DNA from: a virus
Virus record (IMG/VR): IMGVR_UViG_3300005582_000035
Span: 1-37,779 of that record
Length of the DNA stretch: 37,779 nucleotides
Reading direction: 5' to 3' (one strand)
In this document: piece after piece, positions 1 to 37,779 of the stretch
How positions within the stretch are numbered: the stretch's first letter is position 1
Layout: every line of letters starts with the position of its first letter
Position numbers and translations under genes: made by a program
Notes under the pieces: model-generated
Databases searched by the model: none
The model's input: only the letters and a program-made list of their open reading frames with translations
Told to the model about the DNA's origin: nothing

Positions 1-306
1 GGCCATCTTTAACCGTGCTTCGCCAATAAATTGCAAGTCGTCGTTAAAATATTCTTCGTCTGCATTATTCCCAAAGAAAAATCCACCAGTACTGGGTAAC
101 AACTTTTCTTTAACAGTAAGTTCTAACTCATCTAAGTCGTCCCAGGTCAGTTCTAATTCAACGCCGTTGAATGTGCCGTACTCTAGATTTTTTGATTCAG
201 CCAGTTTTTCCATCCAACCATGCAGGTTAGGGTGCTTACGCCAGTAAGCAATTTCAACTTGATCTTTGCCTTCTTTGCGGGCAACCGCATACATATCTAA
301 TCCCAT
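1..306 (-). CDS. Small phage protein of the MGLDMYA type, cut by the window edge
   Basis: The reading frame starts at the ATG at 306 behind a GGAG ribosome site and stays open through all 102 codons to the window edge, so the C-terminus is missing. The product begins MGLDMYAVARKEG and is acidic, with a glycine/phenylalanine-rich stretch (GGFFFGN) near residue 78. I recognise the MGLDMYA opening from uncharacterised phage proteins but know no activity. It lies just downstream of the gene at 309 and is the last visible member of the operon that starts at the promoter at 1484-1512. Confidence 0.75.
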   Translation of the reverse strand, partial: MGLDMYAVARKEGKDQVEIAYWRKHPNLHGWMEKLAESKNLEYGTFNGVELELTWDDLDELELTVKEKLLPSTGGFFFGNNADEEYFNDDLQFIGEARLKMA

Positions 307-308
307 AA

Positions 309-626
309 TTATTCTCCAAATTCCTCTACTAGGTCTTCATCATTGTAAAAGAAACCCTGACCTCTGTCATGTTTATTTTGTGACAGTTGATCAAACGTCT
401 CGTTGTTGTAGTATTTTTCAATAACCATTCGCCATCGTTCTTCCGGAAGGTCAACTAGTTCAAGTCCGTCTACCCGCCCATAACCATCATATGTGCCTGA
501 AACGCGGTCTCCGTTTTTAAACAGCACTACCACCTTACTGGCAAACTCCCACGAACTGCCTCCAACAGCGCACTCGGCCATTACCGGCTTATCTGATTTC
601 GCACATCGCCAACTAAAAAATCCCAT
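309..626 (-). CDS. Conserved small phage protein (MGFFSW type), unknown function
   Basis: 105 codons with an AGGAA ribosome site in front of the ATG. The start MGFFSWRCAKSDKPVM resembles a family of uncharacterised proteins common in large phages. The protein is soluble and acidic, with two cysteines in the first 20 residues (Cys8, Cys19). The central VVVLFKNGDRVSGTYDGYG stretch looks like a small beta barrel. It sits between two other small genes of the same polarity with 1-2 bases between them. I cannot assign a function. Confidence 0.8.
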   Translation of the reverse strand: MGFFSWRCAKSDKPVMAECAVGGSSWEFASKVVVLFKNGDRVSGTYDGYGRVDGLELVDLPEERWRMVIEKYYNNETFDQLSQNKHDRGQGFFYNDEDLVEEFGE

Positions 627-627
627 A

Positions 628-783
628 TCAATTCCTATCTATTGGTAAACAAATATAATTCTTCTTTTGTCCTTTTACTGCCAAACATTCCTGTTTAGTA
701 GCATGATAGCTAATCACTTCTACGTTTGGATTAGGCAACGGGCCAGCTGTCAGGACAAGAATCAAAACCCAATCGTACAACAT
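628..783 (-). CDS. Tiny exported or membrane-anchored protein (51 aa)
   Basis: Two tandem ATG codons occur (786 and 783). AGGA is spaced properly only for the second, so 783 is chosen. The upstream gene stops with a TGA overlapping the first ATG. The product has a hydrophobic N-terminus (LYDWVLILVLTAGPLP, signal peptide or anchor). It is followed by a short tail with two cysteines in an ECLAVKG...YIC pattern. The gene at 7081 has the same architecture (hydrophobic start, ECLAAGK, late Cys), so the two are probably paralogues. Function unknown; the cysteines would suit a periplasmic disulfide. Confidence 0.6.
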   Translation of the reverse strand: MLYDWVLILVLTAGPLPNPNVEVISYHATKQECLAVKGQKKNYICLPIDRN

Positions 784-1031
784 CATAGTCCTGAAGAGTT
801 TAGCATATACTTAGACAACACTTTCTTTGCATCCGGAAATTTAGTTTCTTTGGCCATATGCTGATCCAGTGATTCAATTAAAACCATGTTCATGAGTTGT
901 TTGCTAAGACGGTAGTCGCTGGGGCGCAACGTTTGTTGCCATGCTTCGAGGTCTTCCAATTCCTGAAACTCCCACATGGTATTCAACATCTGAATTTCTT
1001 TTTGGCGCAAACCGTTAATTCGAATTGACAT
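783..1031 (-). CDS. Small helical protein, unknown function
   Basis: 82 codons, ATG preceded by AAGGAAT. The product (MSIRINGLRQKEIQ...) looks almost entirely alpha-helical and charged, with no membrane segment or cysteine cluster. It follows the 45-aa gene at 1040-1177 after 8 bases, and its stop overlaps the start of the exported mini-protein at 628-783, so the three are probably translationally coupled. I do not recognise the family. Confidence 0.7.
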   Translation of the reverse strand: MSIRINGLRQKEIQMLNTMWEFQELEDLEAWQQTLRPSDYRLSKQLMNMVLIESLDQHMAKETKFPDAKKVLSKYMLNSSGL

Positions 1032-1039
1032 ATTATTCC

Positions 1040-1177
1040 TTAGATATGCAATGGATTACGACGGCGAAGATGTGCAAGAGCTAATTCTTTGCTGTCAAAG
1101 CGGCCACTGATTGGTGTCTGGTGTGCGCCTCGCACAATATACCATCCGCCCAGCAAACCGTTATACACGACTTTCAT
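1040..1177 (-). CDS. 45-aa protein, unknown function
   Basis: The ATG follows directly on the stop codon of the gene at 1178 (TAAATG), which suggests translational re-initiation. The product, beginning MKVVYNGLLGGWYIVRG, reads like a small beta-sheet followed by a basic helix (ELALAHLRRRN). It fills an otherwise unexplained gap in a tightly packed operon with a frame open from ATG to stop. No function can be assigned. Confidence 0.6.
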   Translation of the reverse strand: MKVVYNGLLGGWYIVRGAHQTPISGRFDSKELALAHLRRRNPLHI

Positions 1178-1456
1178 TTAAGCCACCACTGTCAGCATGT
1201 TAGCAGGAACACGCCACAGGCCCATGCCAGTGTCTACTGTAACGTACTTGATAGCAACCTTGGTGACAAAGCCACGTGTCAGACGTCCTGTCTTGCTGGA
1301 TGTGAACTCTACATTGTCACCACGACCAATGCTTCGTTTGATCTGGCGTGCCAGGGCATTGCGGTTCCACTTGACTGCATCAATCATACTAGACAGTTCT
1401 GTGTTAGTCCACGACTGTGTCATAATTGCTGAGTTAACTTCTTGGATAGTTAGCAT
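1178..1456 (-). CDS. Small phage protein, unknown function (92 aa)
   Basis: The start at 1456 is chosen because AAAGGAG stands just upstream. An in-frame start further upstream would lie inside the -10 box of the promoter at 1484-1512. The product begins MLTIQEVNSAIMTQSW. Its second half reads IGRGDNVEFTSSKTGRLTRG followed by VTKVAIKYVTVDT, which looks like a small SH3-like or KOW-like beta barrel. It is the first gene after its promoter and heads the run down to position 1. Confidence 0.75.
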   Translation of the reverse strand: MLTIQEVNSAIMTQSWTNTELSSMIDAVKWNRNALARQIKRSIGRGDNVEFTSSKTGRLTRGFVTKVAIKYVTVDTGMGLWRVPANMLTVVA

Positions 1457-1483
1457 TGTCTGCTCCTTTGTTACAATACAAGT

Positions 1484-1512
1484 ATTATACAATTAATTGG
1501 ATTTAATGTCAA
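1484..1512 (-). promoter_or_regulatory. Sigma70-type promoter, conserved-spacer family
   Basis: On the minus strand TTGACA (1507-1512), 17-base spacer TTAAATCCAATTAATTG, TATAAT (1484-1489). Drives the gene at 1178-1456 and the run behind it. Confidence 0.9.
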
Positions 1513-1817
1513 GCGCCTGTCCACTGGACTTTGGACTCGTCTAGTGTAAACACGTTACCACGTGCAAAATTAGTGCTAGGGCTACTGAATGTTGCGGCCT
1601 TAAGGATGTCACCTTTGGCGAACTTTTTAGTGTTTTCCAAAACCACAAAACTGTGGACGGAACCTTTGACTATAATTTTAACGTATTTGCGGCCAAAGTC
1701 AAGACCCACACTTTGTTCAAATTCACGTTTCATTGCTGGATTAATGTTAGCCTTGTCACTCCATTTGGAGTAATCTGCTTTGATTGCTTCAGTATATTGA
1801 CTAAGTTCAGTGTTCAT
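1509..1817 (-). CDS. Small phage protein, unknown function (102 aa)
   Basis: ATG at 1817 with AAGGAA upstream, and the conserved-spacer promoter at 1850-1878 just before it. The product begins MNTELSQYTEAIKADYSKW. Its centre (GRKYVKIIVKGSVHSFVVL) and the following FAKGDILKAA look like a basic beta-barrel, in the same style as the 92-aa neighbour at 1178 (both suggest KOW/SH3-like folds). The stop codon lies inside the -35 box of the next promoter. Function unknown. Confidence 0.75.
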   Translation of the reverse strand: MNTELSQYTEAIKADYSKWSDKANINPAMKREFEQSVGLDFGRKYVKIIVKGSVHSFVVLENTKKFAKGDILKAATFSSPSTNFARGNVFTLDESKVQWTGA

Positions 1818-1849
1818 TTTTCGCGTTCCTTTTTAGTGTCTATGTGTAT

Positions 1850-1878
1850 ATTATACAATTAATTGGATTAATTGTCAA
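1850..1878 (-). promoter_or_regulatory. Sigma70-type promoter, conserved-spacer family
   Basis: TTGACA (1873-1878), 17-base spacer ATTAATCCAATTAATTG-like, TATAAT (1850-1855), minus strand. The -35 half overlaps the last codons of the gene at 1868-2074. Drives 1509-1817. Confidence 0.88.
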
Positions 1879-2074
1879 CCGAAACAGTCTTCATCGAGGC
1901 GATGTATTCCATACGGAACTGGCTACGGGGATAGTGATGCAGGTGCAGTTCTTCAACTTCTCTCTGCATGCCTGCTTCGTCTCTACCCGTCCAAACTGTG
2001 GTACTGTACAGCCGCTCGCTGGTCTTGGTACGACGGTCCGTCTTGTAGATGTACATGGTGTAGTCTTGCTTCAT
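1868..2074 (-). CDS. Small phage protein, unknown function (68 aa)
   Basis: ATG at 2074 with AAGGACA upstream, 14 bases after the stop of the gene at 2089. The product begins MKQDYTMYIYKTDRRTKTSE and is basic, with alternating beta-type residues. Its last codons (Ser-Val-Asp-Asn-stop) are encoded by the -35 and spacer of the promoter at 1850-1878, so gene end and promoter are merged. No family recognised. Confidence 0.7.
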   Translation of the reverse strand: MKQDYTMYIYKTDRRTKTSERLYSTTVWTGRDEAGMQREVEELHLHHYPRSQFRMEYIASMKTVSVDN

Positions 2075-2088
2075 TTCAATGTCCTTAG

Positions 2089-2334
2089 TTAACTCAATAC
2101 CACTACTCGGCGTATGGCTTCTTTGGGCTCGCCCGTGTCCTCATCGTAGCTGTCCTCATAGTTGGCCATCTTGTCCATACGGTGGTACTCACTGTACTCC
2201 ACAACGCCCTCGTCAATGCTCTGCACCATTGGGGCTACATTGGTACGCCAATGGTCGCCGTAACAGTATTCGTAATGGACTTCTGCGTCCTGGTCAAAGC
2301 CTTGCAACTCTGCAATGAGATCTTTTACTTTCAT
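2089..2334 (-). CDS. Small acidic phage protein (81 aa)
   Basis: Start at 2334 is set by AGGAAG just upstream. Longer in-frame starts would run far into the preceding gene. The product opens MKVKDLIAELQGFDQDAEVH, an arrangement common in uncharacterised phage and bacterial proteins (KDLI..L...DPDAEV). It is acidic and rich in Tyr and Asp. It starts immediately downstream of the stop of 2336-2830 and precedes 1868-2074, forming a three-gene operon from the promoter at 2864. Confidence 0.78.
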   Translation of the reverse strand: MKVKDLIAELQGFDQDAEVHYEYCYGDHWRTNVAPMVQSIDEGVVEYSEYHRMDKMANYEDSYDEDTGEPKEAIRRVVVLS

Positions 2335-2335
2335 A

Positions 2336-2830
2336 TTAACTTCCTGTATGGAGAAACAGTTGTTGCGGGTTCTTGGGATTAGGCTTAAATTCTTCAATGA
2401 AACTGTGATGCTCGTCGCCACTGTCGCGAATGGCCGCATTGGCCGCAACATACAATGCCGCCCATGTTGATCCATTTACTTCAACAAACACTGGACTGCC
2501 GCCCCAATGATCCACGTATGCGACCTGCAATACATCGCCAAATGGATGGCGTTCTGACAAATTGTTTATTTCAAAAATACTCCAGGTTGCAGTCAGGCCA
2601 AGCTCTGTGCGAACGCTGTCGTAATGGTCCATTTTTTCGTCGAAACTTTTGTTGTCTTGCTCATAAGCATTGGCCAGGCCTTCGCGGATCTGACTAGTTG
2701 CCTTGGCCAATTTAATATACAGATCCTTATTCAGTACGTCTTCCAAAGATTGTGTAACAGAATCCAAATCACACAATGCATTGTGAATGGTCTTAAATTC
2801 ATTGGCTGTAAGAGTAGGGGAACAATTCAA
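2336..2830 (-). CDS. Unknown phage protein (164 aa), probable TTG start
   Basis: The frame is open further upstream, but the only ATG (2872) overlaps the -10 region of its promoter. The sequence CAGGAG followed six bases later by TTG at 2830 fits a TTG start. The product begins (M)NCSPTLTANEFKTIHNALCD. It has a helical first half, then a GDVLQVAYVDHWGGSPVFVE stretch and a possible C-terminal beta region. First gene behind promoter 2864-2892. Function unknown. Confidence 0.72.
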   Translation of the reverse strand: MNCSPTLTANEFKTIHNALCDLDSVTQSLEDVLNKDLYIKLAKATSQIREGLANAYEQDNKSFDEKMDHYDSVRTELGLTATWSIFEINNLSERHPFGDVLQVAYVDHWGGSPVFVEVNGSTWAALYVAANAAIRDSGDEHHSFIEEFKPNPKNPQQLFLHTGS

Positions 2831-2863
2831 TTTTAACTCCTGTTTGTTGCTGTCTATGTGTAT

Positions 2864-2892
2864 ATTATACAATTAATTGGATTTAATGTCAA
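2864..2892 (-). promoter_or_regulatory. Sigma70-type promoter, conserved-spacer family
   Basis: TTGACA (2887-2892), spacer TTAAATCCAATTAATTG, TATAAT (2864-2869) on the minus strand; identical core to the one at 1484. Drives 2336, 2089 and 1868. Confidence 0.9.
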
Positions 2893-2897
2893 CCAAT

Positions 2898-3095
2898 TTA
2901 TGCACTAATTCGGGCAAAAATCTCGCCCATCAGGTCCTGGACTTCTTCATATTCCACGTAAAAATCGGTGCGTGGATCCCAGTATTTGCCCGCTATAGGG
3001 TCATAGTACAGTACCCGCCCATTGGGGTAATGGAATGGGCCTTCCAGCCCTTTACGGGGCTCGTATGCGGACTTTTCAAACACTTTGTAACCCAT
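2898..3095 (-). CDS. Small phage protein (65 aa)
   Basis: ATG at 3095 with GGAG eleven bases upstream. The product begins MGYKVFEKSAYEP and is rich in Tyr, Asp and Pro (GRVLYYDPIAGKYWDPRTD), with a helical C-terminus. It ends just before promoter 2864-2892 and is the second gene behind promoter 3300-3328. No family recognised. Confidence 0.72.
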   Translation of the reverse strand: MGYKVFEKSAYEPRKGLEGPFHYPNGRVLYYDPIAGKYWDPRTDFYVEYEEVQDLMGEIFARISA

Positions 3096-3127
3096 ATTTT
3101 ATGCTCCGATTGTTTCAGTATGTCTAA

Positions 3128-3271
3128 TTATACTACGACTGGCACGGTTTTGTCAACCAAAATCTGTTGTGTTATTACAACACCGCCTTGTAGGCTTTGA
3201 TACAGATCTGCTACTTCTTTGAGATAAAATTGCATGATGTTGCCCTTGCTGGTGATCAATGTGTATTGCAT
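3128..3271 (-). CDS. 47-aa phage protein
   Basis: The ATG at 3271 follows AAGGAG with good spacing and lies 29 bases downstream of the promoter's -10 box. The product begins MQYTLITSKGNIMQFYLKEV and is short, with no membrane segment. Upstream in-frame codons run back through the promoter and are not used. Function unknown. Confidence 0.7.
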   Translation of the reverse strand: MQYTLITSKGNIMQFYLKEVADLYQSLQGGVVITQQILVDKTVPVVV

Positions 3272-3299
3272 CGCTGGGCTCCTTAGTGTGTAAGTGTAT

Positions 3300-3328
3300 A
3301 TTATACAATTAATTGGATTAATTGTCAA
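3300..3328 (-). promoter_or_regulatory. Sigma70-type promoter, conserved-spacer family
   Basis: TTGACA (3323-3328), 17-base spacer, TATAAT (3300-3305), minus strand. Drives 3128-3271 and 2898-3095. Confidence 0.88.
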
Positions 3329-3334
3329 CCAAAA

Positions 3335-3628
3335 CCAGGGGATGTTTGATAGAGATCGCAGTTTCGAACCTGCCCTACTGTGTCGTCCACAGACTTGTCT
3401 ATCAACCACATTACAGGCCAACTTGCTCCAGCGTCCTCCTGATATTATCTCAAGGTTTCTTGTAACTTAGAAGAGTCTGTGCGGCCACAGATTAGTCTCT
3501 TGCTAAGTTACCTACTGGAGTTGGTAACCCCTAATACGATTGGCTGGGCAATTGCCCATTTAATGTTCCTTGCTTGACTTTTTGCTTTCGCGTGTCTCGC
3601 TTTTTGGAACAACCTTATTTCTTACTAT
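3335..3628 (-). ncRNA. Candidate structured RNA with long hairpin and tRNA-like junction
   Basis: No convincing reading frame exists here, yet two strong promoters point into it. In the minus-strand transcript there is a hairpin of about 20 pairs (arms 3462-3481 and 3486-3511: GTAACTTAG/CTAAGTTAC plus AAGAG/CTCTT and TCTGTG/CACAGA). It is followed by a three-way junction: closing helix 3346-3353 with 3398-3405, a 5-bp hairpin at 3378-3392, and a T-arm-like hairpin GCAG-GTTCGAAA-CTGC at 3358-3373. The tRNA-like part lacks a canonical anticodon loop and D arm, so it is not a normal tRNA. It could be a Y-RNA-like or other phage regulatory RNA; identity is open. Confidence 0.5.
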
Positions 3629-3634
3629 GCGTAT

Positions 3635-3663
3635 ATTATACAATTAATTCAATTTAATGTCAA
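3635..3663 (-). promoter_or_regulatory. Sigma70-type promoter (proximal copy of the tandem pair)
   Basis: TTGACA (3658-3663), 17-base spacer TTAAATTGAATTAATTG, TATAAT (3635-3640), minus strand. Nearest promoter to the non-coding RNA at 3335-3628. Confidence 0.87.
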
Positions 3664-3705
3664 TCTTTGTCTTTTTGGAACAACCTTATTTCTTACTATG
3701 CGTAT

Positions 3706-3734
3706 ATTATATAATTAATTGGATTTATTGTCAA
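3706..3734 (-). promoter_or_regulatory. Sigma70-type promoter (distal copy of the tandem pair)
   Basis: TTGACA (3729-3734), 17-base spacer, TATAAT (3706-3711), minus strand. It overlaps the C-terminal codons of 3731-3940. Confidence 0.87.
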
Positions 3735-3940
3735 TCTTTGTCTTTTTTAAGTCTAGCCAGCAAATTTTGCTGAATATAAGTAGGATTTTCATACAACGAT
3801 TCTGCTAATATACTTTGCAAGTACCCAACAACATACACTAATGCCAACATCTTTCGTTGGGGGTTGCCCCCGGTCCTTTTGGTTAACGTATGGGCAATAT
3901 AATTATGAATATCTTGCTCAATTTGCTTTTTAGTTGTCAT
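3731..3940 (-). CDS. Small helical protein (69 aa)
   Basis: ATG at 3940, inside the last codons of the gene at 3930-4088 (11-base overlap), so translation is probably coupled; there is no strong ribosome site of its own. The product begins MTTKKQIEQDIHNYIAHTL. It is basic and helical, with a hydrophobic helix LALVYVVGYLQSILAESLY. The C-terminal KKDKD runs into the distal tandem promoter. Function unknown. Confidence 0.65.
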   Translation of the reverse strand: MTTKKQIEQDIHNYIAHTLTKRTGGNPQRKMLALVYVVGYLQSILAESLYENPTYIQQNLLARLKKDKD

Positions 3941-4088
3941 CGACAGATTTTCCAGGGTGTTTAGCCCTGCGAGTATACTGCACCTTTGATTGTACTACTT
4001 TTTGTTTAAAGGGTGAATTTTGGTCAAACAGAACCTTATGAGCACGGGTGCGCTGTCTAGGGATAACAATTTGAATAGTAGTCTTCAT
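3930..4088 (-). CDS. Small basic protein (52 aa), possibly leaderless mRNA
   Basis: The ATG at 4088 lies only nine bases downstream of the TATAAT box of promoter 4098-4126, and no ribosome site fits between. The messenger would have a leader of two or three bases. The product (MKTTIQIVIPRQRTRAHKVL...) is strongly basic (about 12 Lys/Arg in 52) and could bind nucleic acid. It overlaps the downstream gene 3731-3940. I do not recognise it. Confidence 0.6.
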   Translation of the reverse strand: MKTTIQIVIPRQRTRAHKVLFDQNSPFKQKVVQSKVQYTRRAKHPGKSVDDN

Positions 4089-4097
4089 AGTTTAAGT

Positions 4098-4126
4098 ATT
4101 ATATATTTAATTGGATTTATTGTCAA
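4098..4126 (-). promoter_or_regulatory. Sigma70-type promoter, conserved-spacer family
   Basis: TTGACA (4121-4126), 17-base spacer, TATAAT (4098-4103), minus strand. Drives 3930-4088 and 3731-3940. Confidence 0.86.
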
Positions 4127-4137
4127 TCGACATTTTG

Positions 4138-4145
4138 GATAAATA
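4138..4145 (+). promoter_or_regulatory. T4-like late promoter element
   Basis: GATAAATA on the plus strand, 25 bases before the holin ATG; leaves room for a leader with GGAG. Confidence 0.6.
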
Positions 4146-4170
4146 TTTGTATATTTAAATGGAGAAACCC

Positions 4171-4755
4171 ATGTCAGAAGAAGTTACTAAAAGCGAGAGC
4201 GAACTAAAAAAAGAAGATTGGATGAACAGCAAATGGCGTCCAATGATGGGTTGGATGTATATGCTGATCTGTACCATGGACATGGTTGTATTCCCAGTAC
4301 TATGGAGTTTACTGCAAACAGTAACCCATACTACTATTACACAATGGAACCCATTGACCCTGCAAGGCGCTGGATTATTCCACATTGCAATGGGTGCAGT
4401 TTTAGGTATTGCGGCATTTGGTCGTACACAAGAAAAACTAAACGGAGCAAACAATGGCGGAGCACAAACACCAGCAACAGGATTTGCGAGCGGGACACCA
4501 GCATTTGGCCAACCTCAGGCAGGGGGCTTCGGTGCTTCCAGCGGTAGTGGTGCACCAGCACCAAGCTGGGGCACAACACCAATTGCAACAGCACCAAGTA
4601 GCTTTGGCGGAAGCGGGTTTGGAAGCGCACCTTCAGCGCCAAGTAGCTTTAACGGCAATCCAGGCTTTGGAGCGCCAGCGACTGGGGATGTAATTGCAAC
4701 AGGTGCCCCAAGTAAAATGAGAGCGCCAAAAACGAATTTCGATAATCCAGATTGA
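4171..4755 (+). CDS. Holin-like membrane protein (GTA/3TM holin type) with Gly/Pro/Ala-rich tail
   Basis: Start at 4171 is preceded by GGAG; the in-frame ATG at 4159 lies inside that leader. Residues about 20-90 carry WRPMMGWMYMLICTMDMVVFP followed by two further hydrophobic stretches. This matches the pattern of three-helix gene-transfer-agent holins (GTA_holin_3TM) found in many phages. Such holins form inner-membrane lesions for host lysis. Residues about 95-175 are a low-complexity GFGAS/APSSFG-type tail, unusual for a holin and possibly cytoplasmic. It is the only plus-strand gene in the left 11 kb and has its own late promoter, as expected for a lysis function. Confidence 0.72.
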   Translation: MSEEVTKSESELKKEDWMNSKWRPMMGWMYMLICTMDMVVFPVLWSLLQTVTHTTITQWNPLTLQGAGLFHIAMGAVLGIAAFGRTQEKLNGANNGGAQTPATGFASGTPAFGQPQAGGFGASSGSGAPAPSWGTTPIATAPSSFGGSGFGSAPSAPSSFNGNPGFGAPATGDVIATGAPSKMRAPKTNFDNPD

Positions 4756-5172
4756 TTATTCGTCTTTTTGAAAGCCTAACTCTTCGTACATATCGTGTGC
4801 AACACTTTTGTACCAGCCATTTTTAGCGTATAAGTCTCCAGGTCTGCCAGATATTTCGCAGACCTTGGTAGACATATTACAAGCCATATCTATTACGCCT
4901 CTAACATAAAGGTCACCGCCAGACCAATATACTCTTAGTCCACCGATCTTTTCTCGTATAAGTGAAAAGACCACTGGGCTTACTGGCTCATTGGTGTAGT
5001 TATTTTTGTAGTCTACGTAATGACTAATCGTCCAACACAACTGATCAACAATATCGTACCATCCATCATCACATAATATCTTTGCAGGTCTAATGAACCC
5101 TTCGTGATCTTTACTAATACGAAACATATCTGGATACTTCGTATATAACTCTTTAATTAAATCTTGTTTCAT
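4756..5172 (-). CDS. Phage protein related to 6248-6829, zinc site lost
   Basis: 138 residues opening MKQDLIKELYTKYPDMFRI. Motifs: CDDGWYDIVDQL (about residue 35) and IREKIGGLRVYWSGGD (about residue 72). The same layout occurs in the gene at 6248, which ends in a four-cysteine site. Here that site is degraded (CEISGRPGD, no second pair), so this paralogue has probably lost metal binding. The start overlaps the stop of 5169-5408 (ATGA). Uncharacterised family seen in many phages; last gene of the long operon starting at 9589. Confidence 0.78.
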   Translation of the reverse strand: MKQDLIKELYTKYPDMFRISKDHEGFIRPAKILCDDGWYDIVDQLCWTISHYVDYKNNYTNEPVSPVVFSLIREKIGGLRVYWSGGDLYVRGVIDMACNMSTKVCEISGRPGDLYAKNGWYKSVAHDMYEELGFQKDE

Positions 5173-5408
5173 TTATACCTTAGGTATACCATTAATGCAT
5201 CTTCTTGATGCTCGAACACAAGGCAAGAACATTTGTCGATAGTATAAGGTAATTTTTGTACTCGTATACCCATATTAGATTTTAAAATTTCTTCTGCTAT
5301 TTCATTGTTCTTAACAGCTAAGAATGTGGGATTGAATATTTCGTAGTCAACTTGCATACCAGCTACTTCAGCTGATATAATCTCAACATCCGATAGTTCA
5401 CATATCAT
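5169..5408 (-). CDS. Small protein with DAL-type C-terminal motif (79 aa)
   Basis: ATG at 5408 has AGGA eight bases upstream. A TTG two codons earlier is too close to that site. Ends ...VFEHQEDALMVYLRYK, the C-terminal pattern Phe-x(3)-(D/E)-x-(A/L)-L-x(3)-L-(R) shared with the genes at 5631, 5867, 14779, 16130, 16198 and 16440. Function unknown; the shared tail suggests one expanded family with divergent N-termini. Overlaps its neighbours on both sides. Confidence 0.72.
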   Translation of the reverse strand: MICELSDVEIISAEVAGMQVDYEIFNPTFLAVKNNEIAEEILKSNMGIRVQKLPYTIDKCSCLVFEHQEDALMVYLRYK

Positions 5409-5634
5409 CTTCAAAGTCCTGTTGTGTTAGCGACTTATCAATATTTTTTGGACTAAAATCTTCTTCATAAAATTTAATAAACTCATAAAGTTCTTTGCCT
5501 ACTTTTTGCAGATCTCTTTTGTTCATCGCAATTCTAGTATCTGTGCCATCCGCATGATAAAACACCAGCATAGGAATTGAATGTGCCATCCACTTCACTG
5601 TAAATTTATCTTGTGTAAATTCTAACTCTTTCAT
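5398..5634 (-). CDS. Small phage protein (78 aa)
   Basis: ATG at 5634 behind AGGAG. Begins MKELEFTQDKFTVKWMAHSI and contains RIAMNKRDLQKVGKELYEFI. The gene at 6826 carries a comparable segment (LTMNRKGVEHLIQQL) near its acidic C-terminus, so the two may be distant paralogues. Beta-rich N-terminus, helical C-terminus. Overlaps 5631-5870 and 5169-5408. Function unknown. Confidence 0.72.
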   Translation of the reverse strand: MKELEFTQDKFTVKWMAHSIPMLVFYHADGTDTRIAMNKRDLQKVGKELYEFIKFYEEDFSPKNIDKSLTQQDFEDDM

Positions 5635-5870
5635 ACTGCTCCTAACATTAATTTAGCGATAAGAGCATCCTTGGGATTTTCAAAAATAAAAGTGTCACGA
5701 TGATAACGATATTCGCCTTGACAATTATCGTCAAACCATTCTAATGTATCATTACTAACTTTGACTAATTCAACTCTAGTCCAGCCTAGTGCATCTGCCA
5801 GCACATTAAAATCTATTTGTTTTACTACTGCTTGGACTGCGTTTTGTAAAACTTCTTCTTCTAAAGTCAT
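5631..5870 (-). CDS. Small DAL-tail family protein (79 aa)
   Basis: ATG at 5870 behind AGGTGG, overlapping the stop of the gene at 5867. Begins MTLEEEVLQNAVQAVVKQID and ends FIFENPKDALIAKLMLGAV. The tail is nearly the same as that of the next gene upstream (DPKDALVAKLMVGGV), so the two are tandem paralogues that differ mainly in the N-terminal half. Unknown role. Confidence 0.72.
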   Translation of the reverse strand: MTLEEEVLQNAVQAVVKQIDFNVLADALGWTRVELVKVSNDTLEWFDDNCQGEYRYHRDTFIFENPKDALIAKLMLGAV

Positions 5871-6094
5871 ACGCCACCTACCATTAATTTAGCTACAAGA
5901 GCATCTTTAGGATCTGAAAAATTAAACGACATCCAGTCGCCAACTTGACTTACCTCTGTAGTGTACTTACCTCCGGGCAGGCCGAAACAGGCAATAATTC
6001 GATCTACAGTATGATCCCATGATACTGTAATATCATCCCAATATAATATCACTTTTATTACAGTAGGTGTTTGTGGAGTCGAAGTTGACGACAT
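5867..6094 (-). CDS. Small DAL-tail family protein (75 aa)
   Basis: Begins MSSTSTPQTPTVIKVILYWD and ends MSFNFSDPKDALVAKLMVGGV. Its start lies inside the 3' end of 6058-6258 (37-base overlap) and the ribosome site is weak (AAAGAAA), so coupled translation is likely. Tandem paralogue of 5631-5870. Confidence 0.68.
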   Translation of the reverse strand: MSSTSTPQTPTVIKVILYWDDITVSWDHTVDRIIACFGLPGGKYTTEVSQVGDWMSFNFSDPKDALVAKLMVGGV

Positions 6095-6258
6095 TTTTCT
6101 TTAACTTCCATGGGATAGTCAGGACTAATCTCTGATATGTCACAGTTGTAATATACACGATATCCAACTGACGGATATAAAAATACTATACTTCCTGCAA
6201 GTATCAATATAGCAAAAATGGAACTTGCTAAAAGTACAAGTTTTCCGTTAAGCAACAT
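6058..6258 (-). CDS. Small single-pass membrane protein (66 aa)
   Basis: ATG at 6258 behind AAGGAAA, inside the end of 6248-6829. After a short MLLNGK head there is one clear hydrophobic helix (LVLLASSIFAILILAGSIVF). A C-terminal domain with two cysteines follows (NCDISEISPDYP, EKCRQLR). The topology suggests an inner-membrane anchor with a periplasmic, perhaps disulfide-bonded domain. Function unknown. Confidence 0.7.
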   Translation of the reverse strand: MLLNGKLVLLASSIFAILILAGSIVFLYPSVGYRVYYNCDISEISPDYPMEVKEKCRQLRLHKHLL

Positions 6259-6829
6259 CTTCAATTTCCTTTTTATATTCTTGGTTACGTGCTTCTTCGC
6301 AAGGATCACAGTAAGTATGAATCCATCCACCACCTCGACTTTTGCCGGGATTTCCACAACCTTCGCAAGTAACTGCTGTCATGCTTTCTGCTAGACTAAC
6401 CATTCCGCTGATATAGTCATCACCACCCGAGTAATAAAATCTCAGTGTACCGAACTTTTCTTTAACTTGGTCCAAGGTCACTTGTGGAATGGACTCGGGT
6501 ACTTCTCTAAAGTCTCCGGCAACAATTTCCGCCAGGCGTTGTTCTTTATACTTGTCATTGGGTTGAGCCTTTGTAGTTTCTTCAAACAAATCAAAATTGC
6601 CGGCTTTGGCCTGTGCGGCCATTTCATTATATTCTTTAGCCCACGTGCGTTGTTTCTCTTTCCAATCAATGTGATGTTGGATATTACCCATGAGCTGGTC
6701 CAGAATATTGAACCAGCCATCGCCGCAACTAAAACCCCAACACATACAAGTTTCCATCATGGACTTGTTACGGTTGACCATCATCTTTGGATACTTCTCA
6801 CACAACAGTTTATCTAGTTCTTGTTTCAT
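6248..6829 (-). CDS. Phage protein with C-terminal four-cysteine zinc site (193 aa)
   Basis: Begins MKQELDKLLCEKYPKMMVN. Features: CGDGWFNILDQL (residues about 35-46), VKEKFGTLRFYYSGGDDY (about 122-139), then Cys155, Cys158, Cys174 and Cys177 in a CxxC...CxxC arrangement that should bind zinc. A charged insert (residues about 60-105) is absent from the shorter paralogue at 4756. The family is widespread in phages without known function. Start at 6829 behind GAGGA, coupled to 6826-7068 by ATGA. Confidence 0.8.
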   Translation of the reverse strand: MKQELDKLLCEKYPKMMVNRNKSMMETCMCWGFSCGDGWFNILDQLMGNIQHHIDWKEKQRTWAKEYNEMAAQAKAGNFDLFEETTKAQPNDKYKEQRLAEIVAGDFREVPESIPQVTLDQVKEKFGTLRFYYSGGDDYISGMVSLAESMTAVTCEGCGNPGKSRGGGWIHTYCDPCEEARNQEYKKEIEDVA

Positions 6830-7068
6830 TTTTCATCCTCTTCGTCAAGTTGATCACGGAATACAGATAGCTGTTGAATTAAATGTTCAACGCCTTTTCG
6901 ATTCATAGTAAGTGTAGTATAGCCTATTTTTAAAGCTATCCTGTCTTCACTGGTTATGCCAATACTATAATGAAGTTCTTCTGCCTTTGGCGGTTCAACG
7001 TATGTAACCTGATCTGGAAAAATTGGAACTACGTTAGCATAGGCAGGCTTTTTAAACCAATCAAACAT
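6826..7068 (-). CDS. Small phage protein (80 aa)
   Basis: ATG at 7068 behind AGGACG. Begins MFDWFKKPAYANVVPIF. The middle has beta-strand character (YSIGITSEDRIALKIGYTTL) and the end is an acidic helix (DQLDEEDEK). The last 30 residues resemble the end of the gene at 5398. Lies inside the operon from promoter 9609-9637. Function unknown. Confidence 0.72.
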   Translation of the reverse strand: MFDWFKKPAYANVVPIFPDQVTYVEPPKAEELHYSIGITSEDRIALKIGYTTLTMNRKGVEHLIQQLSVFRDQLDEEDEK

Positions 7069-7080
7069 CTTTATCGTCCT

Positions 7081-7266
7081 TCATTTAGTAACCTCAACAC
7101 ACGTAAATTTCATAACCTTAGTTGTTCCAGAGGCCATCTTTTCAGCGGCTTTGCCGGCGGCTAAACATTCTGGTTGATTTCGGAATCCTGGCACCGAAGT
7201 CAGCGCCATAGAATCCTTGTCACTCATCATACCAACATGTGCGAATAGTATTAGAGTCCAAAGCAT
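7081..7266 (-). CDS. Small exported protein (61 aa)
   Basis: ATG at 7266 one base after the stop of the SPFH gene. Starts MLWTLILFAHVGMMS, a short hydrophobic leader, then a mature part with ECLAAGKAAEKMA and a late cysteine (FTCVEV). The two-cysteine spacing resembles that of 628-783. Probably periplasmic or membrane-anchored; may act with the SPFH protein encoded just upstream. Function unknown. Confidence 0.65.
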   Translation of the reverse strand: MLWTLILFAHVGMMSDKDSMALTSVPGFRNQPECLAAGKAAEKMASGTTKVMKFTCVEVTK

Positions 7267-7267
7267 A

Positions 7268-8068
7268 TTACTTACCGTTGGTTTGTACAGTAGGAGTCAC
7301 AACACCGTTGATGACCAGTGTCTGGCCCTTGAAGTTGGCAATAGCATCTGGCAACTTACGCATGGCTTCTGCTTGAGCTTCTGCCATCAGCAAAGGAATT
7401 GCCATTGGGTTGGCCTGCATACTTTCGTTACGTTTACGGGCAGTAGCAACTTTGACTTCTTCAGTCTTGAATTCGTTTTTGGCCTTGACCAATTCGTTAG
7501 CACTTGCTACCACACTGTCAGCTGGCACAATATTACGGATTAGCACTTGACTAATACTGATACTGCCGTCCAACTTTTCCTCAGCAAGATTGCGAACAAT
7601 TTCTTCCTTGATAAAGTTTTCCATGTCGCTACGAGCATCTGCCATGTCCAGGGCTTCGTACTTGCGAGCGGCTTTGTAGATAGCGTTACGAGCGTTCTGA
7701 ACAATGTAGTTGTACATCACATAGGTATCGCCTTTGAACTCAGCGTGGAAACTCTTGTTCTTTGTTGCATACAATTCACTCACTTGCTGAGGATTGATGT
7801 TGTAGACAACCACAGCATCAAAGTCTTTCATGGTCGAGTTGTCTTTGGCAACTGGAGTCATGTCGTTGAGTGTGACATTGACGTCTTTGATTGGAAAAGT
7901 TAACACTTCACCAATAATACTTTGATTGAATGAGCCGGGCAACAGTTCACCACTTTGAACCTGTTTGTCGAATCCAACTCGCACACCAACTTCACCAGTT
8001 TCAATACGAGTACAACCTGTTGCCAGCACAGCCGCGGCAAGAACGGAGAGAGTCAAAATACGTTTCAT
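7268..8068 (-). CDS. SPFH/band-7 (prohibitin-like) lipoprotein
   Basis: 266 residues. The N-terminus is a lipoprotein signal peptide with a lipobox ending at Cys19 (LATGC). Residues about 25-215 form an SPFH/prohibitin-type domain: GEVGVRVGFDKQVQSGELLP near the start, NDMTPVAKDNSTMKDFDAVV in the middle. A long charged helix (about 185-245: ANELVKAKNEFKTEEVKVAT) follows. SPFH proteins assemble into membrane-bound rings and modulate proteases or membrane domains. Prohibitin-like genes occur in some large phages, where the role is unclear. The lipobox suggests periplasmic display. Cotranscribed with a two-helix membrane peptide (8077) and an exported mini-protein (7081). Confidence 0.85.
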   Translation of the reverse strand: MKRILTLSVLAAAVLATGCTRIETGEVGVRVGFDKQVQSGELLPGSFNQSIIGEVLTFPIKDVNVTLNDMTPVAKDNSTMKDFDAVVVYNINPQQVSELYATKNKSFHAEFKGDTYVMYNYIVQNARNAIYKAARKYEALDMADARSDMENFIKEEIVRNLAEEKLDGSISISQVLIRNIVPADSVVASANELVKAKNEFKTEEVKVATARKRNESMQANPMAIPLLMAEAQAEAMRKLPDAIANFKGQTLVINGVVTPTVQTNGK

Positions 8069-8076
8069 GTGTTTCC

Positions 8077-8253
8077 TTAAAATAAAATTACGATTACAGT
8101 CATCACTAAAATAGTTAGTGATGCGACAATTATGCTATACGCAACAGACTTTGTCAATGTCCAACGTTCCTTGCCTTCCATCTTTCTCCAGGCAGTGATA
8201 CCAAGATGGATCAGTAAGGCAAGGATAGCAAATACTAGCCAGAGTCTAATCAT
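8077..8253 (-). CDS. 58-aa protein with two membrane helices
   Basis: Opens at the ATG at 8253, which overlaps the stop of the preceding gene (TAATG). Its own stop overlaps the ribosome site of the SPFH gene. Sequence layout: MIRLWLVFAILALLIHLGIT (helix 1), a short positive loop (WRKMEGKERW), then AYSIIVASLTILVMTVIVIL (helix 2). A hairpin inner-membrane peptide; it could partner the SPFH lipoprotein. No family recognised. Confidence 0.68.
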   Translation of the reverse strand: MIRLWLVFAILALLIHLGITAWRKMEGKERWTLTKSVAYSIIVASLTILVMTVIVILF

Positions 8254-8696
8254 TACATTTTCTCGTAGGTTTGTGCAAAGATATCTTTCTTTACAACACC
8301 GTAGTCATTTTCGCCATGGCGCACAATAACATCTTCGCCGGGATTGTAGTTTAACTTTTCACCCCAGCTGGTGTCAACTGATCCTGAATGATCTGCTAAC
8401 TTAGCAAATTTAATGATCTTTTTTGGTGTACAAACACCGTTACCTAAATCATCTTTAAGATCTGCAAACTTTTCAGGAGTAATAGGATATTGTTCTCCTT
8501 TTGGCCCGGTCATAATATAGTAGCCTGCAGGATACTTAACTGGCCCTTCCAGTGTTTCAATGGTGCCAGGTTTGTCTGCAATCTCATATTTTTCTTTTGC
8601 TGGTCGCTTGTAGGTTTTAAATCCACCGTCTTTAAACCATGCATCGGTAATGCCCTTATCAAGGGATTCTACAATATTGATAAATTCTCTAATCAT
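8253..8696 (-). CDS. PGDYG-like phage protein (147 aa)
   Basis: Begins MIREFINIVESLDKG. Residues about 40-80 contain DKPGTIETLEGPVKYPAG and YYIMTGPKGEQYPITPEKF. This is the pattern of the PGDYG family of small bacterial and phage proteins (a glycine turn, then GE-YPI and a following Phe). The C-terminal part (EDVIVRHGENDYGVVKKDIF) may be a degenerate second copy of the same fold. No enzymatic activity is known. Coupled by ATGA to 8693-8947 upstream and TAATG to 8077-8253 downstream. Confidence 0.72.
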   Translation of the reverse strand: MIREFINIVESLDKGITDAWFKDGGFKTYKRPAKEKYEIADKPGTIETLEGPVKYPAGYYIMTGPKGEQYPITPEKFADLKDDLGNGVCTPKKIIKFAKLADHSGSVDTSWGEKLNYNPGEDVIVRHGENDYGVVKKDIFAQTYEKM

Positions 8697-8947
8697 TTTA
8701 TTTCATCCTGTGTTTCTGGAAAGTGACTGATAATCAAATCCAGTGCCGCAATGGTCTGCATATTAAGTCCCACATCTTCAGGATGCATCCATGTGCCTTT
8801 AGGGTTAGCATTGCTCTTTGGATTCTTCTTCCACTGCTTGATCTCTTTCTTGAGATACGCACGATAGTCTTTTAGATTAAGACTGGTGATGCGATCCGCA
8901 GTTTCGCCGTCGATCCATTGATGTGGTTTGTGTTTAGCTTTGCTCAT
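8693..8947 (-). CDS. Small phage protein (84 aa)
   Basis: The start MSKAKHKPHQW at 8947 has AGGA at correct distance and overlaps the stop of 8944-9165 (ATGA). The longer frame upstream has no ribosome site. Basic, helical protein with KDYRAYLKKEIKQWKKNPK and a C-terminal NMQTIAALDLIISHF helix. Function unknown. Confidence 0.7.
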   Translation of the reverse strand: MSKAKHKPHQWIDGETADRITSLNLKDYRAYLKKEIKQWKKNPKSNANPKGTWMHPEDVGLNMQTIAALDLIISHFPETQDEIK

Positions 8948-9165
8948 ACAATACGTCCTAGTCCTAACCAAATAAGTTGATCTAAATCCATTTGATAATC
9001 TTTACCCGCTCTGCGTTTTTCGTAAATTGCTTGTAGCACTTCTTTGCCATCGCCATATTCAGTAGTACCAGCGCCGCGACTTTCCAATTCTTCAATTAGA
9101 TCATCTGTTTCAAAATCGCTCAACTCTACGTCTACTTCAACTTCGGTGTAAACAGTTTTATACAT
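8944..9165 (-). CDS. Small acidic phage protein (73 aa)
   Basis: Begins MYKTVYTEVEVDVELSDFETDDLIEELESRG, a strand followed by an acidic helix; this opening is common in uncharacterised phage proteins. The C-terminal part is DLDQLIWLGLGRIV. ATG at 9165 behind AAGGAA, overlapping the stop of the zinc-finger gene by one base. Function unknown. Confidence 0.75.
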   Translation of the reverse strand: MYKTVYTEVEVDVELSDFETDDLIEELESRGAGTTEYGDGKEVLQAIYEKRRAGKDYQMDLDQLIWLGLGRIV

Positions 9166-9362
9166 TATGTTCCTTGGATAGCTTTTACTCGTTCAATCCG
9201 TTCGTGATCTTCTCTGCATTCTTTCGAGCAGAAAACACCAGGTGTTGGCTCTTCGCAATACAAACAAAATCCCGTCTTCTCTGGCGCAATTTTCTTTTTG
9301 GCAAGAGCCTTCTCGAGAAATAAATTGGCTAAGTGATCAGCTTCGTCTAATGGGTCACTCAT
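9165..9362 (-). CDS. TraR/DksA-like small zinc-finger protein
   Basis: 65 residues: an N-terminal helix (DPLDEADHLANLFLEKALA), then Cys33, Cys36, Cys45 and Cys49 in C-x2-C-x8-C-x3-C order, then a basic helix. Size and layout resemble the short phage/plasmid TraR members of the DksA family, which bind the RNA polymerase secondary channel. The shorter finger and the C-x3-C half are also compatible with a general small zinc ribbon. ATG at 9362 behind AGGG. An RNA polymerase role would fit the phage-borne omega at 19096, but this is inference. Confidence 0.62.
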   Translation of the reverse strand: MSDPLDEADHLANLFLEKALAKKKIAPEKTGFCLYCEEPTPGVFCSKECREDHERIERVKAIQGT

Positions 9363-9364
9363 TG

Positions 9365-9589
9365 TTAACCCTGTGTTGGAGTTGCGGCATTGCCGCCATG
9401 GTTAGTATAACTTGTTCCTTCTCTTTTGCCTTGGCCGCGGTTACGATCTTTTTTCTTATCATTAGCAAGGTATTTTGTTCCTTCAGCATATCTAATCGCT
9501 TCAAGCATCATGTCTTTGAAATCTCGGCCTCTAATTTTGTATTGGCTTGGCAATTTCATTGCCTTGGGGTCATATCCTCTGCATGTCAT
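9365..9589 (-). CDS. Small basic protein (74 aa), first gene of the long operon
   Basis: ATG at 9589 behind AAGGAA, 20 bases downstream of the -10 box at 9609. Begins MTCRGYDPKAMKLPSQYKIR. The second half is lysine/arginine/glycine-rich and probably disordered (KKKDRNRGQGKREGTSYTNH). A nucleic-acid-binding role is possible but not shown. Heads the minus-strand run down to 4756. Confidence 0.68.
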   Translation of the reverse strand: MTCRGYDPKAMKLPSQYKIRGRDFKDMMLEAIRYAEGTKYLANDKKKDRNRGQGKREGTSYTNHGGNAATPTQG

Positions 9590-9608
9590 ATTAATTCCTT
9601 AAAAATGT

Positions 9609-9637
9609 ATTATACTATATATTGCAATAATTTGCAA
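9609..9637 (-). promoter_or_regulatory. Sigma70-type promoter of the long operon
   Basis: TTGCAA (9632-9637), 17-base spacer, TATAAT (9609-9614) on the minus strand. The spacer is not of the conserved TTAAATCC... type. No other promoter is evident before 4756. Confidence 0.78.
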
Positions 9638-9640
9638 CCA

Positions 9641-11632
9641 TTAAAAACGTGATTGATATCCAACGTATGCCACTGGGGTAACTGATTTAGAGCCTTGATT
9701 ATCAAATATCGTGCTAAAACTAATAATTGCACGATCATCTTTGGCAAACAATCTAAGCGGTGCGCTATAGCTCATAGTTGTTGCCATTTGTCTATACGAT
9801 GTTTTAAGACTTACGTTATCTGTAGTATTAATAGGTGTTGCTGAAGTATTGCCGTCACTGTCTTCTGTATAAGTGTAACCTGTAGTAGCACTAACTGTGG
9901 CATGTCCTTTAGTAACAAACGGAAGAACAGTAAATTTAAAATCCAAGGTATCTTTATTTACAAAATTCAAATTAGTTTTGTATCCCATATGGTAACTCAT
10001 TGTTTGAATATTACTGTAACCTGAGATTAATCCGTCAGCTGAGGCTTTTGCATTTGTTTTACCAAAAGACATGCCTCCGTATAATTCAGTTTGATCCTGT
10101 AAATTATATCCAGCACTAACACCATAGAACGAAGTTGATGCAGTACCTGGATTAAATGCACCTGCGCCCTGTGAGCCCAAAACACCGTTGCTCTCAGTAA
10201 CTGATCCTGCTTCCACACCAACCCATCCAAACTTAGTATCTAATTTTTGTCGTGTAGCAAAACCATCATAGCTTTGCGAGAATTCGTAACCGACTGATCC
10301 TGCTTTAAAGCCGCCGTAATTGGCCTGTGCAGTACTAAGACCCATGTAAGTAAAATTCTGATTAAAGTTCGTAAGATTATTAACCATTACTTTGCTCATA
10401 TCTAAAGCATAGTTTCTTCCATAATTATCAACAAACTGGGCATTATTCATAATGCTAGTGGTAGTTAATGCACCCAATGCTCCAGTAACCATACCAGTAG
10501 TCAACTGGGTATTGCTTTGGGCCAAGCCTGTTTTACTTGACAATGCCAGTGTGCCCTGAGGCATAGTTGCTTTATTAAGATCCATAATACCTTGTCCATA
10601 TATCTTAGGATCGTATCCGGGTATGTTTTTGTTTGCAGTTGTTGTTAACAGTTGAACAATTTGTTCTGGCTTTAACGTAGGCCATGCTTGTTTAAGTATT
10701 GCTACTCCGCCCGACACGACCGCAGTTGCAGGACTGGTACCACTTACTCTATTTACTGCCTGTATGCTACCACTTTGGGAAGCACTAATACTTGCTCCTG
10801 GAGCTAGAATATAAAAGTCACTGATTTTATAAGTGTCTTTACATACACTGTTAATAAATTGGTTACAAATACTACCAGCCTTATTGCTCCATGGAGCAAT
10901 CTGACCCAAGTCATTAACTGCGCCCACAACCAATGCTCGGCCACCTAATATCAATTTGCCGTCGCCGCCAGTTAATGTAACAAAGTTTGCGGGTGCAGAC
11001 GGTACTGGGTTCCCATCATTGCCCGCGGCTATAACTAAGATACTGCCCTTTTGTGTAGCATAGGCCATATATGGCAACGTGGTGTTCATGGTCCTATATG
11101 CATCGTTACCAAATTTACTTTTATATACACCATTGCCCAAGTCAGTATAATAATTCTTAAAATTATAAGACTGTATACTAGTACCCAAGCTCATATTAAT
11201 TACACCAGCACTTCTGTCGGCCAAATACTTCAAGCCTTTTTGGACGCCATTCTCGTAGATATTTTGACCAATTCCTGCTTTGTAAGATATAATATTAGCA
11301 TCATACGCCACACCTACAATACCAACATTATTTTTTGCGCCTGCCGCAATACTAGCCATATAAGTTCCGTGGCCTCGAATATCATCAGCATATATACCAG
11401 AGTATAGTCCACTTGCTGAAACTACTTTTGATCCTAAATCTTTATTCTTCAAATCAACGCCGGTGTCTAGAATACCAATTCGTTGACCTTTACCAGTAAA
11501 GCCTCTAGCCCATGCGTCTTGCACACCTACTAGGCTATAGGCATTTACATTCATTGTTTGTTCTACTGTTTGGGAGTAAACAGGGCTGAACATCGTTCCT
11601 ATAGTAAGTGCAATTAAACTTTTTTTAAACAT
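9641..11632 (-). CDS. Secreted subtilisin-like serine protease with C-terminal beta-barrel-like domain
   Basis: 663 residues. A signal peptide ends near residue 20 (FSPVYSQ). The S8 catalytic set is complete: Asp56 (ILDTGVD), His88 (RGHGTYMA), Asn205 (AAGND) and Ser300 (SGTSPATA). The catalytic domain ends near residue 360. The remaining 300 residues are glycine/aromatic-rich alternating strands finishing ...VAYVGYQSRF with terminal Phe. That is the signature of outer-membrane barrels and autotransporters, which present a protease on the cell surface. Such a protein is unusual in a phage. It may alter the infected cell surface, or be host-derived cargo. ATG at 11632 behind AAGGAGT; own promoter at 11665-11693. 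Confidence 0.88.
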   Translation of the reverse strand: MFKKSLIALTIGTMFSPVYSQTVEQTMNVNAYSLVGVQDAWARGFTGKGQRIGILDTGVDLKNKDLGSKVVSASGLYSGIYADDIRGHGTYMASIAAGAKNNVGIVGVAYDANIISYKAGIGQNIYENGVQKGLKYLADRSAGVINMSLGTSIQSYNFKNYYTDLGNGVYKSKFGNDAYRTMNTTLPYMAYATQKGSILVIAAGNDGNPVPSAPANFVTLTGGDGKLILGGRALVVGAVNDLGQIAPWSNKAGSICNQFINSVCKDTYKISDFYILAPGASISASQSGSIQAVNRVSGTSPATAVVSGGVAILKQAWPTLKPEQIVQLLTTTANKNIPGYDPKIYGQGIMDLNKATMPQGTLALSSKTGLAQSNTQLTTGMVTGALGALTTTSIMNNAQFVDNYGRNYALDMSKVMVNNLTNFNQNFTYMGLSTAQANYGGFKAGSVGYEFSQSYDGFATRQKLDTKFGWVGVEAGSVTESNGVLGSQGAGAFNPGTASTSFYGVSAGYNLQDQTELYGGMSFGKTNAKASADGLISGYSNIQTMSYHMGYKTNLNFVNKDTLDFKFTVLPFVTKGHATVSATTGYTYTEDSDGNTSATPINTTDNVSLKTSYRQMATTMSYSAPLRLFAKDDRAIISFSTIFDNQGSKSVTPVAYVGYQSRF

Positions 11633-11664
11633 TGTTGACTCCTTAAGTCGTAGTACATAAGTAA

Positions 11665-11693
11665 ATTATACAATATAATCCAATTAATGTCAA
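11665..11693 (-). promoter_or_regulatory. Sigma70-type promoter of the subtilase gene
   Basis: TTGACA (11688-11693), 17-base spacer TTAATTGGATTATATTG, TATAAT (11665-11670), minus strand. The -35 box overlaps the ATG of the divergent gene at 11687. A TATAAT on the plus strand (11674-11679) lies in the same spacer. Confidence 0.85.
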
Positions 11694-12307
11694 CTTATTT
11701 TACTCCAATTGTTGCAGATTTCTCACAGTTAAAATCCAAACTGCAAACTACATTCTTGTCCGAATTCAAAGATTTAATGGACCAAAAAGGAACGCACGAC
11801 TATGCAGATATGTTACCTGACCGATTAAGGTCAATTAAGGTCTTCAATTGGATTGAGTCAGTGTGCCCTGTTGTTACTGTTAAGTTCTTTGTTACCAAAG
11901 CAAAAAGTTTTGGTGGAATACACATTGATGGTAACTTGCATGATTTCCCATTTAAACGATGTGCTTTAAATATTCCCTTGTTTAACTGCGATAGTGGAGT
12001 ACAAGTATGGTATCAAGATCGTAGCGATCCGGAAGGCCTAACCAGATTAATCAAAGAGCACAGAAAAGGATACAACTTTTATTTGGCTCCTGACAGTTTG
12101 GATCAAACTAATTGGGAACCAGTTGAAACAATGCCTCCGTTAAACGAAGTCAGATTGGTCAAAACAGACAGCTGGCACAACGTGGATAACCGAACCAATC
12201 CTAGTCATCGTGTAGTCGCATCGTTGCGATTTGTGGATAACCCTGAGTATGATAGTTTGGTATCAGGCTTTGCGATTAATAAGTTCAGCAATGAAAGCAC
12301 TAGCTGA
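11687..12307 (+). CDS. 2OG-Fe(II) oxygenase-like protein, paralogue 1
   Basis: 206 residues with a probable double-stranded beta-helix. Iron ligands are likely His79 and Asp81 (IHIDGN) and His164 (SWHN), with a 2-oxoglutarate-binding Arg near 175 (HRVV). The segment KRCALNIPLFNCDSG is shared in form with 12576, 13739 and 27258. The substrate is unknown; relatives hydroxylate amino-acid side chains or small molecules. The ATG lies seven bases after a plus-strand TATAAT with no Shine-Dalgarno, so a leaderless mRNA is possible. The 3' end overlaps the convergent ACP gene by 45 bases. Confidence 0.75.
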   Translation: MSTYFTPIVADFSQLKSKLQTTFLSEFKDLMDQKGTHDYADMLPDRLRSIKVFNWIESVCPVVTVKFFVTKAKSFGGIHIDGNLHDFPFKRCALNIPLFNCDSGVQVWYQDRSDPEGLTRLIKEHRKGYNFYLAPDSLDQTNWEPVETMPPLNEVRLVKTDSWHNVDNRTNPSHRVVASLRFVDNPEYDSLVSGFAINKFSNESTS

Positions 12308-12526
12308 ACCAATTGTAGTCAAACGCTCTGCATCCTTTTTATCAGGAATATCAAATTCGTACTTCTCTTGAATTTCAACTAGAACTTCTAGAATGTCTAG
12401 GCTATCTAGGTCTAAGTCTTTGATCAGATCAGTATCGCCGGTGTAAGAATCAGTATCTTTTCTACGTAGTACCGTTTTAATTAAATCAATAAATTCTGCT
12501 TGGATTTGTTCGGCTGTTACTGTCAT
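12263..12526 (-). CDS. acpP: Acyl carrier protein
   Basis: 87 residues, the usual ACP length. The phosphopantetheine site is D-L-D-S42-L-D (IKDLDLDSLDILEVLVEIQE), followed by the helix III/IV pattern and a C-terminal FIAELINRKA. ACP carries growing or finished acyl chains on a phosphopantetheine arm added by a host transferase. Four membrane desaturases lie about 8 kb away in the same window, which makes a phage acyl-modification pathway plausible. ATG at 12526 behind AGGAG; an AGTAAATA late-type element 31 bases upstream suggests late expression. The symbol is by similarity; no fatty-acid synthase genes surround it. Confidence 0.9.
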   Translation of the reverse strand: MTVTAEQIQAEFIDLIKTVLRRKDTDSYTGDTDLIKDLDLDSLDILEVLVEIQEKYEFDIPDKKDAERLTTIGSASAFIAELINRKA

Positions 12527-12548
12527 AAATTCTCCTGTGTGTTAATGT

Positions 12549-12570
12549 ATGATAGTGTATTTACTATCAT
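12549..12570. promoter_or_regulatory. Perfect palindrome overlapping the ACP late promoter
   Basis: ATGATAGT-GTATTT-ACTATCAT, 8-bp arms and a 6-base loop, in the gap between the ACP start and the end of 12576-13124. There is no U-tract, so an operator or a processing hairpin is as likely as a terminator. The AGTAAATA element (12558-12565, minus) is inside it. Confidence 0.45.
12558..12565 (-). promoter_or_regulatory. T4-like late promoter element of the ACP gene
   Basis: AGTAAATA on the minus strand, 31 bases before the ACP ATG; the leader carries AGGAG. Confidence 0.45.
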
Positions 12571-12575
12571 ATCAA

Positions 12576-13124
12576 TCATTTAAAAGTTGCTAATGCTTCT
12601 TTGTATGGCATGTTTGGTCCTAAACTCAAAATCATCCTATTAGGCCTAGACAAGTTACTGGCGCAATGAGGCTGATGTGCGTTTAATAGATATGTAGTAT
12701 ACATGTCTTGAGTATACTTTGTCAATACTATTTTTTCTCCAGTTAATAAAAAATTCATTCTTTTTATTTCGTTGTTATATGTTGCTTTGCTTTGTAATTT
12801 AGTATCATCAAATATAACGGTATCTGCACCTTCACCACAATTGTGGATTGGTATGTTTAGCGCACACGGACGCATGTCTTGGTGGATGGTCCAGAATGGA
12901 TCAGTTTTAGTAGCGTCGGGATCAGTTAGGTATATACCAAAAACTTTGTGGAATAACTTTTCTGGATAGAGTTTATAAAATTCACTGAGAAACGGTTCTA
13001 GCAATTCTCGTTTAACTGGATACCCTACCCCTCGTCTAACTACGTCTTTACAGTTATTAAAAATTATAGTTTGATCACTTGGGGATATTTTAATTGAGTT
13101 AACCTGACTGAAGTATTGGTCCAT
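12576..13124 (-). CDS. 2OG-Fe(II) oxygenase-like protein, paralogue 2
   Basis: 182 residues. HQD at 81-83 (WTIHQDMRPCALNIPIHNCG), distal His at 150/153 (AHQPHC) and Arg163 (NRMILSLG) give the HxD...H...R set. It is the closest paralogue of 27258-27818: both have RP-ALNIPI-NCG-GADT- in the same place. Substrate unknown. The start MDQYFSQ has no ribosome site; AATAAATA ends exactly five bases before the ATG, which suggests a leaderless late transcript. Confidence 0.78.
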   Translation of the reverse strand: MDQYFSQVNSIKISPSDQTIIFNNCKDVVRRGVGYPVKRELLEPFLSEFYKLYPEKLFHKVFGIYLTDPDATKTDPFWTIHQDMRPCALNIPIHNCGEGADTVIFDDTKLQSKATYNNEIKRMNFLLTGEKIVLTKYTQDMYTTYLLNAHQPHCASNLSRPNRMILSLGPNMPYKEALATFK

Positions 13125-13129
13125 ACTGA

Positions 13130-13137
13130 TATTTATT
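13130..13137 (-). promoter_or_regulatory. T4-like late promoter element, 5 bases from ATG
   Basis: AATAAATA, then TCAGT, then ATG at 13124 (minus strand). Confidence 0.7.
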
Positions 13138-13159
13138 AACTACAACTATAATTAAATTA

Positions 13160-13666
13160 TCAGGCTGTTTTTTTAATGTAACAAATATCAGCTTGTTGAC
13201 CATGCAATAACCATCCAACGGGAATACTTTGTACAGGTCCATCCCACATAATAATTCCTCCTGTAGGAATATTAGAAATAGGTGTAAGACTACTAATCCA
13301 TTGTGATTCATTTCCTTGGAATCCGTGCGATACTGCCAATTCATATGCACTTGCACCAGTTTGTCCAAGTAAACCGCGTGGACCAGGATCTCCTTGGAGG
13401 CCGCGCTCACCTTGTGGGCCAGCAGGCCCAGCCATACCACGTGGTCCAGTGTCACCGATTGGTCCAACATCTCCTTTTGGGCCGCGGGCGCCGTCATTGC
13501 CAGTCACTCCTTGTTGTCCTTGTGGTCCAACATCGCCTTTTGGTCCTTGCGGTCCTGTTGCTCCGCCAGCTGGACCACGGTCGCCTTTTGGTCCAGCTTT
13601 ACCTGGAATTCCTTGTGCCCCTGCTGGGCCACGTGCCCCTGCTGGGCCTCGCATCATTGTTGCCAT
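13160..13666 (-). CDS. Collagen-like phage tail/fibre protein with short collar domain
   Basis: Residues about 7-105 are Gly-X-Y triplets rich in Pro ([12 protein letters not shown]), a collagen-like triple helix as in phage tail fibres. [15 protein letters not shown] follows, a common linker in tail proteins. The end is a tail-collar-type start ([20 protein letters not shown]) that stops after about 30 residues, whereas full collar domains are longer. The protein may be a short accessory fibre or adhesin. ATG at 13666 behind GGGGA; a late element AATAAATA lies 21 bases before the start. Confidence 0.8.
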
Positions 13667-13687
13667 AGTATCCCCTGTTTGCTCTTA

Positions 13688-13695
13688 TATTTATT
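13688..13695 (-). promoter_or_regulatory. T4-like late promoter element of the collagen-like gene
   Basis: AATAAATA on the minus strand, 21 bases before the ATG at 13666; a conventional leader with GGGGA follows. Confidence 0.65.
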
Positions 13696-13725
13696 GGAAA
13701 AATGGTAAAACTAGAAACCATTAAC

Positions 13726-13733
13726 TATAAATA
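13726..13733 (+). promoter_or_regulatory. T4-like late promoter element, 5 bases from ATG
   Basis: Perfect TATAAATA, then TAATT, then ATG at 13739. Confidence 0.75.
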
Positions 13734-13738
13734 TAATT

Positions 13739-14341
13739 ATGACCAACTATAATTATGACATTGCACTACCAGTTGACTTTGAATACGACTTATCATTTTT
13801 TCAAAACCATTATCAAACGCACTATGCTAAGTCTATAGCAGTAGGTTATGGTGATGAAAATCCTGCCAATGTACCTTACTTTAAATCATTAATGGACAAA
13901 TATGATTTCTTAGACAATCATTTGGGGTGGTTTAAAATTTTACCTGCTTATACATTTCCATTACACATAGATAAAACAGAACAGTATCCACGTAATGCAG
14001 TACTAAACATTCCAGTATATGACTGCGACGAGCATACGTCAACTAATTATTATGATATACCGGAAGATGATCCTAACTGGGATCAACCCAGTACCACTAA
14101 TCAGATGATGAGTAGAGCAATGTGGTATAATGTTATTCGATGCGGGCCGGCAAATATGCCTAAGCCAGTATATACATTTAATTGTACTGAGCCAACGTTA
14201 CTTAATGTAACCCTTCCACATGATGTTAAGAATCGAGGAAGGAAAACTAGAGTGCTGGCCAGCTGGCATATAAAGCCAAATAAATTTGACCAAGCCAGAG
14301 ATTATTTAGAATCAAAGGGACTGATAAAACAGTGGAGATAA
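13739..14341 (+). CDS. 2OG-Fe(II) oxygenase-like protein, paralogue 3
   Basis: 200 residues. HID at 76-78 (FPLHIDKT), core strand NAVLNIPVYDCDE, distal His161 (LPHDV) and Arg171 (TRVLASWH). The HxD...H...R set is intact. Similar in build to the genes at 11687, 12576 and 27258. The start has no Shine-Dalgarno, but TATAAATA is placed five bases before it. Ends just before a hairpin terminator at 14341-14369. Role unknown. Confidence 0.77.
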   Translation: MTNYNYDIALPVDFEYDLSFFQNHYQTHYAKSIAVGYGDENPANVPYFKSLMDKYDFLDNHLGWFKILPAYTFPLHIDKTEQYPRNAVLNIPVYDCDEHTSTNYYDIPEDDPNWDQPSTTNQMMSRAMWYNVIRCGPANMPKPVYTFNCTEPTLLNVTLPHDVKNRGRKTRVLASWHIKPNKFDQARDYLESKGLIKQWR

Positions 14342-14369
14342 AAAAGCCCCTTTCGGGGCTTTTGTTTTT
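14341..14369. terminator. Bidirectional rho-independent terminator
   Basis: A-tract, AGCCCC-TTTC-GGGGCT hairpin, T-tract. It lies between the convergent genes 13739-14341 and 14368-14700 and can serve both. Confidence 0.88.
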
Positions 14370-14700
14370 ATTGCGTACACGCTATAATGTTTGTGTTCCT
14401 AGATGGATCAAACACTACTTCTGGTCTGTATCCCGCAGGACATTGCGGTGCTTGTTGCACAATTGGTTGTTGTGGGTATACTGGAGGATAAACATATACC
14501 GGTTGCTGTTCAACATATACAGGTCGCTGATTTTGCAGATACAATGCAGTACCAAAGCCTGCAATAACTGCCGGGGCTACCCAACCGTAACCATATCCGC
14601 CTCGATATCCGTGGTGCCCGTGTCCGCCATGCCTGTGTTGGGCCTGAGCTGGGACAATGCTTGCGGCTACTAAGGCCAATGTAATTAGCAGTTTTTTCAT
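14368..14700 (-). CDS. Secreted His/Gly-rich small protein
   Basis: 110 residues with a clear signal peptide (MKKLLITLALVAASIVPAQA). Then a His/Gly stretch (HRHGGHGHHGYRGGYGYG), a short hydrophobic segment (VAPAVIAGFGTALYL) and a Pro/Gln/Val-rich linker (PVYVEQQPVYVYPPV) with two cysteines near the end. The His-rich head could bind metal ions. It resembles small periplasmic proteins of proteobacteria rather than phage structural proteins. ATG at 14700 behind AAGGAG; promoter at 14754-14782. Confidence 0.72.
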   Translation of the reverse strand: MKKLLITLALVAASIVPAQAQHRHGGHGHHGYRGGYGYGWVAPAVIAGFGTALYLQNQRPVYVEQQPVYVYPPVYPQQPIVQQAPQCPAGYRPEVVFDPSRNTNIIACTQ

Positions 14701-14753
14701 GTTAAACTCCTTGTATATATATTTAACGTCTGACTACCGGATTCCGTTTACAT

Positions 14754-14782
14754 AGTATACAATATATTTGATTTATTGTCAA
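14754..14782 (-). promoter_or_regulatory. Sigma70-type promoter of the His-rich secreted protein
   Basis: TTGACA (14777-14782), 17-base spacer, TATACT (14754-14759), minus strand. The TGA stop of the gene at 14779 is part of the -35 box. Confidence 0.82.
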
Positions 14783-14988
14783 CCGGCCCACCTCAGGGCA
14801 AACAGTAATGCATCTTTTTCGTCACTGAAGAAATACACAATGTTAGGGTCATTAACCCTAACCCAGCCACCTGGCACCTTCTTTAGTCTTGTGGTATTAA
14901 CAGACTCATTTGTGATATAACTAGGGCAATGTGTCTTAGCCCAATCTAAAGCTGTCCAAACCGGATCGTATGGTAGTGTAACTGTCAT
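14779..14988 (-). CDS. Small DAL-tail family protein (69 aa)
   Basis: Begins MTVTLPYDPVWTALDWAK and ends YFFSDEKDALLFALRWAG, the family tail seen at 5169-6094 and 16130-16989. Start coupled by ATGA to the SulP gene; no ribosome site of its own. Stop codon embedded in the -35 box of promoter 14754-14782. Function unknown. Confidence 0.72.
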   Translation of the reverse strand: MTVTLPYDPVWTALDWAKTHCPSYITNESVNTTRLKKVPGGWVRVNDPNIVYFFSDEKDALLFALRWAG

Positions 14989-16133
14989 GTTTTGCTTGCG
15001 ATATGTTTCCAGTAGTATAACATGCTGGTCAATACTACTCCAAGTAAAACGGCATAGGCTAAATTGAATACAACTGTGGCCACGGTAACTGTCAGCATCA
15101 CAGCAATGTCTTGTCTTGGCTTACCTTTAAAAGATAAACTGCTCCAATCAAATGTGTGATAGCACACTACACACATGACACCAATCAGGGCCGCAATAGG
15201 TATTGATTCAATTATGAAACTAGCAAACACAATATAAGCTAGGATGGCCAATGCTTCCACTACGCCTGCCAAACGGTGATGTCCACCTGCTTCCAAGTTG
15301 ATAACAGTTTGCCCAATCATAGCGCAACCGCCCATGCCACCAAACAGGCCTGTCAACACATTACCTGCACCCTGAGCCATGCTTTCCCTGTTGGGCTGAT
15401 TTGTTCCGCCAATGGTCTTGTCCACTAAGTTGGCAGTTAGTAGTGTTTCAATTAGGCCAACCGCGGCCAGTATCACGCTGTAGGGTAGCACGATCCATAA
15501 TGTTTCTAATGTGAATGGCACGTTAGGTAAATGGAATGAGGGCATGGCTCCACTAATATGAGCTATGTCTCCTACTGTTTTTGTTGTGATGCCAAACGCA
15601 TATACCACAGCAGTCACAAGCACAATACCAAACAAACTTCCCGGTATATGCCGAGTAATCCGTGGAGCAATTAGTACTCCGAGAATAGTTACGCCGATTA
15701 ATCCCAACATAGAGTACAAGGCAAATCCTTGGGCAGGAATTTCATGAAACTGTGCCATAAAAATTACCAAAGCCAATCCATTCACAAAGCCTGTCATTAC
15801 ACTGGGCGATACCAGCTTGATTAGCTTGCCTAACTTGAACGCTCCAAACGCAAACTGTATCGCACCCATAAGCACAATACAGGCAAACAAGTATTCTACT
15901 CCATGTGTTACAACCAGTGCCACACTGACCACAGCCAAGCTACCAGCACCTCCACTTATCAAGCCAGGTCTGCCTCCAAACAAAGCAGTGACTAGTCCTA
16001 GTATAACTGCGGCATACAAACCTACTAAGGGATTAACGTGTGCTAATAGTGCAAAGGCCACAACCTCTGGCACCATAGCAAGACTTGTGGTAATGCCTGC
16101 TAGGGTATTGCGTGTTATTGCCTGCGTATTCAT
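14985..16133 (-). CDS. SulP-family inorganic anion transporter, STAS domain missing
   Basis: 382 residues, almost wholly hydrophobic, with about ten or more helices. Family marks: NTLAGITTSLAMVPEVVAFA near the N-terminus, LFGGRPGLISGGAGSLAVV, and GGTNQPNRESMAQGAGNVLT with FGGMGGCAMIGQT. SulP proteins move sulfate, bicarbonate or related anions across the inner membrane. It stops right after the last helix (SMLYYWKHIASKT), so the usual cytoplasmic STAS domain is absent. ATG at 16133 overlaps the stop of a 23-codon gene; an in-frame GTG at 16142 is an alternative. A transporter in a phage suggests metabolic support of the infected cell. Confidence 0.9.
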   Translation of the reverse strand: MNTQAITRNTLAGITTSLAMVPEVVAFALLAHVNPLVGLYAAVILGLVTALFGGRPGLISGGAGSLAVVSVALVVTHGVEYLFACIVLMGAIQFAFGAFKLGKLIKLVSPSVMTGFVNGLALVIFMAQFHEIPAQGFALYSMLGLIGVTILGVLIAPRITRHIPGSLFGIVLVTAVVYAFGITTKTVGDIAHISGAMPSFHLPNVPFTLETLWIVLPYSVILAAVGLIETLLTANLVDKTIGGTNQPNRESMAQGAGNVLTGLFGGMGGCAMIGQTVINLEAGGHHRLAGVVEALAILAYIVFASFIIESIPIAALIGVMCVVCYHTFDWSSLSFKGKPRQDIAVMLTVTVATVVFNLAYAVLLGVVLTSMLYYWKHIASKT

Positions 16134-16201
16134 TCTGCCCACTTAATTAAGAACATGGTGATTTGTTTTTCATTCTTAAACTGCCAAACATTAAAGCTCA
16201 T
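16130..16201 (-). CDS. 23-aa mini-gene consisting only of the DAL-tail motif
   Basis: Reads MSFNVWQFKNEKQITMFLIK followed by Trp-Ala-Glu and stop. The last 16 residues align with the tails of 14779 and 16198. ATGA overlaps couple it to both neighbours (start in the stop of 16198-16440, stop in the start of the SulP gene). The length is extreme, but the overlap structure and the similarity support a real gene. Confidence 0.5.
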   Translation of the reverse strand: MSFNVWQFKNEKQITMFLIKWAE

Positions 16202-16440
16202 GCCCACCTCAATGTAAACATCAGCAGTTCTTGCTGGTTATAAAACCAAAATTGATCAAATGACATTCGACGGCCACACCCGGTTTGTTCACACCATTCT
16301 ACTATTGGGTAGAAGTCTTCTTCTTTAAGATAGGTTGGATTGCTGGATCCTCCGGGGTATCCAGGATTACTAGGCCATGATGGGTCTTGAAGCCTATAAG
16401 CCTGCAATCTTAACGGTTTGAGTTCACGCCACTTTATCAT
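16198..16440 (-). CDS. Small DAL-tail family protein (80 aa)
   Basis: Begins MIKWRELKPLRLQAYRLQD, has a Pro/Gly/Ser-rich centre (PSNPGYPGGSSNP), and ends QFWFYNQQELLMFTLRWA. Start overlaps the stop of 16440-16769 (TAATG). Unknown function; its tail links it to the family at 5169-6094 and 14779. Confidence 0.72.
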   Translation of the reverse strand: MIKWRELKPLRLQAYRLQDPSWPSNPGYPGGSSNPTYLKEEDFYPIVEWCEQTGCGRRMSFDQFWFYNQQELLMFTLRWA

Positions 16441-16769
16441 TAAGTAATAAACCCACTTAGTCGTAACATTAAAAGCTCTTCGTCTCCTTTAATGTAGATT
16501 CGATTTGAATACTCTTCATCTTTCCATGCCCAATTATTACTAAGTCCGTAATAATCTTTTTCAGAATCATCTAAATGTGACCACCAATGATCCATGGACG
16601 AAATTTCAACCCCGGGGCCGAATGTTTTCCAACACCAGTTCCTTAGTTCTATTAAGCCAAGCTGGCGCCTTTGACCGTTAAATTCAATTAGATACTTGAA
16701 ACGATCATATGAGCTGAATCGTTTATCTAATCGTTTAAGTTTCTTGGTGTATAGCTGACCTGTCGCCAT
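16440..16769 (-). CDS. Small phage protein with DAL-type tail (109 aa)
   Basis: Begins MATGQLYTKKLKRLDKRFSS. Central LIELRNWCWKTFGPG and MDHWWSHLDDSEKD, then YIKGDEELLMLRLSGFIT at the end. The segment before the tail (WxW..., aromatic-rich) differs from the other members. AGG ribosome site; overlaps the end of 16735-16989 by 35 bases. Function unknown. Confidence 0.7.
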   Translation of the reverse strand: MATGQLYTKKLKRLDKRFSSYDRFKYLIEFNGQRRQLGLIELRNWCWKTFGPGVEISSMDHWWSHLDDSEKDYYGLSNNWAWKDEEYSNRIYIKGDEELLMLRLSGFIT

Positions 16770-16989
16770 GATGTAACCTATATAAAAAATATGATTCTTT
16801 AGTCATTAAAAAATACCCAGCGGTAGGAACTGGAATCCACTCATCTTCGCCGGCGGGCAATGATGCAATACACCATTGTAATAATGACTTCCAACCATGA
16901 CGACCTACTCTTACTTTAAGATACTCTAACTTAGGATCCGTCAGGTTTGCTTTGATCAAAGTACGTTGGATAGTTTTCTGGAAGCTCAT
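16735..16989 (-). CDS. Small phage protein, distant DAL-tail relative (84 aa)
   Basis: Begins MSFQKTIQRTLIKANLTDPK and contains GWKSLLQWCIASLPAGEDEW and YFLMTKESYFLYRLHHGD, the position where family members have their LRW tail. It continues 10 residues further than the others. It overlaps the oxygenase-like gene at 16931 by 59 bases in another frame, an unusually long overlap. AGG ribosome site before the ATG. Confidence 0.68.
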   Translation of the reverse strand: MSFQKTIQRTLIKANLTDPKLEYLKVRVGRHGWKSLLQWCIASLPAGEDEWIPVPTAGYFLMTKESYFLYRLHHGDRSAIHQET

Positions 16990-17581
16990 AATTAGACCTA
17001 TACAATACGTCGGTTAGTTGATTATATTCATGATTGCCTTGCCACGGAGATCCAAATGCCACTGTATATTTTACTAATTCGAAATTATTAATCATTCCGT
17101 GTGGCCAACTGCCGTCCATAATAAATGGTTTAGATGTGTTAGGTATATGCACTCGTTCTCCGTTCTTTGTAATAAAATAAAGACTGTCTGTTCGTCCCTG
17201 TAATACAAATCTTAATTTATGTTGTAATAATCCAAAGGATGAAGGATCACAATCAATATGTTCCTTATTTTCTTGCCCGGGCTTTGTTGCCAGTACCATA
17301 ATACGTGTGTTACCAGTGATAGGCAATATATACTTTTCGCAATATTCTCTGAGAGTAGGAGGAGCATAACTGGTCCATGCAAAATCTCCAGTACCGCTAC
17401 CTTCTGTATAATGACTTACATTTTCAGGTCTCCCGTGTAGAGTCATCACCGGAAGCATAGTAGTTGCTCTATAACTATCCCAAAACCAATACTTAAATAA
17501 AGTTAAGTTTTTAATTTCAGATAGTGCTTTTTTTCTATCTATTTCAGGGATGTCTAATGCACCATATAATAGATCATTCAT
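16931..17581 (-). CDS. 2OG-Fe(II) oxygenase-like protein, paralogue 4 (divergent)
   Basis: 216 residues. HID at 108-110 (KEHIDCDPSS) and distal His161 (SWPHGMIN). The usual Arg is replaced by Lys171 (ELVKYTVAFG), so 2-oxoglutarate binding may differ. The N-terminal 80 residues have no counterpart in the smaller paralogues. Unlike most of its relatives it lies within an early-type operon (starts in the stop of 17578-17697) and has no late element at its start. Substrate unknown. Confidence 0.7.
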   Translation of the reverse strand: MNDLLYGALDIPEIDRKKALSEIKNLTLFKYWFWDSYRATTMLPVMTLHGRPENVSHYTEGSGTGDFAWTSYAPPTLREYCEKYILPITGNTRIMVLATKPGQENKEHIDCDPSSFGLLQHKLRFVLQGRTDSLYFITKNGERVHIPNTSKPFIMDGSWPHGMINNFELVKYTVAFGSPWQGNHEYNQLTDVLYRSNYELPENYPTYFDQSKPDGS

Positions 17582-17697
17582 TTTGTGTCGTCGTGTATTT
17601 CATTTGTAATCTTAATAAGATAATACAAATCTCTTAATTTATAAAATGCCCATACGACTGACAATACGCCGCCGATTATTAATATATAAGTTACCAT
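17578..17697 (-). CDS. 39-aa single-pass membrane protein
   Basis: ATG at 17697, seven bases inside the end of 17691-17912, with GAGGAG further upstream. Begins MVTYILIIGGVLSVVWAFYK, one membrane helix, then a charged tail (KITNEIHDDTK). The stop overlaps the ATG of 16931-17581. Function unknown; size and topology are typical of phage small membrane proteins. Confidence 0.6.
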   Translation of the reverse strand: MVTYILIIGGVLSVVWAFYKLRDLYYLIKITNEIHDDTK

Positions 17698-17912
17698 TCT
17701 GATTCGTACTCCTCTGTATATGTTTCACTTAGGTCAACAATGTCGCTGAGTTCTTTTGCTCCACGACGAATGTATTCCTTGCCGCCATCAGTGAATATGG
17801 CACCACACTTACAAGATACAAAATCATGTCGGTGTCTGCTTTCAATAATATCCAGGCATAGTTTACACTGACATTTATTTACTACAACTACTTCTCTTGT
17901 TCTAGTTACCAT
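17691..17912 (-). CDS. Small zinc-binding phage protein (DUF7695-like)
   Basis: 73 residues. Cys16, Cys19, Cys34 and Cys36 (CQCKLC...SCKCG) flank IIESRHRHDF, followed by GAIFTDGGKEYIRRG. I know this arrangement from a widespread uncharacterised phage/bacterial family (IES-x-HDFV-C-CG-DGG-Y). A zinc ribbon is likely; no function known. It overlaps the end of the SGNH hydrolase gene. Confidence 0.75.
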   Translation of the reverse strand: MVTRTREVVVVNKCQCKLCLDIIESRHRHDFVSCKCGAIFTDGGKEYIRRGAKELSDIVDLSETYTEEYESEW

Positions 17913-18330
17913 TTTTAGTTTCCTCTGCTAGTGCTTTATAGCCTTTCCGACTTGGATGTATTTTATCCGATTGCAACGACAGTATTGGTAATACTACGTC
18001 ATTGTAATCGTCAGCTACTAATTTAACCATTTTTTGTACATCCACTATACTAACATCGCTTTTGGGATGATTACCAGCTGGTAAAATCCAATAAACTTTG
18101 TCAGCAAATACTCTTCGTCTTAGTTCTTGTAATTCCCATAATGTTCGCACACCTGCATGATCATTTGATCCCAGGCTTATAATAACTGTTTTGGCGGCAA
18201 GGCTTTGTTGCTTGTTTTGTTTATTCCATTGCCAACTATTAATGCCGCCTTTTGCATACGCTACACATTCAGGTCTGAACTGTTGGGTACCTACTGCAAT
18301 GCTATCACCTAAAATTAAACAGTCTAACAT
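17902..18330 (-). CDS. SGNH/GDSL-type hydrolase
   Basis: 142 residues. Block I GDS with Ser10 (LILGDSIAVG), block III GSND (Asn56), block V with Asp122 and His125 (DKIHPSRKGY). The Ser-Asp-His set of SGNH hydrolases is complete. The family removes acyl or acetyl groups from carbohydrates and lipids. No signal peptide, so it acts in the cytoplasm or virion. Shorter than most members (about 180-200 aa). Start coupled to the phosphatase gene by TAATG, with AAGG upstream. Confidence 0.82.
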   Translation of the reverse strand: MLDCLILGDSIAVGTQQFRPECVAYAKGGINSWQWNKQNKQQSLAAKTVIISLGSNDHAGVRTLWELQELRRRVFADKVYWILPAGNHPKSDVSIVDVQKMVKLVADDYNDVVLPILSLQSDKIHPSRKGYKALAEETKNGN

Positions 18331-18869
18331 TAGATATCACCTTCGTAATTTTCTCTGTACTTGCGGCGAGCATCGGCCAGTGTATACACTTTTTCATACT
18401 TGTTGCCCCAGTCTTCGTCAACAGGAGTCCCATTGACAGAGTGAGACTCCTGTTCGTCATATGTCCACCCCAAGGCTTTCATCATGCGATGCTTGACCAG
18501 CAGATTGGGACTACGGAACATTTCTGTGTCGTTAAAGCCCAACATAACACCAACTTCACATACTGCGCCGCTACGGCAAATACCAGCATGGCAATGAACA
18601 ATTACATTCATTCTGTTATCCAATGCGTGTTCTAGTAGTCGAACAAGTTCATCGGCCTGCTCTTGGCTACAACGCATTTCTTCATCGTCAACTTTATCCT
18701 TTTCCTCTACATCAAGGAATTGGAACTGATGAACTTGTTTGAATGTGTACAACGGAGTGGGAAAGTTGCCGGGCGGATCCACAATTTGAATCAGCATAGC
18801 ATTGACACCTGGGTCAAAGTGATGGCCCAGTTTAATATCACCCATTCCAACGTTTTGAATCCATGGCAT
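18330..18869 (-). CDS. Dual-specificity-type protein phosphatase
   Basis: 179 residues. The catalytic loop is HCHAGICRSGA with Cys93 and Arg99 (CX5R). It is preceded by a helix (ADELVRLLEHALDNRMNVIV) and followed by a helical region ending HRMMKALGWTYD. Asp52-53 region (FLDVEEKDK) could supply the general acid. Such enzymes remove phosphate from Tyr/Ser/Thr or RNA 5' ends; small phosphatases of this type are known in phages. ATG at 18869 behind AAAGGAAA. Downstream of omega and the coiled-coil gene. Confidence 0.8.
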   Translation of the reverse strand: MPWIQNVGMGDIKLGHHFDPGVNAMLIQIVDPPGNFPTPLYTFKQVHQFQFLDVEEKDKVDDEEMRCSQEQADELVRLLEHALDNRMNVIVHCHAGICRSGAVCEVGVMLGFNDTEMFRSPNLLVKHRMMKALGWTYDEQESHSVNGTPVDEDWGNKYEKVYTLADARRKYRENYEGDI

Positions 18870-18878
18870 AATTTTCCT

Positions 18879-19076
18879 TTACGCTAACTTGTCTACGTTT
18901 TGTCCCGCTCGATTCATTTGGCGATTCATTTCTATTCGTTTATCTTCGTTATCTTTTATACGTGCTTTAACACGCTCTGCTTCTACTCTAAGTTCCTCGT
19001 GGCGTTGATCTAACTTTTTAATTTCCATTAGTCGATACATTTCTGCATTTTGTTCTGCTACTCGAGATATTTCCAT
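18879..19076 (-). CDS. Small coiled-coil protein (65 aa)
   Basis: Begins MEISRVAEQNAEMYRLMEIK. Nearly every residue fits a charged amphipathic helix (KKLDQRHEELRVEAERVKAR), a likely dimeric coiled coil. ATG at 19076 behind GGAG. Lies between omega and the phosphatase. Function unknown. Confidence 0.72.
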   Translation of the reverse strand: MEISRVAEQNAEMYRLMEIKKLDQRHEELRVEAERVKARIKDNEDKRIEMNRQMNRAGQNVDKLA

Positions 19077-19095
19077 ATTAACTCCATTTTGTATA

Positions 19096-19296
19096 TTATT
19101 TAATTTTATTTAGATAATCTCTACCAATTTTGCCCTGTTCAATTTCTCTAAGGGCTGTAACAATGGGCTTGTTATTGCTTTCTACTTTTGCACGATGGCC
19201 GCGCATTAGTTCCCTTGCTCGCGCTGACGCAATTAATACCAAATCAAAACGGTTCCCGATAGCATTTACTGCTTCTTCAGATGTAATACGTGCCAT
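19096..19296 (-). CDS. rpoZ: RNA polymerase omega subunit homologue
   Basis: 66 residues opening MARITSEEAVNAIGNRFDLV, then LIASARARELMRG and NKPIVTALREIEQGKI. This matches the conserved core of bacterial omega (NRFDLVL-A--RAR and VTALREIE-G), closest by eye to beta/gammaproteobacterial forms, with the variable C-terminal tail missing. Omega helps assemble and stabilise beta-prime. A phage copy could retune host polymerase, possibly together with the zinc-finger protein at 9165 and the late-promoter system. ATG at 19296 behind AAAGGAAA; transcribed with tRNA-Arg from promoter 19401-19429. Confidence 0.85.
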   Translation of the reverse strand: MARITSEEAVNAIGNRFDLVLIASARARELMRGHRAKVESNNKPIVTALREIEQGKIGRDYLNKIK

Positions 19297-19317
19297 ATAT
19301 TTCCTTTATGTTAACTG

Positions 19318-19391
19318 GCCCGGCGTAGTGGAATCGAACCACTATTCACACTTTAGAAGAATGTTGTCCTGTCCATTGAACGAACGCCAGG
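19318..19391 (-). tRNA. tRNA-Arg (TCT)
   Basis: Acceptor CCTGGCG/CGCCGGG, anticodon loop CTTCTAA, T loop GTTCGATTC. First transcribed element of the omega operon. Confidence 0.9.
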
Positions 19392-19400
19392 TAATACTGT

Positions 19401-19429
19401 ATTATACTATATATTCATTTACGTGTCAA
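19401..19429 (-). promoter_or_regulatory. Sigma70-type promoter of the tRNA-Arg/omega operon
   Basis: TTGACA (19424-19429), 17-base spacer, TATAAT (19401-19406), minus strand. It abuts the divergent late element at 19430-19437. Confidence 0.85.
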
Positions 19430-19437
19430 CATAAATA
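19430..19437 (+). promoter_or_regulatory. T4-like late promoter element, 5 bases from ATG
   Basis: CATAAATA, then TTTTT, then ATG at 19443. Confidence 0.72.
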
Positions 19438-19442
19438 TTTTT

Positions 19443-19874
19443 ATGAAATATTGGCAACCATACGTTAAAGCAGGCTGGGAAATTGTAATGGAAGCCCAGG
19501 GTAAAAGTCATATAATTTTGGATACTGAAGTGGAAGCATTTTTGGTTCATGTGATTGCCAAAACAATGGAACGCACTAATATTTGGGAACAACCTATTTC
19601 ACTTAAAATACTAACTGCTCAATCTTTGTTTGGAACACGAAAGGCCAATGCATTACAAGATATTGGAGAAGAATGTTTATTCATCGATGGCTGGCAAATT
19701 AAGAATAGCAAATGGCCTACAAAACAGTATTTCGCTGATATGGGGGAAATAGCATTTGGTATGGCTAGCACTAGTACTAATCCAGCCAACGAGTTATTGG
19801 AAATGGCCAGCAACAATTTTAAAATTATGAGTTCAGTGCTTAGAACTGCACGTAACCTTAATGGCGCCCCTTGA
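19443..19874 (+). CDS. Unknown phage protein (143 aa), probable leaderless late mRNA
   Basis: Begins MKYWQPYVKAGWEIVMEAQG. Contains LFGTRKANALQDIGEECLFI followed by DGWQIKNSK, and a helical C-terminus. No HxD motif, so it is not one of the oxygenase-like proteins, though it shares their promoter arrangement (CATAAATA five bases before ATG, no ribosome site). Its last 13 bases are antisense to the 3' end of tRNA-Arg(TCG). Function unknown. Confidence 0.72.
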   Translation: MKYWQPYVKAGWEIVMEAQGKSHIILDTEVEAFLVHVIAKTMERTNIWEQPISLKILTAQSLFGTRKANALQDIGEECLFIDGWQIKNSKWPTKQYFADMGEIAFGMASTSTNPANELLEMASNNFKIMSSVLRTARNLNGAP

Positions 19875-19936
19875 TGGAATCGAACCACCATCCTGAGTTT
19901 CGAAGACTCTAATTCTATCCATTGAACTAAAGAGGC
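19862..19936 (-). tRNA. tRNA-Arg (TCG)
   Basis: Acceptor GCCTCTT/AAGGGGC, anticodon loop CTTCGAA, encoded CCA. Its first bases contain the TAG stop of the upstream oxygenase-like gene. Confidence 0.9.
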
Positions 19937-20475
19937 TTTATATAGTCCTTTAACATATCAACAGTTTTATTCCATGGCTTACCCGGCCAAAACCTAACAC
20001 TAAGACACCATCTGTCGTCATTACTATTGTTTATTGTCTTATGTGGTATATCTGTTCTTACTAATGTTGGTACTGTAATTTGATGTCTTGCAATTTCTGT
20101 AACTTCGTTGTCTAACCAATATATGTGTTCTCGCTTACTACCCGTTACGTATTCTATGTTACCTTCAGTCAACGGGTCGTACCATATCATTTCACTGGAC
20201 TGTCCGCTCAGTACCCAATTGATTGCGGCAGGCACTGGATTTTTAATTCCGTCTGTGTGTATTTTACATTCGCGACCTGCTTTGCCATAAAATAAATGTA
20301 CAAAATGTGGCATTGACTTAATTTCTTTAAACCATGCAAATACTTCATCAGACAATATATCTTTAGCTTCGGGTAACCATATGGTCCACGGATCAGGTAT
20401 GCTGGTTACATCGGGGAATACAAAATTAGGATTAAGTGGATTAGTAATAGGTAAAGTTAACGGATAGTAATTCAT
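19927..20475 (-). CDS. 2OG-Fe(II) oxygenase-like protein, paralogue 5
   Basis: 182 residues from the ATG at 20475, which overlaps the stop of the last desaturase gene (ATGA); GGAAAGG lies further upstream. HTD at 73-75 (CKIHTDGIKNPVPAAINWVL), distal His145 (DIPHKTINN) and Arg155 give an intact HxD...H...R set. Closest in form to 27793-28362 (both have AINWV/ALNWV after the HxD). It ends inside the 5' end of tRNA-Arg(TCG). Being cotranscribed with the desaturases, it may act on the same product. Confidence 0.77.
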   Translation of the reverse strand: MNYYPLTLPITNPLNPNFVFPDVTSIPDPWTIWLPEAKDILSDEVFAWFKEIKSMPHFVHLFYGKAGRECKIHTDGIKNPVPAAINWVLSGQSSEMIWYDPLTEGNIEYVTGSKREHIYWLDNEVTEIARHQITVPTLVRTDIPHKTINNSNDDRWCLSVRFWPGKPWNKTVDMLKDYIKPL

Positions 20476-21248
20476 TTTGCAAATACCTTTCCTATGATCC
20501 ATCCAACACTGTCAAATTCATTTGGCTTCATTGCAAAATTCCATGCACCTTGCTGGTGGTGGTGATTGTTGTGGTATGCTTCCCCGGGATGAAATATTCC
20601 AAGCCACGGAGTATTATAACTGTTATCAGCAGTATCGAAATTTCTATAACCGCCAGGTAACTTTGAATGTGTGAGTATGAGTCCGCAGATAATTGTATTA
20701 ATCTGAAACACACGTCTGCCAGTTAATAATACAAACACAACGAACTTCCAACTAACAATGGCCAACAACAAACATATAACTGTAAACACTTTACTGGCAT
20801 GTTTATGACAGAATACAAGAACAGGATCGCGTATTAAATCAACCGGCCATGGAAAACTTTTTGCACGGGCACGTAAATTTGTATGTAACTGTTCTGTAAA
20901 AATTGTATAACTTAAAATCTTCCACACCCCGTCCATTGGGCTGTGAGGATCATCTTTGGTATCTGCATTTTTATGATGCTTGCGATGCATAGCAGTAATA
21001 GTAATAGGATCGCCTGGGCCAAATATTGTACAAGCTGTTAAAAAATAGTGTCTGAACTTTCCTGTTTTAAAACTTTTATGACTAAAGTATCTATGGCTAG
21101 CAATCTCTTTACTAAGAATCTCTATAACAATCTTTTCCCACAGTAACATAATTACCAGCCAATACCAATCTGCAGGATTTATAATAATCCATCCTATTGT
21201 AAACAAAAACGCAATACTAGCGATGTTGCTAAGATTAATGTATTTCAC
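20472..21248 (-). CDS. Membrane fatty-acid desaturase, copy 4 of the tandem
   Basis: About 258 residues from a GTG start at 21248 with AGGA eight bases upstream. The three histidine boxes of acyl-CoA/acyl-lipid delta-9-type desaturases are intact: HRYFSH, HRKHH and HNNHH (YHNNHHHQQGAWNF). Hydrophobic stretches at the N-terminus and between boxes II and III provide the membrane helices. These di-iron enzymes introduce a double bond into acyl chains and need an electron donor, here presumably from the host. Shorter than typical bacterial forms (about 300 aa or more). Start overlaps the end of copy 3. Confidence 0.88.
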   Translation of the reverse strand: MKYINLSNIASIAFLFTIGWIIINPADWYWLVIMLLWEKIVIEILSKEIASHRYFSHKSFKTGKFRHYFLTACTIFGPGDPITITAMHRKHHKNADTKDDPHSPMDGVWKILSYTIFTEQLHTNLRARAKSFPWPVDLIRDPVLVFCHKHASKVFTVICLLLAIVSWKFVVFVLLTGRRVFQINTIICGLILTHSKLPGGYRNFDTADNSYNTPWLGIFHPGEAYHNNHHHQQGAWNFAMKPNEFDSVGWIIGKVFAK

Positions 21249-22059
21249 GTAAGCTATCCTTTTCTGCAAATATATATTTTATTGCATACGCAACATAATC
21301 TATTTCATCTGGTTTTGTACTTTGATTCCAAGCGCCCGGTTTAGCATGATGATTATTATGAAATCCGTCTCCGAACCACCAATTGATCCATTTTGTATTG
21401 TAACTGTTATCAGTCGTATCAAAATTTCTATATCCACCCCATGCTTTTTTATGGCCATATACAATGTTAAGGATTCCGGTTTCAGCAAGAGCAAGGCCTA
21501 CACCAAATACATATCCAAATATAAGTAATTTCCACGACACTAACACACATAATAACATTGTACCTAAGCATAACACGGCTAGATTGTTATGTATAAACCT
21601 CGCCGACCTGTCACGTAGTAAATCAAATGGTACTGTTGCTTTATCCATATACCCACTGTAGTTAAATCCTAATACTAATTTTCGATTATAACTTAAACTA
21701 CTCCATATACCATTTAATGGGCTATGTGGGTCCTTAGGTGTGTCGCTGAATTTATGGTGGAATCTATGTATTGCGGCCGCAGTAACTGGACTCACAGCCG
21801 CAAATATAGACGATATACAGAAAAATTTATGCACCCGGTCACTAACTTTAAAACTACGATGACTAAAATATCTATGTAACATCATGCTACGAACCAATGG
21901 TTGCACATATAGACGAACCCAAATAATGCCGCCCAATAGCCAAGGCCAGTCACTGGGGTTAAAACAAACCCATAGAAAACAAAAAGGTATACTTATGATA
22001 CTTGATATACGAAGTGTACTGATTAGTAATGCAGTTTTATTAATATCATTTAATTTCAT
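21235..22059 (-). CDS. Membrane fatty-acid desaturase, copy 3 of the tandem
   Basis: 274 residues. Boxes HRYFSH, HRFHH (IHRFHHKFSD) and HNNHH (FHNNHHAKPGAWN) are intact. The start MKLNDINKT at 22059 lies 14 bases inside copy 2. NPSDWPWLLGGIIW near the N-terminus is almost repeated in copy 2 (NPSDWPWLLAGIIF), showing recent common origin. Same reaction class as copy 4; regiospecificity cannot be read from sequence. Confidence 0.88.
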   Translation of the reverse strand: MKLNDINKTALLISTLRISSIISIPFCFLWVCFNPSDWPWLLGGIIWVRLYVQPLVRSMMLHRYFSHRSFKVSDRVHKFFCISSIFAAVSPVTAAAIHRFHHKFSDTPKDPHSPLNGIWSSLSYNRKLVLGFNYSGYMDKATVPFDLLRDRSARFIHNNLAVLCLGTMLLCVLVSWKLLIFGYVFGVGLALAETGILNIVYGHKKAWGGYRNFDTTDNSYNTKWINWWFGDGFHNNHHAKPGAWNQSTKPDEIDYVAYAIKYIFAEKDSLREIH

Positions 22060-22843
22060 TAACAAATACCTTATCGACAATCCATCCTGCTAAATCAAAT
22101 TCGCCTGGCATAATTGCCATGTTGTACTTGCCCGGATACATATGATGATTATTATGATAGCCTTCTCCGGGACTTAGTATTTCCAAAAATTTAGAATTAT
22201 AACTCTGGTCTGCTGTGTCAAAGTTTCTGTAACTTCCCCAAATCTTCATATGTACTAATGCAATAAAAATAATACTGTTGTTTATTGCAGTTAATCCTGT
22301 AGCAAAGAACAAACAAAATACCATTAACTTCCAACTAATTAACAGACATAACAAGGCGTACACGCCATACACTAAAATGCAATTGTTATGTAACCACATA
22401 AGTGAAGGATCTCTCATTAAGTCAACCGGCAACTGCATTGCTTTTTTATTCTGTACTACTCGTTCTCTCCAAAACAATGAATTCCAAAAACCATATATCT
22501 TAGGGCTATGTGGGTCCTTATTAGTATCACTGTGTTTATGGTGGTATCTATGTACTGTGGCCGCAGTTAACGGACTGTTGGTACTAAATGAATTTGCAAA
22601 CAGTAAAAAGTAATGTTTAGCTTTGCTAGTTTTAAAACTTCTATGACAGATGTAACGATGGAAAGCAATATTTTTACCTATCATGCCAACAAAAAACTTG
22701 CCAAATATAATTCCTGCTAATAGCCATGGCCAGTCACTGGGATTAAAGAACATCCATAGTATTGTAATCGGCACACTAAAAAGGCCAACTCGTTTCCATA
22801 AAAATTCTAAAGGTCGTGCCCCTATCTGTTTGTCTTCTATCAT
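22046..22843 (-). CDS. Membrane fatty-acid desaturase, copy 2 of the tandem
   Basis: 265 residues. Boxes HRYICH, HRYHH (VHRYHHKHSDTNKDPHSP) and HNNHH (YHNNHHMYPGKYN) are intact. Start overlaps the stop of copy 1 (ATGA) with no ribosome site, so translation is coupled. The HKxSDTxxDPHSP segment after box II is common to copies 2 and 3 and close in 1 and 4. Confidence 0.88.
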   Translation of the reverse strand: MIEDKQIGARPLEFLWKRVGLFSVPITILWMFFNPSDWPWLLAGIIFGKFFVGMIGKNIAFHRYICHRSFKTSKAKHYFLLFANSFSTNSPLTAATVHRYHHKHSDTNKDPHSPKIYGFWNSLFWRERVVQNKKAMQLPVDLMRDPSLMWLHNNCILVYGVYALLCLLISWKLMVFCLFFATGLTAINNSIIFIALVHMKIWGSYRNFDTADQSYNSKFLEILSPGEGYHNNHHMYPGKYNMAIMPGEFDLAGWIVDKVFVNEIK

Positions 22844-23595
22844 ATAAACAATTTTTTAACTACCCATCCTGCAAAATCATATTCGCCGGGCGCTGTTGCT
22901 TGATTGTATTTACTAGGATACTTGTGATGATTATTATGTAATCCTTCACCTATATCAAGTATCTGTAAATATTTGTTATTCCAACTATCATCAGCTACGT
23001 CAAAATTTTTGTAGCTTCCTGGTAGCCTCATGTGAAATAATGCACTTCTAAACAAGCCCATGTGCAAGTAATTCCAGCCTATGCCTGCTAAAAATATAAA
23101 TGCTGATAAGCGCCAATCAATTAAGCATAACATTATGTTGCCAAAGATAATAATGTTGTACATATTTTCGTGCAATATTAACAAAAACTCGTCTCTCATT
23201 AAATCAATTGCCGGTTTCACTTTTTTATCCATGTTCCATGACCAAGTAAACGCACTATGTATAAATCCATTATTCGGACTATGTACATCTTTGATTGTGT
23301 CACTGTATTTGTGATGTTGACGATGTACACTTGCATACACTATCGGACTAATTGCTGTAGTACAAGATACTATAGCTAGTAATTTATGAACCAATGGGGT
23401 CGCTTTAAAACTGTTATGACTAAAATATCTATGTTGCGCTATTTGATTTCCAAACAATCCAACTACAATTTTATAATACAACAGGCTATAAATGATCCAG
23501 GTCCAATCTTCGGCCACAGTCCAGTATAATAAAAAGAATAAACTTGCGTAACCTGCTAGTTGAAGCAGTCTGGATAAAGTTGGATTATAGTGCAT
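22840..23595 (-). CDS. Membrane fatty-acid desaturase, copy 1 of the tandem
   Basis: 251 residues, first gene of the cluster. Boxes HRYFSH, HRQHH and HNNHH (LHNNHHKYPSKYN) are intact; DVHSP replaces the DPHSP seen in the others. TATAAATA lies seven bases before the ATG and no ribosome site is seen, so cluster expression is probably late. Only 31 bases separate this start from the divergent gene at 23627. Confidence 0.88.
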   Translation of the reverse strand: MHYNPTLSRLLQLAGYASLFFLLYWTVAEDWTWIIYSLLYYKIVVGLFGNQIAQHRYFSHNSFKATPLVHKLLAIVSCTTAISPIVYASVHRQHHKYSDTIKDVHSPNNGFIHSAFTWSWNMDKKVKPAIDLMRDEFLLILHENMYNIIIFGNIMLCLIDWRLSAFIFLAGIGWNYLHMGLFRSALFHMRLPGSYKNFDVADDSWNNKYLQILDIGEGLHNNHHKYPSKYNQATAPGEYDFAGWVVKKLFI

Positions 23596-23602
23596 TTTAT
23601 AA

Positions 23603-23610
23603 TATTTATA
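23603..23610 (-). promoter_or_regulatory. T4-like late promoter element of the desaturase cluster
   Basis: Perfect TATAAATA on the minus strand, seven bases before the ATG at 23595. Confidence 0.7.
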
Positions 23611-23613
23611 TAG

Positions 23614-23621
23614 TGTAAATA
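23614..23621 (+). promoter_or_regulatory. T4-like late promoter element, 5 bases from ATG
   Basis: TGTAAATA, then CGTAT, then ATG at 23627. Back to back with the desaturase late promoter. Confidence 0.62.
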
Positions 23622-23626
23622 CGTAT

Positions 23627-24220
23627 ATGAAACAAGTTGATATTTTGCCTCCGTATTGTTATCCAATTGACGGAATAACCGTAGATCAAAAACAACTATA
23701 TGACAGTATTATAACACTATTAAATAGGCTTTGTCTAGATATTGACGATATATGTTCTAGGCTAGGCTTTGCTATTAATTTAACGCATTTACCTGGACTG
23801 GTCGGAGAGGATGCGTGGCGCAAATATAGTGCCAGCCATGCACATTTAGTAGAACAGAACATAGATGAAGCCAATTTCACCGAGCATTTAAAAGAGGCCG
23901 AAGATTTATATGTGGGTAAATTAGTTCATAAACTGTATGACAGACATCATGGATTCTGTGGGCGAGCACAGCTTGTTTGGTTAGGTCCTAACAATGGTTA
24001 TAGGTTTCATACTGATCCGCATACCCCAAACAGGTATCATGTGCCTATAGTGACCAACACTGATTGTTATTGGTTGTTTAAAGATGACAAGGATGTGTAT
24101 AAGTTACACATGCCAGCAGATGATAGAGTATGGTATTTGGATCCAATTAATATAACACATACATTTCATAACGGATCTAATACTGCCAGGTTGCACTTGT
24201 TATTAACTAGTGCTACTTAA
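23627..24220 (+). CDS. Aspartyl/asparaginyl hydroxylase-like 2OG-Fe(II) protein, paralogue 6
   Basis: 197 residues. HTD at 128-130 (YRFHTDPHTPNRYHVPIVTN), distal His181 (THTFHNGS) and Arg188 (TARLHLLL). The H-D-P-H-x(3)-R-Y-H-x-P-I pattern resembles aspartyl beta-hydroxylase-type enzymes. The N-terminal 100 residues are helical and specific to this member. Divergent from the desaturases; TGTAAATA stands five bases before the ATG. The end overlaps the convergent gene 24217 by four bases. Confidence 0.78.
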   Translation: MKQVDILPPYCYPIDGITVDQKQLYDSIITLLNRLCLDIDDICSRLGFAINLTHLPGLVGEDAWRKYSASHAHLVEQNIDEANFTEHLKEAEDLYVGKLVHKLYDRHHGFCGRAQLVWLGPNNGYRFHTDPHTPNRYHVPIVTNTDCYWLFKDDKDVYKLHMPADDRVWYLDPINITHTFHNGSNTARLHLLLTSAT

Positions 24221-24927
24221 TCTATCAAAGTTTTTTCGTGTTCTTTGATTACTGCAACCAAGTCCTCTGCCCTTACATTATCAAAATCTAGTCCTACATT
24301 AATGCGTTTTGCGCCGCCATATCTGTGTACGCTATGCCATGTTAAGTGATTAAACACGTACCAGTTACCTTGTTCTATCGTGGCATTTACTACACATTCA
24401 ATTTTATCTAAATCTGGAATCCTAGTAGTAGATATTGTTTCAAATGGTGCAGTGGGCTCATACCATCTTGTTTGTTCATTACTACTTTGTAAAAGTAAAA
24501 ATATAGAACACTTGCGTTTGTGCCCATGATGTGCAGGTAATACACTACCACCTTCACCAATTTGAAAAATCGGTACAGGCTCTCCTGGACTCAAGTCTTT
24601 AAGAAACTGCGGAGTCAAATCTAACAGTTCTTGTGCGGCATCATCCGGCAGATAAAATTGCTTAAATTCTATAGGATCCTCGCCCGGGTAAGTATTTTTA
24701 ATTTGTTTATATCTACGTAGTAGCTCTTTACTTTTTTCTAAGCCGATACTTTCGTACACACCCCAAGGATCTTTAAGACCATTTTCATAGTTCGCACGAG
24801 GAGGAAAATAACTGTCGTCCCTATTTGCTTGCTGTCGCAGACGTTCACCAAATTCTAGTCCAAATGTTAACTTAGTTTTATAAATGTATTTGTCGGGATT
24901 GATCCCGGATTTTAATGTTTCTATCAT
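24217..24927 (-). CDS. 2OG-Fe(II)-like protein with HxG in place of HxD, paralogue 7
   Basis: 236 residues. The expected metal site reads H133-H134-G135 within LPAHHGHKRKCSIFLLL, while relatives have HxD there. Distal His198 (LTWHSVHR) and Arg208 (KRINVGLDF) are kept. In Fe/2OG halogenases the Asp is replaced by Gly or Ala to make room for halide, so halogenation is a possibility. Loss of activity is the simpler alternative. Located opposite 23627. The ATG is six bases after a TATAAT box. Confidence 0.7.
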   Translation of the reverse strand: MIETLKSGINPDKYIYKTKLTFGLEFGERLRQQANRDDSYFPPRANYENGLKDPWGVYESIGLEKSKELLRRYKQIKNTYPGEDPIEFKQFYLPDDAAQELLDLTPQFLKDLSPGEPVPIFQIGEGGSVLPAHHGHKRKCSIFLLLQSSNEQTRWYEPTAPFETISTTRIPDLDKIECVVNATIEQGNWYVFNHLTWHSVHRYGGAKRINVGLDFDNVRAEDLVAVIKEHEKTLID

Positions 24928-24933
24928 ATTATA

Positions 24934-24961
24934 ATTATACTATATTATAGTGTAATGTCAA
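24934..24961 (-). promoter_or_regulatory. Sigma70-type promoter giving a near-leaderless transcript
   Basis: TTGACA (24956-24961), 16-base spacer, TATAAT (24934-24939), then a second TATAAT and ATG at 24927. Minus strand. Confidence 0.68.
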
Positions 24962-24964
24962 GTA

Positions 24965-25780
24965 TTATTCTGGTCGGCCACACTTAGCACGTTTGGCATT
25001 AGTTAATGCACCAAAGTCTACCGGCCATTCTCGACCTGGGGCAATTTCAATCGCACCTGCTGGAAACTTGTACTGTACTCCGGCTTGTTTCATAATGTCA
25101 GCTACTGGCTTACGAAATACTGTTAAGTCGTTGCCTAAGTTTACGTATGGCTTAGTATGCGGAAAGGTCCAGCCTGCAATTTGTTTTGTATTATTATTGA
25201 TTACAATCTTGTAATAGCCATGTGGAACAATGACACCATTACCAATTGTTGGGTCATTCGCACCGTAGAACGCACCAACAAAAATTGTATAACTTTGATT
25301 CGTTTGTACTGCCCAACCGCGAACTGCTGTTTCTAACAGTTTCCAAATGCCACGGTTCAAACTTCCGTGCTGTGGATACATGTTAGTCATTAGAAATGAT
25401 TCGTACTCCACTTGCTGACTCCAACTCAAGTCACCATCGGGGGCGGCGTGTCCTTTGTCGTAGCCTGTGCCAGCATAGTCATCTGGACGAGCACCTGTGC
25501 CATTTAAGGATTGGTCAGGAACAAAAGCATTTGTACGTGGAAAACATCCTAATGCATTGGGAGGGGTTAGTGTATATGCCACATAAGCAGGAATCTTTAC
25601 AGGAGCATCATAGGCTACTAGATATGCTTCGCGGCAAATTGGTAGCGTTGGTCGCTGTGTTTGTGCAAAACCGTAAGGGCTATGTACTTGGCATGCTTGT
25701 GGTGGCAGTGGGGCACGTTGTTCCCACGCATTTGCTAGATTACTAACAGTAAATAGTACCAACAATATAAGTTGTTTCAT
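24965..25780 (-). CDS. Secreted DNA/RNA non-specific endonuclease (NUC1 family)
   Basis: 271 residues with a signal peptide (MKQLILLVLFTVSNLANAWE). The catalytic motif appears as DKGHAAPDGD with His111 (family DRGH variant). It is followed by FLMTNMYPQHGSLNRGIW, which supplies the magnesium-binding Asn. Cysteines at 30, 49 and 79 suggest disulfides after export. Family members cut DNA and RNA without sequence preference. A phage could use it to degrade extracellular or periplasmic nucleic acid, or host DNA at lysis. A CATAAATA late element lies 23 bases before the ATG. Confidence 0.85.
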   Translation of the reverse strand: MKQLILLVLFTVSNLANAWEQRAPLPPQACQVHSPYGFAQTQRPTLPICREAYLVAYDAPVKIPAYVAYTLTPPNALGCFPRTNAFVPDQSLNGTGARPDDYAGTGYDKGHAAPDGDLSWSQQVEYESFLMTNMYPQHGSLNRGIWKLLETAVRGWAVQTNQSYTIFVGAFYGANDPTIGNGVIVPHGYYKIVINNNTKQIAGWTFPHTKPYVNLGNDLTVFRKPVADIMKQAGVQYKFPAGAIEIAPGREWPVDFGALTNAKRAKCGRPE

Positions 25781-25803
25781 GTGTATCTTTCATTAAGTAC
25801 ACA

Positions 25804-25811
25804 TATTTATG
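25804..25811 (-). promoter_or_regulatory. T4-like late promoter element of the nuclease gene
   Basis: CATAAATA on the minus strand, 23 bases before the ATG at 25780; leader contains GAAAG. Confidence 0.55.
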
Positions 25812-25819
25812 ATTGAGTA

Positions 25820-26488
25820 TTATATGGTATGCGAAGTCACCATGTATGGCGACAGCCCTTTACAATCGACTCTTAGTTCTAGTCTACGTTTAGCCACTGT
25901 AAAAACTGTATTACCGTATTTACTATCAATCATAGGTACGTACATAACTCGGGGTGTCTTCATATGAATTTTATTAATGAACTCATCTAAGCTCAAGTTA
26001 CTAGGGACAACTTTTAATAGTGCATAGCATACACTTTTGTCATTGTTTATGCGTACAATCACAAGAATATGCAAGTTATTTGTATCTTTCAGCTTGGTTT
26101 TTAACGGAGCAACAAACATGTTATACAGTCCAGTGAAATCGCTTTCGTTAATCAAGTTAACAAAGCCATCATTGATGCTTTGTAAATTTTGCAAGTAGCT
26201 GGCCTCTGAACTAATAGATAATATATCTTTTGCGCTTAATCCTTTAACATCGAAATCTGCCAATGGAGTAACAACATCGACCACACTTGACCCTGCACCA
26301 GTCCATGTAGCATTATCGATACTATCAGCGACTGCATATTCCCACGTTTCTTTGGCTATTTGTATTTTACGATTTCTCCGCTTAAACGGTGCATAGTAGT
26401 TAAACATTTCTGTGGCAAATCTTGCGCTGAAATCTTTACCTAATATTGCTTCGTGCTGAGAAATATTTACGGGTATGAATTGATACAT
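25820..26488 (-). CDS. Unknown protein (222 aa)
   Basis: Begins MYQFIPVNISQHEAILGKDF. A basic patch follows (PFKRRNRKIQIAKE), then WTGAGSSVVDVVTPLADFDV and a mixed alpha/beta C-terminal half. No motif I recognise. It starts 10 bases after the CCA end of tRNA-Ser(GCT); CCAATAAATC at that junction is a weak late-type match. Probably expressed by read-through from the promoter at 26859-26887. Confidence 0.68.
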   Translation of the reverse strand: MYQFIPVNISQHEAILGKDFSARFATEMFNYYAPFKRRNRKIQIAKETWEYAVADSIDNATWTGAGSSVVDVVTPLADFDVKGLSAKDILSISSEASYLQNLQSINDGFVNLINESDFTGLYNMFVAPLKTKLKDTNNLHILVIVRINNDKSVCYALLKVVPSNLSLDEFINKIHMKTPRVMYVPMIDSKYGNTVFTVAKRRLELRVDCKGLSPYMVTSHTI

Positions 26489-26497
26489 TAGATTTAT

Positions 26498-26591
26498 TGG
26501 TGGAGAGCGAGGGATTCGAACCCTCGGTCCGGGTTTATGCCCGGACGTCTTCTTAGCAGGAAGGTGGTTTCAGCCGCTCACCCAGCTCTCC
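26498..26591 (-). tRNA. tRNA-Ser (GCT)
   Basis: Acceptor GGAGAGC/GCTCTCC, anticodon loop CTGCTAA, long variable arm (GTCCGGGCATAAACCCGGAC), encoded CCA. Confidence 0.93.
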
Positions 26592-26596
26592 AATTA

Positions 26597-26852
26597 TAAT
26601 TAGTATGAACATACTAAAACTACGTTACGACAGTGAAACGTCTGGACAGTCAACGTCATGAACGTTGGAACTCGACATACATCTGGCAGGGTATTCTTGC
26701 ATCAATGGAGCCTCGGGGGTACCCGATATTCTTAATACAGGCATCGAGCATAACTTTGCGTTTCACAACGTGTGGGTCAGTGGCATGCGTAATATCCTAC
26801 TTCTCACTTGTAGCAGTCCCCGCCGAGGGGTACGTTCATACTAATTACAATT
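26597..26852 (-). ncRNA. Candidate structured RNA closed by a 19-bp helix
   Basis: About 255 bases without a supported gene between tRNA-Val and tRNA-Ser. The ends pair: AATTAGTATGAAC (in 26834-26846, minus sense) with GTTCATACTAATT (26598-26610). The helix extends to 19 pairs with a single G-U that pairs only in the minus-strand RNA. Inner hairpins include CAACGT-TCATG-ACGTTG and CCCC-TCGGC-GGGG. It has its own strong promoter (26859-26887). A Y-RNA-like scaffold RNA or a processing element of the tRNA precursor are both possible. Confidence 0.55.
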
Positions 26853-26858
26853 TAATAT

Positions 26859-26887
26859 ATTATATACTACACAGTTGACATTGTCAA
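26859..26887 (-). promoter_or_regulatory. Sigma70-type promoter of the structured RNA and tRNA-Ser
   Basis: TTGACA (26882-26887), 17-base spacer, TATAAT (26859-26864), minus strand. It begins eight bases after the CCA end of tRNA-Val. Confidence 0.85.
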
Positions 26888-26894
26888 GCATTTA

Positions 26895-26970
26895 TGGTAG
26901 GACTTGCCAGGTTCGAACTGACGACATTCTGCGTGTAAGGCAGACGCTCTACCAACTGAGCTAAAGTCCT
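26895..26970 (-). tRNA. tRNA-Val (TAC)
   Basis: Acceptor AGGACTT/AAGTCCT, anticodon loop CTTACAC, encoded CCA followed directly by TAAATG. Confidence 0.94.
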
Positions 26971-26975
26971 AAAAT

Positions 26976-27052
26976 TGGTCCGTGTGACACGATTCGAACA
27001 TGCGACCACTGCGTCCCAAACGCAGAGCTCTACCAGGCTGAGCTACACACGG
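26976..27052 (-). tRNA. tRNA-Pro (TGG)
   Basis: Acceptor CCGTGTG/CACACGG, anticodon loop TTTGGGA, encoded CCA. Confidence 0.94.
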
Positions 27053-27058
27053 GTATAA

Positions 27059-27115
27059 TTAATTATGGCAGGTGAGGTATCTAGTCAGACGTTTAGTAGC
27101 GACAGACTTGCCCAT
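27059..27115 (-). CDS. Possible 18-aa peptide between two tRNAs
   Basis: ATG at 27115 directly behind AAAAGGAGA, frame MGKSVATKRLTRYLTCHN then TAA. The ribosome site is excellent but the peptide is very short and basic, and it sits in the precursor between tRNA-Thr and tRNA-Pro. It could be a leader-type or chance frame. Confidence 0.25.
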   Translation of the reverse strand: MGKSVATKRLTRYLTCHN

Positions 27116-27145
27116 TCTCCTTTTACTTTCCTTACCACAAAACTT

Positions 27146-27221
<76 letters not shown>

Positions 27222-27244
27222 GTATTAAAACTATTTATTATTCA

Positions 27245-27252
27245 ACTAAATA
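27245..27252 (+). promoter_or_regulatory. T4-like late promoter element, 5 bases from ATG
   Basis: ACTAAATA, then TTGTG, then ATG at 27258. Confidence 0.58.
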
Positions 27253-27257
27253 TTGTG

Positions 27258-27818
27258 ATGCTATATTATAAAATATCTCTACCTGCATTAATGTATACTG
27301 AGGATGATAGGCAAGAGTTAATACAACTTTTCAAAGGCCGTGGTCGACAAGGACATGGCCAAATGATTAACTTAGATGATTTTGATTCTAATTATTTTCG
27401 TAAACTACAAAATAATTTTCCTGTTAGTAACATTGCAGTATTACATTATACTACACCAAATGCTATAGTCAATGATAAAATGTATAAAATGATACATCGC
27501 GATCCACGACCTGTTGCACTTAATATACCCATTCAAAATTGTGGTATTGGTGCCGACACAATTTTTTATACTGTAGATAGTGTTGTAGAACGATTAGAGT
27601 CAATTGGTAACGGACAGTATAAAGCAACTTCGTATTCGGAACAACCAACTGGAGCAGTAGAATTAGATAGATTCTGTTTAACTATGGACTCTGCAATGTT
27701 ACTAAGAACAGATCATCCACATGCTAAAGTTCAAACTACCGATGCTCATAGAATGTTTTTAAGCGTGACACCTATTATAGGTTTTGAAGATTTCATTCAG
27801 CTATTAGACCCACACTAG
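27258..27818 (+). CDS. 2OG-Fe(II) oxygenase-like protein, paralogue 8
   Basis: 186 residues from the ATG at 27258; the in-frame GTG just before it would break the promoter spacing shared with its relatives. HRD at 80-82 (KMIHRDPRPVALNIPIQNCG), distal His155 (DHPHAKV) and Arg165. Clear paralogue of 12576-13124: same length, same RP-ALNIPI-NC order, GADTI next. No ribosome site. Its 3' end overlaps the convergent gene 27793 by 26 bases. Substrate unknown. Confidence 0.78.
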   Translation: MLYYKISLPALMYTEDDRQELIQLFKGRGRQGHGQMINLDDFDSNYFRKLQNNFPVSNIAVLHYTTPNAIVNDKMYKMIHRDPRPVALNIPIQNCGIGADTIFYTVDSVVERLESIGNGQYKATSYSEQPTGAVELDRFCLTMDSAMLLRTDHPHAKVQTTDAHRMFLSVTPIIGFEDFIQLLDPH

Positions 27819-28362
27819 CAAGTTTATCTCTTGTTCTATAATAAGGCCATAGCCAATTATCACGGAACAATATACTCACTGTAATTCGATCTTTCATTTC
27901 TTCACCTACCACAACTCTGTGAGGAACCGAAGTATCAACCAAATATTGTTTTTCATGTGGCAACGTTTGACAAGTATAAGGATCATTAAACCGACCGGCC
28001 GCGGCGGCAGTTGCTAGACCATTTGTATGTCCATCCAGTATCATACTATCATTCCATTGAATAACCCCGATACCTTGCACTACCCAATTCAATGCACATT
28101 TTGTAGTGCCTTTTTCATTGCCATCGATATGCCATGGGAAGAAAGGCCGACTGTGCCATTTAAACACTCTTGCCATTGATAGCCTGAGTCCTATGCTTTT
28201 AAACTTTTCATGTATTTCTGTAGGCCAAATATTGTTTAAGTCTATAATCGGTTTCCAACGTGGTGTGGTTTCACCAATAGGTGAACTGTCGCCCCACACA
28301 GTTTGCCAATCTATATTTGGCAAGGGAATATTAATATTCGAATAAAAGTCTCTGTCCTTCAT
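27793..28362 (-). CDS. 2OG-Fe(II) oxygenase-like protein, paralogue 9
   Basis: 189 residues from the ATG at 28362. The frame is open further upstream only because it crosses a tRNA gene. HID at 78-80 (FFPWHIDGNEKGTTKCALNW), distal His148 (SVPHRVVVG) and Arg159. Closest to paralogue 5 (19927). ATTAAATA ends five bases before the ATG and shares its first A with the CCA end of the upstream tRNA. Probable leaderless late mRNA. Confidence 0.78.
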   Translation of the reverse strand: MKDRDFYSNINIPLPNIDWQTVWGDSSPIGETTPRWKPIIDLNNIWPTEIHEKFKSIGLRLSMARVFKWHSRPFFPWHIDGNEKGTTKCALNWVVQGIGVIQWNDSMILDGHTNGLATAAAAGRFNDPYTCQTLPHEKQYLVDTSVPHRVVVGEEMKDRITVSILFRDNWLWPYYRTRDKLASVGLIAE

Positions 28363-28367
28363 AACAC

Positions 28368-28375
28368 TATTTAAT
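28368..28375 (-). promoter_or_regulatory. T4-like late promoter element, 5 bases from ATG, fused to a tRNA end
   Basis: ATTAAATA (minus), then GTGTT, then ATG at 28362. The first base is the final A of the tRNA-Met CCA. Confidence 0.58.
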
Positions 28376-28448
28376 GGTTGCGGGCCCAGGATTTGAACCT
28401 GGGATGCTCCTGGCTTATGAGACCGGAGTGGTGGCCGCCCTGCCCGCG
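28375..28448 (-). tRNA. Initiator-like tRNA-Met (CAT) with shortened D region
   Basis: Acceptor CGCGGGC/GCCCGCA has the C1/A72 mismatch of bacterial initiator tRNA. The T arm AGGTTCAAATCCTGG and 3' CCGCAACCA match initiators closely, and the anticodon loop is CTCATAA. The stretch between acceptor and anticodon stem is about five bases shorter than in E. coli initiator tRNA, and no canonical D arm forms. Could be a functional variant, a pseudo-tRNA, or a sequence error. Confidence 0.75.
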
Positions 28449-28499
28449 ATATTTGTTTACACACTACTTATCCTATTGTACACCGTGTGTAATGGTGAA

Positions 28500-29102
28500 T
28501 TATGTAAACAATTTATTTTTCATTTCGTCAAAAGTCACAGCACTAGGATCTACTAGACGTAATGTAACTACTCTTCGCTTATATGGAGATTTAATATTTT
28601 GCCAAGCATGCCATATGTTAGGATTAAACAATATCATTTCTCCTTCTTTGGCTACCATAGATTTTATAGGTTTAAACATAGCTAACTTATTATAATCTGA
28701 AAATATATGCCTAACATATGGCATTCCAGTTGGTTGGCTGTGCCTCATTTCGATATCGCTGTAAAACGTTGTTTCGCATAACTCGTCATGTGTTTCTATG
28801 ATTATGTTAAAGCTAGTCAGTGACCACATTCCGTCCTTATGTATTCCGCATCCACCGCCAGGCGGAGTTTCGAAAATAGCAACTCTTTCTTTGTTAAACG
28901 GAACAAGATTGCTCATTGGCAACATGTCCATTATTTGCAATGCAATATCTTCATGAAAGTCTAAATGACTATATCCTATAAACTTATTATGTAGATGTAC
29001 TAAGTGATCATGTTCTTTTATGAACTGTACTATTTTATCTAAACCTTCAAATGTAAATCGAACGTAGTAAGGACTGCAATCTTCTATTATTGTGTATCTC
29101 AT
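28500..29102 (-). CDS. 2OG-Fe(II) oxygenase-like protein, paralogue 10
   Basis: 200 residues. HKD at 88-90 (GCGIHKDGMWSLTSFNIIIE), distal His165 (PNIWHAWQNI) and Arg176/177. FETPPGGGCGIHKDG is typical of small oxygenases of this fold in viruses. GTTAAATA ends five bases before the ATG; no ribosome site. Followed by tRNA-Met downstream. Substrate unknown. Confidence 0.78.
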   Translation of the reverse strand: MRYTIIEDCSPYYVRFTFEGLDKIVQFIKEHDHLVHLHNKFIGYSHLDFHEDIALQIMDMLPMSNLVPFNKERVAIFETPPGGGCGIHKDGMWSLTSFNIIIETHDELCETTFYSDIEMRHSQPTGMPYVRHIFSDYNKLAMFKPIKSMVAKEGEMILFNPNIWHAWQNIKSPYKRRVVTLRLVDPSAVTFDEMKNKLFT

Positions 29103-29107
29103 GCACG

Positions 29108-29115
29108 TATTTAAC
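29108..29115 (-). promoter_or_regulatory. T4-like late promoter element, 5 bases from ATG
   Basis: GTTAAATA (minus), then CGTGC, then ATG at 29102. Confidence 0.58.
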
Positions 29116-29336
29116 TTAGTGTGAATTAGTGTCCGGCTACTCCCACCACAGGAGCCCCAGACTGAGCGGTTACTCTGTCCACATCATTTCTGCTTATGGC
29201 GCAGGCGATGTACCTTACCCTGGGCTATTTCCGTATCCGTAAATGGGATCGTGAGGTTAAGTCCTAGCGTACCTAGCACTGTCTATGGTGATTGCCTCAC
29301 CCCCTTTGTATAACGGACAAGGGCGTCCGGGTTTTC
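29116..29336 (-). other. Non-coding stretch with short hairpins
   Basis: No supported gene between tRNA-Ala and the oxygenase-like gene at 28500. In the minus sense there are small hairpins (GGTGA-GGCAA-TCACC; CGGAC-GCCCTT-GTCCG; CTCC-TGTGGTG-GGAG) but no long closing helix. It may be a spacer RNA of the tRNA precursor. Confidence 0.4.
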
Positions 29337-29412
29337 TGGTGGAGGAGACAGGGATCGAACCTGCGACCTACTGGTTGCAAACCAGCCGCTCTCCCAACTG
29401 AGCTACACCCCC
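29337..29412 (-). tRNA. tRNA-Ala (TGC)
   Basis: Acceptor with the alanine identity pair G3-U70, anticodon loop TTTGCAA, encoded CCA. Its GTGTAGCTC start supplies the TAG stop of the gene at 29403. Confidence 0.93.
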
Positions 29413-29843
29413 AAATATTCGTAATTAACTGTGTCAGTATTTTCTCTATGCACAGTTGCACCGTTGCGTAAATGGAACTTCTTTGCAGTATCTGTCTTTG
29501 GACTAAGAGTAACAAATCTAACAACATCACTTTTTGTTGCTCGTATATGTCTTACTGCATCAAAAATTAATTGCTTGCCTGCGCCTGCCTTGTAACTCCA
29601 TATTGTGTAAAATACTGCTATGTTTGGCAAGTCTGCTTGTTCAAATAAGCCTGCTTCATTGGTAGGAATAGTTTGTTGATAACTCACACAAGTAATAGCC
29701 TTAGCTTTACCGGCTTCGTCTCTTAAAACAAAAATATCCTTGTTACTGCCGACACGGTCCACATGTGGTATGTTTGGTCGAACTGGATCTTCATTCAAAT
29801 GAAGAGCAAATTTATCACTAAGATTTTGTACTAGATGTAACAT
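29403..29843 (-). CDS. GNAT-type N-acetyltransferase-like protein
   Basis: 146 residues from the ATG at 29843, which follows AAAGAAG; an earlier in-frame ATG at 29870 has no ribosome site. Begins MLHLVQNLSDKFALHLNEDP. A central strand IAVFYTIWSYKAGAGKQLIF includes the KAGAGKQL turn, which corresponds to the acetyl-CoA pyrophosphate loop (Q/R-x-x-G-x-G/A) in degenerate form. KKFHLRNGATVHR near the end is the usual C-terminal GNAT pattern. Similar proteins are frequent in phages; substrate unknown. The stop codon is inside tRNA-Ala. Confidence 0.68.
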   Translation of the reverse strand: MLHLVQNLSDKFALHLNEDPVRPNIPHVDRVGSNKDIFVLRDEAGKAKAITCVSYQQTIPTNEAGLFEQADLPNIAVFYTIWSYKAGAGKQLIFDAVRHIRATKSDVVRFVTLSPKTDTAKKFHLRNGATVHRENTDTVNYEYLGV

Positions 29844-29900
29844 TTTCTTCTTTAATTTACTTTGTAACATATTCAGTATGCTACACTAACTATAAAATTA

Positions 29901-29974
29901 TGGAGCGGGGTAGGAGAATCGAACTCCTGACTCTAACTTGGAAGGATAGGGTAATACCATTTTACGAACCCCGC
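29901..29974 (-). tRNA. tRNA-Gly (TCC)
   Basis: Acceptor GCGGGGT/ACCCCGC, anticodon loop CTTCCAA, discriminator T, encoded CCA. Confidence 0.92.
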
Positions 29975-29975
29975 A

Positions 29976-30107
29976 TACATATAGGTGCTCTCTGTGGCGC
30001 TTGAATCCACGGTAGCCCTGCTCTTCCTGGCACCTCTTGACCGTTCTGCAGAATAAGTCAAGTTCAGTGTTATTCCAGTGTAGCTACTCAGAAAGCATTT
30101 ATATGTA
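29976..30107 (-). ncRNA. Candidate structured spacer RNA with a tRNA-like fold
   Basis: Lies exactly between tRNA-Leu(TAG) and tRNA-Gly. Ends pair TACATATA/TATATGTA (29976-29983 with 30100-30107). Inside is a helix AGGTGC/GCACCT (29983-29988 with 30030-30035) enclosing a T-arm-like hairpin GTGG-ATTCAAGCG-CCAC. No reading frame with a ribosome site. It might be a decayed tRNA or a stable small RNA. Confidence 0.4.
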
Positions 30108-30118
30108 AACTATTAATG

Positions 30119-30193
30119 GTGCCCCAGAGGAGACTCGAACTCCTAAAATTTGGCTTCTAAGACCAACACGTATACCAATTCCGTCACCGGGGC
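30119..30193 (-). tRNA. tRNA-Leu (TAG), short variable loop
   Basis: Acceptor GCCCCGG/CTGGGGC, anticodon stem-loop TTGGT-CTTAGAA-GCCAA, T arm AGGAG-TTCGAGT-CTCCT, encoded CCA. Only about five bases (ATTTT) stand between anticodon and T stems, whereas bacterial tRNA-Leu normally has a long variable arm. Confidence 0.88.
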
Positions 30194-30225
30194 ATTTAAA
30201 CTGCTATTTATTGACTAGCCGTTTT

Positions 30226-31056
30226 TTAATGAAATATTTTTAATAACTTGTTAACTTCTATCCTAAACAAACTTTCCTTTTCAGGCCAGGCATAAATGTA
30301 TTGTCCGGCAAAGTCTTTAACTAACAACCACGTAATGCCTGCCGCCGTATATAAATGTGTCTCTGCTTTATACCCTGGTATAGACCTATCAAAGTTGATA
30401 GAGCCGTTACCATAGTCCTGACCATTGCTTCTAACCCATTCTGCCACACTTTGCACTTCTCTGTCTGTGTTAGGACCCTGTCCGCCTAAGTTAGCTACTA
30501 CAAAGATTTTGTTAGTAGGCGTAATTGTCATAGTCTTAAACACACTACGTCCTAGCTGTCTAATTTGGTCTTTAACGTTACCAGGCAGTGCCGCTACTTG
30601 GTGGAAATCCGGTACCAAGTAGCCTGCCTTGCGTAATGCGTGTTCTGCGGTGGTTGCCAATGTAGTAGTCTTAACTATAACTGTGGGCAAGGTCTCTGGG
30701 GGCTTGGGCTCAATGCCACTATCGTTAAACAGTATAGTTTCTTCCAAAGATAAATTTACTGTAGCTTCTAAGTCAATGTAATTCTCATCCAAGTAAGCAG
30801 GCAAGTCGGCGTCAAGTTTAATGTCTAGCATCTTGCCTAGCATATCCTGCATGGCCTGTGTAGGCTGTATTTTACTTGTAGCACCTAATGTTTTAGAGAC
30901 ATTGGCCTTGTTAATGTTTACAACTTTAGGCTTATCCTGTACAGGCTTAACCTTGGGCTTTTCCGTATGCTTAACAACAGGACGAGCTGTACCAGTCTTA
31001 AAGATGTTGTCAAGATCTATGTTAGTCTGCGTTTGTGTTTGTATTTTCTTTGCCAT
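30226..31056 (-). CDS. Unknown protein (276 aa)
   Basis: The N-terminal 75 residues are Lys/Thr/Pro/Val-rich and probably disordered (HTEKPKVKPVQDKPKVVNIN). The C-terminal half (about 150-276) looks folded, with DFHQVAALPGNVKDQIRQLG and ETHLYTAAGITWLLVKDFAG. Starts four bases after the stop of 31061-32179 with GGTGAT upstream, so the two form an operon and may act together. I recognise no family. Confidence 0.75.
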   Translation of the reverse strand: MAKKIQTQTQTNIDLDNIFKTGTARPVVKHTEKPKVKPVQDKPKVVNINKANVSKTLGATSKIQPTQAMQDMLGKMLDIKLDADLPAYLDENYIDLEATVNLSLEETILFNDSGIEPKPPETLPTVIVKTTTLATTAEHALRKAGYLVPDFHQVAALPGNVKDQIRQLGRSVFKTMTITPTNKIFVVANLGGQGPNTDREVQSVAEWVRSNGQDYGNGSINFDRSIPGYKAETHLYTAAGITWLLVKDFAGQYIYAWPEKESLFRIEVNKLLKIFH

Positions 31057-31060
31057 TATA

Positions 31061-32179
31061 TCACCATGATGGAAGTTTCTTCATTTTGGCGGTAAGTTTA
31101 AGACCCACTGTCTTTAATACTTCTTTACGCATCTTATCTCGTTGCATACGACCTGCCTTAGTCATATTGTTAGTGCCTAATATTTCTCTACTGTACATTG
31201 TCCAACTTACTGCATGATTGGCAATGAGAGCTTCCTGTTCTGGCCACCTGGCCTTTTTAATAAACATAGCATATTCTTGGCTACTACGTGGACCCAGGGC
31301 CATCTGTGGTTCTATTAGGTCATACTTTTTAGCTAACAGGTCCTTACAAAAGCCTTCCATGCCGCCAGGATAAGACTTAATCTTTTTAACGTGCTTAATG
31401 TTAATGCCTGTTTCATCTAAAACATATTTGGTCATGTCATAGAGTCGGTCCCTCTCGTGTTCGGCCTGCTTTTGCTTAAACAAATAATCTGTGTATGCTT
31501 TTATTTGATTTTTTATAACCTGACCAATTACAGGATGTTCCTTAAATTTTTGTTGCTCTGCCCAATCTAACCTTCTATCTCGGGCATCATATAATTGAAT
31601 TTGGTTAGCATAGTCATGTTGGATCTGATATTGGTACTTGCTACCATTACGGTCTCTCCAAACATATAAATCACTGGTCTCAGTATAGTCTTTAAAGAAC
31701 CCCGCTTGTGTAGTACACCACTTTGTACCTGAACCCAACTGTCTTGCCGCGGTAGCAGTTTGTGGACTTGCCAACTGTCCAAAAGGACCATTGTACAATA
31801 TCTTTGTGTTTTTAATAATTGGAAAGGCGCCTGCTTCTTTTTTAGTTTTAGTTATTAGTACTTCTTTAATAACAGGATTAAGAACTTTATCGATGGTCTC
31901 GTCTAGTTCATAAAAACTAAATTGGTTAATGTCTCGTTTTTCTAAACGAGGTTTTAGTTTATCAAAGTTTTCTAATACAGTTTTAACTCTCAGTGTATCT
32001 TCAAACTTAAATTGGTTGCTTATTAGTTGTTTGGCCAGCCAAGGAACGTACTGCAAGTTCTTAGTAGGATCCATTTTCTCTAAAGCAATAACGATATCCA
32101 CCACTTCCATTTTAGTGTGGCGGACTACGTCTGTAAATTTGTTTTTAAATTTCTCTACGGTTATTTCACGTTTAGACAT
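31061..32179 (-). CDS. Unknown phage protein with GTKWCTT motif (372 aa)
   Basis: A helical N-terminal 130 residues, then ARQLGSGTKWCTTQAGFF (about residue 147) and VWRDRNGSKYQYQIQHD, then a lysine-rich helical C-terminus (KQKQAEHERDRLYD). GTKWCT/S motifs recur in uncharacterised proteins of large phages, but I know no function. ATG at 32179 behind AAGGAGAG; promoter 32202-32230. First gene of a two-gene operon. Confidence 0.78.
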   Translation of the reverse strand: MSKREITVEKFKNKFTDVVRHTKMEVVDIVIALEKMDPTKNLQYVPWLAKQLISNQFKFEDTLRVKTVLENFDKLKPRLEKRDINQFSFYELDETIDKVLNPVIKEVLITKTKKEAGAFPIIKNTKILYNGPFGQLASPQTATAARQLGSGTKWCTTQAGFFKDYTETSDLYVWRDRNGSKYQYQIQHDYANQIQLYDARDRRLDWAEQQKFKEHPVIGQVIKNQIKAYTDYLFKQKQAEHERDRLYDMTKYVLDETGINIKHVKKIKSYPGGMEGFCKDLLAKKYDLIEPQMALGPRSSQEYAMFIKKARWPEQEALIANHAVSWTMYSREILGTNNMTKAGRMQRDKMRKEVLKTVGLKLTAKMKKLPSW

Positions 32180-32201
32180 TGCTCTCCTTGTACAATATTA
32201 C

Positions 32202-32230
32202 AGTATACTATAGAATTTATTTTATGTCAA
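32202..32230 (-). promoter_or_regulatory. Sigma70-type promoter of the 31061/30226 operon
   Basis: TTGACA (32225-32230), 17-base spacer, TATACT (32202-32207), minus strand. Confidence 0.8.
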
Positions 32231-32257
32231 GTTATGTCTAGGCACGACATATTAAAT

Positions 32258-32341
32258 TGGTGCGAGAGGCGGGACTCGAACCCGCATGCCTTTCGACGGG
32301 AGATTTTAAGTCTCCTGAGTATACCATTTCTCCACTCTCGC
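32258..32341 (-). tRNA. tRNA-Leu (TAA)
   Basis: Acceptor GCGAGAG/CTCTCGC, anticodon stem-loop GGAGA-CTTAAAA-TCTCC, long variable arm (CGTCGAAAGGCAT), encoded CCA. Confidence 0.94.
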
Positions 32342-32352
32342 ATTTTATATTA

Positions 32353-32498
32353 CATTTGTTTAGTGCTATCGTGCAAATTTAGACGTAGGGTGCTTCCCTG
32401 TCAAAGCCGATGCAGTTATATCAGGATCAGTCGCCGGCCGCTGTGACCCGTATAGTGTATGCGTCCATACACGATACCTTGATAACACTAAACAAATG
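32353..32498 (-). ncRNA. Candidate structured RNA closed by an 18-bp helix
   Basis: Between tRNA-Glu and tRNA-Leu(TAA). Arms 32481-32498 and 32353-32370 pair over 18 positions in the minus-strand RNA (CATTTGTTTAGTGTTATC with GATAGCACTAAACAAATG), with one U-G that would be a mismatch on the other strand. Inside is a perfect hairpin GTGTATG-GACG-CATACAC and GC-rich sequence. No gene is supported. It has the same architecture as 26597-26852. Confidence 0.55.
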
Positions 32499-32571
32499 GT
32501 ACTGGGTAGGGGGGTCGAACCCCTCTTCCCGCCGTGAAAGGGCGGTGTCCTAACCGATAGACGAACCCAGC
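32497..32571 (-). tRNA. tRNA-Glu (TTC)
   Basis: Acceptor GCTGGGT/ACCCAGT (G1-U72), anticodon stem-loop CCGCC-CTTTCAC-GGCGG, encoded CCA that overlaps the helix arm of the neighbouring RNA. Confidence 0.92.
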
Positions 32572-32628
32572 ACAAATAACTAATAAATTGTTAAAGAGCA
32601 AAACGTCAATTACTTAACGTAAGCATGT

Positions 32629-32657
32629 ATTATATATTAAATGCCATTTGATGTCAA
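32629..32657 (-). promoter_or_regulatory. Sigma70-type promoter of the tRNA-Glu/ncRNA/tRNA-Leu unit
   Basis: TTGACA (32652-32657), 17-base spacer, TATAAT (32629-32634), minus strand. Confidence 0.83.
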
Positions 32658-32683
32658 CTAAAATCTAGACATAATTTTAAGTT

Positions 32684-32691
32684 CATAAATA
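32684..32691 (+). promoter_or_regulatory. T4-like late promoter element, 5 bases from ATG
   Basis: CATAAATA, then CTGAG, then ATG at 32697. Confidence 0.7.
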
Positions 32692-32696
32692 CTGAG

Positions 32697-33887
32697 ATGA
32701 AATCCTTAAAGGCATTGGTAATAGAAAATGATGTATGCCCTATCCCATGGATGGATGTTGCAATACTAAGTGCTAAAAACTCAGTATTGCCTTGTTGCAA
32801 ATACACTAATCCAATTGGACCAATTGGTACCGATTTGAATGTTGCATGGAACAATGCTGGCTACCAACAACTACGCAACGATTTATCAAATGGAATCCAA
32901 CATGATAACTGTAAAGCCTGTGATGTTAGCCATGATGCATTTTCTTATAAAAAATGGAAAACACGTAGTTACTTGAAATCAGGTATACTGGATAACGTTG
33001 ACGTCGCTAACCCAAAACCCAAAGTATTTCATTTGGCGGGATTCAGTAACACTTGTAACCTTGCTTGCCGTATGTGTGATATCGGATCCAGCAGTACTTT
33101 ACAAGCACTGGCAAATACCACCATTTTAGGAAAGTACTTAGGTACCGGTTACAACAATCACAAAGTTGATGTAGCTCATCTAGCACAATCCATGTCGGAA
33201 GTAGAACAACTCAGTATTACCGGTGGTGAGCCTTTTCTAGATAAGCCAATGTTGGAGTTTGTTAAAAGTTTAGCACAATATCCTAATATTAAAGATATAC
33301 ACTTCTCAACTAACATGAGCACAAGAAATATAAAATTACTTGATGCATTAGCGGAATTAAATGTTGGTGTATCATTTAGTGTTAGCATAGACGGACCCGA
33401 ACACATACATGAATATATCAGGCATGGATCTGTTTATCAAGAACTATTAGACAACATAAAATATATTACTGATAACTATCCTAATAGATTTAGATTTAAT
33501 ATCAATACCACTATCAATGCCTACAACGTAGGTTATGTTGATGAAACAATTAAATCATTTTACGAGTTATCAAAATACTGCGGAATCATACTTAGAGACA
33601 TTATGTTTAGTCCTGTATTGAATCCTGAGTACTTGCATCCAGGCGTACTTCCAATAGAAATCAAACAAGAATATATTTCAAAATTAAAATCATTTAATGT
33701 GTTCCGTTATCAAATACGTGTGCCTAGTACAAGACGTTTCATTGCAACTGCAATAGAACTACTTGAACAAGATAAAACACATCTGTACGACATGTTTACT
33801 GAATACACTAATGATTTTAATTCTGTTACTAATTCTAAGCTATGGTACCCCACCCCCGACTCGAACGGGGAGAATTTCTCCTTTTGA
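32697..33887 (+). CDS. Radical SAM protein (twitch/SPASM-type)
   Basis: 396 residues. The radical SAM cluster motif is CxxxCxxC at Cys120, Cys124 and Cys127 (NTCNLACRMCDIG), and LSITGGEPFLDKP is the SAM-binding GGE motif. Additional cysteines before the barrel (Cys33, Cys34, Cys72, Cys75) suggest an auxiliary cluster or zinc site. Such phage proteins are often annotated twitch-domain radical SAM enzymes; relatives modify peptides or cofactors. The last 15 codons are antisense to tRNA-Leu(CAA), so the C-terminus may be a recent extension. CATAAATA stands five bases before the ATG with no ribosome site. Confidence 0.85.
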   Translation: MKSLKALVIENDVCPIPWMDVAILSAKNSVLPCCKYTNPIGPIGTDLNVAWNNAGYQQLRNDLSNGIQHDNCKACDVSHDAFSYKKWKTRSYLKSGILDNVDVANPKPKVFHLAGFSNTCNLACRMCDIGSSSTLQALANTTILGKYLGTGYNNHKVDVAHLAQSMSEVEQLSITGGEPFLDKPMLEFVKSLAQYPNIKDIHFSTNMSTRNIKLLDALAELNVGVSFSVSIDGPEHIHEYIRHGSVYQELLDNIKYITDNYPNRFRFNINTTINAYNVGYVDETIKSFYELSKYCGIILRDIMFSPVLNPEYLHPGVLPIEIKQEYISKLKSFNVFRYQIRVPSTRRFIATAIELLEQDKTHLYDMFTEYTNDFNSVTNSKLWYPTPDSNGENFSF

Positions 33888-33921
33888 GAGAGACGACTTT
33901 ACCAAATTTGTCCAGTGGGGC
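33843..33921 (-). tRNA. tRNA-Leu (CAA), short variable loop
   Basis: Acceptor GCCCCAC/GTGGGGT, anticodon stem-loop TCTCT-CTCAAAA-GGAGA, T arm CCCCG-TTCGAGT-CGGGG, encoded CCA. The variable region is about six bases (AATTCT), unusually short for tRNA-Leu. Confidence 0.85.
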
Positions 33922-33925
33922 ATTA

Positions 33926-34153
33926 TCATGTCCTTACTCTTTTAGTTACGCCAATGCGGCTTGCCTTACTCCAATCGTAAACAACACCATCCGGACACTT
34001 TCCGTCCTTGACGCTGTCTACTCCAAATATTCCACACACTTCAAAATCTGGACCTGTTATAGTCACAAACTCATTGAGCACTTTGGCAGTGTGCATTGCT
34101 TCGTCTAATGTCATTACATCAAATGTTATTGTTTTACCTATTATTTTGTACAT
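33926..34153 (-). CDS. Small phage protein (75 aa)
   Basis: Begins MYKIIGKTITFDVMTLDEAM and ends DGVVYDWSKASRIGVTKRVR followed by Thr. The DGVxYDW...RIG pattern recurs in uncharacterised phage proteins. No ribosome site: a TATAATAT element four bases before the ATG suggests another near-leaderless start, just after the terminator of the vWA gene. Function unknown. Confidence 0.68.
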   Translation of the reverse strand: MYKIIGKTITFDVMTLDEAMHTAKVLNEFVTITGPDFEVCGIFGVDSVKDGKCPDGVVYDWSKASRIGVTKRVRT

Positions 34154-34160
34154 ATCAATA

Positions 34161-34199
34161 TTATAAAAAGAAACCCAGTCAACCTGCGCTGACTGGGTT
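34161..34199 (-). terminator. Rho-independent terminator of the TROVE-like gene
   Basis: Minus strand: AACCCAGTCA / TGACTGGGTT hairpin (10 bp, 8-base loop) followed by TTTCTTTTT. It lies 24 bases after the stop of 34223-35638. Confidence 0.9.
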
Positions 34200-34222
34200 C
34201 AATGTTGTATTTCTACAACCAA

Positions 34223-35638
34223 TTAAAGAGTGTAACGATCACTCATTACAGTCTTAAGCATGATGCCTTCTGGAGTGAACTGATCCAAGTCAGCGGCTAG
34301 CAAGCTAGTCATTATACTTGGACTGAATCCACTTACCAAAGCGGCACCACTCTTGTCTGACGCAACAGGCACGTTATCTGAACTGTTTAGGTTCCAGAAA
34401 ACAATCTGTGGCACAGTGTAACCTGCATCTGCGAACTTACGTTCAATCATTTGCATTGCGCTGTCGTCGTGCTTGGCGCATTGGTTGAACTGCATGTCAC
34501 TCAAGATCAGCAACATGGCTGGCATGTCACTGGCTGGTACTGAACCCTTAACTGCAACGCTTAGGATCTTGTCCATAGCGGCATGCAGGTTAGTGCTCAT
34601 GTCCCAATCACTCTTGCTCATTTGTGCTACCTTGTCAACAATGTTACCCTTTAGAGTAACAAGTTGTGGCTTGTCTGAGAAAGTCAAGAATGTGTCCTTG
34701 AACACGCCCTTGTTCTTGTCTGCTAGGTACAAGCCCAAGCTGATTGAAACATCCATACAAGTCACGTTTCCGCTCTTACCAGCCGGACAGCCCATAGAAC
34801 CGCTAACGTCTACGATTGGCATGATGCTGGCATCTCCAACGTAGTTAGGCAAAGCGTCCCACTGTGCCACAATGTGGTCAGTAGATGTCTTGTCTAAAAT
34901 TGCACGTTGGTAACTTCCAATCACACCCTTCAACACGTCATGTGGGAAGATTGCGCTGGCGTTAACCTTAACAGTCTTATCACCTGATACCAACTTGGCT
35001 ACATACTCTGCGAACAGAGGAGTGTGACGGTGGAATGCCTTCTTGTAGTTGCGTGAAGCAACACTTGGCACGTGACTGAAGTTGATGTTGTCCCAATCTC
35101 CAGCACACATTTGGGTTTCAACAACCTTTGTAAGACCAACTAAGCTCTTACGATATTGCTTTGGAGTCATTCCGAAGAATGCTCGTACTTCAGCCGCGAT
35201 CTTACCCTTACGAGGAGTCCACTTTGCGGCCAAGCCGTTCTTAGCACGTAGAGCATCGCCCAACATGGTATAAGCGGCTGACTTCAATACTAGGTTGTGA
35301 AACACAAAGATGTCATCCCAACGGCCAACTTCTGGAACCTTGCGAAGCAAAGCCAAAGCGGCGTCTGGGTCACGCTTTTCTAGATGTACTAGAATGTCGC
35401 GGAACAATTGACGTTCACCTGCGCCACCGCGGACATCACGTGCCCATTGTGCGATGCGTAGTGCTACATCACTGTTTTCCACATAAGCGGCTGTGAAGTC
35501 GCCTGTGATGTCCTTACCACGGCTTGCGCCGATCTTGTAGAACAAGTCAACACAGGCTGATGCTGTTGACTTGCGAGCCTTCATGCCATTGGCGGTACGG
35601 GCTTCTTGATTTGCTACTGCGTTTACAAATGCGTTCAT
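34223..35638 (-). CDS. DUF2828/TROVE-like protein with vWA domain (Ro60-like)
   Basis: 471 residues. The N-terminal half is a helical-repeat region with the family marks IAQWARDVRGGAGERQLFRD (about 62-81) and VGRWDDIFVFH (about 104-114). The C-terminal half is a von Willebrand A domain with an intact MIDAS start D277-V-S-G-S-M and LTFSD and LILSDMQF strands. This layout matches DUF2828 proteins, which are related to TROVE/Ro60. Ro60 binds misfolded RNAs and Y RNAs; bacterial and some phage homologues exist. The gene follows a 500-base structured leader, as might be expected for a cognate RNA. A role in RNA handling is inferred. Confidence 0.85.
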   Translation of the reverse strand: MNAFVNAVANQEARTANGMKARKSTASACVDLFYKIGASRGKDITGDFTAAYVENSDVALRIAQWARDVRGGAGERQLFRDILVHLEKRDPDAALALLRKVPEVGRWDDIFVFHNLVLKSAAYTMLGDALRAKNGLAAKWTPRKGKIAAEVRAFFGMTPKQYRKSLVGLTKVVETQMCAGDWDNINFSHVPSVASRNYKKAFHRHTPLFAEYVAKLVSGDKTVKVNASAIFPHDVLKGVIGSYQRAILDKTSTDHIVAQWDALPNYVGDASIMPIVDVSGSMGCPAGKSGNVTCMDVSISLGLYLADKNKGVFKDTFLTFSDKPQLVTLKGNIVDKVAQMSKSDWDMSTNLHAAMDKILSVAVKGSVPASDMPAMLLILSDMQFNQCAKHDDSAMQMIERKFADAGYTVPQIVFWNLNSSDNVPVASDKSGAALVSGFSPSIMTSLLAADLDQFTPEGIMLKTVMSDRYTL

Positions 35639-35719
35639 TTTATTTTACCTTTACAGAATGTATTTCTTTTCGATATGATTGAAATTTAAAGTTGCTGTTA
35701 ACATTCTAAAACTTTAACA

Positions 35720-35957
35720 GGATGATCGTGCTAATGAGTTTATTTTCTGGTCCGGCCAATCATAGCACCCGGACCCTATCAACGATTCACGTTGACTATC
35801 TAAACTTGCGTCTGCGTTAGAAACATAGTATGTCTTTCCATACTGTCGTCTATTCCATCTGCGTACATGGTATTTCACATGTATAAACTTTTCAGTCCAC
35901 CCTTACGGGGCACATTCTATAGCTTTAAACGTTAGGTTTAAATTGCTGTAGTCATCC
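35720..35957 (-). ncRNA. Structured RNA module 2 upstream of the TROVE-like gene
   Basis: Minus-strand RNA closed by GGATGA/TCATCC (35952-35957 with 35720-35725). The segment after the 5' arm reads CTACAGCAATTTAAA, repeated in module 1 and again at 35641-35660. Inner hairpins include GGTCCGG/CCGGACC, GTATG-GAAAGA-CATAC, CAACG-TGAAT-CGTTG and ACCC/GGGT. No gene fits. It could be a Y-RNA-like partner of the Ro60-like protein or a long regulatory leader. Confidence 0.5.
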
Positions 35958-35966
35958 AAATATAAC

Positions 35967-36120
35967 AGGATCGTTGTCTACTTTTTGTTTTTATCGAGGA
36001 GACTTATCGAAACTCCTCTATCTAATCCTATACATGTTACTAACCTTCAAAGCCTTGCGGCTCCAGTTAGTAACATAAGATTAGCGTTCCATAGTAATAT
36101 GTAGTTGCTGTACCGATCCT
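35967..36120 (-). ncRNA. Structured RNA module 1 upstream of the TROVE-like gene
   Basis: Closed by AGGATCG/CGATCCT (36114-36120 with 35967-35973). Contains an 11-bp hairpin ATGTTACTAAC/GTTAGTAACAT capped by G-AGCC-GCAA-GGCT, and a second hairpin GAGGAG/CTCCTC with a TTTCGATAAGT loop resembling an enlarged T loop. First transcribed element after promoter 36153-36181. Together with module 2 it looks like a tandem duplication of an RNA unit marked by ACAGCAA. Confidence 0.55.
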
Positions 36121-36152
36121 AAAACTGTTTGTTAATTTCTTAACATGTGTAT

Positions 36153-36181
36153 ATTGTACATTAGATTGCTATCTTTGTCAA
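36153..36181 (-). promoter_or_regulatory. Sigma70-type promoter of the RNA modules and TROVE-like gene
   Basis: TTGACA (36176-36181), 17-base spacer, TACAAT (36153-36158), minus strand. Confidence 0.8.
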
Positions 36182-36213
36182 TATCTTTTTTCACTTTTTA
36201 ATCCAAAATGTCC

Positions 36214-36288
36214 TGGCCTCGCTGACAGGAATCGAACCTGTATCTAGACGTTAGGAGTGTCCTATTCTGTCCATTGAACTACAGCGAG
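36214..36288 (-). tRNA. tRNA-Arg (CCT)
   Basis: Acceptor CTCGCTG/CAGCGAG, anticodon CCT in ACTCCTAAC, T loop GGTTCGATTCC, encoded CCA. The base pair next to the anticodon loop is mismatched. Confidence 0.88.
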
Positions 36289-36293
36289 TTATT

Positions 36294-36368
36294 TGGCACC
36301 GCTGGAAGGAATCGAACCTCCATTTCCTCGTTCGTAGCGAGGGGTATACTCCATTATACGACAGCGGT
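36294..36368 (-). tRNA. tRNA-Arg (ACG)
   Basis: Acceptor ACCGCTG/CAGCGGT, anticodon stem-loop CCTCG-CTACGAA-CGAGG, encoded CCA. Confidence 0.92.
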
Positions 36369-36373
36369 AAATT

Positions 36374-36447
36374 TGGTAGGGGTGGTAGGGATCGAACCTA
36401 CGCTCTCAGAGTCAAAGTCTGATATGCTACCATTACATAACACCCCA
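36374..36447 (-). tRNA. tRNA-Gln (TTG)
   Basis: 5' TGGGGTG with 3' CACCCCT (unpaired position 1/72, as is common in tRNA-Gln), anticodon stem-loop TCAGA-CTTTGAC-TCTGA, encoded CCA. Confidence 0.91.
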
Positions 36448-36452
36448 ACAAT

Positions 36453-36544
36453 TGGTACCAGCGGAGGGGATCGAACCCTCTCAAGAACGCTAATCTGGCG
36501 CTAAAAGGCTTATAAGACCTCTCTGACTTCCAAGTCTCGCTGGC
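36453..36544 (-). tRNA. Long-variable-arm tRNA with TAT anticodon (Ile by codon, identity uncertain)
   Basis: Acceptor GCCAGCG/CGCTGGT, very short D loop (GACT-TGGA-AGTC), anticodon stem-loop GAGGT-CTTATAA-GCCTT, a long variable arm with its own stem AGCGC/GCGTT, T arm GAGGG-TTCGATC-CCCTC, encoded CCA. Long variable arms belong to Leu, Ser and Tyr tRNAs, not Ile, so the charged amino acid cannot be read from the anticodon with confidence. Confidence 0.78.
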
Positions 36545-36552
36545 ATTAAATA
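36545..36552 (+). promoter_or_regulatory. T4-like late promoter element near ATG
   Basis: ATTAAATA, then CAAT, then ATG at 36557 (four-base gap). It starts at the base next to the 5' end of the opposite-strand tRNA. Confidence 0.5.
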
Positions 36553-36556
36553 CAAT

Positions 36557-37414
36557 ATGAAATATCTCACTATCCCTTTTCGAGTAGAGTTTGAAACTAG
36601 TAGTGTTACAAAAACTTGGAAAGAATGTGTTCTTGCACAAGCTCAATCCATAGCAGAAAAAAGCTCTGAACCTATTATGCTGGCTATGAGCGGCGGGATA
36701 GATAGCGAAATTATAGCCCGAGCATTTAAGATCTTAGACATACCATTTCGCGCTCTTACAATACGACACAAGCACGGAACCAATCTATACGATACACTAT
36801 GGGCCAATGCATATTGTAGGGAACATAACGTTGAACAAATCCATGTGGACCTGGACATGCCTGATTTTGTAAATCGAGGAATTGATAGTTATATCGAAAA
36901 AGGTTATCAAGCAGTCAATGTGTACAGGTACTTTCAGTTATGGGTCATGGACTATGCAAAAAGTCTCGGAGCAAGAGCTGTTATGGGTAGTGGAGAACAA
37001 GTTTACGTAGTTCATAACGGAGAAGTGTGTGTGCCTTATACTGAAGAACTGCTTGTTCCCCGAGCATGGACTATACACAATCAACCGAGTGCAGAACCTT
37101 TGTTTTATCTCACCGACGATATTATTTCGTCTTGGTTGAATCTTGACTCTATTAAAATAGCTATGCAAAATTTAGATCTATTTCCAACAACAAATACAAA
37201 TGCTACTAGTCCATACAAAAGTGGAAAATATAAAATAGATGCTATACATCAGGAATGGCCTGACATGAGGCGCCGCCCTGCGTATTCAGGATATGAAAAT
37301 ATTAGTAATATACGATCGGAAAAACAATCTCAATTGAGAGATCGATTTGGTAGTCGACAAATACAATACATACCTATAGCTAAACTGTATAAACAATTTA
37401 ATTTAACCATGTAA
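36557..37414 (+). CDS. PP-loop ATP pyrophosphatase (asparagine synthase/QueC-like fold)
   Basis: 285 residues. The PP-loop is S45-G-G-I-D-S50 (MLAMSGGIDSEIIARAFKIL), which binds ATP to adenylate a substrate, as in asparagine synthetase, QueC and tRNA-modifying enzymes. LTIRHKHGTNLYDT and ARAVMGSGEQVYVV are later parts of the nucleotide-binding fold. No glutaminase domain and no zinc-cysteine cluster are present, so it is neither full AsnB nor canonical QueC. No ribosome site; ATTAAATA close to the ATG. Flanked by tRNA genes; a role in RNA or small-molecule amidation is inference. Confidence 0.82.
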   Translation: MKYLTIPFRVEFETSSVTKTWKECVLAQAQSIAEKSSEPIMLAMSGGIDSEIIARAFKILDIPFRALTIRHKHGTNLYDTLWANAYCREHNVEQIHVDLDMPDFVNRGIDSYIEKGYQAVNVYRYFQLWVMDYAKSLGARAVMGSGEQVYVVHNGEVCVPYTEELLVPRAWTIHNQPSAEPLFYLTDDIISSWLNLDSIKIAMQNLDLFPTTNTNATSPYKSGKYKIDAIHQEWPDMRRRPAYSGYENISNIRSEKQSQLRDRFGSRQIQYIPIAKLYKQFNLTM

Positions 37415-37432
37415 CTACTAAACTATAAAATT

Positions 37433-37508
37433 TGGTGCTACCTCCAGGAGTCGAACCTGGTTCAACGGTTCTTCAGACCGCCGCTATGACCGCATCAGCT
37501 AAAGTAGC
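37433..37508 (-). tRNA. tRNA-Phe (GAA)
   Basis: Acceptor GCTACTT/AGGTAGC, anticodon stem-loop GCGGT-CTGAAGA-ACCGT, encoded CCA. Confidence 0.94.
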
Positions 37509-37517
37509 AAATAAAGC

Positions 37518-37578
37518 AGGATAGCATTTTTTGGCTTTTTTTCAAGAAAAGATTTTTAATGTTTGCTGTTGCTATCCT
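37518..37578 (-). repeat. Inverted repeat between tRNA-Trp and tRNA-Phe
   Basis: AGGATAGCA (37518-37526) and TGCTATCCT (37570-37578), 9-bp arms with a 43-base AT-rich loop; probably a spacer helix in the tRNA precursor. Confidence 0.6.
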
Positions 37579-37583
37579 AAAAT

Positions 37584-37657
37584 TGGCGTCCCCCGAGGGA
37601 TTCGAACCCCCACTAACGGTTTTGGAGACCGCAGTACTGCCGTTATACTAGAGAGAC
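37584..37657 (-). tRNA. tRNA-Trp (CCA)
   Basis: Acceptor GTCTCTC/GGGGGAC with several G-U pairs, anticodon stem-loop GCGGT-CTCCAAA-ACCGT, discriminator G, encoded CCA. Confidence 0.92.
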
Positions 37658-37779
37658 TTATTGAATTTGTAAGCCTACGCCGCGTTTATCGTAGATTTAT
37701 TCAGGACTTACCGGCCGCCTAGCCTGACCTCGAGCACGATGGATATCACTTGGGCTTGGTCCAGTACAGTCCCCATTAC
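37658..37779. other. Non-coding edge of the window
   Basis: No supported gene or tRNA in the last 122 bases. The sequence is more GC-rich than its surroundings (CCGGCCGCC, CCTCGAGC) and may be part of another inter-tRNA structured RNA that continues outside the window. Confidence 0.35.

What the first reader, a model, noticed from the sequence alone, without database searches (positions are those of the whole stretch)
13125..32699. Late promoters placed exactly five bases before ATG: a set of leaderless phage mRNAs
Seen: in eight genes on both strands (13124, 13739, 19443, 23627, 27258, 28362, 29102, 32697) an NNTAAATA octamer is followed by exactly five bases and then ATG, and none has a Shine-Dalgarno. 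Known: in T4 the late TATAAATA box occupies about -13 to -6, so +1 would be the A of the ATG. Two more genes have gaps of 4 and 7. Holin, nuclease, ACP and tail protein have the same element but 21-31 bases with a leader. Inference: one functional class (iron enzymes) is made from leaderless late transcripts, a regulatory split I have not seen described.
Basis: partly seen in the sequence, partly recalled or inferred. Interest (0 to 1): 0.85.

Follow-up and report, generated by a model that had tools for sequence, protein, structure and literature searches.

The report
Leaderless late genes in T4-like phages
In a large group of marine and freshwater relatives of phage T4, many genes have their promoter placed so close to the start codon that the messenger RNA would begin at the start codon itself, with no ribosome-binding leader, which is not how T4 itself is built and can be tested directly in a cultured phage.

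Summary
In detail: 8 of 33 TAAATA boxes in the window stand exactly 5 bases before ATG (shuffles: mean 1.1, maximum 4 of 100). It is not local. In 213 non-redundant phage records (T4 and Syn9 set aside), TAAATA stands 4 or 5 bases before ATGs of long frames 286 times, in 133 records and 130 protein families. At gap 5 the base before the ATG is a pyrimidine in 192 of 204 cases (85 of 93, one per family), versus 44% at SD genes, as at a transcription start. Baseplate gene gp25 has the box 4-7 bases from its ATG in 49 of 53 phages. In cultured pelagiphage HTVC008M all 13 long-frame sites are annotated gene starts. T4, Syn9, two same-host podophages and four Pelagibacteraceae genomes show no such excess; 18 of 45 phage records do not exceed a reversed-pattern control. 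Some genes have the sigma-70 equivalent, including gp55 in 30 of 63 loci. Leaderless late mRNA is well supported; 'iron enzymes only' is not. A known precedent is phage phiYS40, so this is a new variant. No RNA 5' ends were mapped.

The parts
13122..13135 (-). late box TAAATA-N5-ATG of gene 12576-13124 (small 2OG-Fe(II)-oxygenase-like protein, weakly supported)
   Evidence: weak fold match
13728..13741 (+). late box TAAATA-N5-ATG of gene 13739-14341 (aligned with the oxygenase-like paralogues; no family hit)
19432..19445 (+). late box TAAATA-N5-ATG of gene 19443-19874 (unknown, no family hit)
23616..23629 (+). late box TAAATA-N5-ATG of gene 23627-24220; its distant homologue in pelagiphage Mosig also has a gap-5 box
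27247..27260 (+). late box TAAATA-N5-ATG of gene 27258-27818 (aligned with the oxygenase-like paralogues; no family hit)
28360..28373 (-). late box TAAATA-N5-ATG of gene 27793-28362, one base behind the 3' end of a tRNA-Met gene
29100..29113 (-). late box TAAATA-N5-ATG of gene 28500-29102 (PHROG hit named DNA endonuclease V, 2.7e-4)
32686..32699 (+). late box TAAATA-N5-ATG of gene 32697-33887 (radical SAM)
36547..36559 (+). late box TAAATA-N4-ATG of gene 36557-37414 (looks like an N-type PP-loop protein by my reading; no family hit)
23593..23608 (-). late box TAAATA-N7-ATG of fatty acid desaturase gene 22840-23595
   Evidence: Pfam FA_desaturase E 1.1e-6, just under the curated cut-off
24925..24961 (-). 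sigma-70-type promoter TTGACA-N16-TATAAT-N6-ATG, the sigma-70 equivalent of a leaderless start, gene 24217-24927
   Evidence: not conserved in the G003 homologue
13666..13693 (-). leadered late box (gap 21) of the collagen-like tail gene, comparison class
12526..12563 (-). leadered late box (gap 31) of the acyl-carrier-protein gene, comparison class

Best explanation
These are T4-type (gp55-dependent) late promoters whose box TAAATA sits so that transcription starts at, or within a few bases of, the A of the start codon. The gene is then translated from a leaderless mRNA by SD-independent initiation. This is a recurrent layout in a large group of T4-superfamily phages that includes pelagiphage HTVC008M and uncultured jumbo phages. 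It is used for a subset of late genes (virion genes such as gp25, and enzymes), while other late genes in the same genomes use the same box with a leader of some 16-28 bases, often with an SD. Shown: box, spacing, lack of SD, -1 pyrimidine, conservation at gp25, gp55 in relatives. Inferred: the start site, gp55 action in the window's phage, and the mode of translation.
For: Box excess at gap 4-5 in three differently chosen sets: desaturase loci N4 32, N5 54, other gaps 0-12 2-12 each; jumbo gp55 loci N5 42, N4 13, gaps 6 and 7 6 and 11, mean of the rest 2.4; HTVC-type gp55 loci N5 48, N4 3, other gaps 0-12 0-2 except gap 10 with 13. In all 286 cases, 133 records, 130 families. De novo hexamer-by-offset count ranks TAAATA at gap 5 first in the window, HTVC008M, Mosig, G003 and all three sets. 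SD in 4% of 286 gap 4-5 genes versus 47% of 548 leadered. Pyrimidine at -1 in 192 of 204 gap-5 genes, 85 of 93 with one per family, versus 1106 of 2502 SD genes. gp25: 49 of 53 with gap 4-7; of the 4 without, three have SD-like sequence and one a TAAGTA variant by my reading. All 13 long-frame HTVC008M sites (12 N5, 1 N4) are annotated CDS starts. gp55, gp23 and gp20 in G001 and G004. T4 box at -13 to -6. Parallel sigma-70 case: TTGACA, spacer 16-18, TAnnWT, N6/7, ATG at gp55 in 30 of 63 HTVC-type loci; TATAAT gap 6 is the highest gap of 0-29 in the desaturase (19), jumbo gp55 (20) and pooled jumbo (15) sets.
Against: No RNA 5' end has been mapped. The box itself fills much of the SD region, so the low SD rate at gap 4-5 is partly forced by the layout. 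Gap 4 lacks the -1 pyrimidine bias (56%), and leadered genes have 65%. Gaps 4, 6 and 7 also occur, so a 1-3 base leader or shifted start is possible in part. Counts in the two gp55 sets are not independent: 40 of 55 jumbo cases are one family, gp25, and 22 and 14 of 51 HTVC-type cases are two families. 142 of 195 gap-5 genes have a same-strand open frame (at least 80 codons, some surely spurious) ending within 150 bases upstream, so read-through mRNA could also carry them. The window fragment has no gp55 hit; kinship rests on shared proteins (9 of 23 tested hit G001). G001, G002 and G005 alone do not rank the box first de novo. TATAAT gap 6 is not a peak in the HTVC-type set. Six of the eight window gap-5 proteins have no homologue in my set; of 23627's ten only Mosig's has a gap-5 box, and none of the 12 printed of 32697's 24 has a box.
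Confidence: 0.86

Rival explanations
1. TAAATA before ATG is an A/T-rich translation signal (an SD substitute bound by the ribosome or S1), not a promoter.
For: The genes lack an SD; sampled Pelagibacteraceae pieces show few SDs, 14% of 377 genes.
Against: Four Pelagibacteraceae genomes show no TAAATA-N4/5-ATG excess: 93 versus 94, 81 versus 91, 103 versus 100, 88 versus 91 against the reversed pattern. Two podophages of the same host have no long-frame case at gap 5; HTVC019P has 2 at gap 4, no more than at gaps 0 and 2. The same box recurs at gaps 16-28 with SDs in 47%. The -1 pyrimidine fits a start site. A parallel sigma-70 layout exists.
Confidence: 0.05
2. The boxes are ordinary late promoters but the true starts are elsewhere: transcription starts a few bases off, or translation uses a downstream ATG, so the mRNAs have short ordinary leaders.
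For: Gap spread 4-7 at gp25; no -1 pyrimidine bias at gap 4; start codons in the window are predicted, not proven.
Against: Gap 5 is the commonest gap; HTVC008M annotated starts agree at 13 of 13; gp25 starts, picked by protein alignment and not by the box, agree across 49 of 53 phages.
Confidence: 0.07
3. The spacing arises by chance or by coding constraint, for example TAA stop codons of upstream genes or conserved protein sequence.
For: In 47 of 195 gap-5 genes the TAA is also the stop of an open frame of at least 80 codons. Such a coding artefact does explain TTAAAA-N5-ATG, 31 cases in jumbo gp55 loci, most of which begin MSVGN, an internal Met of a gp46-like gene by my reading.
Against: 148 of 195 are not such stops. 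Apart from TTAAAA, and ATAAAT which overlaps the box, the other TAA-holding hexamers tested have 1-7 long-frame cases at gap 5 against 42 for TAAATA. Upstream sequence at gp25 is otherwise unconserved by my reading. 130 protein families contribute.
Confidence: 0.02

Closest known systems
T4-type late promoters (gp55/gp33/gp45)
   Same: Same box core TAAATA, no conserved -35, gp55 encoded by relatives
   Different: T4 and Syn9 show no such excess with long frames; their long-frame peaks lie at gaps of about 26-29 and 20-28. T4 gene 25 uses an SD 27 bases away brought closer by RNA structure (PMC3014915 passages), whereas gp25 here has the box 4-7 bases away
phiYS40 of Thermus: leaderless middle/late mRNAs
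   Same: Phage middle/late genes made as leaderless mRNAs (review PMC3594737, passages seen)
   Different: Different phage and host; its promoters were not compared here; an IF2/IF3 shift is reported there, no phage IF3 was found here in 23 records
Aeh1 variant late consensus (a/gC at -13/-12)
   Same: Degenerate first two bases such as GCTAAATA and ACTAAATA, as seen here
   Different: Reported for Aeh1 as a consensus variant (PMC2988020 passage); its spacing to ATG was not tested here
Pelagimyophages and Melnitz-type methylophages
   Same: Marine T4-like phages; HTVC008M and Mosig are pelagimyophages; Melnitz is reported with 15 late promoters (PMC9004378 passages)
   Different: The passages seen do not describe leaderless genes; late-promoter finding was called unsuccessful in pelagimyophages (PMC7029224 passages)

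Membership tests
T4-type late promoter | 8-bp TATA box, core TAAATA, at -13 to -6 | tested here: met
   Core present by search design and ranked first de novo; -12 is A in 68%, -13 near random
T4-type late promoter | no conserved -35 element | tested here: met
   Information at most 0.26 bit at every position from -31 to -13 in 204 gap-5 genes
T4-type late promoter | phage encodes gp55 | tested here: inconclusive
   Present in HTVC008M, Mosig, G001, G004; no hit in the 38-kb window or in G002, G003, G005, G015, which may be fragments
T4-type late promoter | RNA 5' end at +1, made late | not testable with these tools
   needs infected-cell RNA
leaderless mRNA genes | no Shine-Dalgarno | tested here: met
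   SD in 4% of 286 versus 47% of 548 leadered; partly forced, since the box fills much of that region
leaderless mRNA genes | AUG at the 5' end | tested here: inconclusive
   Spacing and -1 pyrimidine fit; only ATG was searched, so GTG/TTG use was not compared
leaderless mRNA genes | translation by SD-independent initiation | not testable with these tools
   needs ribosome profiling or toeprinting
   gp25 in jumbo phages; DNA end protector, tape measure, tail completion, CsgF and others in HTVC008M

The most novel reading that the evidence does not exclude
These phages run a leaderless translation programme and carry their own ribosomal protein bS21 to adapt host ribosomes to it: bS21 sits near the anti-SD (recalled), and phage bS21 would shift initiation toward 5'-terminal AUGs late in infection. 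Among the 11 records of at least 140 kb (a cut chosen after seeing the data), bS21 occurs in 5 of 6 with the box excess and 0 of 5 without (one-sided p = 0.013). Against it: related phages are not independent, G004 (strong excess) lacks bS21, G012 and G043 (no excess) have it, and smaller records with excess such as G009, G010 and G016 show none, though they may be fragments.
Probability: 0.18. Interest if true: 0.9.

Novelty: new variant of a known kind. Interest (0 to 1): 0.74.

Why it matters
T4 late transcription is a textbook system built on leadered mRNAs. Here a common aquatic branch of the same superfamily appears to have moved its late box onto the start codon for many genes, conserved for a baseplate gene across jumbo phages. 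It gives a directly testable case of leaderless translation in a cultured phage of Pelagibacter, a possible reason why late promoters were hard to find in pelagimyophages, a start-codon rule for annotating such phages, and a lead on why some of these phages carry ribosomal protein bS21.

Tried and rejected
Rejected: chance; TAA-stop overlap as the whole cause; a host translation signal; iron enzymes as the defining class. TTAAAA-N5-ATG looked like a second motif but is a coding artefact: mostly an internal Met of a gp46-like gene (my reading), and in the window opposite the desaturase genes. A single-protein scan with the radical SAM found no relatives; the 2OG alignment had no stretch conserved enough to scan with. 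No IF3 match in 23 records. The structure of 12576 was weak (pLDDT 57). Rows dropped before counts: 11 of 80 desaturase loci as redundant; 2 of 80 jumbo gp55 loci; 36 of 251 records; T4 and Syn9 left out of the 286 and 204 counts; Syn9 left out of the 54 gp25 hits; one of 69 SD-leadered proteins (the longest) left out of A6. The genomes for the functional comparison were picked through a desaturase query, and print only the 25 commonest families (of 44, 32, 59 and 80).

Literature: ten searches of the CC-licensed PMC library listed no paper on leaderless late mRNAs of T4-like phages by title or abstract start; three lists were capped (25 of 451, 10 of 13, 20 of 22); subscription papers and preprints are not held. 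Passages only, no whole paper, were seen for PMC9004378, PMC5312081, PMC7029224, PMC2984593, PMC3037559, PMC3014915, PMC7892883, PMC2704228, PMC2988020, PMC7892664, PMC3594737.
Full report
Check of the observation. The window holds 33 TAAATA boxes on both strands; 8 stand exactly 5 bases before ATG, at the coordinates given. Shuffles give a mean of 1.12 and a largest value of 4 in 100, or a mean of 1.23 and a maximum of 5 in 300. All 8 frames are at least 60 codons; among the other gaps from 0 to 12 only gap 4 and gap 7 hold one long frame each. The window is an IMG/VR virus record with 19 tRNA genes. Its closest relatives by shared proteins in my set are the records G001 (9 of 23 proteins tested) and G003 (8 of 23).

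Other data. An alignment of the window's four desaturases brought 80 viral contigs. In the 69 non-redundant ones, frames of at least 60 codons follow TAAATA at gap 4 in 32 cases and at gap 5 in 54, against 2-12 at each other gap from 0 to 12. Whole records repeat this. Gap 4+5 counts against the mean of the other gaps 0-12: G004 18 versus 1.0, G003 20 versus 0.9, G001 16 versus 1.0, G002 15 versus 0.9, G005 7 versus 0.2, G015 6 versus 0.45, HTVC008M 13 versus 1.0, Mosig 6 versus 1.3; T4 3 versus 1.1 and Syn9 0 versus 0.4. T4 has 10 boxes at gap 5 before an ATG of any frame, the highest of gaps 0-12, but only 3 long frames, as many as gap 1, and 10 versus 12 against the reversed pattern; one of the 3 lies inside uvsW, the other two were not checked. 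Two further sets were chosen by the late sigma factor. For the HTVC-type gp55 gap 5 has 48 and gap 4 has 3, other gaps 0-12 hold 0-2 except gap 10 with 13. These two sets are dominated by few genes: 40 of 55 jumbo cases are gp25, 22 and 14 of 51 HTVC-type cases are two families; the desaturase set and the whole records are diverse, 70 cases in 43 families and 110 in 84. Of the 45 virus records (T4, Syn9 and BUCT-ZZ01 among them) do not exceed the reversed-pattern control.

De novo test. Counting every hexamer at every offset before the first ATG of frames of at least 100 codons, TAAATA at gap 5 ranks first in the window, HTVC008M, Mosig, G003, the desaturase set and both gp55 sets; at gap 4 it ranks first in G004 and G015. 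In T4 the SD ranks first; in Syn9, G002 and G005 nothing reaches the threshold; in G001 SDs rank above it.

Start-site signature. Gap 4-5 genes have an SD in 4% of 286, leadered ones (gap 16-28) in 47% of 548; since the box fills much of the SD region this is partly forced. The base before the ATG is a pyrimidine in 192 of 204 gap-5 genes, against 1106 of 2502 SD genes, p = 1.6e-49; with one gene per family it is 85 of 93. Gap 6 has 89%, gap 7 74%, leadered genes 65%, gap 4 only 56%. Published numbering puts the T4 box at -13 to -6, about one helical turn before the start (PMC2988020 passages), so gap 5 puts +1 on the A of ATG.

Conservation at one gene. Homologues of the baseplate wedge protein gp25 were found in 54 records; without Syn9, 49 of 53 have the box 4-7 bases before the ATG (30 at 5, 10 at 4, 4 at 6, 5 at 7). 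The start was picked as the in-frame start nearest the aligned position, not by the box. By my reading, of the four without it L200 has TAAGTA at gap 5, and L203, L222 and L260 have SD-like sequence. HTVC008M gp25 has gap 5; cyanophage S-RIM12 gp25 has the box 24 bases away; six other cultured phages (P-SSM3, Vibrio K446, Salmonella allotria, Acinetobacter 133, Campylobacter CJLB-14, S-SZBM1) have none within 40 bases of the annotated start. T4 gene 25 is reported to use an SD 27 bases away, brought closer by RNA structure (PMC3014915 passages).

Function classes. HTVC008M has 16 gap 4-5 matches, of which 13 precede long frames, and these 13 are all annotated CDS starts: 2OG oxygenase, CsgF, a nucleotide cyclase, head closure, baseplate tail tube cap, two baseplate wedge proteins, tail completion, DNA end protector, tape measure, a transcriptional regulator and two unknown. 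In jumbo records 14 of 78 gap 4-5 genes versus 2 of 68 SD-leadered genes match metalloenzyme families by my reading of capped tables; p = 0.0035, or 0.17 without desaturases. So there is a tilt toward enzymes in some genomes, not a class.

Second promoter type. In 30 of 63 HTVC-type loci gp55 itself is preceded by TTGACA, a 16-18 base spacer, TAnnWT and then N6 or N7 before ATG, the sigma-70 equivalent of a leaderless start. HTVC008M's own gp55 is not among them. TATAAT at gap 6 is the highest gap of 0-29 in the desaturase (19), jumbo gp55 (20) and pooled jumbo (15, next 13) sets, but not in the HTVC-type set, T4, Syn9 or host pieces. In the window 24927- has such a promoter, but its G003 homologue does not, and TATAAT-N6/7-ATG as a whole is not in excess in the window (4 versus 2.2 expected).

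Controls. Two podophages of the same host have no long-frame case at gap 5. Four Pelagibacteraceae genomes have no excess. This argues against a ribosome signal of the host and for a promoter that depends on the phage.

Mechanism. Most likely gp55-RNA polymerase starts at the A of ATG and ribosomes take the 5'-terminal AUG. Shown: DNA layout, lack of SD, -1 signature, conservation, gp55 in relatives. Inferred: start site, translation, and that the window's own phage has gp55. Known precedent: phiYS40 makes most middle/late mRNAs leaderless (PMC3594737 passages). Lead: phage bS21 is found in 9 of 23 and 5 of 23 records; among the 11 of at least 140 kb it follows the box excess in all but G004.

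Noticed in passing
window 20472-23595, - strand: Four tandem fatty acid desaturase paralogues (34-42% identity to the first), an unusual expansion in a phage contig; only 22840 was tested against Pfam.
   Followed up: partly
window 34223-35638, - strand: Ro60/vWA-like protein (hits annotated RNA-binding or Ro sixty-related), 94% identical to one in L080 and matched in 681 of 50,697 phage records at E <= 1e-5.
   Followed up: partly
window 28373-28375, - strand: The late box of gene 28362 starts one base behind a tRNA-Met gene; tRNA 3' processing could also make a near-leaderless end there.
   Followed up: no
G001 (L162:5364-6251), G004 (L123:3198-4091): Jumbo-clade gp55 is about 300 aa; the match to the 185-aa HTVC008M gp55 lies in its second half, so it has a long extra N-terminal part.
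   Followed up: no
30 of 63 HTVC-type gp55 loci, e.g. L288, L303, L343: The late sigma gene gp55 is itself preceded by a sigma-70 promoter whose +1 would be at or next to the A of ATG.
   Followed up: partly
G001, G002, G003, G005, G011, G012, G015, G022, G041-G044, HTVC008M, Mosig: Ribosomal protein bS21 encoded by these phage records.
   Followed up: partly
window 9641-11632 and 14985-16142, - strand: Subtilisin-like autotransporter protease and SulP-like transporter (my reading, no family search) on a phage contig, possibly host-derived.
   Followed up: no
HTVC-type gp55 loci: Unexplained secondary peaks: TAAATA gap 10 with 13 long frames and TATACT gap 12 with 21, perhaps single conserved genes.
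   Followed up: no

Follow-up and report, generated by a model that had tools for sequence, protein, structure and literature searches.

A phage operon of four SCD1-type desaturase genes and a 2OG oxygenase gene, possibly part of an acyl-tailoring cassette

The window, by which we mean the whole stretch of DNA analyzed here (positions 1 to 37,779 of IMG/VR virus record IMGVR_UViG_3300005582_000035), carries four minus-strand desaturase ORFs that lie head-to-tail at 20472-23595 (Table 1). Along with its place in IMG/VR, a match to the phage RNA-binding family phrog_850 (4e-141), homologues of which were found in 681 phage records, and tail fibre/collagen-like matches identify the window as phage DNA. 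The source phage is uncultivated and probably tailed.

Frameshifts and stops are absent from all four desaturase ORFs, and consecutive genes overlap by 4 bp (A/B, ATGA) or 14 bp (B/C and C/D). For copy D, the mechanical ORF begins at TTG 21269, and the GTG start was taken instead. The three histidine boxes read HRYFSH/HRQHH/HNNHH in copy A, HRYICH/HRYHH/HNNHH in B, HRYFSH/HRFHH/HNNHH in C, and HRYFSH/HRKHH/HNNHH in D, and each protein retains the ninth histidine of SCD enzymes, located between boxes 2 and 3. All nine iron-ligand histidines of the SCD1 diiron site are present in 4/4 copies and are invariant across 20 viral sequences, while pairwise identity among the copies is about 34-45%. A reading made from the sequence only had described four intact tandem membrane desaturases in a phage, and its ORFs, boxes, and start/stop overlaps were all verified. 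Its proposal that the copies may differ in specificity fits their divergence together with the retention of every catalytic residue.

A search of the record with PF00487 (FA_desaturase) gave four matches above the cut-off, including copy A at 31.5 bits. Searched as exact ORFs, the four copies matched with E values of 1e-6 to 1e-13, copy A then scoring 29.0 bits, slightly below the 29.7 cut-off. The sole NCBIfam match was to DesA, with a score far below its cut-off; Pseudomonas DesA is an acyl-lipid enzyme. The AF2 model of copy B (pLDDT 91.7) matched SCD1 with Z scores of 21.8-22.6 (at Z 22.6, rmsd 2.9 over 245 residues), and AlkB-type hydroxylases were second-rank structural matches that were far weaker (Z 8.5 versus 22.6 for SCD1). 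The phage proteins share with SCD1 and bacterial Delta-9 desaturases the fold, the nine histidine ligands, and a four-helix membrane topology, but they are only 22-24% identical to them and are shorter (251-274 aa versus about 320-340). By family, predicted fold, and ligands, the four genes are SCD1-type membrane acyl desaturases, with a putative desaturase activity.

Table 1. Desaturase, 2OG oxygenase, and acyl-related genes of the window
Feature	Position	Strand	Remarks
2OG oxygenase beside ACP	11687..12307	+	profile 2.8e-17; 67% in L254
Acyl carrier protein (ACP), 87 aa	12263..12526	-	DSL serine present; flanked by 2OG genes on both sides
2OG oxygenase beside ACP	12576..13124	-	profile 1.8e-8; 81% in L254
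2OG oxygenase	13739..14341	+	profile 5.7e-13
2OG oxygenase	16931..17581	-	profile 4.9e-4, after iteration 4.9e-25
GDSL/SGNH hydrolase	17902..18330	-	window ORF with PF13472 match, 9e-7; ORF assigned via GDSI motif
2OG-Fe(II) oxygenase, 182 aa	19927..20475	-	fifth operon gene; ATGA overlap of its start with the stop of D
Desaturase D	20472..21248	-	258 aa, GTG start, AAGGA upstream; Pfam 1.8e-11
Desaturase C	21235..22059	-	274 aa, ATG; Pfam 2.3e-13
Desaturase B	22046..22843	-	265 aa, ATG; Pfam 9.6e-14
Desaturase A	22840..23595	-	251 aa, ATG; predicted SCD-type membrane diiron acyl desaturase
Divergent 2OG oxygenase, Asp_Arg_Hydrox-like	23627..24220	+	31 bp from desaturase A
2OG-like protein	24217..24927	-	HxG replaces HxD; iterated profile 3.4e-24
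2OG oxygenase	27258..27818	+	profile 2.5e-9
2OG oxygenase	27793..28362	-	profile 1.5e-12
2OG oxygenase	28500..29102	-	profile 9.8e-10

The operon has a fifth gene, which the earlier four-gene array had left out. The HxD...H triad of its product (H73, D75, H145) is invariant across 19 sequences, and its AF2 model (pLDDT 91.2) matched proline 3-hydroxylase (Z 10.9), AspH (Z 9.5), and the non-heme hydroxylase 7v4m (Z 11.6), so that a 2OG-Fe(II) facial triad and a predicted double-stranded beta-helix fold are both present. On the other side of the array, the divergent gene next to desaturase A showed a weak match to Pfam PF05118 (0.015) and matched a 2OG profile at 3.9e-33, a profile that itself included this sequence. 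The adjoining 2OG-like protein has the two-His arrangement known from AspH and halogenases; phage record L067 (3308-4000) encodes a similar one, and no relatives were found when the window protein served as an independent homologue-search bait. The window holds ten 2OG oxygenases in total, and 2OG profile matches occurred at 32/70 viral desaturase loci versus 1/80 bacterial loci.

The window also encodes an ACP (PF00550, 2.2e-8; TIGR00517, 1e-13), which lies 8 kb from the desaturase array; phage record L254 has a syntenic counterpart with 90% identity. The contig of this nearest relative (L254/L327) stops inside the 2OG gene that would directly follow the array. The GDSL hydrolase, also syntenic in L254, could speculatively be an acyl hydrolase or thioesterase belonging to the same module.

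Is the association of desaturases with acyl-carrier genes found in other phages? An ACP was found in 16 of 50 desaturase-bearing virus records and not in the other 34. It lay within 250 bp of a desaturase in 9 of the 16 (random expectation, 0.46), a count reached by none of 20,000 random placements, with the reservation that several of these records are related and that the independent cases number perhaps six or seven. AcpS, a phosphopantetheinyl transferase, occurred in 5 desaturase-bearing records (adjacent in G005 and G006). A ketoacyl synthase (KAS) was present in 9 records, and ACP-desaturase-KAS runs were seen in three (G036, G037, and G044). One record (L028) combines ACP, TauD, and AcpS with seven tandem desaturases, and another (L066) combines FAAL and a tryptophan halogenase with two desaturases and KAS. 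Desaturase arrays of 7, 5, 4, and 3 copies were found in phages, and neighbours of viral desaturases include 2OG, Rieske, radical SAM, GNAT, and halogenase genes. Among control phages, ACP was found in 2/50, both with a desaturase, and a desaturase was found in 11/50, mostly as a single copy without ACP. Bacterial loci of the same desaturase family had an ACP within 6 kb in 0/80 cases. In the reverse search, with viral ACP loci as bait, a desaturase lay nearby in just 4/73, and the linkage therefore runs from desaturase to ACP and not from ACP to desaturase.

The origin of the four copies was addressed by the phylogeny that the sequence-only reading had proposed as a means of exposing separate recent host acquisitions and decay, and it exposed neither. 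Viral desaturases form a largely virus-only branch (4 label changes versus 55 in shuffles), and the bacterial relatives found were just 28-35% identical to the phage proteins, which rules out separate recent captures from hosts. Copies B, C, and D form a single clade (support, 97), so the array appears to have arisen by tandem duplication within the phage lineage. Copy A falls beside that clade, and its nearest tree neighbour is a phage copy from L011. Where computable, dN/dS was 0.02-0.18, values that describe related phage desaturases only, since many pairs were saturated and the window's own four copies are too divergent. These ratios indicate purifying selection on the related phage desaturases and, with the intact ORFs and retained catalytic residues, rule out pseudogene decay.

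Several known systems resemble the locus in part. Virus-encoded desaturases (vFADs) are likewise SCD-type, three-box proteins of aquatic phages, multi-copy cases included; the window's genes are phage-encoded in the same way and show no recent acquisition from a host, and the window differs in its overlapping four-gene operon with a 2OG oxygenase and in the ACP in its genome. In Pelagibacter phage Mosig, too, a desaturase is accompanied by an Asp_Arg_Hydrox gene, but this desaturase is just about 28% identical to those of the window. Cyanophages P-HM1 and P-HM2 carry ACP, AcpS, Asp hydroxylases, TauD, and an S8 peptidase (PMC3037559), and phage ACP, 2OG-type oxygenases, and S8 peptidase all occur in the window. 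P-HM1 has ACP and AcpS without a desaturase, whereas the window lacks AcpS; with no desaturase found, P-HM1 was dropped as a cultured model. Bacterial alkyne/polyyne clusters such as cay and pgn contain jamABC plus extra desaturases (PMC8406139). They resemble the window in gene content (several desaturases plus ACP), and the related phage L066 also has an acyl-AMP ligase beside its desaturases. Unlike these clusters, the window has ACP and desaturases from the jamABC set (FAAL, desaturase, and ACP) but no AMP-binding ORF was found in it, the window being a fragment. Of the polyyne extras (two more desaturases, a thioesterase, and a rubredoxin) it has the additional desaturases, and it carries a GDSL hydrolase; FAAL, KAS, AcpS, classical thioesterase, ferredoxin, and rubredoxin were not found in these 37.8 kb.

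Phage desaturases have so far been read singly, as membrane-fluidity helpers, and Roitman et al. in 2018 reportedly described lipid desaturases of cyanophages. A serious rival, which we consider a real though somewhat doubtful possibility, is that the four enzymes desaturate host acyl-lipids for infection, assembly, or cold tolerance. This is the published reading for Arctic viruses, two cryopeg viruses having five desaturase copies each (PMC7300359), and the SCD1-like fold, the weak similarity to the DesA family, and the usually single, ACP-free desaturases of control phages also agree with it. It leaves unexplained why four divergent copies are translated with 2OG oxygenases and why ACP, AcpS, and KAS are adjacent in related phages. 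Because of these neighbours, and of FAAL, altered fluidity by itself is not the best interpretation; the sequence-only reading had offered altered fluidity or an acyl product, and the latter half fares better. Its view that four intact copies are unusual has to be tempered in light of the published five-copy phages (PMC7300359) and the arrays of up to seven.

Quite unlikely, in our judgment, is another oxidation (hydroxylation, acetylenation, or decarbonylation) of a non-membrane substrate, with that scaffold also worked on by the 2OG enzymes. AlkB-type hydroxylases belong to the same broad superfamily of di-metal membrane enzymes, and the oxidative and modifying neighbours of viral desaturases, as well as the position of the window ACP among 2OG genes, would suit it; the ligand set and fold are nevertheless SCD-type, with AlkB a distant structural second, and the substrate is purely hypothetical. 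Candidate substrates would be a carrier-bound amino acid, a glycan lipid, or a virion component. We give very little credence to a dosage array or selfish duplication, in which drift maintains four same-job copies within a hypervariable region. The genes do lie head-to-tail in an AMG-rich region and copy number varies widely among phages, but copies this divergent have all kept nine ligands and full length, and purifying selection acts on their phage relatives.

The explanation that we prefer, and hold at close to an even call, is that the array consists of phage-duplicated SCD1-type desaturases in one operon with a 2OG oxygenase, within a phage acyl-tailoring cassette. In the pathway that we infer, each desaturase would use host reductant and O2 to take two hydrogens off an acyl chain bound to the phage ACP (or that of the host). 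The copies would differ in the position they attack or follow one another on successive intermediates. The 2OG enzymes may oxidize the acyl group further before it is moved to an acceptor, which could be a lipid, glycan, virion protein, or small molecule. Several observations count against such a cassette: the window ACP is remote from the desaturases, in the midst of 2OG genes; most desaturase records lack ACP, and viral ACPs mostly lack a desaturase; FAAL, KAS, AcpS, a thioesterase, ferredoxin, and rubredoxin were not found in the fragment; P-HM1 does without a desaturase; and the NCBIfam match is to DesA, albeit far below cut-off.

Taken with the related phages, these data suggest that certain aquatic phages make or modify acyl compounds and do more than soften the host membrane. 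A bolder version, which we think rather unlikely as a whole, is that some aquatic phages have a dedicated acyl-ACP line making a polyunsaturated or oxidized acyl natural product while they infect, the window being one such cassette. Its parts would be ACP, a phosphopantetheinyl transferase, a ketoacyl synthase, and 4-7 serial desaturases, with 2OG/Rieske/radical-SAM tailoring and, in one case, an acyl-AMP ligase and halogenase. Multi-copy phage desaturases are already published; what looks new is their setting, and no description of ACP/AcpS/KAS linkage of phage desaturases was found in the literature searched. If the linkage recurs, phages would possess modular acyl biosynthesis, possibly of lipids or metabolites beyond the host's ability. 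Aquatic phages have many unexplained 2OG oxygenases, and whether these act on acyl groups bound to a carrier becomes a testable question.

The array had also been placed under a TATAAATA promoter element, an idea that found no support. This 8-mer occurs twice in the window versus 4.8 times expected by chance, and its copy near the array ends 7 nt before the ATG of desaturase A, so that as a T4-type late promoter it would leave hardly any leader. The other copy is found 5 nt ahead of the start codon (ATG) of the 2OG oxygenase gene at 13739, and given this position TATAAATA may have some regulatory role.

The sequence-only reading had described four tandem, intact membrane fatty acyl desaturase genes in a phage, and our analysis bears this out. 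Genes A to D are arranged head to tail on the minus strand (20472-23595) in an overlapping operon: an ATGA is common to A and B, B/C and C/D each overlap by 14 bp, and D overlaps at ATGA with a fifth gene (19927-20475). All four scored above the Pfam FA_desaturase cut-off in a search of the whole record; the exact ORFs gave E-values between 1e-6 and 1e-13, A falling short of the cut-off by less than one bit. Each of the four retains all three histidine boxes plus the ninth SCD1 ligand histidine, and the nine ligand histidines are invariant among 20 viral relatives. SCD1 was the only match of the desaturase sequence profile among solved structures (2.9e-16). Structure prediction for B (pLDDT 91.7) gave a model that matches SCD1 at Z 22.6 (245 residues, rmsd 2.9) and AlkB far less well (Z 8.5).

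Desaturase and acyl carrier protein (ACP) genes of the window
Feature	Position	Strand	Basis and remarks
Desaturase A	22840-23595	minus	ORF; first in transcription order
Desaturase B	22046-22843	minus	ORF; second in transcription order
Desaturase C	21235-22059	minus	ORF; third in transcription order
Desaturase D	20472-21248	minus	ORF; fourth in order; GTG start, AAGGA upstream
ACP	12263-12526		Profile matches; flanked by two 2OG-type genes

Did the copies arise within phages? In a FastTree phylogeny of 185 sequences, the comparison with bacterial and viral desaturases that the sequence-only reading had proposed, viral and bacterial desaturases grouped separately (4 label changes versus about 55 in shuffles), and the phage ancestry is shared. 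B, C, and D formed one clade (support, 97), adjoined by A together with one other phage sequence, the exact place of A being weakly supported; duplication within a phage lineage is thus the simplest reading of the tree. Bacterial relatives were 28-35% identical (best 80 among the matches listed), and dN/dS was 0.02-0.18 for near pairs among related phages, where computable. The record itself is viral, as evidenced by an RNA-binding protein of a family found in 681 phage records and by tail-fibre and collagen-like matches. A 14.5-kb phage record, L254, keeps the block of ACP and 2OG-Fe(II) oxygenase (2OG) genes, most at 65-90% identity, and ends within a homologue of the fifth gene, with a tRNA-Arg adjoining as in the window.

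Four copies had been called unusual, a description that calls for qualification. Runs of at least three adjacent desaturases occurred at 5 of 69 non-redundant viral loci (sizes 7, 5, 4, 4, and 3, the window being one of the two four-copy runs), and three in tandem also occurred in two records of a control set of 50 phage records, selected by ribonucleotide reductase. Zhong et al. 2020 (PMC7300359) described two viruses that carry five desaturases apiece and proposed a role in membrane fluidity. Multiplicity is therefore not new in itself. Tandem desaturases in the virus records G088 (92352-92966) and G089 (12773-13408) each contain one in-frame TGA, which may reflect recoding or decay. L006 (CAKLQH020000002.1, Acinetobacter phage MD-2021a) is filed as a phage but resembles a bacterial chromosome (btuB, trpC, and baeSR present; acpP on a sister contig), so its desaturase match should not be counted as viral.

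We searched 50 desaturase-bearing virus records for acyl-biosynthesis genes. ACP was present in 16, within 250 bp of a desaturase in nine of these; random placement gave a mean of 0.46 such records and never reached nine in 20,000 trials. Ketoacyl synthase (KAS) was found in 9/50, three as ACP-desaturase-KAS runs, and the phosphopantetheinyl transferase AcpS in 5/50, directly adjoining a desaturase in G005 and G006. In L028 (3705-13496), ACP, a TauD-type oxygenase, an SDR-like gene, and AcpS precede seven tandem desaturases. Among the control records, 11/50 had a desaturase and 2/50 an ACP, both among the 11 (Fisher, 0.045; 3.6e-5 when pooled with the selected desaturase-bearing set). The ACP profile had no match around 80 bacterial desaturase loci, and the 2OG profile matched at 32/70 viral versus 1/80 bacterial loci, a contrast biased upward by building the profile from viral neighbours (bacterial loci, best 80 among the matches listed). 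The linkage is one-sided, since the reverse search from ACP found a nearby desaturase at 4/73 viral loci, and 14 records of that ACP set searched whole had none. Because several ACP-bearing records are related, independent cases number perhaps six or seven.

In virus record L066 (3508-9816), consecutive genes encode an acyl-AMP ligase, a tryptophan halogenase (3e-87), two desaturases, a GNAT-like protein, and KAS, adjoining DHFR-like and ThyA-like genes; the stretch resembles an acyl biosynthetic cluster carried by a phage. In L067 (a 228.8-kb virus record) and L037, desaturases lie among ACP, GNAT-like, Rieske, radical SAM, ATP-PPase or ATP-grasp, and FA-hydroxylase-like genes (radical SAM, Rieske, and GNAT-like families confirmed on representatives), a recurring multi-oxygenase neighbourhood.

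The fifth gene had no match in Pfam. HxD...H is invariant in its family alignment, and its model (pLDDT 91.2) adopts a cupin/double-stranded beta-helix fold, with non-heme hydroxylases (e.g., 7v4m, proline 3-hydroxylase, AspH) as the nearest structures. An iterated profile of this 2OG family found ten such proteins in the window; in one of them (24217-24927) HxG replaces HxD. The window's ACP lies 8 kb away from the desaturases, and this fragment showed neither a ligase nor KAS, AcpS, or an electron donor.

We propose that an acyl group would be tethered to ACP, that desaturase copies differing in position or chain-length preference may act on it in series with electrons from host ferredoxin or a similar donor, and that 2OG enzymes could oxidise it further. 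That the desaturases instead fluidise the membrane is a strong rival, because it is the published reading of phage desaturases and because the window's copies match DesA, though weakly, in NCBIfam. Taken singly, desaturases in phages, their multi-copy occurrence, and phage ACP/AcpS (P-HM1, PMC3037559) are already known, and a 2025 review mentions reports of biosynthetic gene clusters on phage genomes (PMC12360287). The open-licence literature searched yielded no description of ACP, AcpS, or KAS combined with desaturase arrays; it is this combination that looks new.

Near the 2OG genes lies a collagen-like tail protein gene (13160-13666, minus strand), whose product these enzymes could hydroxylate instead of tailoring acyl groups. 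Also on the minus strand are a subtilase (S8) domain protein whose C-terminal part resembles an autotransporter barrel (9641-11632), a SulP-family sulfate/bicarbonate permease (14985-16142), and an RNA polymerase omega/Rpb6-like protein (19096-19296; PF01192, 1.8e-17), similar to one in L043. An S8 peptidase together with ACP is also reported for P-HM1/P-HM2 (PMC3037559). Over its 37.8 kb the window has 19 tRNA genes, two of them for tRNA-Arg (19316-19390 and 19862-19936) just downstream of the desaturase operon.
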